Source: Nitrospiraceae bacterium
Lineage (GTDB): Bacteria; Nitrospirota; Thermodesulfovibrionia; UBA6902
NCBI GenBank assembly: GCA_003599425.1
Contig: QZKC01000078.1
Span: forward strand, 1-38,071
Direction: 5' to 3'
Length of the DNA stretch: 38,071 nucleotides
The notes under the pieces: model-generated
The model's input: the letters and a program-made list of their open reading frames with translations, nothing else
Databases searched by the model: none
Told to the model about the DNA's origin: nothing
Shown: positions 1 through 38,071 of the stretch, in pieces
Numbering within the stretch: the first letter of the stretch is position 1
Layout: every line of letters starts with the position of its first letter
Program-made: the position numbers and the translations under genes

Positions 1-361
1 ACTCGATCTGTCCCTTTTTAATAGCTTCAACAATTGCAGGGACGCCGGTCAGGAAATCGTTACTCTCCTTTTCTCTTTCAATGCTCTTGTCGAGAATATT
101 CTTGGCGACTTCAATCCCGGCCAAAAGGGCTTTCTTTGTTCTTTTTGATACTTCATCGCCCATGAGGATGCGTATCTTGTTGAGCTTCTGCCATTGGCCA
201 TCAAGGGCTAAGAGAGAACCTATTTCAAAAAAACCGGTGGCAATATCAAATTGATGTGCTATCTCAGTCCAGTCGTGAAGGTAATTTTTGACTTTCCAGG
301 CTTTATCGCTATTATCGACTATGAAGAGGTCGGCGCCTTTTTGTTTGCTATTTTCTGTCAA
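1..361 (-). CDS. N-terminal fragment of a PLD-like domain/helicase-type protein (partial)
   Basis: The frame is open from a TTG start (359-361) to the window edge, giving the first 120 residues. A GGGGG ribosome-binding site lies 7 bases before the TTG, and an in-frame stop just upstream rules out a longer start. Segments such as DIATGFFEIGSLLALDGQW and KIRILMGDEVSKRTKKAL are what I recall from the N-terminal phospholipase-D-like domain of large SNF2/helicase-related proteins, some of them linked to restriction or phage defence. The catalytic HKD and helicase motifs would lie outside the window, so the function is inferred from family resemblance only. The TTG start and weak codon context fit an accessory gene. 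Confidence 0.6.
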   Translation of the reverse strand, partial: MTENSKQKGADLFIVDNSDKAWKVKNYLHDWTEIAHQFDIATGFFEIGSLLALDGQWQKLNKIRILMGDEVSKRTKKALLAGIEVAKNILDKSIEREKESNDFLTGVPAIVEAIKKGQIE

Positions 362-460
362 TTATTGCCCCCATTATTTTAAGACACATTATTATAGCAA
401 AGTGAGGTTATTTTTCAGTTTTATTTTACAGGGCGATGTTGAGAAATTAACTCAGGCGAG

Positions 461-488
461 ACTTGTAATGCACTTATACATTACAAGT
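461..488. repeat. 10-bp perfect inverted repeat at the end of the VWA gene
   Basis: ACTTGTAATG at 461-470 and its reverse complement at 479-488 flank an 8-base loop and touch the stop codon of the VWA gene (488-490). There is no T run on either strand, so it could be a processing or weak terminator hairpin, not a classical intrinsic terminator. The rest of 362-487 shows nothing recognisable. Confidence 0.55.
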
Positions 489-2740
489 TACGTTGTGAGC
501 CTTCGGTATATCTCCGTGATCCGGTTCGGGAGTTGTTTGACATCATCGATGACGATATAGTTTACTTCCCCGTACATGTAACGCAGGTATGAGCTTGCTT
601 CTTTGTCGATAGTTATGCAGAAGGAATGAATGCCCTGCTGCTTTGCTTCCATGAGCGCTTTCCTCGTATCCTCAATGCCGTAGTTCCCTTTGTATGTGTC
701 ATAGTCTTCAGGCTTGCCGTCGCTCAGGGTGATGAAAAGCTTGGTCCTGGCCTCGACGGATTTGAGTATCCTGGTGGAATGCCGTATTGGAGGGCCCATA
801 CGGGTGTAATCCTTTGGCGTTATGCCGCTTATCCGTTTTTTTACGATATCCGAATACGAGTCCTCAAATCCTTTGACGCAGTAATAATCACACCTGTTTC
901 TCGTCATCCCTGAAAAACCGTATACTGCATAACGGTCTCCGAGCGCCTCCAGCGCCTCGGCCATTAGGACGAGCGATGCCTTCTCAGCCTCATTGACCCA
1001 CCCCTTGGTAGAGCCGCTCATGTCCAGGAGAAAGAGCACGGCAAAGTTCCTCTCCTGCCGGTCGTATTTTGTAAAGAAATTCTCGTTAGGAGAAAGCCCG
1101 GCGCGGATATCTGAAAAGGCCTCAACAGTGGCGTCGATATCAATGTCGTCCCCTTCTTTCTGCCTCCTGACTATCTTCGGTTCCCTCTTCAGGAGCTCAA
1201 ATTTTTTTCTCAGGATATTTACATAGCCGCTGTAGCGTTTCAGGGTGAGTTCCACAAATGGCTCATGTACTGGATGGATTGTGTGTTCAAAGAGGGTGCA
1301 CCAGCTTTTCTTGTATCCCCCCCTCTTGTAATCCCATTCATCATACAGTATGCCTCCTTCGACCTCTTCAAAAACCTGCTCTTCCTCGGCTAACTGGTTG
1401 AGGGTCAAAGGGCATCCGGCTCCGCCGATATCAGATCCATTTACTATGATGCCGCCAGGTATGCCTCCCCTTTTTTCAATAATGTTTTTTGTTTCGTGAT
1501 CGAGTTCAATGACCCTTCCTTTTATGAGCAGATATTCTTTTGCAGGGTCAGGCATATTTTCAGTGAAAATGTTCTTATGTGAGGAAGTCTTCTGCGGTTC
1601 GAATGAAGGCATGTTAATCAGTTTAGTTATCATCCCTTCCAGTTTTTTCTGATGAGCGCGCCTCTCTTCTTTAAGGTGCAGGGAAACTTCTTCTGGCTTT
1701 ATGACACCGAGAAGCAGGAGGTGGCTCCGGGGATGGTAACTGCCCTCAAGGCTGCTTGCTGTCTGGTAAATACTGAACAGGTCCTCCATGCTTTTATGAA
1801 GAGAGGGTTCTTTTCCGAGCGCTGACATCCTTTCTGTCACGGATCTTACAGTATCTGAAGCATGCTCATCTGTATGTCCCTTTAAATAAAACTGATAAAG
1901 TGATTCTACAAATGCGGATTTCCCGTTGAGGCTGGAAAGAGGGGCGCGGTCCTTGAGGAAGTCTTTCTTCAACCCTGGCACCTCCTTCATGAGGCCGGGG
2001 AGCTCTTTTTCCAGGAACGGCTCAAGCCTGACAGCTTCAAGGATATTGTAAATGTCTATGGCGAGGTCTTTTTCCTGAAAGAGCCGGAAGAATGTTTCTA
2101 TGTCAGGATAAGGCTGCCAGTTGTCTCCAATGAACGTGTTCAATAATTCAGGACCAGGGGCAAGCGTGCCCTGGGAAATCTGGGCACATTTATGAACGAC
2201 TATGAACTTATAGAGGAGAAAATTTCTGTCGCGTTCATCATACCTGTTCAGGAAATGCGGAAGGTATATTGTTGCCGTATCGGTGTAGGATTCTGCGCGG
2301 GGTTCAAGCTTCAATGCAAGCCCTGAAATACCTCTCACATAGGTTTCAAGTACAGGAGCCACTTCCTGAAGAGTAAGCCCTTTTGGCATTAAAAATTCCC
2401 ACAGGGACTCTTCATCCATGCGTGAAATAAATCCCAGAAAGTGGTCAACTCCCTGGTGGTCCAGGGTATCAAAGGCCTGCGTTATCCACCGGTCCATCTC
2501 TCTCAGGGTGAGAAACCGTGAGGCGTTCTTTATACGCTTCAGGGTCTTTGGTACGAGAGAGGAACTGGCATGGGAAAGGGTCTGGCAGAGCGCCAACGTC
2601 TTTTGCCTGATCCTTTTGTCAAGATATTCCAGGTCTCTGAGAACCGCCTCTATCTCATCATCATCAAAAAAATCGAGACGGAGGTTTTTGATCAGGTCTT
2701 CTTTGAGATGCGGGATGTGGTCTTCGTCTGTTCCATGCAT
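488..2740 (-). CDS. VWA-domain protein of the CbbO/NorD family
   Basis: A 750-residue soluble protein. Its C-terminal quarter is a von Willebrand A domain with a complete MIDAS: DMSGST at residues 573-578, a downstream Thr in DYTRMGPP, and SDGKPEDYD. The long helical N-terminal part (about 1-400) has no motif I recognise. Family members CbbO and NorD work with a MoxR-type AAA+ ATPase to remodel or load cofactor into a target enzyme (Rubisco activation, NO reductase assembly). Its ATG overlaps the stop of the upstream ATPase gene as TGATG, so the two are translationally coupled. No Rubisco or nor genes are in the window, so the client is unknown and I give no symbol. Confidence 0.85.
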   Translation of the reverse strand: MHGTDEDHIPHLKEDLIKNLRLDFFDDDEIEAVLRDLEYLDKRIRQKTLALCQTLSHASSSLVPKTLKRIKNASRFLTLREMDRWITQAFDTLDHQGVDHFLGFISRMDEESLWEFLMPKGLTLQEVAPVLETYVRGISGLALKLEPRAESYTDTATIYLPHFLNRYDERDRNFLLYKFIVVHKCAQISQGTLAPGPELLNTFIGDNWQPYPDIETFFRLFQEKDLAIDIYNILEAVRLEPFLEKELPGLMKEVPGLKKDFLKDRAPLSSLNGKSAFVESLYQFYLKGHTDEHASDTVRSVTERMSALGKEPSLHKSMEDLFSIYQTASSLEGSYHPRSHLLLLGVIKPEEVSLHLKEERRAHQKKLEGMITKLINMPSFEPQKTSSHKNIFTENMPDPAKEYLLIKGRVIELDHETKNIIEKRGGIPGGIIVNGSDIGGAGCPLTLNQLAEEEQVFEEVEGGILYDEWDYKRGGYKKSWCTLFEHTIHPVHEPFVELTLKRYSGYVNILRKKFELLKREPKIVRRQKEGDDIDIDATVEAFSDIRAGLSPNENFFTKYDRQERNFAVLFLLDMSGSTKGWVNEAEKASLVLMAEALEALGDRYAVYGFSGMTRNRCDYYCVKGFEDSYSDIVKKRISGITPKDYTRMGPPIRHSTRILKSVEARTKLFITLSDGKPEDYDTYKGNYGIEDTRKALMEAKQQGIHSFCITIDKEASSYLRYMYGEVNYIVIDDVKQLPNRITEIYRRLTT

Positions 2741-3549
2741 CAGAATATGGAGCTGACCAGTTCGGAAAGCGCTGTCAGCATCTCGTGGTCGTCGGTCAAA
2801 GGTTCTGTTATGGCGACCTCACACGCTTTTCGTGGCTCTATACCGGAAGAAATGAGCTTTGCTGCATGTATCAGGAGCCGGGTACTGGCGCCTTCAATAA
2901 GCCCCCTATCCTTGAGATTGCGGGTCTTCTCGGCATAGTTCACGAGCTTCTCGGCGATCACATCCTGGATTCCGGTCTCGTGCATGATGACCTCTTTTTC
3001 GAGCTTCTTGTCCGGATAGGTAAAATCAATTGCAAGGAACCTCTGGCGTGTGGATTGTTTGAGATCTTTGAGTACGCTCTGATAACCCGGGTTATAGGAG
3101 ATGCTCATTAGAAATTCAGGCGGAGCCTTGAGTATCTCTCCCAGCTTTTCAATGGGGAGTATCCTCCTGTCATCAGCGAGGGGGTGGATCACGACCGTGG
3201 TGTCTTTTCTCGCTTCTACGATCTCGTCGAGATAGCAGAAACCTCCTGCCTTGACCGCCCGCGTGAGAGGCCCGTCGATCCAGACCGTCTCACCTCCGCG
3301 TACAAGATACCTGCCGACAAGATCGGAAGCGGTCAGGTCATCATGGCAGGATATCGTAATGAGAGGCCGTCCGAGCTTCCATGCCATGTATTGCATGAAC
3401 CGGGTCTTGCCGCAGCCGGTCGGTCCCTTCAGGAGAACAGGTATCTGATTATGGTAGGCTGACTCGAAAATATCTATTTCCTTCCCTGTAGGAAGGTAAT
3501 ATGGTTCTTCTTCGAGAATATATTCTTCTGTCTTTACTGCCTGAGCCAT
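2740..3549 (-). CDS. MoxR-type AAA+ ATPase, CbbQ/NorQ/GvpN family
   Basis: A 269-residue AAA+ chaperone-like ATPase. Visible motifs are Walker A GPTGCGKT (42-49), Walker B GFCYLDEI (103-110), a sensor-1 type SYNPGY (151-156) and the arginine-containing STRQRF (166-171). The length is typical for CbbQ/NorQ. Such hexamers use ATP to drive conformational change in a client through a VWA partner, here the next gene, which it overlaps by one base. The family is used by several unrelated systems, and nothing here shows which client applies. It is the first gene of a two-gene operon. Confidence 0.88.
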   Translation of the reverse strand: MAQAVKTEEYILEEEPYYLPTGKEIDIFESAYHNQIPVLLKGPTGCGKTRFMQYMAWKLGRPLITISCHDDLTASDLVGRYLVRGGETVWIDGPLTRAVKAGGFCYLDEIVEARKDTTVVIHPLADDRRILPIEKLGEILKAPPEFLMSISYNPGYQSVLKDLKQSTRQRFLAIDFTYPDKKLEKEVIMHETGIQDVIAEKLVNYAEKTRNLKDRGLIEGASTRLLIHAAKLISSGIEPRKACEVAITEPLTDDHEMLTALSELVSSIF

Positions 3550-3690
3550 AGTTCATTGTAAATTATTTGAGGCAGTTAGTAAACCGGTTATTACAGAAAT
3601 TCAAAAGCACAAAGGGGAGTCTGGCGGAGCATTTATGAATTTAGCAATAAGCGGTCAGCTCAAACATGCTGTTTTCCGTTCTTTCTGATA

Positions 3691-3715
3691 GCTGAAAGCT
3701 GATTGCTGAGCGCTG
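3691..3715. repeat. Heptad repeat array (GCTGAAA type), intergenic
   Basis: Units GCTGAAA, GCTGATT, GCTGAGC and a partial GCTG follow each other at exact 7-base spacing in the 234-base gap between the DUF72 gene and the ATPase gene. A looser copy (GCGGTCA, GCTCAAA) lies just upstream around 3651. No gene or clear promoter is visible in the gap. Confidence 0.7.
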
Positions 3716-3783
3716 TTTTTTATGTCGATTAGAGAAACTCAGGAACAGGCTGCCCTTGTGCCTTTGAAAAATTTGAAAGCATG

Positions 3784-4728
3784 TTACTTTCTTTTGGCAG
3801 TTTTGGAAGCGGGCTTCTTCGCAGATCTTTTTGCGGGCTTGGGTTTTTTAAGCGGCTTTGCGGAAGCCTTCTTGGGAGCAACCTTTTTGACGATCTTTTT
3901 CTTTTCGGCCTTTTTCTTTATGGGTGTTTTCTTCCCGGGTTGTTTCTTCTCAGCTTTTTTCTTTGGCTTCTCGGCCTGTTCCATAAGAGACTTCGGGAGA
4001 GTTGCTGCGAGAATTTGCTTGAGCTCTAAAGCATTTTTGGGGGCATTTGCCATCGCATCATTATTGAGGTAGAAATACACATCTTTGCCCTCTTTCAGAT
4101 ATTCCTTGATCTTTTTTGAATCCTGCTTCAGTTGCTCTGTTGTATAGCTTGAGGCATAATTGCCCCCTTCCCCGTGTCTCCGTATATAGAGGAAATTGGC
4201 AGTGGATGGGAGATTATCGATAAAATCCGGCCAGTCAGCAGTACATACGGCTATATTTGAGGCAGAGAGGAGATTGAATACCTTCTTTGTGAGCCAGCTC
4301 TTATGCCTGAATTCAAAGGCGTGACGCACTGGATACTGTTTCAGGTTCTCTATAAAATCCTCGAGATTCTTCATGTTCAGCCGCAAGTTCGGCGGCAGTT
4401 GCCAGAGGACCACGTGCAGTTTTTCAAGGAGCGGGGCTGTTGCGTTGAAAAAAGTTGAAAGCGGCAACTCCACGTCTTTCAGTTTTTTGACGTGAGTGAT
4501 AAACCTGCTCCCTTTCAGGCAGAATACAAAGTCAGGAGATGTTTCCTTGTACCATCTTTCAAAGGCCTCTTTTTTCAGGAGCCTGTAAAAGGTGACATTC
4601 AGCTCAACGGTATTGAATTTCCCCATGTAAAAGGAAAGCCACCATCTGTGCGGAAGGTCTTCAGGATAAAAGACCCCTTTCCAGGAATCATATAAAAAGC
4701 CGCTGCATCCTATCCAGTATTTCGGCAT
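3784..4728 (-). CDS. DUF72 (YecE-like) protein with a Lys/Ala/Pro-rich tail
   Basis: Residues 1 to about 240 match the DUF72 TIM-barrel family: the start WIGCSGFLYDSWKGVFYP, then FNTVELNVTFYRL, FCLKGSRFITH, LWQLPPNL and FEFRHKSW are characteristic. The biochemical role of DUF72 is not established. Residues about 249-314 form a low-complexity tail of repeated KK, AP, AKP and KKP motifs, similar in composition to histone H1 or bacterial histone-like tails, which suggests nucleic-acid binding. The tail is in frame with normal coding sequence, so it is part of the protein. The gene stands 56 bases upstream of mnmA's stop on the same strand. Confidence 0.85.
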   Translation of the reverse strand: MPKYWIGCSGFLYDSWKGVFYPEDLPHRWWLSFYMGKFNTVELNVTFYRLLKKEAFERWYKETSPDFVFCLKGSRFITHVKKLKDVELPLSTFFNATAPLLEKLHVVLWQLPPNLRLNMKNLEDFIENLKQYPVRHAFEFRHKSWLTKKVFNLLSASNIAVCTADWPDFIDNLPSTANFLYIRRHGEGGNYASSYTTEQLKQDSKKIKEYLKEGKDVYFYLNNDAMANAPKNALELKQILAATLPKSLMEQAEKPKKKAEKKQPGKKTPIKKKAEKKKIVKKVAPKKASAKPLKKPKPAKRSAKKPASKTAKRK

Positions 4729-4784
4729 CGCAGATAAGTATACACTGAATTTTTAAAAAATTAAACAGAAAATTTTATGTAATA

Positions 4785-5873
4785 TTATTCAATTATCCCC
4801 CCGCCGATAACTGTTTCTTGATCGTAAAACACGGCGCTCTGCCCGGGAGCCGGGGCCCAGACCGGTTCATCGCATTCAACAAGAACACGGTCAGGACCCT
4901 CAGGGGTTATTATTGCAGGGACTTCCCTCATAGTGGACCTGACCTTGATGTGTACCCTTATAGCATCCGGCAGGGCTTCAATAGCTATCCAGTTCAGGCC
5001 CGTCACGCTGAAGCGCTGCTTCATCGCATCTTCCTTTGCGCCGACAATGACCGTGTTCTTTTCCCTGTCTATGTGAACAACATAGTGTGGCTTCAGTGAG
5101 GGAATGCCGAGTCTTTTTCTCTGTCCAATAGTGTAAAACGCTATGCCTTTATGCTCACCAAGCCTCTTGCCGTCTGTGTCGACGATCAGGCCGGGGACCA
5201 GTGTTTCGGGCGAGGACCTCCTGATAAAGTCGGCATAGTTTTCATCTCCAACAAAGCAGATCTCCTGGCTTTCAGGCCTCAGCGCTGTTGCAAGACCGAG
5301 CTCGATTGCGATCTTGCGGGTCTTGTCTTTTGTAAGATCACAGAGGGGGAACAGGGTTTTTGAAAGCTCTTCCTGTTTCATTACGTAAAGGACATATGAC
5401 TGATCTTTTTTAGGGTCAGCGCCTTTCAGTAACAGGTGACGCGCAACGGGCAACTTCTGACTTCTGACTTCTGGCTTCTGCACTTTTTCAATCCTCGCAT
5501 AGTGCCCGGTTGCGACATAGTCAGCACCAAGCTCCCGGGCTTTTCTCAGGAGAAAGTCAAACTTGATATATCTGTTGCACAGGATGCACGGGTTCGGAGT
5601 CAATCCTTTCGAGTAGGACTCGCAGAAGCTCTCAATGACGTTTCTGTAAAAAGGGTCCCGCACGTCAACTGTATAATGTTCTATCCCCAGTTTCCCGGCA
5701 ACTGACCGTGCAAGTTCAATGGTCTCAACAGAGCAGCAGACATTTGAACTCTTCAGGTCCCGCCGGTCCCACAGCTCATAACTCAAGCCAGTAACTTCAT
5801 GGCCTTCTTTTTTGAGGAGACAGGCAGCAACAGAGGAATCAACTCCACCGCTCATGGCAACAAGCACTTTCAT
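4785..5873 (-). CDS. mnmA: tRNA-specific 2-thiouridylase MnmA
   Basis: A 362-residue enzyme that 2-thiolates the wobble uridine of tRNA-Lys, -Glu and -Gln, using ATP and sulfur from a relay. Motifs present are the PP-loop SGGVDSS (8-14), the catalytic Cys99 in NPCILCN, GHYAR (123-127), DPKKDQSYVL (153-162) and the second catalytic Cys206 in SQEICFVGD. These make it complete and probably active. The odd part is residues about 130-145, where homologues go almost directly from YARIE to LLLKG. Here about fifteen extra residues (VQKPEVRSQKLPVAR) are encoded by a 7-base tandem repeat array, in a surface loop by position. Confidence 0.96.
   Translation of the reverse strand: MKVLVAMSGGVDSSVAACLLKKEGHEVTGLSYELWDRRDLKSSNVCCSVETIELARSVAGKLGIEHYTVDVRDPFYRNVIESFCESYSKGLTPNPCILCNRYIKFDFLLRKARELGADYVATGHYARIEKVQKPEVRSQKLPVARHLLLKGADPKKDQSYVLYVMKQEELSKTLFPLCDLTKDKTRKIAIELGLATALRPESQEICFVGDENYADFIRRSSPETLVPGLIVDTDGKRLGEHKGIAFYTIGQRKRLGIPSLKPHYVVHIDREKNTVIVGAKEDAMKQRFSVTGLNWIAIEALPDAIRVHIKVRSTMREVPAIITPEGPDRVLVECDEPVWAPAPGQSAVFYDQETVIGGGIIE
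5454..5481. repeat. Heptad repeat array inside mnmA (CTTCTGA type)
   Basis: Four exact-spacing units, CTTCTGA twice, then CTTCTGG and CTTCTGC. It stays in frame within mnmA and encodes the inserted PEVRSQK-like segment. Confidence 0.9.
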
Positions 5874-5910
5874 CGCAGATGTATTTTATCACAGGGAAAG
5901 ACAGCGGTCT

Positions 5911-5938
5911 GTAGGGGTTTGATTAATCAAACCCCTAC
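5911..5938. repeat. 28-base perfect palindrome between mnmA and the YkgJ gene
   Basis: The half-site GTAGGGGTTTGATT (5911-5924) is followed directly by its exact reverse complement (5925-5938). With no unpaired loop it is a perfect palindrome, similar in form to REP-like GTAGGGG...CCCCTAC elements seen in many genomes. A T-rich stretch follows at 5939-5952. It lies between divergently transcribed genes, so an operator or a mobile palindromic repeat is more likely than a terminator. Confidence 0.75.
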
Positions 5939-5983
5939 TTGTTGAATTTTTGCTCTTCCTGCGTTTAAAGTAACACAAAGGCA

Positions 5984-6649
5984 ATGGCAATAAGCAAAAC
6001 TAAAAGATCAGGCCCTTCCGGCGCTAACCGCCCGGCTTTCCCCTCTGATGAGAAAATGCATCCCTGGCTCAGGCTGCTCCTTGATGCGTATCACATAGTT
6101 GACAGGGGCATTACAAGGGCGCTTGATGATGAAAGAAAAAAGGGCAGAACCCTGGCCTGTAAAAAAGGGTGTTCACACTGCTGCGCCACACACAAAGATA
6201 TTCCTGTGTATCCCCTCGAACTGCTCGGCATCACATGGTATGTGACGGAAAAGTTCATTGGGCCCCTGCGGGAAACGCTCAGGCAGTCACTTGAACAGTT
6301 CACAGGCAGGGAAGCATGCCCTTTTCTCATGGGGGGATCGTGTGCAGTCCATACCGTAAGACCAATGGCGTGCAGGCAGTTCAATGTTTTCGGCAATGCA
6401 TGTGACGAAGGTGAAGACCCTTACTATACCAGGCGTGAGGACGTTATGGAACCGGTAAAGAAATATATTGATCAGGCATTTTTCATCATGCTTCCGTTTT
6501 ATGGAGTTGAAAAAGAGTCTGAGCGTATCAAAGTGGTTGAGACAGGGGCTTTTCATAAAATGGTGAAAGAACTTCATGCATGCAACTGGAAGAGCCTTGC
6601 TGTAAAGATGAAAGACTTTGAAGCGCGGGACAGTGGCCCTGTCGCGTAA
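5984..6649 (+). CDS. YkgJ-family cysteine-cluster protein
   Basis: A 221-residue protein with the cysteine pattern of the YkgJ/CxxCxxCC family, which is thought to bind zinc or an iron-sulfur cluster: C59, C63, C66 and C67 in CKKGCSHCC, then C112, C120, C130 and C140 in CPF..GSC..RPMACRQF..NAC. The precise function of the family is not established. There is no signal peptide, so it is cytoplasmic. AAAGG lies only two bases before the ATG, so initiation may be modest. It is transcribed divergently from mnmA, away from the palindrome at 5911-5938. Confidence 0.85.
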   Translation: MAISKTKRSGPSGANRPAFPSDEKMHPWLRLLLDAYHIVDRGITRALDDERKKGRTLACKKGCSHCCATHKDIPVYPLELLGITWYVTEKFIGPLRETLRQSLEQFTGREACPFLMGGSCAVHTVRPMACRQFNVFGNACDEGEDPYYTRREDVMEPVKKYIDQAFFIMLPFYGVEKESERIKVVETGAFHKMVKELHACNWKSLAVKMKDFEARDSGPVA

Positions 6650-6730
6650 CGACAGATGCATGCCTTGACAAAAACATCAAAAGATGGAATCATTTCTTCA
6701 ACATGAGAAATCTTTAAATAAGGAGTGATG

Positions 6731-7201
6731 ATGAAAAAAACAGTTTCAATAGTCGTCCTGATTGCATTCTTTGCATTCAGTTTTTATTCAGTGGCGCCTA
6801 CTTTTGCCGCTGCTGCAGTGACGCCGATAATACCCTCTGAGAATGTTGCAAAAGAAATTGCAAAAAACGCAGGCGGGTACTACTCTGAGGGAGCAAGTGT
6901 CCCGGTTCTTTCAGGAACAGAGGTCGCACTGCCGGTCATAAAGGAAGGGACCGGAGAAGTGATAGGCTACATTGTTGCGGAGAGGGCAAATCTGATTACA
7001 ACCCTTAATACCGCTGGATTCTCAGAGGTTTCGTCTGCATTAGCTGCTGCTGAAGCCGGCACTGCTGCGGGACTCGCGGTCGGCGCGGGTATTAGCGGAG
7101 GCACCATTGCATTAGGAGTTGCTGTGGCAGCAGGCGTGATAGGCCTTGCAGTCGGGGCCGGCGGCGGTGGCGGCGGCGGATCAACATCAGGTCACCCGTA
7201 A
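6731..7201 (+). CDS. Secreted small Ala/Gly-rich protein, paralogue of the one at 9176-9637
   Basis: A 156-residue protein I do not recognise as a named family. It has a signal peptide (about 1-26, ending TFAAA), a polar middle with SGTEVALPVIKEGTGEVIGY, then an Ala/Gly-rich hydrophobic stretch containing EAGTAAGLAVGAGI, and ends in seven glycines and STSGHP. The start was chosen for its spacing from AGGAG at 6721-6725; GTG 6725 and ATG 6728 are alternative in-frame starts. It is clearly homologous along its length to the protein at 9176-9637, beside yjbH. By architecture (signal peptide, hydrophobic zipper-like stretch, Gly run, Ser/Thr tail) it recalls YjbE, the small secreted protein of yjbEFGH; this is inference. 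Confidence 0.8.
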   Translation: MKKTVSIVVLIAFFAFSFYSVAPTFAAAAVTPIIPSENVAKEIAKNAGGYYSEGASVPVLSGTEVALPVIKEGTGEVIGYIVAERANLITTLNTAGFSEVSSALAAAEAGTAAGLAVGAGISGGTIALGVAVAAGVIGLAVGAGGGGGGGSTSGHP

Positions 7202-7208
7202 AAGCTAC

Positions 7209-8603
7209 ATGACAATTCAGGAAAAACTTTCCCGGCTGCCGTCTGTTGATGAATGTTTGAAGAGCCCCTTTGGACGGAAGTGGCTTCAATCTTTCGCAAG
7301 AAAAACAGTCCTCCGCGCTGTCAGGGAGATAATTGATTCGAAAAGGAAAGAAATATTACACGGAGCAAGCCCTGACGTCACACTTGAAGCACTCTCGCAC
7401 AATATTGATGCATCCATAAAAAAGCTATCTGCCTATAAACTCAGGCCGCTTATCAATGCCACAGGGATCGTCATCCATACCAATCTCGGAAGGTCCATCC
7501 TTTCAGAGCGAGCTATTGATCATATCATAGAAACAGCCCGGAGCTATTCGAACCTTGAATATGATATCTCCTCTGGCAGGAGAGGCAAGAGATACTCGAA
7601 TATTAAAGATATTATCAGGGAGTTGACCGGCGCAGAAGATGCTGTTGTCGTGAATAACAATGCTGCAGCAGTACTCCTTTGTCTCGAGACATTTGCAAAA
7701 GGCAAAGAAGTTATTGTATCTCGGGGCGAACTGGTTGAGATAGGAGGGTCATTCAGGATCCCAGAGGTCATGAAGGCCAGCGGCGCAATATTGAGAGAGG
7801 TTGGAACTACCAATAAAACGCATCTGCCTGATTATGAAAATGCCTTGTGCGGGGACACAGCACTTCTGCTCAAGGTGCATCAAAGCAACTACAAGGTGAT
7901 CGGGTTCACGGAAGAAGTCCCCATTGAAAAACTGGTGAAACTCGGGAAGGAATATAAGATACCGGTCATAGCCGACCTTGGCAGCGGGTGCATGATCGAC
8001 CTTGAAAAATACGGCGTGTACGGTGAACCGACGGTACAGCACGTTGTAAGTACCGGAGCGGATATTGTGACCTTTAGCGGGGACAAACTGCTTGGCGGCC
8101 CCCAGGCTGGGCTAATAATCGGGAAGGAAAAATTGATCGCTAAGATACAGAAAAATCCTATGCTCAGGGCCATGAGGATAGACAAAATGACCCTCGCTTC
8201 TCTTGAAGCGACTTTCATGCAGTATCTTGATGAAGAAAAGGCCATGAAGGAGATCCCTACTCTCAAAATGCTCACTCAGTCGGAGGGTGAGATAAAGCGC
8301 AGGGCAAAGCGGATCGCCTCATCTTTGAGAAAAGAAATTTCGGGTCATGCAGAGATCGGTGTTATTGCAGATGAATCACAGGCAGGGGGAGGGTCACTTC
8401 CTGAGATAAGTTTTCCGACTTTTGCAGTATCCCTCAAGCCTTTAAAGATATCTGTCAATGAACTGGAAAAAAGGCTGAGGCTTGGTGAGCCTCATGTGAT
8501 AGCGAGAATTAAGGACGATACACTGATCATGGATGCACGGACAATACAGGATGAAGAAGCAAAAATACTGGCAGGATGTGTGAAGAACGCGTTTGTTTTA
8601 TAA
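7209..8603 (+). CDS. selA: L-seryl-tRNA(Sec) selenium transferase SelA
   Basis: A 464-residue PLP enzyme converting seryl-tRNA(Sec) to selenocysteyl-tRNA(Sec) with selenophosphate. The family signature INATGIVIHTNLGRS is present, and the PLP lysine is Lys293 in TFSGDKLLGGPQAG. The ATG at 7209 gives the usual N-terminus (MTIQEKLSRLPSVDECL). Its own ribosome-binding site is weak and it starts 7 bases after the preceding stop, so it may depend on translation of the Gly-rich gene upstream. No selB, selD, tRNA-Sec or obvious selenoprotein is in the window. The 3' end overlaps the convergent gene at 8598 by six bases. Confidence 0.96.
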   Translation: MTIQEKLSRLPSVDECLKSPFGRKWLQSFARKTVLRAVREIIDSKRKEILHGASPDVTLEALSHNIDASIKKLSAYKLRPLINATGIVIHTNLGRSILSERAIDHIIETARSYSNLEYDISSGRRGKRYSNIKDIIRELTGAEDAVVVNNNAAAVLLCLETFAKGKEVIVSRGELVEIGGSFRIPEVMKASGAILREVGTTNKTHLPDYENALCGDTALLLKVHQSNYKVIGFTEEVPIEKLVKLGKEYKIPVIADLGSGCMIDLEKYGVYGEPTVQHVVSTGADIVTFSGDKLLGGPQAGLIIGKEKLIAKIQKNPMLRAMRIDKMTLASLEATFMQYLDEEKAMKEIPTLKMLTQSEGEIKRRAKRIASSLRKEISGHAEIGVIADESQAGGGSLPEISFPTFAVSLKPLKISVNELEKRLRLGEPHVIARIKDDTLIMDARTIQDEEAKILAGCVKNAFVL

Positions 8604-9101
8604 AGTCTTTCTCGTCCAGAATGTTTCCACAAGCCCAACCTTCCAGACAGCATTCTCCTTCTTTAAACTCAGGATAGCAGGCTCGCGTGACTTCTTGTGT
8701 GTAATTATTATCTCGGCGGTTGTCTTTTTTATCGGGACCATTTCCCAACGGCTTTCTTTCAGGATCATATCCGGATCAAATGTATTGAGAAAAGACCGCC
8801 AGTAGTTGGAAGATATCATGCCGGAATTTTCAAAATCTTTTCGTATTTCGTCTTTTGTTATCTCCCCTCCTATCTTCCGGGTGGATTTGTAAACATCATT
8901 TATTATTGTCAGTCGGGATTTTTCTGTTAACAGGCGCCATACGTTGTGGAAATCGTTTCCCTTTAAAGACAGGAAGAACTTTTCTGCGGATTCAAGAACC
9001 TCAGACACAGTGATGTCATCATTGGCTCCAGCAGGGGCGAGGGCAAGAATTGCTGCAATCGCCGCGAAAAATATGATTAATAACGATTTGGAATATATCA
9101 T
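8598..9101 (-). CDS. Secreted protein of unknown function (NTF2-like/DUF4878-type fold suspected)
   Basis: A 167-residue protein with a clear signal peptide (about 1-26, ending PAGA before NDD). The mature part begins with a helix-rich ESAEKFFLSLKGNDFHNVWRLLT and ends in strands AEIIITHKK, PAILSLKKEN and AVWKVGLVETFW. That order resembles the NTF2-like/lumazine-binding DUF4878 group, but I cannot confirm it. It is probably periplasmic. A strong hairpin terminator lies just upstream, so it should have its own promoter. It converges on selA with a six-base overlap. Confidence 0.75.
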   Translation of the reverse strand: MIYSKSLLIIFFAAIAAILALAPAGANDDITVSEVLESAEKFFLSLKGNDFHNVWRLLTEKSRLTIINDVYKSTRKIGGEITKDEIRKDFENSGMISSNYWRSFLNTFDPDMILKESRWEMVPIKKTTAEIIITHKKSREPAILSLKKENAVWKVGLVETFWTRKTL

Positions 9102-9113
9102 GAAGCTGAAAGC

Positions 9114-9148
9114 GTAAAAAAGGGCTGTTGATGACAGCCCTTTTTTAC
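9114..9148. terminator. Bidirectional intrinsic terminator
   Basis: A perfect 15-bp stem (outer GT/AC, A run, GGGCTGT) with a 5-base loop, flanked by A and T runs so that it can act on both strands. It ends transcription of the minus-strand gene at 9176-9637. Confidence 0.9.
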
Positions 9149-9175
9149 ATGAAATCCTGATGACAAATTAACCAG

Positions 9176-9637
9176 TTAATGATGAGATGTAGTTGAGCCG
9201 CCGCCGCTTGAAGCTGATACTATGAGGGCTGCGGTGCCTGCAACTATTGCGGCGCCGGTTGCTATTGTACCAGCAGTTATGCCAGCTCCGACGGCCAGGC
9301 CTGCTGCGGTGCCTGCTTCTACCGCTGCGATCGCTGAAGCCACGGATGTGTATCCGGCAGCATTAAGAGCTGAGATCAGGCTCGCTTTTTCCGCAACGAC
9401 ATATCCGATGACCTCACTGGTTGCTTCACTTATTACTGGCAATGCAACCTGCGTGCCTGTAAGAGAAGGCACTGCTGAACCAGATACGTACGTTCCGCCA
9501 GCCTGTGCCGCAAGTTCTTTTGCAGCAGCCTCAGAAGCAATCTTTTGTGTAACTGCGTCGGCATGGGATATCGTTACGAGACCGGACGTCAGCATCAGAA
9601 ATGATATTGTCACGAACAGTGCAATAAATTTCTTCAT
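9176..9637 (-). CDS. Secreted small Ala/Gly-rich protein adjacent to yjbH
   Basis: A 153-residue paralogue of the protein at 6731-7201. It has a signal peptide (1-27, ending SHADA), a middle with SLTGTQVALPVISEATSEVIGYVVAEKASLISALNAAGY, the shared motif EAGTAAGLAVGAGI (107-120), a hydrophobic segment to about 141, then SSGGGSTTSHH. An AAGGAG ribosome-binding site precedes the ATG. It lies 44 bases downstream of the YjbH-like gene and ends at a strong terminator, so it is the last gene of the polysaccharide export operon. A role as a YjbE/GfcA-like secreted partner is inferred from position and composition only. Confidence 0.8.
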   Translation of the reverse strand: MKKFIALFVTISFLMLTSGLVTISHADAVTQKIASEAAAKELAAQAGGTYVSGSAVPSLTGTQVALPVISEATSEVIGYVVAEKASLISALNAAGYTSVASAIAAVEAGTAAGLAVGAGITAGTIATGAAIVAGTAALIVSASSGGGSTTSHH

Positions 9638-9681
9638 TTTTCCACTCCTTTCTTAAAAGAATTAAATTAGAGTTGATATAT

Positions 9682-11805
9682 TTAATACAATTTTTGCCTG
9701 TCTTTGTCAAGGTAAATGTTGGTATTCCTTCCTATAAAATCAAAGAGAGAGTTGAAATGGTCAATGTCCTGTCCCGTGTCTCTGGTCCATGGCGACAATG
9801 CATAATCATAGGAGGTCCTGGAGTCAGTTCCCTTAAACAGCCTTAGCGGGATGGAAACCCCGAACCCCTTGTCATTATAACCCCTGTTAAAATCATCCCC
9901 GAAGACAGAGGTGTCTGTTACACTGTACCAGGCCCAGATCTTTACCCCGTTGATCAGTTTTGAAACCGTCAGCCGTACGCCGTTATCTCCTGCAAGGAAC
10001 CTGCCGGCGTTGACGTCCACTGCCATATCTGTTTCCGGTATGTTCAGCCGAATATTGAAAAAAGCGGTGGAATAAATATCTTTAACGTCATCCGTCTTGA
10101 GTTTTAGCATGTTATCAGGGTCTCTTTTTTTCACTGCACTGCCGCTTACTCCCGTGTATATCCTGCCGTTAAATAAAGGCAGTGCGAATTCAGCATCAAA
10201 ACCTGCATATTGGATTTCCAGGAGTCCGGCAGAAAACCTCCCGTACAGACTCGGAGTCAATTTTTTGATCTGGTCATACATCAACCTGTTCAATACAACG
10301 TTCTTTTCCTTGTAATCAACGAGATCGGACCGTACAGGGATGGAAAGAGGCTCATTAGTTGTCGTGATATTATTAAGAGGATATGTCGCAATTCCCGCAA
10401 TAAAGGAGGCTCCCTCCCATGGTTGATAATTTACCCATCCTGACATGCCGAGACGGTATCTGAAGAAACCGGAAGGGTCGTTAAGAAAAGTCTCCAGAGA
10501 CGGCTTTATGCCATAGTGCAATAATTTTTTATGTCTACCTGGAAGATTGGGCAGTTCTTCCACCGAGGTGTTGAACTTCGATAATTGTGCAAACTCATGG
10601 ATCGTCATCTTCTCCTGATACAGGTCGCGGATATTCTCCTTAGAGGTGATGAGTTCCACAACCGGGATATCATTTTCTTTAAGGACGATATGTGCCCTGC
10701 TGATGTTTTGAGGATCGACAGCCGCGAGTATTTTTAGAATTATGCCGAGCGCTTTCGCGTTATAAAAATATTTTTCGTTCTGTGCTTCTATGTGAAGATC
10801 GTCTCCGGCCAGAACGACCGAGATATCGCTGAAACCTGAGCGGTGCAGCACTTCTGTAAGCCTCATCTCAAGGGGATTCAGCCTGTCGGAAGGAGTTTCC
10901 CGGTATATATGATCATAAATAGGTATCAGAGGTTTTCCGATGTCAAACGCTGCTGAAAAACTGGCCCCGAACTGATTGCCCCGCTGATAGCTCAGATCGA
11001 TCTCGGCCCAATTCACCGGCCTGAACCTTATGCCGTAATTGAATTTGGATGGGACAGAGTTGCTGAAATATTTTTGTTGTGCAGGGTCAGTTGTCTGCTT
11101 GTCGAATCTGATCGGGCTGTATTCAAGCATCAATGCGTATTTTTCAGAAGGGGCGAACTGAATGCCCCAGAAGAACTGGGAATCTTTCAGCCAGTCTTCA
11201 GTGTCTGTAAACATCTCTACTCTGAACTTTTCGGCTTTTGAAATGACAGGTTTCTCCCCGAATCTTCCATTGCCGAAGCCGAGGGTGAAATCAAACGGGT
11301 ATATCTGCTTGCTCGCTACGATATACTGTGAAGGATAAATTCTTGTGCCATGCGGGTCCATGATGCCTATCGCAAGCGCGGGCATATACTTGCCTTCGGG
11401 GAGAAACTGATATTTCAGGTCAACCGCTTTGTCTTTAAAATTACCATATGCAGGATTTGCAAGTCCCTGTATTCCGAGGACTTCAGTTATCCTCCCGTCT
11501 ATCTCAAGACCCTTTAAAGGACTTATTGTGCCGTAATAGTATCTGTAAGGATGGACCATGCTCGCGCCGATGCGGTAGCTGTTCACCCTCATTACCCGTG
11601 CAGTCGGAATTTCCATAAGGCCTGTGCCGCCCCAGTTGGAAGGAAACACAAAGGGTTCGTCGATCGAGCTCTGAGTTTCGGAATGCAGAAGAGAGGGAAA
11701 TAACAACAGGAAAGAAAACAGGACAAGATAATAAACAGGATTTATTTTATGTGCTCTGGTGAAAAAAATATGCAGCTTTTTTTTCCGACTGATCTTTTTT
11801 CCCAC
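9682..11805 (-). CDS. YjbH-family outer-membrane/exopolysaccharide-associated protein
   Basis: A 707-residue protein with an N-terminal hydrophobic export signal (about 24-42) and the YjbH/DUF940 hallmark PSNWGGTGLMEIPTARVMRVNSY near the mature N-terminus, followed by many amphipathic strands as in an outer-membrane barrel. E. coli YjbH, of about the same length, belongs to the yjbEFGH exopolysaccharide operon and the related gfc capsule operon. The start is a GTG at 11805; the nearby ATG at 11814 is out of frame. The ribosome-binding site is weak, and the short gap from the upstream SLBB gene consists of a heptad repeat array. Confidence 0.85.
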   Translation of the reverse strand: MGKKISRKKKLHIFFTRAHKINPVYYLVLFSFLLLFPSLLHSETQSSIDEPFVFPSNWGGTGLMEIPTARVMRVNSYRIGASMVHPYRYYYGTISPLKGLEIDGRITEVLGIQGLANPAYGNFKDKAVDLKYQFLPEGKYMPALAIGIMDPHGTRIYPSQYIVASKQIYPFDFTLGFGNGRFGEKPVISKAEKFRVEMFTDTEDWLKDSQFFWGIQFAPSEKYALMLEYSPIRFDKQTTDPAQQKYFSNSVPSKFNYGIRFRPVNWAEIDLSYQRGNQFGASFSAAFDIGKPLIPIYDHIYRETPSDRLNPLEMRLTEVLHRSGFSDISVVLAGDDLHIEAQNEKYFYNAKALGIILKILAAVDPQNISRAHIVLKENDIPVVELITSKENIRDLYQEKMTIHEFAQLSKFNTSVEELPNLPGRHKKLLHYGIKPSLETFLNDPSGFFRYRLGMSGWVNYQPWEGASFIAGIATYPLNNITTTNEPLSIPVRSDLVDYKEKNVVLNRLMYDQIKKLTPSLYGRFSAGLLEIQYAGFDAEFALPLFNGRIYTGVSGSAVKKRDPDNMLKLKTDDVKDIYSTAFFNIRLNIPETDMAVDVNAGRFLAGDNGVRLTVSKLINGVKIWAWYSVTDTSVFGDDFNRGYNDKGFGVSIPLRLFKGTDSRTSYDYALSPWTRDTGQDIDHFNSLFDFIGRNTNIYLDKDRQKLY

Positions 11806-11812
11806 AATTCAT

Positions 11813-11840
11813 AACTCTATGCTCTTAACTCTTGACTTCC
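11813..11840. repeat. Heptad repeat array between the SLBB and YjbH genes
   Basis: Units AACTCTA, TGCTCTT, AACTCTT and GACTTCC at 7-base spacing fill almost the whole gap between the two genes. It is the same family as the array in feoB. Confidence 0.8.
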
Positions 11841-14056
11841 TAAAACAGCTTCACAGCCACACCGGCAGTCACGGCTATCTGATACATGATCTGCGTTATA
11901 TCCTTTATCTCCCTGAGCCAGGCAATGCGGTCCAGTTTTTCCGGGACCGTGATCGTATCTCCAGGTTCGATCTCTTTTGCTTCATCCCCTGTCAGGGAAG
12001 AGACCTCCCACCTCGAGGAAACAACGTTCCAGTTCAGGAACCCGTTGGACAGTTTCCGTGCGGTACCGTCGGATTTCATGACATACACATTGTTCTCATC
12101 CGCGTACCGTGAATATCCGCCTGCGAGATTTATATAATCTTTGTATCCTGCTTTTTCAGAATAAATGAAGCTGCCAGATGACATTACTGAGCCCACGACA
12201 TTCACGACGTTATTTTTCATCGGGATGAAAAGGTTGTCGCCGTCCTCAAGCTCTATATCATATTCGTTGTTCTTCAAAAGCCTGAGATGCGCAAGCCTGA
12301 TGGACATTCTCCCTGTAGACTTGAGTTGTTTCAAAGATTCAACAAATTTTTTCCTCTGCTCCAGCTCAACCTTCCTTGCTTCGATCTCTTCCGGTGATAG
12401 CGCAGTTGATACCTGTTGCGATCCCACCACGAGCAGTTCCCTCTCAAGACGCGTGGTCATCTCTGCAAGGGCGTGCTGCTGCGCATCTCTTACTCTTGCC
12501 CTGGTGAAGATTGCTCCTCTCAGGTAAGCGTCGTCTGTATATCCTCCGGCCCGTTCGAGCACTGAAGACAGCCTCTCGCCTTTTTCAATGGTATATGTTC
12601 CGGGGAATTTCACTTCACCAAGGATGGATACTGTCTGATACAGTTTCCACCCAGGGACGTTTCGCACCAGAATATAGTCATTTATCTCCAGAGGGATGTT
12701 ATGCTGAGGGTCTCCTTCTGCTGCCTTGAATATATCAATTGCTATTTGTTCTGTAAGAGGGCCTGAAGGGGTGACCTTGACCCGCGTGAGTTCAGCCTTG
12801 TCCGATGCATAGTACATCAGACCCCCGGCCAGTGATATCACATCGCTTATTCTTGTTTTTCCCGATATGATCCCATAATCTCCTGCATTGGCCACTGCTC
12901 CTGCCAGGGTCACCGTATTTTTTGTGTCTATAACAGCAAATACCTTGATCAGATCCCCATCCTGGAGGAGAAAATTTTTCTCAGGATCATTGTCAATATT
13001 ATAAAAGTCCCCTTCAAAGAGCTTTCTGAACTGATGGTCTGCTATACGTTCTACCTGCACCCGCCCTTTAAAGGCAACGCTCGTGAGGCCGCCTGCCATT
13101 TGAATAAGGTCCAGGAGCCGTGTTTCTTCCCGAAGTTCATAGATCGCAGGATTTCTGACATTTCCTGCTATCCCTGCGAGCGGCCCGACAGAAGGAATAA
13201 AGATCACGTCCTCAGGCAGGAGCCTTGCATCTCTTGACTTGTCTCCTTTCAAAAGGAGATCATACATGTCAAAGTGCTCAACGAGGATACCGTTTCTCTT
13301 TAGCTGGATATCTCTCATAGTACCAGTCTTGCTTGGCCCCCCTGCTTGCAACAGGGCGTTGACGAGGGTTGAAAGAGAAGAAACAGTGTAGGCGCCAGGG
13401 TTCTGGGCGTTGCCCACAACATATACCCTCATCGTTCTTAAGGCCCCCATGCTCACATTCATTTCAAAGCCGGTGTAGTATTTGGAAAATTCCTTATGGA
13501 GTAGTTCTTTTAACTGTTCAAAGGTCAATCCTGTGATCCCGACAACCCCGATCTTAGGCAGGCTTACATTCCCGTCCCTGTCAACTGTCACGTGCCAGGC
13601 CCCTTCGATCTTTCCCCAGACAGTGATCCTTATTTCATCACCCGGGCCTACCACATACGACGGGCCTACAGGGACATTTGCAGATGGGACAAATGAAGAC
13701 GGCTCTTTGAAAAGATCATAACCAAACTGTCTGATATTGGTAGAAACGGAAGAGACAGATTCTCCGGCGATGAACTGTTCAAATTTGGATATTGCTTCTG
13801 AAGAAGGCCGTGTGCGCAGAGCAGGCTGCGCTGATCCCATCTGCTGCTCAGGCTGTTGCATGTTCTGCAGTTTTTCTGTCAGTTGAGGCTGTTGCAATAA
13901 AGGGTGTATTTCGGACGGCGCTTTCCCCTCGGCCTGCGACATCGAAGGAGCTACAGGGACGACCTGTATCTGTGCAGAAGCCGGAACCCAGGGTAATGCA
14001 AGAAGGACAAGAATAATGATACTAATAAAGGCCGAGACGCGTGTTTTTTTCTTCAT
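11840..14056 (-). CDS. Polysaccharide export protein with SLBB domains (Wza/GfcE-like)
   Basis: A 738-residue exported protein with a signal peptide (1-28, ending ASA before QIQ) and no lipobox Cys. A Poly_export domain begins near residue 127 (YVVGPGDEIRITVWGK ... VDRDGNVSLPKIGVV), followed by several SLBB repeats (VYVVGNAQNPGAYTV, IAGNVRNPAIYEL, VTLAGAVANAGDYGI, VSILGEVKFPGTYTI, VNVVGSVMSSGSFIY), so about five. Wza-type proteins form the outer-membrane channel for capsule or exopolysaccharide. It is the first gene of an operon with the YjbH-like gene. No glycosyltransferase or Wzc-type kinase is nearby. Confidence 0.9.
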   Translation of the reverse strand: MKKKTRVSAFISIIILVLLALPWVPASAQIQVVPVAPSMSQAEGKAPSEIHPLLQQPQLTEKLQNMQQPEQQMGSAQPALRTRPSSEAISKFEQFIAGESVSSVSTNIRQFGYDLFKEPSSFVPSANVPVGPSYVVGPGDEIRITVWGKIEGAWHVTVDRDGNVSLPKIGVVGITGLTFEQLKELLHKEFSKYYTGFEMNVSMGALRTMRVYVVGNAQNPGAYTVSSLSTLVNALLQAGGPSKTGTMRDIQLKRNGILVEHFDMYDLLLKGDKSRDARLLPEDVIFIPSVGPLAGIAGNVRNPAIYELREETRLLDLIQMAGGLTSVAFKGRVQVERIADHQFRKLFEGDFYNIDNDPEKNFLLQDGDLIKVFAVIDTKNTVTLAGAVANAGDYGIISGKTRISDVISLAGGLMYYASDKAELTRVKVTPSGPLTEQIAIDIFKAAEGDPQHNIPLEINDYILVRNVPGWKLYQTVSILGEVKFPGTYTIEKGERLSSVLERAGGYTDDAYLRGAIFTRARVRDAQQHALAEMTTRLERELLVVGSQQVSTALSPEEIEARKVELEQRKKFVESLKQLKSTGRMSIRLAHLRLLKNNEYDIELEDGDNLFIPMKNNVVNVVGSVMSSGSFIYSEKAGYKDYINLAGGYSRYADENNVYVMKSDGTARKLSNGFLNWNVVSSRWEVSSLTGDEAKEIEPGDTITVPEKLDRIAWLREIKDITQIMYQIAVTAGVAVKLF

Positions 14057-14100
14057 GTGTGCAACCTTAATATATCCAAGAGAATGCCTAAAGAATAAAT

Positions 14101-14152
14101 TGTTTAAAAGGGTGAAATATTTTAAACAGTATTACCTATTAAAGCAATAGGT
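14101..14152. promoter_or_regulatory. Two inverted repeats upstream of the SLBB export gene
   Basis: TGTTTAAAA (14101-14109) and its reverse complement TTTTAAACA (14120-14128) form a 9-bp operator-like dyad with a 10-base centre. A second dyad, ACCTATT/AATAGGT, lies at 14134-14152. Both are in the leader of the polysaccharide export operon, so they may bind a regulator. No factor is identified. Confidence 0.4.
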
Positions 14153-14287
14153 CTAAGTGTGTCAAATCTCTGTGTTCTTTGTAAATCGGACAATTCCCGC
14201 GATACAAAAGCAATTTTAAAAATGTTAAACTAACTCCATCGAAAAGCGGTAGTGGATTAAAATCCTTCTTTGTTTTCGTTTAGTCCT

Positions 14288-14378
14288 GGAGAGGTGTCCG
14301 AGTGGCCGAAGGAGCACGACTGGAAATCGTGTAGACGCTAATACCGTCTCGAGGGTTCGACTCCCTCCCTCTCCGCCA
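14288..14378 (+). tRNA. tRNA-Ser (anticodon GGA)
   Basis: The acceptor stem GGAGAGG pairs with CCTCTCC, then G discriminator and encoded CCA. The D arm, an anticodon loop CTGGAAA with anticodon GGA, a long class II variable arm and the T arm GAGGGTTCGACTCCCTC are all visible. It reads UCC/UCU. It stands directly upstream of the SRP RNA and dnaX, as in many bacteria. Confidence 0.97.
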
Positions 14379-14403
14379 TGCAAAATGTACGAAGCACATT
14401 TTG

Positions 14404-14438
14404 CAGCAATCAGCCGTCAGCGGTCAGTTTTCAGCTTT
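14404..14438. repeat. Heptad repeat array (CAGCNNT type) between tRNA-Ser and SRP RNA
   Basis: Five units at exact 7-base spacing: CAGCAAT, CAGCCGT, CAGCGGT, CAGTTTT, CAGCTTT. Confidence 0.85.
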
Positions 14439-14455
14439 AAGGAAAAAGTATTTAA

Positions 14456-14486
14456 GCTGGTCGCTTAACGCTGAGAGCTTACAGCT
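14456..14486. repeat. Heptad repeat array (GCTNNNN type) before SRP RNA
   Basis: Units GCTGGTC, GCTTAAC, GCTGAGA, GCTTACA and partial GCT at 7-base spacing. It is roughly the inverse complement of the array at 14404-14438, so the pair could fold. Confidence 0.8.
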
Positions 14487-14493
14487 ATTTTCG

Positions 14494-14603
14494 GTCGGGC
14501 CTTTGGGCCCTGTGCAACGGTACGCTGCAAACTCCGCCAGGTCCGGAAGGAAGCAACGGTAAGCAGTTGTCCTGGGTGCCGCAGGACTACCTGAAGGCCC
14601 GGC
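14494..14603 (+). ncRNA. ffs: Small signal recognition particle RNA (4.5S type)
   Basis: The conserved SRP core is present: CAGGTCCGGAAGGAAGCA in the 5' half and GGGTGCCGCAGG in the 3' half. The ends pair (TCGGGCCTT at 14495-14503 with AAGGCCCGG at 14594-14602). It binds Ffh and targets membrane proteins. The exact ends are estimated from the terminal helix. The position between tRNA-Ser and dnaX is a common arrangement. Confidence 0.92.
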
Positions 14604-14690
14604 TTTAAAGCGTTAAGAGTGGTGCGTTGTAGAGTGCATTGAGTAATTGAAATCTCTTCACGCACGACGATCTATGTATTAAGAGGTTCT

Positions 14691-16427
14691 ATGAGTTATA
14701 TTGTTCTTGCAAGAAAATGGCGGCCCCAGGGCTTTGATGACCTTGTCGGCCAGGAGACTGTGGTCACCACCCTGAAAAACGCTCTGTCAGGCGGAAAGAT
14801 AGCGCATGCCTATCTCTTCTCCGGCCCGCGAGGTGTAGGGAAGACCTCGTCAGCGCGTATCCTTGCAAAGGCTTTGAACTGTGAACAGAGGGCAGACAGC
14901 GAACCCTGCGGGCAGTGTCAGAACTGTAAAGCCATAACAGATGGATACGCTGTAGATGTTCTGGAGATCGACGGGGCCTCAAACAACAGCGTTGAGGCAG
15001 TCAGGGAGCTGAGAGAAACAGTAAAATACGCGCCGTCGGGCGGCAAGTACAAGATATATATAATCGATGAAGTGCACATGCTGAGCGCCTCTGCTTTTAA
15101 TGCTCTTCTGAAGACCCTTGAAGAGCCTCCTCCACATGTGGTTTTTATATTCGCAACCACGGAACCGAAAAAAGTGCCTGCAACGATCCTGTCCAGGTGC
15201 CAGCACCATTCTTTCCGCAGGGTCACAAAAGGCAGAATAAAGGAGCAACTCAGGAAGATCACAGATGCAGAGAAGATAACGATAAAAGACGCTGCGCTTG
15301 ACATGATTGCAAAGGCAGCGGACGGCAGCATGCGGGACGCACTTACCCTTCTGGACCAGGCATACTCCTTCAGTGATGAGATATCGGAGAAAGAACTTCA
15401 GTCGCTGCTGGGACTTCCTGAGAGCGAGATCATTTCCGGGCTTACCGAAAACATTCTCAGGGGAGATATCGCGCAAACGCTTTCCATAATAAAAGAACTG
15501 ACCGACAGGGGAAGTGATCTCCGTCAGATGGCTAAGGAGCTTGTCGAGCAGTTCAGGAACATTGCTGTTGCAAAGATAACAGATGGCGCTGCTGCGCTTC
15601 TTGAATTTACGGATGAGGAGGTACAGCACCTGCGTGATAGCGCACGAGATATCAGCATCGAAGAACTGACGCTACTCCTGACAGAACTTCTGAGGGTTGA
15701 GGCTGAGGTACGCACTGCTGCAAATCCGAGATATGTCCTTGAGCTTGGACTTCTCAGGACGTCTTTTGTTAAAGGGATGACTTCCGTTGAACAGCTTTTG
15801 AAAATGATCGGTGAGCCGGAAGGCCAGCACTATGTCCGGGAATCTTCACCAAAAACATCAGCTTCCCGGGACACGCAAAAAAGTAGCGGTCACAGCGAGA
15901 CAGTTTCTCGCAATTCAGTTGCAGAGATCAACAAACCTGGCGGGGCGGCTTCTGACAAAAGGCCTGTTCCCCAGCCTGAAAAAAAAACAGAACCGATACA
16001 GCAACATGAAACTGATGGTAGATCAGCAGTCATCAATAAAGAAGAGATCTGGCAGGATCTGCTTGCACATCTTGATGCTACAGACCATCTCCTGGCGTGC
16101 AAACTTGCAGAGGCTAAGCTCGTTAATCTTACTGCAGCAGAGATGACAATAAGTTTTAACGGCGGGATGTCATTTCTTGCTGACCTGATAAAAAAGAACG
16201 CCCCTGTCATTGAGCCCTTGCTTCGGAAGCTCAGCGGTCACAGTATAAGACTGAAAGTGCTTTCATTGCCTCAGAATGGGGTCAAAAGGGACCTGAATAC
16301 AATAAAGGAGCAGGTCGCTGCGGAACCTATCGTACAGGATGCAATGAGGATATTTAACAGCTCCCTGATAAATGTGAAACCGCTGGATGAAAATGCTAAT
16401 GATAATGATGTAGAGAGTAGAGAGTAA
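14691..16427 (+). CDS. dnaX: DNA polymerase III subunits tau/gamma, DnaX
   Basis: A 578-residue clamp-loader ATPase. Visible are Walker A GPRGVGKT (45-52), the zinc-binding cysteines C64, C73, C76 and C79, the Walker B-type DEVH (126-129) and SRC in the sensor-1 region (168-170). Domains I-III end near residue 365; the tail is the tau-specific part, with a divergent Ser/Lys/Glu-rich linker (about 375-440). A run of nine A (15979-15987) in that linker could cause slippage to a shorter gamma-like form. The last codons (VESRE) come from a TAGAGAG heptad array. It is first in the dnaX-ybaB-recR operon. Confidence 0.97.
   Translation: MSYIVLARKWRPQGFDDLVGQETVVTTLKNALSGGKIAHAYLFSGPRGVGKTSSARILAKALNCEQRADSEPCGQCQNCKAITDGYAVDVLEIDGASNNSVEAVRELRETVKYAPSGGKYKIYIIDEVHMLSASAFNALLKTLEEPPPHVVFIFATTEPKKVPATILSRCQHHSFRRVTKGRIKEQLRKITDAEKITIKDAALDMIAKAADGSMRDALTLLDQAYSFSDEISEKELQSLLGLPESEIISGLTENILRGDIAQTLSIIKELTDRGSDLRQMAKELVEQFRNIAVAKITDGAAALLEFTDEEVQHLRDSARDISIEELTLLLTELLRVEAEVRTAANPRYVLELGLLRTSFVKGMTSVEQLLKMIGEPEGQHYVRESSPKTSASRDTQKSSGHSETVSRNSVAEINKPGGAASDKRPVPQPEKKTEPIQQHETDGRSAVINKEEIWQDLLAHLDATDHLLACKLAEAKLVNLTAAEMTISFNGGMSFLADLIKKNAPVIEPLLRKLSGHSIRLKVLSLPQNGVKRDLNTIKEQVAAEPIVQDAMRIFNSSLINVKPLDENANDNDVESRE
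15979..15987 (+). promoter_or_regulatory. A9 slippery run in dnaX (candidate programmed slippage site)
   Basis: Nine consecutive A cover GAA AAA AAA A (codons 430-433). One extra A in the transcript, or a -1 ribosomal slip on A AAA AAA, leads to seven new residues (NRTDTAT) and a TGA at 16007-16009, giving 439 residues. That is close to E. coli gamma (431). A small hairpin CTGAT/ATCAG follows at about 16012-16026. Confidence 0.6.
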
Positions 16428-16471
16428 GGGTTGTATCTCTCTATTTTTTGCTCTTTACTTTCTACTTTGTG
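16411..16471. repeat. Inverted heptad repeat arrays between dnaX and ybaB
   Basis: TAGAGAG twice (16411-16424), overlapping the end of dnaX, faces units CTCTCTA, TTTTTTG, CTCTTTA, CTTTCTA, CTTTGTG (16437-16471). The two halves are roughly complementary and could form a hairpin before the ybaB ribosome-binding site. Confidence 0.8.
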
Positions 16472-16484
16472 AAGAGGAGGTTAT

Positions 16485-16814
16485 ATGAATAAAAAAATGC
16501 TTGGCGACCTGATGAAACAGGCCCAGAAAATGCAGCAGGAAATGGGAAAGATTCAGGAAGAATCGAAAAAGAAGACCGTTGAAGCATCAGCCGGAGGCGG
16601 CATGGTCGTTGCCGTTGCAAACGGTGCGATGGAAATTGTCTCTTTAAAGCTCGAGCGCGATGTCATTAATCCTGATGATGCAGAAATGCTCCAGGACCTG
16701 ATCATTGCCGCGATCAATGAGGCCCTCCGCAGGGCCCAGCAGATGGTATCAGAGGATATGGGCAAGTTGACAGGAGGTATGAATCTTCCGGGCCTGGGGA
16801 ATATGTTCGGATAA
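16485..16814 (+). CDS. ybaB: YbaB/EbfC nucleoid-associated protein
   Basis: A 109-residue DNA-binding protein with the usual family layout: N-terminal MLGDLMKQAQKMQQEMGKIQEE helix, a central VEASAGGGMVVAVANGAMEIVSLKLE strand region and a C-terminal helix ending in a Gly/Met-rich tail. It is a dimeric DNA-binding protein encoded between dnaX and recR in most bacteria. An AGGAGG ribosome-binding site lies 5 bases before the ATG. Heptad arrays flank it on both sides. Confidence 0.95.
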   Translation: MNKKMLGDLMKQAQKMQQEMGKIQEESKKKTVEASAGGGMVVAVANGAMEIVSLKLERDVINPDDAEMLQDLIIAAINEALRRAQQMVSEDMGKLTGGMNLPGLGNMFG

Positions 16815-16820
16815 TAAAAG

Positions 16821-16880
16821 TAGAGAGTAGAGAGAAAAATGGCAGCAGAGCCTCGGTCTCTCTACTTTTTACTCTCTACT
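16821..16880. repeat. Inverted heptad repeat arrays between ybaB and recR
   Basis: TAGAGAG twice (16821-16834) faces TCTCTAC, TTTTTAC, TCTCTAC (16859-16879). The outer parts are exact reverse complements, so it is a likely hairpin that nearly fills the gap. Confidence 0.85.
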
Positions 16881-16895
16881 AATTGATGTGAGTTT

Positions 16896-17489
16896 ATGAG
16901 CAACAGCGTTGTAGATAATCTTATCAATGAGCTTGCACGGCTTCCCGGCATAGGCAGAAAGACCGCGCAACGGCTTTCCTTTTTTATCATGGGAATGCCT
17001 GAGGAAGAGGCATTGTCCATAGCGGATGCGATCGTTCAGATCAAAAAAAGAGCACGGTTCTGCAGGCAGTGTTTCAATATCACAGAAGATGAGATCTGTT
17101 CGGTCTGCGCGAACTCTCAAAGGGACAGAAGCAAAATATGTGTCGTTGAAGAGCCAAGCAATCTTATCGTCATTGAAAATACAAAAGCCTACAACGGACT
17201 TTATCATGTCCTCCTCGGCGCGCTTTCCCCGATTGACGGGATCACTCCTGAAAGGCTCAAGATACAGGAACTCCTCAGGAGGGTAAAAGAAAGCTCTATA
17301 TCCGAGGTCATCATCGCGACAAACCCGAACACAAAGGGTGAAACCACAGCACAGTACCTATCGCAGGTACTGAAGCCCCTTGGAGTAAAAGTTACCCGCA
17401 TTGCCTACGGGCTCCCCATAGGCGGAGACATTGAATTCGCTGATGAAGTGACGCTCTCCAAATCCCTTGAGGGGAGAAAAGAGCTTTAG
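16896..17489 (+). CDS. recR: Recombination protein RecR
   Basis: A 197-residue protein of normal length. It has an N-terminal helix-hairpin-helix (LARLPGIGRKTAQRL), a four-cysteine zinc finger CRQCFNITEDEICSVC, and a Toprim domain (VVEEPSNLIVIENT ... EVIIATNPNTKGETTAQYL). RecR works with RecO and RecF in loading RecA at gaps. It is the last gene of the dnaX operon. Confidence 0.97.
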   Translation: MSNSVVDNLINELARLPGIGRKTAQRLSFFIMGMPEEEALSIADAIVQIKKRARFCRQCFNITEDEICSVCANSQRDRSKICVVEEPSNLIVIENTKAYNGLYHVLLGALSPIDGITPERLKIQELLRRVKESSISEVIIATNPNTKGETTAQYLSQVLKPLGVKVTRIAYGLPIGGDIEFADEVTLSKSLEGRKEL

Positions 17490-17515
17490 CCTGAAAAATA
17501 CAATCACGCAACGAG

Positions 17516-17673
17516 GCAACAGGCGGATATGCCTTCAAAACCTCTATAAAGCAACATATCAGTTAAACCTTATGTGCATTACACACTGCATAAAACTATG
17601 CCGCTCAAGACGATGACTATAAAACTTCAACGGTGTTGCTGATAGAGCTTTTTCAGTCATCTCCGCCTGTTGC
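17516..17673. repeat. 158-bp region bounded by 12-bp inverted repeats
   Basis: GCAACAGGCGGA at 17516-17527 is exactly complementary to 17662-17673, and the match continues with one mismatch and ATG inside. No target-site duplication or coding frame is visible. It fills most of the 290-base gap between recR and the CsoR-like gene. It may be a MITE remnant or a structured RNA. Confidence 0.4.
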
Positions 17674-17748
17674 AATATGCTATCCAAATAATTTTCCGGC
17701 ATAAAATATCGAAATATTCTCTTTCACAATTTTTTCATAATCAATTTG

Positions 17749-17772
17749 TATAGTATAGGGGAGTAGGGTATC
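17749..17772 (+). promoter_or_regulatory. Candidate -10 and CsoR-type operator region
   Basis: TATAGT at 17749-17754 could be a -10 box without a clear -35. It runs into two G tracts, TATAGGGG and GTAGGGTAT, just before the CsoR-like gene. CsoR-family operators contain G/C tracts flanked by TA, but here the tracts are direct, not inverted, so the assignment is weak. Confidence 0.3.
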
Positions 17773-17779
17773 AGACGAG

Positions 17780-18079
17780 ATGACAAGTGAGAAGAAAAAA
17801 CAGATGACAACGCATGAGGCGCAACTGGTCCCCCTGAAAAAGATAGAAGGCCAGATACGCGGGGTGCAGAAAATGATAGATGAGAAGAGACACTGTATTG
17901 ATATCATCATGCAGTTGCATTCTGTTATTGGCGCTATACAGCGTGTGGAAAGCGAGATTCTCAGAAGGCATCTTGAAGGATGTGTGACACACGCACTGCA
18001 GGATAAGTCGGAAGCTGTCAGGAAGTCAAAAATTAACGAGGTCATTGATCTCATAACCAAGTTCAGAAAAACTGCCTGA
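17780..18079 (+). CDS. CsoR-like copper-sensing repressor
   Basis: A 99-residue all-helical protein of the CsoR/RcnR/FrmR family. The signature KKIEGQIRGVQKMI is followed by C39, H64 and C68 (RHC ... RRHLEGC). The 25- and 4-residue spacings are those of the Cys-His-Cys Cu(I) site of CsoR. It is the first gene of a cluster with a YtkA-like protein and a CusCBA pump, so it probably represses the cluster until Cu(I) binds. An alternative start at Met9 is possible. The symbol is left blank as family members sense several metals. Confidence 0.88.
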   Translation: MTSEKKKQMTTHEAQLVPLKKIEGQIRGVQKMIDEKRHCIDIIMQLHSVIGAIQRVESEILRRHLEGCVTHALQDKSEAVRKSKINEVIDLITKFRKTA

Positions 18080-18113
18080 GTGGACAGGCGTTCATTAAGA
18101 AAGGAGACGAACA

Positions 18114-18506
18114 ATGAAAAGATTATTGGTAATGACATTGTCCCTGATTTTTGTCCTCGCGGGGATCGCGGTCGCAAAGGATTACGAGGTAACGAAAAAA
18201 GCGGGAGATTATGATGTTGAGGTGAAGATCGACAAGAATCCGCCGGTTGTGGGCGACAACAATATCGAGATAGAGATAAAGGACGCAAAAGGCGGCTATG
18301 TAACTGATGCGAAAGTTGTTGTAGAATATACGATGCCTGCAATGCCGGGAATGCCCCCGATGAATTACAAGGCAGACACGAAGCTTGACGGGTATGAATA
18401 CAAGGCGACCATGAACCTGTCAATGGCAGGGCCATGGAATATTGTAGTGAAGATAGTCACAGGCGACAAGACGTCTAAAATGAAATTCAGTATAGACGCC
18501 CAGTAG
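18114..18506 (+). CDS. YtkA-like periplasmic protein in the copper efflux operon
   Basis: A 130-residue exported protein with a signal peptide (1-21, ending GIAVA) and one Ig-like/YtkA domain: VEVKIDKNPPVVGDNNIEIEIKDAKG then AKVVVEYTMPAMPGMPPMNY and YKATMNLSMAGPWNIVVKI. The Met-rich MPAMPGMPPM is suited to binding Cu(I) or Ag(I). It is preceded by an AAGGAGA ribosome-binding site and lies between the CsoR-like gene and the TolC-like gene. It takes the place CusF has in E. coli, a comparison made from position and Met content only. Confidence 0.75.
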   Translation: MKRLLVMTLSLIFVLAGIAVAKDYEVTKKAGDYDVEVKIDKNPPVVGDNNIEIEIKDAKGGYVTDAKVVVEYTMPAMPGMPPMNYKADTKLDGYEYKATMNLSMAGPWNIVVKIVTGDKTSKMKFSIDAQ

Positions 18507-18519
18507 AACCGGAGCATGA

Positions 18520-19851
18520 ATGTTAGATAGCAGAGCACAGACCGGCGTATCAAAATCTCTGATAATGCAGTCTGTGTTCTGTGTTCTTTGCTCAGTGCTT
18601 TTTCTTCCCTTAGTATCATACGCTTCCGGAGATGAACTCGTTTTGCAGGACCTGATCGACGAGGCCTTAAGGAACAACCACGAGATACTTTTTTCCCGTA
18701 CCAAAGAACAATCTGCCGGGTTCAGGGTACCCCAGGCAAACAGTCTTCCCGATCCCATGCTCATGGTCGGTTATATGAATGACGGAGTCAGAGACCTGTA
18801 TACATTCGATGAAGAAATGGCCCAGGATTCACAGTGGATGTTCTCAGTCTCGCAGATGTTCCCCTTTCCCGGCAAACTGCCTCTGAAATCTGAAATGGCC
18901 CTGAGGGACGCGGAAAGCAGACAGGAGATGACCGACGCAATCAGGCTCAGGACTGTAGCAAGGGTGAAAGAGCTTTACTATGACCTGTTGTTCTCATACA
19001 AGAACCTCGACCTTTTGAAAGACCGGAGCGATCTCTTTGAGAGGATCGAAGACGCCGCCCTTGCCAGATATTCAACAGGGATGGCTCCGCAGCAGGAAGT
19101 GCTCATGGCCCAGGCCGAAAAATTCATGATTATGGAAAAAGAAGAGATGCTAAGCCAGAAAATACAGTCCCTTGAGGCCATGCTGAATTCCACTGTCGGC
19201 AGGAATGCTGACTCTTCCCTCGGAAGGCCGCAGGAACTACCCCGGTCCTCATACGGTTTTACAATGGATGAACTGGTGCATGCAGCGGTCAGCAACTCGC
19301 CTGAGATAAAGGCTCAGCAGAAAATGATCGCAGCGGCTGATGCAAAGGTGCGGATGGCGGAAAGGGAATACTATCCTGATATCACTATGAGCGCAAGTTA
19401 TTTTGCGAAAAATAAATATTTTCAGGATATGTGGAGCCTTACAACAAGCATCAATATACCCATTTTTTACAAAACGAAACAGAGTCAGGCCGTACTTGAA
19501 GCGCAATCAATGCTCTCTGAGGCAGACCATGAGCTGCAATCCATGCAATTGATGATAGCATCCGCTGTAAAGGACAACTATTCCATGCTCAGGTCATCGC
19601 AAAATCTCATGGCGTTATATAAGGAGGCGCTCGTTCCCAAAACGTATCAGGATTATGAGGCAGCGCTTTCAGGATATACCGCAGGAAAAGTCGAGGCAAT
19701 GACTGTGATAAACAGGCTGAAAGCACTCATTGATTATGAAATTTCCTACTGGCAGCAGTTCACTGAAGGAGAGAAGGCAATCGCGAGACTTGAGGCGATA
19801 ACGACAGTAAGCAGTCAGCGGCAAGCAATCAGCATACAAGGAGAAAAATAA
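18520..19851 (+). CDS. cusC: TolC/CusC-family outer-membrane efflux protein
   Basis: A 443-residue outer-membrane efflux duct of the TolC family with the two-fold repeat of the family: LIDEALRNNHEILFSRTKEQ near the N-terminus and LVHAAVSNSPEIKAQQKMIAAADAKVRMAEREYYPDIT in the second half. The start ATG follows GGAG at 7 bases. The N-terminal export signal is unusual: SVFCVLCSVLFL is encoded by a 7-base tandem repeat (18571-18598). The C-terminus (VSSQRQAISIQGEK) is encoded by another array (19810-19837). The operon order csoR-ytkA-cusC-cusB-cusA shows its role in metal efflux. Confidence 0.88.
   Translation: MLDSRAQTGVSKSLIMQSVFCVLCSVLFLPLVSYASGDELVLQDLIDEALRNNHEILFSRTKEQSAGFRVPQANSLPDPMLMVGYMNDGVRDLYTFDEEMAQDSQWMFSVSQMFPFPGKLPLKSEMALRDAESRQEMTDAIRLRTVARVKELYYDLLFSYKNLDLLKDRSDLFERIEDAALARYSTGMAPQQEVLMAQAEKFMIMEKEEMLSQKIQSLEAMLNSTVGRNADSSLGRPQELPRSSYGFTMDELVHAAVSNSPEIKAQQKMIAAADAKVRMAEREYYPDITMSASYFAKNKYFQDMWSLTTSINIPIFYKTKQSQAVLEAQSMLSEADHELQSMQLMIASAVKDNYSMLRSSQNLMALYKEALVPKTYQDYEAALSGYTAGKVEAMTVINRLKALIDYEISYWQQFTEGEKAIARLEAITTVSSQRQAISIQGEK
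18571..18598. repeat. Heptad repeat array in the cusC signal sequence (TCTGTGT type)
   Basis: TCTGTGT twice, then TCTTTGC and TCAGTGC, at exact 7-base spacing. They encode the hydrophobic core of the export signal. Confidence 0.9.
19810..19837. repeat. Heptad repeat array at the 3' end of cusC (AGCNNNN type)
   Basis: AGCAGTC, AGCGGCA, AGCAATC, AGCATAC. It encodes the last residues of CusC and ends just before the ribosome-binding site of cusB. Confidence 0.85.
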
Positions 19852-19853
19852 CT

Positions 19854-21023
19854 ATGAAAACAAAGCCAATAATAATGTTGGAGGTAATAGTATCTTTATT
19901 ATTTTTCTTCAATGCCCCCCCTTTATTTGCTCAGGTTCATCAGCATGAAATGCCTGCAAAAGAGACCGCTCCGCAACAGGTTGAGACAGAAGAAGCTGAA
20001 GAACCACCGACAATTGAGATAGAACCTGAAAGGCAGCAAATGATCGGCGTGAGGATTTTTGAGGTCTCCGCAAAACCGATGAACAAGATCATCAGGACTG
20101 TAGGACGGATAGGATATGATGAGAGGAAGCTTGCCACTGTCAACACAAAGTTCGAAGGATGGATAGAAAAGCTCTATGTTGATTACACAGGCCGCCCGGT
20201 TAAACAGGGGGAGCCTTTGGCGGAAATATATAGTCCTGAGCTGTATGCCACGCAGCAGGAATATCTGAATATATTAAAGTGGAATGAATCAGCTGCCAGT
20301 GGCCAGCAACCAGCAGTCAGCTCAATGCTTTCAAAAGATGCCGGGAAATTAGTTGACGCAGCCAGGCAGAGACTGAAGCTGTGGGACATTTCTGACCAGC
20401 AGATCGAAAAGATCAAATCGACCGGAGAGCCGGTAAGGACCCTCACTATCTACAGCCCTGTCTCCGGCTATGTGATAGAGAAGATGGCTGTCCAGGGGAT
20501 GAGAGTGATGCCGGGAGAAAAGCTGTTCGATATTGCTGACCTGTCAAGGCTCTGGATTTTTGCAGACATTTATGAGTATGAGCTGCCTCACGTGAAAACA
20601 GGACAGAAGGCATTGATCACACTCAGTTATATGCCCGGAAAGGAATTCCCCTCAACGATTGACTACGTTTATCCTTCAGTCTCCAATGCTACAAGAACTG
20701 CAACTGTAAGATTCGAGATACCAAATTATGGTGGACAGCTCAAACCTCAGATGTACACGAATGTGGAGATAAAGATCGAGCTCGGCAGCAAACTTGTCGT
20801 GCCTGATGATGCTGTTATTGACACAGGAATAAGACAAATCGTATATGTGGATAGAGGAGAAGGATACTTTGAGCCGAGAGAAATCAGGACAGGGCTGAAG
20901 ACCGATGGATTTACAGAGGTCGTAAGGGGACTGAAGACAGGCGAAAAGGTAGCCTCCTCAGCAACCTTCCTTATCGATTCAGAAGCACAGTTAAAGGGAG
21001 TAACGCCGTTAAAAAGGGATTAG
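19854..21023 (+). CDS. cusB: CusB-family periplasmic adaptor of heavy-metal RND efflux
   Basis: A 389-residue membrane fusion protein. A signal peptide or anchor (about 1-27) precedes a His/Met-containing N-terminal segment (QVHQHEMPAKE). Then come the lipoyl/barrel halves (KLATVNTKFEGWIEKLYVDYTGRPVKQGEPLAEIYSPELYATQQEYL ... TIYSPVSGYVIEKMAVQGMRVMPGEKLFDIADLSRLWIFADIYEYEL) and a C-terminal KTGEKVASSATFLIDSEAQL, all typical of CusB. Residues about 145-158 (ESAASGQQPAVSSM) in the hairpin region come from a heptad repeat array. It begins 3 bases after cusC. Confidence 0.93.
   Translation: MKTKPIIMLEVIVSLLFFFNAPPLFAQVHQHEMPAKETAPQQVETEEAEEPPTIEIEPERQQMIGVRIFEVSAKPMNKIIRTVGRIGYDERKLATVNTKFEGWIEKLYVDYTGRPVKQGEPLAEIYSPELYATQQEYLNILKWNESAASGQQPAVSSMLSKDAGKLVDAARQRLKLWDISDQQIEKIKSTGEPVRTLTIYSPVSGYVIEKMAVQGMRVMPGEKLFDIADLSRLWIFADIYEYELPHVKTGQKALITLSYMPGKEFPSTIDYVYPSVSNATRTATVRFEIPNYGGQLKPQMYTNVEIKIELGSKLVVPDDAVIDTGIRQIVYVDRGEGYFEPREIRTGLKTDGFTEVVRGLKTGEKVASSATFLIDSEAQLKGVTPLKRD
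20290..20324. repeat. Heptad repeat array inside cusB (CAGCNNN type)
   Basis: Five units at exact spacing: CAGCTGC, CAGTGGC, CAGCAAC, CAGCAGT, CAGCTCA. It is in frame and encodes the ASGQQPAVSS segment. Confidence 0.9.
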
Positions 21024-21042
21024 GGGTTTTATTGTCGGGTAA

Positions 21043-21088
21043 TGTCACCATGAGCTTGTCGAAGGGTGGAAAAACTTCGGGCATGACG
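21043..21088. repeat. Dispersed-repeat fragment between cusB and cusA
   Basis: The segment around ATGAGCTTGTCGAAG with a CGAAG/CTTCG pair resembles the common intergenic repeat containing TTCGACAAGCTCAGGGTGAC. It separates cusB and cusA by 113 bases. Confidence 0.45.
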
Positions 21089-21136
21089 GATAACGTTTTA
21101 TGAGGCCTTAGAAATGACAGTAATATAAATTACGAT

Positions 21137-24100
21137 ATGATTGCCAAAATAATCGAATACAGCGCTCGAAACAGATTTATAATCTTTTTGCTGGTTTTCT
21201 TTCTCTGTGCCTGGGGATACTGGGCGCTTATAAAGACACCGCTGGACGCCATTCCAGACCTGAGCGACACACAGGTAATTATTTTTACCGAATGGGCCGG
21301 AAGAAGTCCTGACCTTGTTGAAGACCAGATAACGTATCCTATCACCTCAACCCTTCTCGCAGCGCCAAAGGTGCAGGTGGTGCGTGGGTTCTCATTCCTT
21401 GGCAGCTCTTTTATCTATGTGATCTTTGATGAAGGGACTGACATCTACTGGGCCCGGAGCCGTATACTTGAGTACCTGCAAACTGTCAGGGGAAAAATAC
21501 CTTCGGATGTAAATCCTGTTCTCGGCCCTGATGCAACGAGTCTCGGCTGGGGTTTCAATTATGCGTTGCTCGACGAGACAGGCACGTATGACCTTTCGCA
21601 ACTGCGTTCAATGCAGGATTACAATATAAAACTTGCGCTCGAAAGCGTCCCCGGGGTTTCTCAGGTCGCAAGCATAGGCGGATTCGTAAGACAGTATCAG
21701 GTCAACATTGACCCGAACAAGCTCCTTGCCTATGACATTCCCCTGATGAAGGTCATGGAGACCATCCGCAAAAGCAATAAGGACGTGGAGGGTCGGGTAA
21801 TTGAATTTTCCGGTATTGAATACATGGTCAGGGGGCGCGGGTACATCAAAAAGCTGTCAGACCTCAAAGATATTGCTATAGGCACAAACGGCCTCGGCAC
21901 CCCGGTCTTTCTGCGCGATGTAGCAACAGTTCAACTTGGCCCTGATATCCGCAGGGGACTCGCAGACCTTGATGGAAAAGGCGAGGTGGCTGGAGGGATA
22001 GTGGTCGTACGCTTTGGCGAAAATGTCCTGGATGTCATTGAGCGCGTCAAGAAAAAGATTGAACTGGACGTACAGCCCAGTCTCCCGAAGGGGGTAAAGA
22101 TCGTCACAACGTATGACAGGACTGAGCTGATTCATCGCTCCATCGATACCCTGAAAGACGAGATAATCAAACTGTCCGTAGCGGTAAGTGCTGTATGCAT
22201 CGTATTCCTTTTCCATTTGCCAAGCGCACTTGTAGTTATACTTACGCTCCCCGTCGCGATCATCATATCTTTCATATGCATGTACTATCTCGGCGTCACA
22301 TCAAATATCATGAGTCTTGGCGGCATCGCCATTGCGATAGGAGCAATGGTTGATGCTTCTATCATTATGGTTGAGAATGCCCACAAGAAGCTGGAGGAAT
22401 GGGAACATAGTGTTGACAATTCTGCGGGGACCTCGCCCCTTCAGAGCAAAACAGATGTTATCATTGAGGCTGCCAAAGAAGTCGGTCCGTCGCTGTTCTT
22501 TTCCCTGCTCGTCATTACCGTAGGATTTCTGCCTATATTCACTCTCCAGGCGCAGGCAGGAAGACTGTTTAAGCCTCTCGCATACACGAAAACATTTGCC
22601 ATGCTTTTTTCGTCATTTCTTGCGATAACACTTACCCCGGTACTCATGACTCTATTCATCAGGGGAAAGATCCGTCCTGAGGAGAAAAATCCTGTCAGTG
22701 TTATATTGCGCAAGATATATGAACCGTTTGTTAATGCCGCCCTGCGGTTTAAATGGACATCCATAATTATCGCCTTTCTGCTGGTTGTGATAACTACGGT
22801 ATTATTCATTCTGCCGATGGTCGATATCACTCTTTTCCCTTCGAAAAAGCTCGGTTCTGAATTTATGCCGCCGCTTTATGAAGGGACTCTTTTCTATATG
22901 CCTGTGACCGTTCCGGGCGCGTCAATCACGGAAGTAACAAATCTCCTGATACTCCAGGACAAGCTGCTGAAGACCATCCCTGAGGTCGATCAGGTGTTTG
23001 GAAAGGCAGGACGCGCTGAGACTGCCACTGACCCGGCTCCTCTTGAGATGTTTGAGACGGTCGTGAATCTCAAGCCTGAGCATGAATGGCGTGAAGGAAT
23101 GACCGTGGAGAAATTGAAAAATGAAATGAATGACGCGCTTTCGATTCCCGGCGTTGCAAACTCCTTCACGATGCCGATAAAGGCGAGGATAGACATGAAC
23201 GCAACAGGGATAAGGACGCCTGTGGGGGTGAAGGTACTGGGTCTCAAACTTGACATAGTTGAGAAAGTCGCCCTGCAGGTGGAGAATGCGGTAAAGCCAA
23301 TAAAGGGAACACGAAGTGCTTATGCTGAAAGGCTGTCAACAGGATATTTTCTTGATATCAAACCAAAGCGGCACGAAATTGCCCGCTATGGGCTTGCAAT
23401 GGATGATGTCAATGACCTGGTCGCCAGCGCCCTTGGGGGCATGAACCTGACAATCACGGTTGAGGGAAGGGAGCGGTATCCGGTCAATGTCAGGTATCTG
23501 CGCGAACTGAGAAATGATGTGGAAAAGATCAGACGTATTCTCATCCCCGTAATGAACCCGGGAATGCAGACTGCCGGGGCTGCAATGGGTGGGCAGCGGC
23601 TCGCCCTGGCATCCGGGTCCCAGCCACTGTATCCCAGTCCCCAAGTCCTTCAGATCCCGCTTGGATCTCTTGCTGATGTTGACATTGTAAAAGGGCCAAC
23701 CTCGATAAAGAGTGAAGAAGGCCTTCTTGCCGCTTATGTCTTTATTGATTTTTCGGGGCGCGATATCGGCAGTTACGTGGAAGAGGCCAGGAAGAAAGTC
23801 GAATCAGAAGTAAAACTGCCTTATGGTTACAGGCTTGAGTGGAGCGGTGAATATGAGAATATGCTGAAAATGCATGACAGGCTGAAAGTAGTAATTCCTC
23901 TCACCCTGCTTATTATCTTTGTCCTGATCTATTTGAATACTAAATCAACGACAAAGACATTTATCGTATTGCTTGCGGTTCCGTTCTCACTGGTCGGGTC
24001 GTTCTGGCTCCTGCATTTTCTTAACTACAACATGAGCATTGCCGTGTGGGTCGGCATCATTGCCCTTGCGGGTCTTGATGCTGAGACTGGCGTTATCATG

Positions 24101-24412
24101 CTCCTTTACCTCGACCTTGCATATGAGCAATGGAAGAAAGAGGGAAGGCTGAAAAACATTGCTGATCTTAAAGATGCAGTTATGCATGGCGCGGTGAAAA
24201 GGATCAGGCCAAAGATCATGACTGTAAGTGTTATCCTTGCCGGACTGGTTCCGATCATGTTCAGTCACGGTGCTGGGTCCGATGTAATGAAACGTATTGC
24301 CGCCCCCATGGTCGGAGGCGTTGTCACCTCCACTATTCTTGAGCTCATCATTTATCCGGTCATTTATATGCTCTGGAAAGGCAAAGAGTTCAAAAGTCCC
24401 GAGAATCAATAG
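21137..24412 (+). CDS. cusA: CusA-family heavy-metal RND efflux pump
   Basis: A 1091-residue inner-membrane proton-driven transporter, normal for CusA/CzcA. Hallmarks are the start [27 protein letters not shown] with [16 protein letters not shown], the [21 protein letters not shown] motif, [18 protein letters not shown], and [20 protein letters not shown], which carries the methionine of the Cu(I)/Ag(I) triad. The residues favour the monovalent-metal subgroup over CzcA. There is no good ribosome-binding site before the ATG, and a repeat fragment lies upstream. Its last seven bases overlap the convergent cytochrome gene. Confidence 0.95.
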   Translation: [1091 protein letters not shown]

Positions 24413-24867
24413 GACAGCTTCAGCTTATCGATTTCTTCTTTTGTCACATCCGGCCATTTCTTGAGATTCCAGTTGCCGATCCATTCCTTAAAGAGGGAAA
24501 GGTTCTTCTGCCTCTCTTCTTCAGAGTCTCCGAGGTGCTCGTACATATTGCCTGGCTTGCCATCTTTGGTATTATTCCCGTCATCGAGCCTTCTCATCAG
24601 AGCGCCTGCATCAGGCCATCCTGCAAACTGGACCAGGAAAGCATACGTGTCCATCCTCGGGCCTTTCACCAGTTCCTTGTATTTTGTCTTGTCCTGGTCA
24701 AACTCTTTCAGCTCAGGCGATTCTGCACCGTGGCAGTGCAGGCACTTGCTGTCAAAGATCGGTTTAATGTGGCTTGTGTATCTGGTCTCATCTGCAAATG
24801 CGCCTGCAGCGAGGAGCACGGTACACAAAAAAGTTGTTGCGGTGAGAAATATTTTTCTTTTGTTCAT
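24406..24867 (-). CDS. Periplasmic monohaem cytochrome c
   Basis: A 153-residue exported protein with a signal peptide (about 1-26, ending GAFA before DET) and one haem-binding motif, CLHCH, in PIFDSKCLHCHG. The C-terminal half (MYEHLGDSEEERQKNLSLFKEWIGNW) recurs in small cytochromes of sulfur- and iron-cycling bacteria, as I recall. Met or His as the second ligand cannot be decided. The start at 24867 is preferred because an in-frame longer start (24918) would overlap the small gene upstream. It is the last gene of the Fur-controlled operon, 29 bases after that gene, and may take part in iron redox chemistry; this is inferred from context. Confidence 0.85.
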   Translation of the reverse strand: MNKRKIFLTATTFLCTVLLAAGAFADETRYTSHIKPIFDSKCLHCHGAESPELKEFDQDKTKYKELVKGPRMDTYAFLVQFAGWPDAGALMRRLDDGNNTKDGKPGNMYEHLGDSEEERQKNLSLFKEWIGNWNLKKWPDVTKEEIDKLKLSY

Positions 24868-24896
24868 TTCCTTGTTTCCTTTCATGATTGTTTTTG

Positions 24897-25031
24897 TTAT
24901 AGCTGCTTTTTTTCGCATGCTACTGAATCACACCCCTGGCAATGTCCTTTTTTCTTCCAGAGTGAGCGGTACAGCATATAAACCGCGCCGCCAATGATCA
25001 AGATCATTATTAAAACATCTGCAATTCCCAT
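24897..25031 (-). CDS. FeoB-associated Cys-rich membrane protein (44 residues)
   Basis: A small protein with one N-terminal membrane segment (VLIMILIIGGAVYMLYRSLW) followed by KKKGHCQGCDSVACEKK. The single span plus KKK and a CxxCxxxxC cluster is the form of the FeoB-associated Cys-rich family. An AAGGAGG ribosome-binding site precedes the ATG at 25031. It lies 20 bases downstream of feoB. It may replace FeoC or help FeoB handle Fe(II); that is inference. Confidence 0.88.
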   Translation of the reverse strand: MGIADVLIMILIIGGAVYMLYRSLWKKKGHCQGCDSVACEKKQL

Positions 25032-25051
25032 ATCTCATACCTCCTTCATTC

Positions 25052-27259
25052 TTAAATCCCGATTCCCAATAATTTTCCGCCCTGGTAGATAGTTAATGCC
25101 ACAACCCAGGCCAAAACCATCTGATATCCGAATGCGACACCGAACCACTTCCATGTGCCGAATTCGTGTTTCATGGCGATCGCAACTACAACACACGGCA
25201 TATAGAGAAGGACAAATGCCATAAAGGCATACGCTGTAAGCGGTGTGAATGCCTTTTGTATGACCGTCCTCAGTCCGGAAACGCTGTCGTCCTCCTCTGC
25301 TGAAATGCTTGTAACACCAAAAGTTGCAAAGACATTTCTTATGGAATCACCGACAGCGGCCGTAAAAGATGCCCCTATCTCCCGGATATCCTCTGATACA
25401 GTGGTCTCCTCCTGCTCTTCCTGTTCAACAGCGTATATTTCAGCCATGGTACCAACAACTATTTCCTTTGCGATCAAGCCGGTAACAAGCGCTGATGCAG
25501 CTTCCCAGTTCCCAAATCCAATAGGCTCAAGCACGGGAGCTATTACTTGCCCGGTCTTTCCAAGATATGAGTCCTTTTTGCTCTCAACGCCCCATGGGAG
25601 ATTCAGCAGGAACCACACGATTATTGATACCGCAAAAATATAAGTCCCGGCTTTTATCAGAAAGTGTTTCCCTTTTTCCCATGTATGGATCAAAAGGTTT
25701 CTGAGCGACGGCATCCTGTAAGGCGGAAGCTCCATGATGAACATAGGCGACTCCCCTCTGAAAAGAGTCCGTTTGAATATAACACCCATCAGGATCGCAA
25801 GGGCGATCCCCATAACGTACATTGACCAAAGGACGGTGCCGGCGTGGGTGGTGAAAAATGCTCCTATGAAGACGACGTACACAGGAAGCCTTGCTCCGCA
25901 TGACATGAGAGGCAGTAGCAGTGCCGTGAGTGCCTTGTCCCGTGGATTTTCAAGGGTACGTGTTGCGTATATACCCGGTACATTGCATCCAAAGCCCAAA
26001 AGCATAGGGATAAAGGATTTCCCGTGCAGTCCCATGCTGTGCATGGCCCTGTCCATTACAAAGGCCGCCCTTGCCATATAGCCGCTGCCTTCAAGGAATG
26101 TGATAAAGAACATCATCGCGAATATCACAGGTACGAATGCAAGCACAAAACCAACTCCTGCGAGGACTCCTTCAGTGGCCAGCGATGCGACCCATAAAGG
26201 GCCATTGACCGCTGTGATGGCCTTTGCAGCCAGTCTGCTGAGCGGTCCTGCAGTGGCCCCGTCTATCCAGTCGCCAAAAGGTTGTGAAAGGTCAAACGTA
26301 AGTTTAAATACCAGCCACATTGCGGCAAGAAATATCGGGATCCCCAGAAACCTGTTTAACACCACTTTGTCGATCTTTTCAGTCAGTTCCATTTTTCTGA
26401 TCTCGGGCCTTTTTACCATTTCGCGAGTAAGGCCGGCAGCAAATGCATAGCGTTCATCTGCCATAATTGACTCGATATCATCACCATGTGCCCTGGTGAG
26501 ATGTTTTGTTGCCTGCTCAATGAGTGAAATGTCAATATCGAGACCAGCTTCCTTCATCATATGGGAGTCGCCTTCCATGACCTTGAAGGCAAGCCATCTC
26601 ATCGGATATCTTTTCTGAAGCGATGAATGGTGCTCGTTTAAATGGGTCTGAATGAAGGTTGCAGCAGATTCAATATCTTCACTGTAATGCAGTTGCTTCG
26701 GGGCATATCGTGACGGATTTGCAGCTGCTTCCGTTGCTGCTTTTAAAAGATCATTCAAACCAGACTTCTTTGTGGCTACTGTTGGGATGACCGTGATCCC
26801 TAGCATCTCCTCCATCGCCTTTGTGTTTATCCTGTAACCTTTTTGCTCTGCTTCATCGTATATATTGAGGGCAATTACTACAGGGATGCCGAGTTCCAGC
26901 ATCTGTATTGTGAGATAGAGGTTTCTTTCAATATTCGTGGCATCAACTACATTTATGATAACGTCAGGCTTTTCTGTTATAAGATAGTCCCTTGCGATGA
27001 TCTCTTCCTGTGTATACGGGCTCAGACTGTACGTCCCGGGCAGGTCAACAAGCTTTATCTTGCTGCCTTCGTATTCGAACATGGCAGATTTCTTTTCAAC
27101 CGTGACGCCCGGCCAGTTGCCGACATAAAGCCTGCTGCCGGCAATAGCGTTTATGAGGGTGGACTTGCCTGAATTAGGATTGCCTGCAACTGCAACGGTA
27201 ATGGTCTTTCTTTTTGTTTCTCTTAACTCTGAACTCTTAACTCCTAACTCTAAACTCAT
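25052..27259 (-). CDS. feoB: Ferrous iron transporter FeoB
   Basis: A 735-residue inner-membrane Fe(II) transporter with an N-terminal G domain. Motifs are G1 GNPNSGKST (26-34), G2 region VGNWPGVTVEKK (46-57), G3 DLPGTYSL (72-79) and NIYD as the G4 equivalent, followed by the paired Gate regions (GSGYMARAAFVMDRAMHSMGLHGKSFIPMLLGFGCNVPG) and C-terminal spans. FeoB proteins usually begin only two or three residues before ITVAVAGNPN. Here about sixteen extra residues (MSLELGVKSSELRETK) are encoded by a heptad repeat array lying between the ribosome-binding site and the expected start. The ATG overlaps the feoA stop. Confidence 0.97.
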   Translation of the reverse strand: MSLELGVKSSELRETKRKTITVAVAGNPNSGKSTLINAIAGSRLYVGNWPGVTVEKKSAMFEYEGSKIKLVDLPGTYSLSPYTQEEIIARDYLITEKPDVIINVVDATNIERNLYLTIQMLELGIPVVIALNIYDEAEQKGYRINTKAMEEMLGITVIPTVATKKSGLNDLLKAATEAAANPSRYAPKQLHYSEDIESAATFIQTHLNEHHSSLQKRYPMRWLAFKVMEGDSHMMKEAGLDIDISLIEQATKHLTRAHGDDIESIMADERYAFAAGLTREMVKRPEIRKMELTEKIDKVVLNRFLGIPIFLAAMWLVFKLTFDLSQPFGDWIDGATAGPLSRLAAKAITAVNGPLWVASLATEGVLAGVGFVLAFVPVIFAMMFFITFLEGSGYMARAAFVMDRAMHSMGLHGKSFIPMLLGFGCNVPGIYATRTLENPRDKALTALLLPLMSCGARLPVYVVFIGAFFTTHAGTVLWSMYVMGIALAILMGVIFKRTLFRGESPMFIMELPPYRMPSLRNLLIHTWEKGKHFLIKAGTYIFAVSIIVWFLLNLPWGVESKKDSYLGKTGQVIAPVLEPIGFGNWEAASALVTGLIAKEIVVGTMAEIYAVEQEEQEETTVSEDIREIGASFTAAVGDSIRNVFATFGVTSISAEEDDSVSGLRTVIQKAFTPLTAYAFMAFVLLYMPCVVVAIAMKHEFGTWKWFGVAFGYQMVLAWVVALTIYQGGKLLGIGI
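27220..27257. repeat. Heptad repeat array at the feoB 5' end (CTCTTAA type)
   Basis: Five units and a partial one at exact 7-base spacing: CTCTTAA, CTCTGAA, CTCTTAA, CTCCTAA, CTCTAAA, CTC. It includes the feoB start codon region and encodes the extra N-terminus. Confidence 0.92.
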
Positions 27260-27483
27260 TTCACCGCCTCCACAGTTATTCCCTCAGCCTCTTTTTTTCT
27301 CAGGGAAAGATTATAATTTTTCACAGTCACTTCAATAGGGCCTCCGAGAGGCGCTACCTTTTCTATTTTTATTTCTTCTCCTACAAGGACCCCCATGTCC
27401 ATGAGCCTCCTTTTAACTGGCCCGGTCACCCCGATCTTAGTGATCCTGCCTTTTTCACCCGGCTTTAACATTGACAAGTTCAT
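27256..27483 (-). CDS. feoA: FeoA-family protein (first copy, next to feoB)
   Basis: A 75-residue SH3-like protein: MNLSMLKPGEKGRITKIGVTGPVKRRLMDMGVLVGEEIKIEKVAPLGGPIEVTVKNYNLSLRKKEAEGITVE. The pattern RLMDMGV..G..I....APLGGP is typical of FeoA, which modulates FeoB. The ATG at 27483 is chosen because AAGGAGG lies 8 bases upstream; a TTG at 27510 would be longer but less likely. The stop overlaps the feoB ATG. Confidence 0.92.
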   Translation of the reverse strand: MNLSMLKPGEKGRITKIGVTGPVKRRLMDMGVLVGEEIKIEKVAPLGGPIEVTVKNYNLSLRKKEAEGITVEAVK

Positions 27484-27506
27484 TTGAATGACCTCCTTAC
27501 CTTGAT

Positions 27507-27761
27507 TCAACTTGTGATCCGCTTTACCATTACTCTCATCGCGATCCCTCTGCTGATGGCAATCCTTGATTCGTTTATCTTTAGTAAAATAGGGCCGCCT
27601 CCACCGTTGTTCAGCATTTCAACGACCTTTCCTGCGCGAAGCCCCATATCCTCTGCGTGGCAGGTCTGATCTTTCACGCTCTTGTTCAAACTGACTTTTG
27701 GTATCCTTATCTCCATTACTTCAGCCTTTTCACCTGCAGATAACAGTCCAAGTGGTGACAT
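27507..27761 (-). CDS. feoA: FeoA-family protein (second copy)
   Basis: An 84-residue FeoA-like protein: MSPLGLLSAGEKAEVMEI ... HAEDMGLRAGKVVEMLNNGGGGPILLKINESRIAISRGIAMRVMVK. The HAEDMGLR..K..EML motif matches FeoA. The N-terminal half differs from the first copy (SLNKSVKDQTC insertion), so the two may not be interchangeable. The ATG at 27761 follows GGGAGG by about ten bases. It stands between the porin-like gene and the first feoA, as part of the same operon. Confidence 0.9.
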   Translation of the reverse strand: MSPLGLLSAGEKAEVMEIRIPKVSLNKSVKDQTCHAEDMGLRAGKVVEMLNNGGGGPILLKINESRIAISRGIAMRVMVKRITS

Positions 27762-27780
27762 GGTTTTATTTCCTCCCTTG

Positions 27781-28596
27781 TTAAAATCTCGCTGCCAGTC
27801 CTGCAAGAACTGCCAGATCTGTTTCAGGTTTGTTAAGTCCGGCCTTGATGCCGATATCAATATCAAGATCCTCTGAAACTGAATAGATCAATCCGCCCAG
27901 GATAAAAGCAGGTTGCGTTTTTGAATTTTTGTCAGAGTTTCTCTCCATGCCTACATTTGCTACAGCAGAAAGATTTTCAGAAACTTCTTTTTCTGCCGCA
28001 AGTGATGCATACCATAGGTCCTTTCTGTTTGAAGATTTGTCTTCCTCAAGTTTGTATTCATTGCGCAAATAACCCAGGTTCATATGTAATGACAGTACCT
28101 CCATTTCCTGTGTTGCAATGAACATGAGAGCATATGATGGCCTGCCGTTACCCAGGCCTTTTTCTTCATCACCGGTAGGTAATGTGATGCCTGGTTTAAG
28201 AGCAAAACTTAACCCCTCTTTTTCAAACAGTCTCCACTTTAGTTCAATTGACGTATCTCCAATCCCATCCTCATCGGATACTGTTTCCCCGTCTTCTTTT
28301 GTTTTAGACCACAGATAGGGCATGCCAAGGACTACATCTGCATTGTCAGTAAAGCCGTATGAATATATAACAGAAACTTCTATGCCGGCATCTTCAGTTG
28401 ATACATTATCCTGTCTTTCCTTATCAGAAGCATATTCACTGTTGATCTCGATCTGGGATTTGCCCTTTCCCTGTGTTCCGGTGTCATCAGTTATGAGAGG
28501 ATGTGCTGCATAAGAAACCGTGAACAGTGAAAAACAGACAGTGAATATCAGGAAGAACAATGTCATAACTTTTGAACTCTTAACATCATACTTCAT
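27781..28596 (-). CDS. Porin-like outer-membrane protein (Phenol_MetA_deg type), first gene of the feo operon
   Basis: A 271-residue exported beta-barrel protein. The mature start AAHPLITDDTGTQGKGKSQIEINSEY and the alternating amphipathic strands (YGFTDNADVVLGMPYLW, GDTSIELKWRLFE, FALKPGITLPTGDEEKG) are characteristic of the family annotated as MetA pathway of phenol degradation, a name that says little about function. It is the first gene after a Fur box and 19 bases before feoA, so it may be an outer-membrane route for iron; inference. The signal peptide core (IFTVCFSLFTVSYA) is encoded by heptad repeats. AAGGAGG precedes the ATG. Confidence 0.8.
   Translation of the reverse strand: MKYDVKSSKVMTLFFLIFTVCFSLFTVSYAAHPLITDDTGTQGKGKSQIEINSEYASDKERQDNVSTEDAGIEVSVIYSYGFTDNADVVLGMPYLWSKTKEDGETVSDEDGIGDTSIELKWRLFEKEGLSFALKPGITLPTGDEEKGLGNGRPSYALMFIATQEMEVLSLHMNLGYLRNEYKLEEDKSSNRKDLWYASLAAEKEVSENLSAVANVGMERNSDKNSKTQPAFILGGLIYSVSEDLDIDIGIKAGLNKPETDLAVLAGLAARF
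28520..28547. repeat. Heptad repeat array in the porin signal peptide (GTGAAAA type)
   Basis: GTGAACA, GTGAAAA, ACAGACA, GTGAATA at exact spacing. A looser CTCTTAA-like array lies at about 28564-28584 within the same signal sequence. Confidence 0.75.
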
Positions 28597-28630
28597 AAAA
28601 CCCTCCTTGCTGAAAATATTATCTTAATGT

Positions 28631-28649
28631 GATAATGATAACCATTTTC
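28631..28649 (-). promoter_or_regulatory. Fur box of the feo operon
   Basis: GATAATGATAACCATTTTC (plus strand) matches the 19-bp Fur consensus at 17 positions. It covers the -10 of the predicted promoter. Repression by Fe(II)-Fur is expected. Confidence 0.88.
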
Positions 28650-28662
28650 ATTACTGTGCCAA
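28635..28662 (-). promoter_or_regulatory. Sigma-70 promoter of the feo operon
   Basis: On the minus strand TTGGCA (28662-28657), 16-base spacer, TATCAT (28640-28635). The start site would fall about 25-30 bases before the ATG of the porin gene. Confidence 0.6.
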
Positions 28663-28669
28663 AAAAAAA

Positions 28670-29104
28670 TTACTCCTTACATCCCTGGCATATGCCGTAC
28701 ATGATCAGTTTATGCCCTTGCAGGGTAAAGCCTTCCTTTCTTGCGAGTTTTTCCTGAAGGTGCTCAATTTCAGGATCTACGACTTCTATGAAGTCTCCAC
28801 ACGTTAGGCAGACCAGATGGTCATGGTGTTCGTGTCCGTAAAGGTGTTCATACCTGACTGCTTCGCTGCCGAGCCTTAATTCTCTGCTCAGGCCACAGTC
28901 ACAGAACAGCTTAAGCGTCCGGTATACGGTCGCTATGCCGATCGCGGGGTTCTTTTTTCTTACCAATGAATATAATTCTTCCGCAGTGAGGTGTTTTTCT
29001 GTCCTGAGGAAGGCCATGAGGATATCTTTCCTCTGGCTGCTGTGTTTTAGCCCTTTGTTCTTCACAAAGTCGTCCAGTATTTTTTGTTCTACTTCAAATG
29101 CCAT
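28670..29104 (-). CDS. fur: Ferric uptake regulator Fur
   Basis: A 144-residue iron-sensing repressor. The winged helix has KHSSQRKDILMAFL and AIGIATVYRTLKLF. The metal sites include HEHHDHLVCLTCGDFIEV and the C-terminal CQGC, so both CxxC motifs are present. The ATG at 29104 is chosen because a longer frame to 29176 would include the promoter and the Fur box. The gene is followed by the feo operon on the same strand. A Fur box at 29131-29149 points to autoregulation. Confidence 0.95.
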   Translation of the reverse strand: MAFEVEQKILDDFVKNKGLKHSSQRKDILMAFLRTEKHLTAEELYSLVRKKNPAIGIATVYRTLKLFCDCGLSRELRLGSEAVRYEHLYGHEHHDHLVCLTCGDFIEVVDPEIEHLQEKLARKEGFTLQGHKLIMYGICQGCKE

Positions 29105-29130
29105 TTTTCCTTGGAATCCATCTATCCTAC

Positions 29131-29149
29131 GATATTGATAATCAATATC
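29131..29149 (-). promoter_or_regulatory. Fur box in the fur promoter
   Basis: GATATTGATAATCAATATC is a perfect 9-1-9 palindrome, 16 of 19 matches to the Fur consensus in the better orientation. It overlaps the -10 element, as expected for autorepression. Confidence 0.85.
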
Positions 29150-29176
29150 ATAAATGAGACCTGCCCTTTCTGTCAA
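29147..29176 (-). promoter_or_regulatory. Sigma-70 promoter of fur
   Basis: On the minus strand TTGACA (29176-29171), 18-base spacer, TATGAT (29152-29147). The -35 is a perfect consensus. Confidence 0.75.
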
Positions 29177-29197
29177 GGGGGGCTGAAAAGAAGAGAG

Positions 29198-30781
29198 CTA
29201 TTTGAGGCCCTGGAGAGCTTCTTGTATAAGATTTCTGTCAGCATTTTCCTCGATGCGGACTGCTCCGATCGATACGGGGAGTATGAACCTAAGCTTGCCT
29301 GATGATGCCTTCTTGTCAATTTCCATTGCACTGATGATCTTTTCTGTGCTGAGCTCATCGGGGATACTGTCCGGAAGCATGTAAAGAGATATAAGATTTC
29401 TTATCCGCTGCGCTTCGTCCCTTCCGAACATCCCCGTCATGACCGCGAGTTCTGCGGCAGCGCACATACCGATCGCTACAGCTTCGCCATGCAAAAACCT
29501 TTTATATTCAGTAACTGTCTCAATGGCATGGCCGACAGTATGTCCGAAATTAAGTATTGCGCGCAGGCCAGCTTCACGCTCATCCTTTGAGACTACATCA
29601 GCTTTTATCTCACAGGAACGTTTGATTATGTGGATGATGCTGTCTCCGATAGATAGGATATCCTCCCTGCTGCTTTCGAGGTAATTGAAAAGCTCTTTGT
29701 CTGCAATGACCCCGTATTTTATCACCTCTGCGATTCCTGCGAAAAACTCTTTCTTTGGGAGTGTTCTTAATGTATTAACATCGATCAGTACCAGTGAAGG
29801 TTGATAAAACGTGCCTATCATGTTTTTCCCGAGGGAATGGTTTACGCCTGTCTTCCCGCCGACAGAGCTGTCTACCTGTGCAAGCAGAGTTGTCGGAACC
29901 TGGACATATCGTATGCCTCTCATGTACGTTGACGCCACAAATCCTGTTATATCGCCAATGACGCCGCCGCCAAAAGCGACAAGCAGGGCATTCCGGTCGA
30001 ATCTGGCCTTGAGGAGTTCTCCGTGTATGTGATAGGTCCAGGTAAAGTCCTTGTATTCTTCACCGTCAGGTATCAGGATGACTTCCGGAGATATGCCATA
30101 ATCATTCAGAGATTTCATCACGAGGTCTTTGTAAAGAGGGAATACTGTTTTGTTGCTGATAATAGCGACACGTGACGGCCTGAATTCTTTCAGTCTGATT
30201 CCGAGCTTCCAGAGGACTCTGCTTCCGATAACGATGTCATAACTTCTTTCTTTCAAGTCTACAGTTACGGCCTGGTAATCGAGAGCGAGCATCTCCACTA
30301 TTTCCTGTGCGGCCTCTTCAGGCGTGATGTAATTTGTATCGATAGAGGCATCTGCCTGCATGTAAAGAGGAGTTCTCTCAGTGAGGAGTTTGTTTATCTC
30401 CTGAAGGGGCTCATCTACTTCAAGCAGAGGTCTTTTCCCTCCCTCGGTCATAACGCGTTTGAGAATAATCTCAGGATCCGCCTTCAGCCAGATAATGGCC
30501 CCCCCCTTGCCGAGGGCTTCCATATTTTTTTTGTTCTTGATAATGCCTCCCCCTGTGGCGATCACGGCATGGGCCATATGTGATACTTCCCCGGCAACTT
30601 TTTGCTCCAGTTTCCGAAAATAGTCTTCACCTTTCTTTTTGAAAATCAGTGAAACAGGCATGCCCTCCCGCTCTTCTATCAGCACGTCGGTGTCAACATA
30701 CTGATACCCGAGTTTCCTGCAGAGTTCTCTGCCAACAGAGGTCTTGCCGGTTCCCATAAAGCCTGTAAGGACGATTTTCAT
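29198..30781 (-). CDS. aroKB: Bifunctional shikimate kinase / 3-dehydroquinate synthase (AroK-AroB fusion)
   Basis: A 527-residue fusion. Residues 1 to about 165 are shikimate kinase: P-loop GFMGTGKT (7-14), D32, ATGGG (75-79), KRPLL (116-120). Residues about 172-527 are 3-dehydroquinate synthase: IPDGEEYKD (237-245), GGGVIGD (271-277), DSSVGGKTGVNH (304-315), NFGHTVGHA and HGEAVAIG with the zinc ligands. The enzymes catalyse steps 5 and 2 of the shikimate pathway in the cytoplasm. Fusions in this order are known from other bacteria such as Thermotoga. It follows aroC by 112 bases. Confidence 0.95.
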   Translation of the reverse strand: MKIVLTGFMGTGKTSVGRELCRKLGYQYVDTDVLIEEREGMPVSLIFKKKGEDYFRKLEQKVAGEVSHMAHAVIATGGGIIKNKKNMEALGKGGAIIWLKADPEIILKRVMTEGGKRPLLEVDEPLQEINKLLTERTPLYMQADASIDTNYITPEEAAQEIVEMLALDYQAVTVDLKERSYDIVIGSRVLWKLGIRLKEFRPSRVAIISNKTVFPLYKDLVMKSLNDYGISPEVILIPDGEEYKDFTWTYHIHGELLKARFDRNALLVAFGGGVIGDITGFVASTYMRGIRYVQVPTTLLAQVDSSVGGKTGVNHSLGKNMIGTFYQPSLVLIDVNTLRTLPKKEFFAGIAEVIKYGVIADKELFNYLESSREDILSIGDSIIHIIKRSCEIKADVVSKDEREAGLRAILNFGHTVGHAIETVTEYKRFLHGEAVAIGMCAAAELAVMTGMFGRDEAQRIRNLISLYMLPDSIPDELSTEKIISAMEIDKKASSGKLRFILPVSIGAVRIEENADRNLIQEALQGLK

Positions 30782-30893
30782 GGTGTTCTGATCTAAAAGG
30801 TTATTATTCTAATACCAGATAAAAGCAAAGAATTCAAGAGGTGCTGGCTTAAACGATTATATCGGGACTATGAACCCTTGAAAAAACCTGCTT

Positions 30894-32141
30894 TCAGAAT
30901 TCACGTAGTTGCCTGAGATATCCCTGATAGTTCCTTTGAGCCTCTTCCATGCTGTCACCGCCAAATTTTACGAGCAGGCTGTCAGCGATGGCGAGAGCTG
31001 TAACAGCTTCTCCGATGACAGAAGCTGCAGGCACAGCGCATACATCCGATCGTTCATACGCAGCCTTGAAAGGTTTCCTGCTCAAAATATCAATAGAGGA
31101 CAGAGGGGTTTTCAGGGTAGGGATCGGTTTCATTGCCGCCCGGATGATTACCGGCATCCCATTGCTCATCCCGCCTTCAATACCGCCTGCATTGTTTGTC
31201 TTTCTGTAAAATCCAAATTGTTCGAAAGACTTTTGCACTTTTGCACTTCTGCGCTTTTGCGCTTCGTAAAATATCTCATCCATGACCTCAGAGCCATGTT
31301 TTCTGCTCATCTCAAAACCAAGTCCTATCTCAACGCCTTTTATCGCCTGAATACTCATCAGAGAACATGTGAGCTTTGCGTCAAGCTTCTTGTCCCACTG
31401 TATGTAGCTGCCAAGACCGGGAGGGACACCAAGCACAACTACTTCAAAAACCCCTCCAATAGTATCCCCTTTTTTCATTGCATGGGTGATCTTGCCGATC
31501 ATTTTTTTCTCAACCTTTTCATCAGGACACCTTACAGGAGACGCTTCTGCCTTTTTGAAAATAGATAGAAGTGCTTTAAAGTCTGTATTCTGTATCCTGT
31601 GTTCTTTACTCTGTCCTTGCCCCCCTATCTCAGTAACATAGCTTATTATTTTTATATTAAATTCAGATAAAAATTTCTTTGCCACGGCCCCTGCTGCGAC
31701 CCGCGCTGCAGTTTCCCGTGCGCTTGAACGCTCAAGTATGTTCCTGATGTCATGGGTATTATATTTCAGTGCGCCGGAAAGGTCTGCATGTCCGGGGCGT
31801 GGCCTGGTAACGGGTTCCATATTCCGGTTCCCTGAACCCTGAACCCTGATGTTTTGCTCCGGATTCATTATCTCACACCAGTTAGCCCAATCCCTGTTTT
31901 CGATAAGCAGAGTAATCGGAGAACCGAGGGTCTTTCCATGCCGGATGCCGGACAAGAGTTGTACAGTATCTGATTCTATCTTCATCCGGCCCCCTCTGCC
32001 ATAGCCTTTTTGCCTTCTCGCAAGGTCGGGGTTAATGTCCGCAGCAGAGAGGGAGAGATTTGCCGGTATTCCGTCAATCACGCATGCTAATGCCTGTCCG
32101 TGCGATTCTCCTGAAGTGAGGTATCTGAGTTTTTCAAGCAT
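30894..32141 (-). CDS. aroC: Chorismate synthase AroC with repeat-derived insertions
   Basis: A 415-residue enzyme making chorismate from EPSP with FMN. Signatures seen are [63 protein letters not shown] and [13 protein letters not shown]. The protein is longer than the usual 360-390 residues. Three segments explain the excess: residues about 97-107 ([11 protein letters not shown]), 177-190 ([11 protein letters not shown]) and 294-305 ([12 protein letters not shown]). All three are encoded by tandem repeats with 7- or 8-base period and lie in variable loops by position. Catalytic segments are intact, so the enzyme should work. It is the first gene of the pair with aroKB. Confidence 0.95.
31229..31266. 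repeat. Octamer repeat array inside aroC (ACTTTTGC type)
   Basis: ACTTTTGC twice, ACTTCTGC, GCTTTTGC, then GCTTCG. The period here is 8, the only exception found. It encodes [12 protein letters not shown]. Confidence 0.9.
31582..31616. repeat. Heptad repeat array inside aroC (TCTGTAT type)
   Basis: TCTGTAT twice, CCTGTGT, TCTTTAC, TCTGTCC at exact 7-base spacing. It encodes [10 protein letters not shown]. Confidence 0.92.
31822..31849. repeat. Heptad repeat array inside aroC (ACCCTGA type)
   Basis: TTCCGGT, TCCCTGA, then ACCCTGA twice at exact 7-base spacing. It encodes [10 protein letters not shown]. Confidence 0.9.
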
Positions 32142-32187
32142 AAGTTATTTATTCTAACTATAGTCTACTTATAAGATCATTTTGTCT

Positions 32188-32256
32188 GTCATTCCAGCAG
32201 TCCTCAAGCCGGAATCCAGTTTGTATTTTCTGGATTCCCGTTTTCACGGGAATGAC
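32188..32256. repeat. 69-bp palindromic dispersed-repeat element
   Basis: Outer arms GTCATTCC (32188-32195) and GGAATGAC (32249-32256), inner arms GGAATCCAG (32211-32219) and CTGGATTCC (32230-32238). It has the form of the common ATTCCCG...CGGGAAT intergenic repeats. It lies in the 299-base gap between aroC and the pil operon terminator; the rest of that gap holds no gene. Confidence 0.7.
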
Positions 32257-32351
32257 GAACCGCCAATTTATAAACTACACTAATTAAATGCAGTCCTGAT
32301 TTTTACGCTACTATGTTATTAAAAAAAGCAAGGGAAGTAAAGAAGAAGATG

Positions 32352-32407
32352 CATAAAAAACACCCTGCAACCTATTCGGATGAAGGGGTGGCACGGTGTT
32401 TTTTATG
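32352..32407 (-). terminator. Terminator of the pil operon
   Basis: A 13-bp perfect stem, CATAAAAAACACC (32352-32364) with GGTGTTTTTTATG (32395-32407), with a 30-base loop that can pair further (CACCC with GGGGTG). On the minus strand it ends in six T. It lies 33 bases after the lipoprotein stop. Confidence 0.75.
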
Positions 32408-32440
32408 ATCAAGTAATCTGTAACTTTGTAGTATCTATTG

Positions 32441-32920
32441 CTATTCTTCTGCTGTGACCTTCTTTACTTCAAAAGTTGCAGAAGCGACTACAGAACCGGA
32501 GATGACCTGTATGTCTGCTTTATACTCAAGTCCGCCGCCGGCATCATATTCAAAATAGAGCGTATACGCACCGTTCTCATCTGTTGTCACAGCCATAGGT
32601 GAATCCTTGAATACGCCTCCTCTATTGGGGTCGCCGTCAAAGAACCTCACTACAGAGGCATTTGGTTCTGCCCAGGGGTAAAAAATTGTAAGATTCACAT
32701 CATTCAGCGGTACCCCGGTTGAATCCTTAACAGCGATTACAAACTGGGCAACATATGTTGCTACCAATGATGCCTCATCTACTTCAATGGTTGAAGATTC
32801 AGGGGAGATGGTGATTACTGCTTCAAACGGCGCATCTGAACCACCGCCGCCTCCGCCCCCGCAGCCTGCAAATATAAAAAGGATACCTGCAAGTAATAAA
32901 AATATATAATGTTTCTTCAT
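32441..32920 (-). CDS. Lipoprotein of unknown function at the end of the pil operon
   Basis: A 159-residue lipoprotein: signal peptide with lipobox FAGC (Cys19) followed by seven Gly and SDA, then an Ig-like domain (AVITISPESSTIEVDEASLVATYVAQFVIAVKDSTGVPLNDVNLTIFYP ... TTDENGAYTLYFEYDAGG). No named family is recognised. It begins 17 bases after pilQ and ends just before the operon terminator, so it is co-transcribed with pilMNOPQ. It may help the secretin or sit at the cell surface; inference. The poly-Gly run is a potential length-variable tract. Confidence 0.8.
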   Translation of the reverse strand: MKKHYIFLLLAGILFIFAGCGGGGGGGSDAPFEAVITISPESSTIEVDEASLVATYVAQFVIAVKDSTGVPLNDVNLTIFYPWAEPNASVVRFFDGDPNRGGVFKDSPMAVTTDENGAYTLYFEYDAGGGLEYKADIQVISGSVVASATFEVKKVTAEE

Positions 32921-32936
32921 TAAATCCTCCCTTTAA

Positions 32937-34634
32937 TTACTTTATCAATTTTGGTGTAATGAATATCAGCAGTTCAGTTGAGGTTTCTTCATCATTTTCA
33001 GTTTTAAACAGCCATCCGAGGCCGAATATTTTACTGAGACCCGGTACGCCTGCCTTATTTTTCGACAGAGTGGTTTTAAATATTCCGCCCAGCGCCAGTG
33101 TGTCTGCATCACGTATCAGCACTTGTGTTGTCACTTCATTGGTGTTGATTGTAGGCACTCCGCTGAATGATGTCTGTCCGAAATCTGCCTCATTTTTCTT
33201 TGCTTCTATAGTTAGCAATATAGTTCCCTCAGGTGTTATATGCGGAGTTACGATAAGCTCGATGGCAGCATCCACAAACGCGGTCTGTGTGCCTTCCTGG
33301 GAAATGGTCTGGTAAGGTATTTTCTTGCCCTGAAGAATCTTTGCCTTTTGATGATCCATTGTGATGACTCTGGGGTTTGAGACGATCCGGCCTTTCCCTG
33401 AACTCTCAAGAGCTGAAAGCTGCAGGTCGAGAGACCTCAGCATGCCGGCGCTTATGTATCCGATCCCCAATGCACCGCCAGAGCCCGCACTTACGGCAGC
33501 GGGAAGATTTACCAATAATGGATTCTTGGAGAAAAATCCTGATCCGCCGGTAAGGTTTGTCCCTGATATCTGAGTTTGTTCCGAGGGTTTCACAAGGGCT
33601 CCCCACTGTATTCCAAGTTCTTGTGAGTAGTTGGAGTTTACCTCAACGATTTTTGCCTCGATGCTCACCTGTGGAGTCGGGATATCAAGGGACCTGATGA
33701 GAGCTTCGAATTCTCCATGCATTTTATCCACATCTTTTATGATGACAGAACTCGTCCTCGCGTCAGCGCTGACAAAGCCTCTCTTTGTAAGTATCTTGGC
33801 TGTATCAATTGCTTTTTTTATGTCATCAACACTCGCATAATTGATCGGGTATACTTTTGTTACGAGATCCCCGGCCTTTTCCTGGGAGTCTTTTGCCTGC
33901 GCGATCTCTTCTTCTTCCTTTGCAATTACGGCTGTAGGCGCTACGCGGATTATATTCCCCTGTAGCGTCTTTGAAAGGCCGTAATTTCTGAGGATCACGT
34001 CGAGCGCCTGGTCCCACGGAACATCAATGAGCTTCATCGAAAACTTGCCTTTAACATCCGGGCTTACGACGATATTATAACCGCTGATGTCGGATATGAG
34101 CCTGAAGACGTGAACGAGATCTGCATCCTGAAAATCAATGTTTATTCTTTCTCCAACATAGTCCCCTTCAAAAGGTTTCTTTTTCTCGGATTCCCCGTAA
34201 GATGCCTCCAGTGAAACAGTTGGGGAAGGGGCCTGTTCCGGGTTCTTAAAGCTTAGTATAAGTGAATTATCCTGATACTTAGGCTCAACATCGACCGGGA
34301 CGGTTAGGGAGATCCTGAGTTTTGCATTGCCAGGAGCGCTTTGATCTTCTATCGGGGTGATCTCGGATACCCCTGCACGGTCGATGACCATCTTTTCCCT
34401 GTATTCTCCAAGCAGTGTATTTTGTAATTCTACAATAACCTGATAAGGATCAGAAGCCTTGTAGACGGTATAATTGAACGGGGCGTCTGCTCCTATGACG
34501 ATCTCTGTAATTCCCTGGACATCCTCTACCTCTATCCCTATAATCTCCGGTTCTCCTTCTGCACGCGCATGAAAAGCCGGGAAACATCCCATAAACAAGA
34601 CCATAAAAAATAGAATGAATTTTGTGACTCGCAT
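32937..34634 (-). CDS. pilQ: Type IV pilus secretin PilQ
   Basis: A 565-residue outer-membrane secretin, shorter than the 700-residue Pseudomonas type as it has one AMIN domain. Order: signal peptide (1-25), AMIN (about 30-130), STN-type domain (INIDFQDADLVHVFRLISDISGYNIVVSPDVKGKFSMKL, about 163-235), N-terminal secretin domain (TKVYPINYASVDDIKKAI ..., about 255-325) and the secretin core (VSIEAKIVEVNSNYSQELGIQWG ... LALGGIFKTTLSKNKAGVPGLSKIFGLGWLFKTENDEETSTELLIFITPKLI). It forms the pilus exit channel. It starts 4 bases after pilP. Confidence 0.95.
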   Translation of the reverse strand: MRVTKFILFFMVLFMGCFPAFHARAEGEPEIIGIEVEDVQGITEIVIGADAPFNYTVYKASDPYQVIVELQNTLLGEYREKMVIDRAGVSEITPIEDQSAPGNAKLRISLTVPVDVEPKYQDNSLILSFKNPEQAPSPTVSLEASYGESEKKKPFEGDYVGERINIDFQDADLVHVFRLISDISGYNIVVSPDVKGKFSMKLIDVPWDQALDVILRNYGLSKTLQGNIIRVAPTAVIAKEEEEIAQAKDSQEKAGDLVTKVYPINYASVDDIKKAIDTAKILTKRGFVSADARTSSVIIKDVDKMHGEFEALIRSLDIPTPQVSIEAKIVEVNSNYSQELGIQWGALVKPSEQTQISGTNLTGGSGFFSKNPLLVNLPAAVSAGSGGALGIGYISAGMLRSLDLQLSALESSGKGRIVSNPRVITMDHQKAKILQGKKIPYQTISQEGTQTAFVDAAIELIVTPHITPEGTILLTIEAKKNEADFGQTSFSGVPTINTNEVTTQVLIRDADTLALGGIFKTTLSKNKAGVPGLSKIFGLGWLFKTENDEETSTELLIFITPKLIK

Positions 34635-34638
34635 TATC

Positions 34639-35193
34639 TTACCTCTCCTTTGAAAGCTCTAAGGTTATTTTCCTGGGCCGCATATCACCTCTGAAATCCT
34701 TTGCGTATTCAACCAGTACCACTTTACTTTCTGTGATTTCTTCGACCCTACCTTTATTTAATCCAATGATCGTCCCTTTGCTTGCTGTAAAAGACCTGTT
34801 ATCAGGTGTAAGAAGGAGCGCATAAGGTTTTTCACCTTTCTGTGCAATAGCTAATAATGCAAATTCACTGATATCATAACTTTCGAGGGTTCCCAATCTT
34901 ACGATGCCCTTGGTGTCAATTTTCTTTGTGGGCACTATGAGCGGTACAAAAGGATCCCGCCGGTCTCCCTGTTTATATACATACCCTTCTGCCGGCGCTG
35001 TTTCCTGGATCGCTGTATCTTCTGTTTGTACCTGCTGCTTGCCTGTTTGAGTCTTTTCCTGGATAGTTTTTCCCTGTTTTGCAGGCTTTGGAGGTTTACT
35101 TTCTTTACTGCAACCTTGCAAGCCTGGCATAAAAAACAGCAGAGCCGTGAAAAGTACCGTAATCGATTTTATACTTATAATATTGTTTTTCAT
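34639..35193 (-). CDS. pilP: Type IV pilus lipoprotein PilP
   Basis: A 184-residue inner-membrane lipoprotein with lipobox LQGC (Cys28), a Lys/Gln-rich linker (about 30-70) and a C-terminal beta domain beginning YKQGDRRDPFVPLI, the PilP signature, and including GTLESYDISEFALLAIAQKGEKPYALLLTPDNRSF. PilP links PilNO to the secretin PilQ. The ATG overlaps the pilO stop. Length and order within pilMNOPQ are normal. Confidence 0.93.
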   Translation of the reverse strand: MKNNIISIKSITVLFTALLFFMPGLQGCSKESKPPKPAKQGKTIQEKTQTGKQQVQTEDTAIQETAPAEGYVYKQGDRRDPFVPLIVPTKKIDTKGIVRLGTLESYDISEFALLAIAQKGEKPYALLLTPDNRSFTASKGTIIGLNKGRVEEITESKVVLVEYAKDFRGDMRPRKITLELSKER

Positions 35194-35864
35194 TTTTTCT
35201 CCTGCTGCGCTTCCTTGCCTTTTTTCGCAGGTTTACCTTTCACTGCTTTTTCATCCAAAGCTGCAGCAGCTTCTTCAGGACTTACCGATGCAAAGGTACG
35301 GGCAGTGAAGGTTGCATTGATAAGGCCTGTAGCATCCTTTTTTCTATCTTTGACGCGCAGGTCAAGATCGGAAATATTTACGAGACGCGGCAGACGGCTT
35401 ATGTGGCTAAAAAAGACCCCGAGATTATGATACCCGGTCAGCACCTCGACCTTTACAGGGATTTCAACGTAAAGACCTCCCTCCCCTGCTCTCTTTGCTT
35501 CGGGTTTCCATAACAGTATCTCAAGACCGGACTGAAGCCCTGATTCGGATATCTGCTTCAGTAACTCGGAAACTTCTTTTTCCTCGGGAAGCTGCTCTTT
35601 CAGCTTTTCCAGCTTTGCTTTGAGCGCTTTGTTCTCCTCGATCAGAACGTCAAGCCTCTTGACCATTTCCTCGCTCTTTGAGATTTCCTGATTCAGTTTC
35701 ACGATCTTATCCTTAAGAGTGTTGATCTCCTTATGCTTCGGCATAAAGACAAGAAAGACAAACAATGCAATAAGTATGAGTGAAGGTATAGATGCGATGA
35801 GGATCTGAATATTCCTGGGAAGATTTTTAATTCTGTTGAAATTTAAATTTAAACTTAATGCCAT
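35190..35864 (-). CDS. pilO: Type IV pilus alignment protein PilO
   Basis: A 224-residue protein with one N-terminal membrane span (about 18-40, IQILIASIPSLILIALFVFLVFM), a coiled coil (about 45-105, rich in Lys/Glu/Leu), and a ferredoxin-like domain (LEILLWKPEAKRAGEGGLYVEIPVKVEVLTGYHNLGVFFSHISRLPRLVNISDLDL). It dimerises with PilN in the inner-membrane alignment complex. The C-terminus is Lys/Ala-rich. It begins 4 bases after pilN. Confidence 0.93.
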   Translation of the reverse strand: MALSLNLNFNRIKNLPRNIQILIASIPSLILIALFVFLVFMPKHKEINTLKDKIVKLNQEISKSEEMVKRLDVLIEENKALKAKLEKLKEQLPEEKEVSELLKQISESGLQSGLEILLWKPEAKRAGEGGLYVEIPVKVEVLTGYHNLGVFFSHISRLPRLVNISDLDLRVKDRKKDATGLINATFTARTFASVSPEEAAAALDEKAVKGKPAKKGKEAQQEKK

Positions 35865-35868
35865 AACG

Positions 35869-36399
35869 CTAAACCTTCATCCTGAATGTCAGTTTGAATT
35901 TATATACGGAGAAAGAGTCGATTGCTGTCTGTCTTGATTCCACAAGCATGACGTCCGTAAGATATTGCGACTCCTTGAGTTTCTGTACATAGTCGACCAG
36001 GTCATAATTCGTATGTGCGTATCCTTCGATATTAATTGCCCCATTTTTGTCGGTCATCAGTGTTAGCCATACTCCTTTAGGGAGTTTTTCGCTCACTTCA
36101 TCAAGAAGCCTCAACGGAACAACCTGATTCTTTTTCAACTGTTCGATAATCCGTGTTTTTGCCCTGACCTCCTCATTGTCTTTTTCATAGTTTTTTACGT
36201 CTTCTATTGCCTTTTTCAGGTCTTCCAGTTTCTTTTCTTTTGCATTCATCTCAGCATTCATTTGGGAGACCTTATTCATAAGATAAAGACTTGATACCAG
36301 AAGGGCTATAGCCAATATTACAGTGGCAATTACCCCATATGAAATCACAGGTGGTATTTTTAGTACTTTTTTTGCGGGAAGCAGGTTTATCCTGATCAT
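35869..36399 (-). CDS. pilN: Type IV pilus assembly protein PilN
   Basis: A 176-residue protein starting MIRINLLPAKK, the INLLP motif that docks into PilM, then a membrane span (about 20-45), coiled coil (about 45-95) and a C-terminal domain (GVWLTLMTDKNGAINIEGYAHTNYDLVDYVQKLKES). It partners with PilO. Its ATG overlaps the pilM stop by four bases (ATGA). Confidence 0.94.
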   Translation of the reverse strand: MIRINLLPAKKVLKIPPVISYGVIATVILAIALLVSSLYLMNKVSQMNAEMNAKEKKLEDLKKAIEDVKNYEKDNEEVRAKTRIIEQLKKNQVVPLRLLDEVSEKLPKGVWLTLMTDKNGAINIEGYAHTNYDLVDYVQKLKESQYLTDVMLVESRQTAIDSFSVYKFKLTFRMKV

Positions 36400-37451
36400 T
36401 TATCTCCCAATCTCCTTAACGCAAGCCCTACAGCCACAGATATAATGGGTTCAACCTTGTGCACATACTCCATATCAAAGGAATCAGGTATGTGAATGTT
36501 CTTTAGCGGTTCGGCAATCTGTACGTTTATACCCGACTTTTCTGACAGGAGAGAGACAAAGCCTGCGGTAAGCGCTCCGCCTCCGCACAGAAGGATATCG
36601 TTAATATTTTCATAGTTCGTGGTATCTCTGAAATAATCGAAGGAGCGGGAGATTTCCGCAATGATATCTTCTGAAGGGGATGCCAGCACAGCGGCCACAT
36701 CCTCTTTGGATATGCCTTCAGAGGACCCTTCCAGTTTCAGCTTCTCTGCATTGGCGTATGATATAGTGAATTCCTTTTGAAGTGCCTCGGTGTGCAGATT
36801 GCCGCCTACCGTGCTGTCCCTTGTGAAGAGTGAAACGCCTGCCTTAAGTATGTTGATGTTTATCATACTTGCTCCGATATTGACAATGGCGACATTTTCG
36901 TCCGGCTTCACGTCATAATTAAGCTCGTACATGTTCTCAAGCGCGAACGCATCAACATCAACGATAAGGGGAGTGAGGCCCGCTTCTTTTGCAACCGTCA
37001 CATATTCGTTGATCTTGTCTTTCTTGGCTGCAACGATGACGACGTCCATCATATTGTCTTTTTCGGCGAGGCCGAGTATCTGAAAGTCAAGATTGACGTC
37101 TTCAATGTCAAACGGGATATACTGCTCTGCCTCAAATTTTATGGACCCGCTCAGTTCATCCTCTGACATCTGGGGGATGGATACTCGCTTGATGATAATG
37201 GATGAATGGCCTGAAAGGGACAACGCAACATCTTTGACTTTAATGCCGGTTTTATCAATAAGCCCTTTGATTGCCTCCACTACCCTGGATGAATCGAGTA
37301 TGGAACCATCGACAATCAGTTCTGGCTCGAGTGTCGAGATGCCCAGCCGTTCAAGATGATATTTCCCTCTGGCTTCCTTGAGCTGAACAGCCTTGATATG
37401 CCTGGAACCGATATCAAGCCCGACGATCCCTTTTTTACTGAATAAGTTAAT
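36396..37451 (-). CDS. pilM: Type IV pilus assembly ATPase-fold protein PilM, non-canonical start
   Basis: About 351 residues of actin-like fold: phosphate-1 motif GIVGLDIGS (about 8-16), FEAEQYIPFDIEDVNLDF, VNIGASMININIL and ILLCGGGALTAGF. PilM is the cytoplasmic partner of PilN. The frame is intact up to NLFSKKGIVGLDIGS, yet no ATG, GTG or TTG precedes it. AAGGAG (37467-37462) lies 7 bases before ATC (37454-37452) and 10 before ATT (37451-37449), so initiation at one of these is implied. A GTG at 37280 would lose the nucleotide-binding motif. The length matches the family only with the upstream start. It is the first gene of the pil operon. Confidence 0.92.
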   Translation of the reverse strand: MNLFSKKGIVGLDIGSRHIKAVQLKEARGKYHLERLGISTLEPELIVDGSILDSSRVVEAIKGLIDKTGIKVKDVALSLSGHSSIIIKRVSIPQMSEDELSGSIKFEAEQYIPFDIEDVNLDFQILGLAEKDNMMDVVIVAAKKDKINEYVTVAKEAGLTPLIVDVDAFALENMYELNYDVKPDENVAIVNIGASMININILKAGVSLFTRDSTVGGNLHTEALQKEFTISYANAEKLKLEGSSEGISKEDVAAVLASPSEDIIAEISRSFDYFRDTTNYENINDILLCGGGALTAGFVSLLSEKSGINVQIAEPLKNIHIPDSFDMEYVHKVEPIISVAVGLALRRLGDK

Positions 37452-37792
37452 GATGGTGTCTCTCCTTTTTTACAGTAACGTGTCTCGTTTTATAATGGAT
37501 TATATCGGCACAAACTTGCATACCTTTAGTTTCTTTTCTGAATAAATATTTATGGACAAGAAAATGGGCCTGGGAAATCATATCGTATAATTTTTTTTTA
37601 AAGAAGCTCATCAATAGTAAGTAATGAAATCAAATATAAGTTCATCTTGTCAAGAGAATATTTTCTTTACGATGTTTTTTGACGAGTGTAAAAAATATTT
37701 CATGCACAGCAAGCATAACATAATCATGATCCGTTACATCTGTAGCTTAGCAGAAAAGAATGAATTGGTTCGTAATTCATATCACGGAAGAT
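37452..37792. other. Non-coding interval between pilM and tRNA-Val
   Basis: About 340 AT-rich bases. The pilM ribosome-binding site is at 37462-37467. A TATAAT-like box on the minus strand (37504-37499) could serve the pil operon, but no -35 is evident. Nothing else is recognised. Confidence 0.5.
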
Positions 37793-37821
37793 TTGATTTT
37801 ATGAACATGTTTACTTATAAT
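37793..37821 (+). promoter_or_regulatory. Sigma-70 promoter of tRNA-Val
   Basis: TTGATT (37793-37798), 17-base spacer, TATAAT (37816-37821), 19 bases before the tRNA 5' end. Good match in sequence and spacing. Confidence 0.8.
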
Positions 37822-37840
37822 TTTCGAGAGAACGTTTTCA

Positions 37841-37915
37841 GGGCGATTAGCTCAGTGGGAGAGCGCTTCCTTCACACGGAAGAGGCCGTGGGTTCGATAC
37901 CCTCATCGCCCACCA
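37841..37915 (+). tRNA. tRNA-Val (anticodon CAC)
   Basis: Acceptor stem GGGCGAT/ATCGCCC with A discriminator and encoded CCA. Anticodon stem CTTCC/GGAAG with loop TTCACAC, anticodon CAC reading GUG. The T arm GTGGGTTCGATACCC is visible. A T run follows. The remaining 156 bases to the window end hold nothing I recognise. Confidence 0.97.
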
Positions 37916-38071
37916 TTTTTTTAGCCGCACCTGCGCTGAGTATCTCCAAACATCTTAAATTTCATATAACAACTTTACATGCCCAAAGGGCAGCCTGCTG
38001 CGGAATTTCTCTAACCGACAAAAGACATTTTACATTTTTGTTTCAGGGTATTCCTGTATCTTTCACAGAGA

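Follow-up and report, generated by a model that had tools for sequence, protein, structure and literature searches.

Heptanucleotide and octanucleotide arrays of a Nitrospiraceae genome as probable arms of foldback elements carrying a PF05635 gene

Tandem arrays of heptanucleotides and octanucleotides dispersed in the genome of a Nitrospiraceae bacterium are most probably the arms of foldback mobile elements that carry a gene of the PF05635 family, together with remnants and gene-less derivatives of such elements. The arrays were studied in a stretch of 38,071 nt (contig QZKC01000078.1, hereafter the window), in samples of the same genome and in other genomes, mainly of relatives. At the level of sequence comparison this reading relies on an excess of the period, on inverted pairing of the arrays, on the location of the gene between arms of the same period and on an apparent co-inheritance of arms and protein, as well as on differences in the occupation of orthologous sites, on unlike arrays found at one site in related species and on indels of whole units. 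The gene-less arrays, in turn, would descend from gene-bearing elements.

At the lowest threshold the window contained 8 segments with lag 7, while the means for 20 dinucleotide and 20 local shuffles were 0.10 and 0.05, respectively; each of the remaining periods between 4 and 24 gave 0–3 segments. At the highest threshold 3 segments with lag 7 were registered versus 0.00 in the shuffles. The sequence-only reading had suggested a common generating process for the heptads. In the genome itself, represented by 20 stretches and the window (433,131 bases of 2.9 Mb, compared with one shuffle), period 7 was commoner than in shuffled sequence: 34 versus 5, and 18 versus 0 at the next threshold. An excess was also found for period 8 (14 versus 1), for multiples of the two (14, 20 versus 2; 21, 17 versus 3; 24, 13 versus 2) and, to a smaller extent, for periods 6 (11 versus 4), 9 (6 versus 0) and 15 (8 versus 1). 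Heptamer repeats of cyanobacteria are known as STRR, and in the excess of heptanucleotide tandem arrays the present genome is similar to them. Within the window TRF placed period-7 arrays at 3685, 5453, 16410, 16819, 16858, 18571, 18882, 27220, 31582, 31830 and 31938, and a period-8 array at 31229. The arrays and arms considered below are as follows.

3652..3715: GCTGANN heptads at 3685-3715 with a weaker inverted segment upstream, between two minus-strand genes; lag-7 score 9.
5453..5485: ACTTCTG heptads, single arm, in frame in mnmA (4785-5873, minus strand; Pfam tRNA_Me_trans), in the loop after GHYAR; lag-7 score 18.
11813..11842: degenerate heptads of ACTCTTA type between yjbH-like and polysaccharide-export ORFs; lag-7 score 6, attained in 2.9% of random windows, weak by itself.
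14404..14436: CAGCNGT heptads, left arm, downstream of tRNA-Ser (14288-14378); lag-7 score 8.
14454..14488: inverted right arm of the palindrome at 14404; left partner 13.0, lag-7 score 4.
16410..16426: GTAGAGA, left arm, overlapping the 3' end of dnaX; TRF and lag 7.
16437..16467: right arm of the dnaX-ybaB palindrome; RNA fold of 16400-16480, -26.8 kcal/mol, z -3.61.
16819..16834: AGTAGAG, left arm, between ybaB and recR; TRF and lag 7, partner 12.0.
16857..16881: right arm of the ybaB-recR palindrome; RNA fold of 16812-16892, -30.9 kcal/mol, z -5.00.
18527..18541: AGCAGAGCACAGA, left arm; RNA fold of 18525-18595, -31.8 kcal/mol, z -5.97.
18571..18590: TCTGTGT, right arm, close to the start of ORF 18520-19851, which encodes an outer-membrane efflux protein; lag-7 score 10.
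19810..19835: heptads of degenerate CAGCNRT type at the 3' terminus of ORF 18520-19851, immediately before the CusB-like gene; lag-7 score 5, attained in 6% of random windows, weak by itself.
20288..20325: heptads of degenerate CAGCNRT type in the HlyD/CusB-like gene 19854-21023 (Pfam HlyD_D23); lag-7 score 6, attained in 2.9% of random windows, weak by itself.
27220..27257: ACTCTTA heptads, located 5'-terminally in the feoB ORF (25052-27259, minus strand; Pfam FeoB); lag-7 score 16.
28520..28552: degenerate GTGAACA heptads in ORF 27781-28596 (minus strand), near its 5' end; lag-7 score 6, weak.
31229..31264: octads ACTTTTGC, which form a single arm in frame in loop 3 of chorismate synthase (30894-32141, minus strand; Pfam Chorismate_synt); lag-8 score 19; a 13-residue stretch here is missing in PDB 1q1l.
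31582..31614: TCTGTAT heptads, in frame in chorismate synthase loop 2; lag-7 score 9.
31822..31849: CCCTGAA heptads, in frame in chorismate synthase loop 1; lag-7 score 13; six residues here are missing in PDB 1q1l.

Fifteen sites had been listed from the letters alone. Eight of them (3691, 5454, 16411, 16821, 18571, 27220, 31582 and 31822) are clear at period 7 and one (31229) at period 8, while six are weak on their own: 11813, 14404, 19810, 20290 and 28520 are matched by 1.4–6% of 56-nt windows drawn at random from the same sequence, and 14456 is the inverted partner of 14404 rather than a direct array, 18% of random 56-nt windows doing as well. The inverted partner arms at 16437-16467, 16857-16881 and 18527-18541 were absent from that list, and the location of three arrays in frame within one gene, that of chorismate synthase, was not noticed. 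The core YTGA or YTAA supposed to be shared is present in some units, but AGTAGAG, ACTTTTGC and TCTGTGT, as judged by eye, do without it, and examination of the printed arms by eye revealed no universal sequence core. The dinucleotide AG, again by eye, occurs once per unit in many 5' arms and is absent from several.

Inverted pairing was assessed in a 1.6-Mb sample, where 77 of 308 arrays had an inverted copy not more than 150 nt away, compared with 5 of 600 random segments, and 203 had no detectable inverted partner. Pairs situated far apart in this sample amounted to 28 rows, with about 14 expected by chance. In the window, the right partner of 14404..14436 (13.0) exceeds the random 99th percentile (12), and RNA of 14395-14496 folds with z -2.99. 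The left partner of 3652..3715 (12.0) equals the random 99th percentile, with an RNA fold of z -1.96 and 8 of 200 shuffles as good. None of 100 random flanks pairs as well as the arm at 16410, whose partner in a coarser test (10.0) equals the random 95th percentile. For 28520..28552 the left partner (11.0) falls between the random 95th and 99th percentiles, and no stable RNA fold was found at this site (z +1.45).

Further support comes from the genes enclosed by such arms. As PF05635 loci, 100 high-scoring or hand-picked matches were taken from longer lists, and removal of 5 with a short flank left 95. Period 7 or 8 was common to both flanks at 67 of them, and 28 had no such shared period. The proportion was 51 of 69 in relatives (56 of 70 with another choice of gene borders; the lower count is used). 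For named genomes, most of which belong to other phyla, it was 16 of 26. Random intervals gave a period in both flanks in 3 of 700 cases for period 7 and 0 of 700 for period 8, a second set gave 2 and 0 of 600, respectively, and control loci of mnmA and recR none of 46. Besides, at 65 of the 69 loci in relatives the flanks are inverted repeats of each other above the random 95th percentile. The suggestion of a common generating process is thereby supported, as such arrays make up the arms of an element with a PF05635 gene.

The arms tend to agree in sequence and period with the phylogeny of the protein. On a protein tree from which 2 of 100 proteins were left out as too short, periods 7 and 8 are clustered, with 10 changes versus a shuffled mean of 18.2 and none of 500 shuffles as low. 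Among locus pairs from different genomes, with proteins at least 55% identical and no similarity outside, arm sequence was shared in 54 of 98, while for proteins under 35% identical it was shared in 14 of 1770. Among the pairs sharing arms, L229/L274 involves a Bacteroidetes and L228/L280 a delta bacterium, and in several aligned pairs the similarity does not extend, or hardly extends, beyond the outer ends of the arms.

A part of the gene-less arrays in the own genome resembles the arms of elements. Of 48 sampled arrays, which include paired arms and are therefore not all independent, 24 had a closer match among element arms than any of 20 unit-permuted controls, with about 2 expected by chance. 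The clade with AGGCACAA, of which the resident element L187 is a member, is matched by seven gene-less arrays of octads. Two of the window's nine arrays beat all 20 permuted controls (3685, similar to an arm of L247, and 18571, similar to an arm of L200) and two were equalled by a single one (27220, best match an arm of L226; 31582, an arm of L211). The five others had no special match in the sampled element arms, with 7 of 20 controls as good for 5453, 8 for 16410, 12 for 16819, 15 for 31229 and 5 for 31830 (array 31822..31849). Sharing of termini with a gene-bearing element, typical of MITE-like derivatives, is thus registered in 24 of 48 arrays of the genome, while 5 of 9 in the window do not stand out.

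At orthologous sites arrays are present in some genomes and absent from others. At the ybaB-recR junction inserts of differing kinds are present in 9 of 28 genomes and absent from 19 (2 of 30 recR loci were unparsed; unit types were read by eye). The mnmA loop carries other arrays in relatives or is short (4 of 30 loci unparsed, units again read by eye). Loop 2 of chorismate synthase bears an array with a lag-7 score of at least 8 in 19 of 26 species, 4 of 30 loci being unparsed, and at least five unit types were distinguished by eye; it differs between sister species, a comparison in which a simpler pattern located the loop in 20 of 30 loci. Loops 1 and 3 were included in the same cross-species comparison, and loop 3 has other arrays in relatives. 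Arrays appear to have been inserted repeatedly into tolerant loops of essential enzymes. Sister species also differ by two insertions (101 and 162 bp) that look to the eye like whole hairpins, and by two indels three units long, one of 21 bp in heptads and one of 24 bp in octads as judged by eye (weak lag-8 score 6). Genome G003 holds an element with its gene, 454 nt in its complete form, where its sister G006 has a short unrelated palindrome. Comparisons of sister species, which differ by about 10% and reuse the sites, revealed neither a target-site duplication nor a clean empty site, the latter also for L189 in G006 and L246 in G025. The earlier suggestion of an active element is supported by the arms and by the varying occupation of orthologous sites, as regards past rather than present-day activity.

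The protein of the resident element L187 matches PF05635 with E 4e-43 and bAvd (PF22296) with E 1.6e-9 (38.7 bits, below the Pfam cut-off of 40). Scanning of this one protein against Pfam gave nothing else and no transposase, so no enzyme is identified in the element. Its model (pLDDT 96.2) was matched by Foldseek to 2gsc, 2rld and then to Avd 4dwl (4dwl_D, TM 0.78, E 3.3e-3, probability 1.00), as well as to chains of the DGR ribonucleoprotein structures 8ube (8ube_D, TM 0.79), 8ub7 and 8ub8, which are taken for Avd subunits. A sequence profile run against PDB listed no Avd entry; homology of 4DWL and 2GSC is stated in the accessible part of PMC10053308. Since the model resembles Avd and chains of DGR ribonucleoproteins, a nucleoprotein role of the PF05635 protein is plausible.

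According to these data a complete element most probably has about half a kilobase, in which a left arm of roughly 3–5 tandem units of 7 (or 8) nt, the PF05635 gene and a right arm, the inverted repeat of the left one, follow each other. Its sole gene encodes a four-helix-bundle protein (23S-rRNA-IVP/S23 family, Avd fold). Unit and period appear to be inherited with the protein, each lineage having its own unit, and for this reason the unit would vary between sites at a fixed period. Gene-less copies, short hairpins and single arms, far outnumber the complete ones and would persist where they are tolerated: in intergenic gaps, at operon junctions and in loops of essential enzymes. Solved relatives of the protein are pentamers, rings of five, and such a pentamer may bind a folded transcript or single-stranded DNA with about one unit per subunit. 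The complex of protein and arm would then be the moving entity, and some host or co-resident enzyme would do the cutting and copying. It is conceivable, and we propose it only tentatively, that a distinct class of mobile elements is thereby represented, with recognition by repeat period: the pentamer might engage about five successive units (7 or 8 nt each) of its own arms, one per subunit, and move them without an encoded transposase or reverse transcriptase, while lineages would swap the unit but keep the period, and arrays at a fixed site would be overwritten by those of other lineages.

Replication slippage followed by transfer had been considered by the sequence-only reading. An alternative is slippage alone, with 7 nt favoured by the polymerase and the arrays being ordinary minisatellites; available portions of PMC4679880 and PMC4692102 report heptanucleotide repeats as over-represented in many bacteria, with slippage as a proposed origin. 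Three-unit indels between sister species and the lack of an inverted partner in 203 of 308 arrays are in line with it. Slippage leaves unexplained, however, the nearby inverted partners (77 of 308 versus 5 of 600), the 101- and 162-bp hairpin insertions, the PF05635 gene between equal-period arms at 67 of 95 loci, and the fact that arm sequence is common to unrelated surroundings mostly where the protein is shared. The gene between the arms and the arm-protein link contradict slippage as the sole cause, which we regard as very improbable; it stays as a secondary process altering unit number. Palindromes of REP/BIME type moved by a RAYT (Y1_Tnp) transposase deserve mention, because the arrays are palindromic, intergenic and often situated at operon junctions, the own genome has 2 Y1_Tnp genes, and across genomes the count of PF05635 correlates with that of Y1_Tnp (rho 0.51). 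Yet none of 20 Y1_Tnp genes had period 7 or 8 in both flanks, while 18 had other inverted pairs scoring at least 15 (at locus L350, for instance, flanks without a shared period pair with 29.0), and five genomes with at least 3 PF05635 genes have no Y1_Tnp. This origin was rejected on account of the flanks and is hardly credible.

Another enzyme might, alternatively, make the heptad hairpins, with PF05635 genes riding in or inserting into existing arrays. The density of arrays bears no relation to the number of PF05635 genes in 42 genomes (rho 0.18, p 0.25), so that a simple function of this number was discarded; the 6 genomes without a detected gene had 10 arrays in 220 kb, and the other 36 had 202 in 1378 kb. 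Gene-less copies vastly exceed genes (308 arrays and 1 PF05635 gene in the 1.6-Mb sample). In the own genome heptads dominate over octads (34 versus 14 gene-less arrays in the 433-kb sample), though both PF05635 genes found there have octad arms, and to reconcile this with the element one has to assume either losses in the past or further genes in the 10% of the genome that the assembly lacks. The same correlation with Y1_Tnp also favours a foreign enzyme. On the other hand, the distribution of periods and units tends to agree with the protein tree, Y1_Tnp genes lack the flanking period (0 of 20), and the PF05635 count is not tied to RVT_1 (rho 0.13) or DDE_Tnp_1 (rho 0.09). Among three sets of far pairs inspected, L170 held PF05635, and the ORFs of L296 and L324 looked host-like by eye. 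We consider this alternative unlikely.

Arms belonging to a PF05635 protein recall several known systems, above all the intervening sequences (IVS) of 23S rRNA, where an S23/PF05635 ORF likewise lies in the loop of a stem of terminal inverted repeats. Their size is similar, the Coxiella IVS having 428 nt and a 28-bp stem according to the accessible part of PMC4990558. RNase III removes IVS from the transcript. The present arms, unlike those of IVS, consist of tandem heptads or octads, and several genes per genome are accompanied by numerous gene-less arrays. Location in 23S rRNA was rejected, as no rRNA family of Rfam reached the gathering score at the 20 loci tested out of 100, many of the 20 with about 0.6 kb per side, where partial rRNA could escape. 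Eukaryotic foldback transposons (Tetris, Galileo) have inverted arms built of tandem repeats, as is the case at 67 of 95 PF05635 loci; they differ in that here the period is 7 or 8 nt, the gene encodes a four-helix bundle and no transposase is seen (one protein, L187). In-frame insertion within protein genes is a common feature with Rickettsia palindromic elements, as described in the available part of PMC10969869.

No description of such repeats had been known to the sequence-only reading for organisms of this type, but similar ones are already described in Geobacter metallireducens. The portion of PMC2700814 at hand gives five tandem heptanucleotides MTYCTGA for 15 of 16 class 3 sites, drawn as opposite-strand pairs, and octads for class 1, and reads classes 1–3 as "global regulator binding sites" (IHF/HU); no gene between the arms is noted in this portion. 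Probably these sites are of the same nature as the present arrays. Heptamer repeats are likewise reported for Beggiatoaceae (TAACTGA), Xanthomonas/Nostoc (GGGNATC) and cyanobacteria in available portions of PMC4679880 and PMC4692102, also as dispersed arrays, some inverted or in ORFs. As far as these portions go, the Beggiatoaceae and Xanthomonas/Nostoc studies deal with one unit type each, whereas the present arrays have many units and one period; neither they nor PMC2700814 report there a link to PF05635.

If the arms belong to the protein, heptad repeats would become footprints of a mobile element, with the intervening sequences of 23S rRNA as one special case. To our knowledge, the over-representation of heptanucleotide repeats in many bacterial genomes has no settled reason, and we know of no function of the widespread PF05635 ("four helix bundle", S23) proteins outside DGR-like systems. 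The question of what moves IVS elements would become open to direct test, for which one small protein and an array of 35 nt suffice, and the loops of chorismate synthase and MnmA would offer a natural record of insertions into essential enzymes. The accessory protein of DGR would, in addition, gain a relative that may work without reverse transcriptase. Avd of DGR has the same fold as the L187 model, but unlike in DGR, reverse transcriptase was not found together with PF05635 in the own genome or in gene-rich ones: RVT_1 was detected in 24 of 61 genomes, with 0 in the own genome and none in the 12 genomes with at least 5 PF05635 genes. A resident reverse transcriptase was therefore dismissed as a general requirement, with the reservation that the assemblies are incomplete. 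Four PF05635 genes do lie 0.3–3.1 kb from a same-strand RVT_1 (G005:C330, locus L233; G007:C192, locus L235; G005:C80; G018:C28), so that some members of the family may be ordinary Avd of DGR.

Period-7 arrays, which the sequence-only reading had proposed for the window, are real: self-comparison scanning registered 8 such segments versus 0.10 in shuffled sequence, and a 433,131-base sample of the 2.9-Mb own draft genome contained 34 versus 5. Of the 15 sites listed in that reading eight are clear heptads and one is a clear octad, while six are weak when taken alone. Period 8 was likewise over-represented in the own-genome sample (14 versus 1), multiples of 7 and 8 also exceeded shuffles, and lesser excesses were found at periods 6, 9 and 15. 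Heptamer over-representation and slippage are treated in PMC4679880 and PMC4692102, and a table in PMC2700814 gives inverted-pair heptads of Geobacter metallireducens as putative regulator sites. Among the best 80 loci of a DnaX search the top named relatives belonged to Syntrophales, other deltaproteobacteria and Nitrospira (37–51% identity), which suggests that the host is a Nitrospirota-like bacterium.

A gene was found between heptad arms in G003, a related genome, where the arms GGGGTTN and NAACCCC of a species-specific insertion enclose a minus-strand gene matching PF05635, the 23S-rRNA-IVP/S23 four-helix-bundle family; its sister species G006 has at this site a short unrelated palindrome. 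Within the class sample, 54 of the 61 genomes contained PF05635, versus none of 14 control genomes; the family also occurred in 29 of 43 named genomes outside the class sample, mostly of other phyla. The comparison drew on 70 loci of relatives and 30 of these 43 genomes, and flanks were compared where at least 100 nt was available on each side. Both flanks had an equal period, 7 or 8, at 51 of 69 relatives’ loci and at 16 of 26 named-genome loci, including those of Syntrophaceae, Smithella, Nitrospira lenta, Desulfobacterales, Chloroflexi, Bacteroidetes, Omnitrophota, Gemmata, Verrucomicrobiota and Lentisphaeria. Random intervals shared period 7 in 3 of 700 and 2 of 600 cases and never period 8; neither period was common to both flanks at any of 46 control mnmA/recR loci or 20 genes of the RAYT-type transposase Y1_Tnp. 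Mutual inversion of the PF05635 flanks was above the random 95th percentile at 65 of 69 loci. We hold the association of arrays with PF05635 elements (inverted arms around the gene) with high confidence; there is good support for the earlier idea of a common generating process, and this element is named as its likely agent. At a few loci (L214, L272, L288 and L276) the flanks had another period, 13, 6 and 12 at the first three, respectively, or were strongly paired without periodicity. One PF05635 protein, identical in both sister species (L218/L219, G003:C36 and G006:C65), lacks period-7/8 arms and is possibly a domesticated, stationary copy.

Arms and proteins tend to be inherited together. 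On a tree of 98 proteins (46 rows with period 7 and 21 with period 8) the period changed 10 times versus a shuffled mean of 18.2, and none of 500 shuffles was as low; the tree has few alignment columns, and near copies favour this clustering. Arm sequence (shared at a score of at least 18) was then compared between loci of different genomes having no similarity 300–700 nt outside. It was shared by 54 of 98 pairs with protein identity of at least 55% versus 14 of 1770 below 35%. The former set includes two cross-lineage pairs sharing both arms and protein, in which a locus of the host’s family is matched with that of a delta bacterium (L228/L280) or Bacteroidetes (L229/L274). Among eight aligned pairs it is in L223/L211 and L253/L221 that similarity most clearly ends at or near the outer ends of the arms; L215/L208 have outside sequence in common on one side. 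Other close pairs have outside sequence in common, and vertical or syntenic inheritance is the preferred explanation for them. Our confidence that the elements are mobile is good.

Many arrays form one of the two arms of a foldback. In the own genome 15 of 34 heptad arrays have an inverted partner within 130 nt that no more than 5 of 100 random flanks equalled. Across 1,598,263 sampled bases of this genome and relatives a partner closer than 150 nt accompanied 77 of 308 arrays versus 5 of 600 random segments, 28 arrays had a more distant one (about 14 expected), and 203 had none. Fold z-scores in the window were −3.6 between dnaX and ybaB, −5.0 between ybaB and recR, −6.0 at the efflux-protein start, −3.0 at the tRNA-Ser site and a marginal −2.0 at site 3640, with no stable fold at 28480 (+1.5). 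The heptad palindrome at this site lies between tRNA-Ser and a downstream stretch (14494–14606) that by eye resembles a bacterial SRP (4.5S) RNA gene; the site meant is that of tRNA-Ser.

None of the 48 own-genome heptad and octad arrays compared with element arms adjoins either resident PF05635 gene. Against 20 unit-permuted versions of each, 24 arrays beat all controls (about 2 expected), 30 were equalled by no more than two of them (expected number about 7), and 18 gave no standout match. Among the window’s nine arrays two beat all controls, two were equalled by one, and five had no standout match to the element arms. Seven gene-less octad arrays match the AGGCACAA clade, to which the resident element L187 belongs. 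Across 42 genomes array density did not correlate with PF05635 genes per Mb (rho 0.18, p 0.25), which argues against a simple dose relation. That each gene-less array of the window derives from PF05635 elements is held with moderate confidence.

The best-supported description is a foldback element whose sole gene would encode the protein that recognises the element's arms; the molecular mechanism proposed below is held with low confidence. The AlphaFold2 model of L187 consists of four helices (pLDDT 96.2), and Pfam found no enzyme domain in this one protein. Its top Foldseek matches were 2gsc (TM 0.91) and 2rld, five chains each, followed by the DGR accessory protein Avd (4dwl, TM 0.78) and chains from three DGR ribonucleoprotein reverse-transcriptase structures, which we take to be Avd subunits. 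By analogy with TRAP, a ring protein accommodating one repeat unit per subunit, a ring may bind the arm in the same manner; median lengths of strict arm segments, 4.0 heptads or 3.4–3.5 octads, could suit it. The complex of ring and arm would be what moves. The 2GSC paper is cited in PMC10053308 under a title naming five four-helix bundles, and PMC4990558 describes an S23 ORF inside a stem-flanked 23S IVS and suggests that it might serve mobility. Among the titles and abstract openings listed, mostly of non-subscription literature, none linked PF05635, S23, Avd or four-helix bundles to tandem-repeat arms. In general the elements do not need a reverse transcriptase encoded in the same genome. 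Four PF05635 genes have a same-strand RVT_1 match at a distance of 0.3–3.1 kb (L233 in G005:C330, L235 in G007:C192, and those in G005:C80 and G018:C28) and are candidate DGRs. The arms of L233 nevertheless have period 7 and those of L235 period 8, so that the element may be linked to reverse transcription in trans or ancestrally. In 61 relatives PF05635 genes per Mb correlated with Y1_Tnp (rho 0.51) but not with DDE_Tnp_1 (0.09) or RVT_1 (0.13).

Turnover of the arrays was followed at several sites, one of them a coding sequence of the window:

30894–32141: chorismate synthase ORF, 415 aa, with three in-frame arrays

PDB 1q1l lacks residues at two of the three. Loop 2 is 22–24 residues long in 23 of 26 parsed genomes; 19 of the 26 have a heptad array there (lag-7 score of at least 8), with at least five kinds of units by eye (ACAGAAC, CAGCNGT, AGAGTYA, GGGTCAG and GAGCCGG); in G016 it has 16 residues and is array-free. 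Sister species differ here: ACAGAAC in G003 corresponds to another palindrome in G006, and CAGCNGT in G032 to a different, more degenerate array in G019. The MnmA loop after GHYAR has 10–13 residues in some of 26 parsed species and by eye contains in-frame heptad arrays of varied units in at least 10. The ybaB-recR junction is insert-free in 19 of 28 parsed genomes; inserts in the other nine, including the own genome, appear by eye as heptad hairpins with varied units, hairpins built of nonamers (CACAGATTN) or palindromes of the TGTCATTCCCGCTTG type, some of them nested. G003 and G006, about 90% identical across most aligned blocks, differ elsewhere by 101- and 162-bp inserts that read as entire hairpins and by indels of three units (21 and 24 bp).

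The CACAGATTN hairpins with period-9 arms occur at the ybaB-recR junctions L139, L142, L144 and L145, as well as at L169:526–549 and L174:18346–18369; they share junctions with heptad hairpins, and other palindromes may nest inside. One flank of the PF05635 locus L245 has period 9, and these hairpins may represent a nonamer lineage within the PF05635 elements. Palindromes of TGTCATTCCCGCTTGTCGGGAATC and CCCCCCTTNNNAAGGGGGG types vary between sister species (L138, L139 and several G006/G003 indels), the latter type being also found in loops of MnmA (L113) and chorismate synthase (L355, L366 and L371). Both types are possibly REP-like, as Y1_Tnp genes are flanked by inverted sequences other than heptads.
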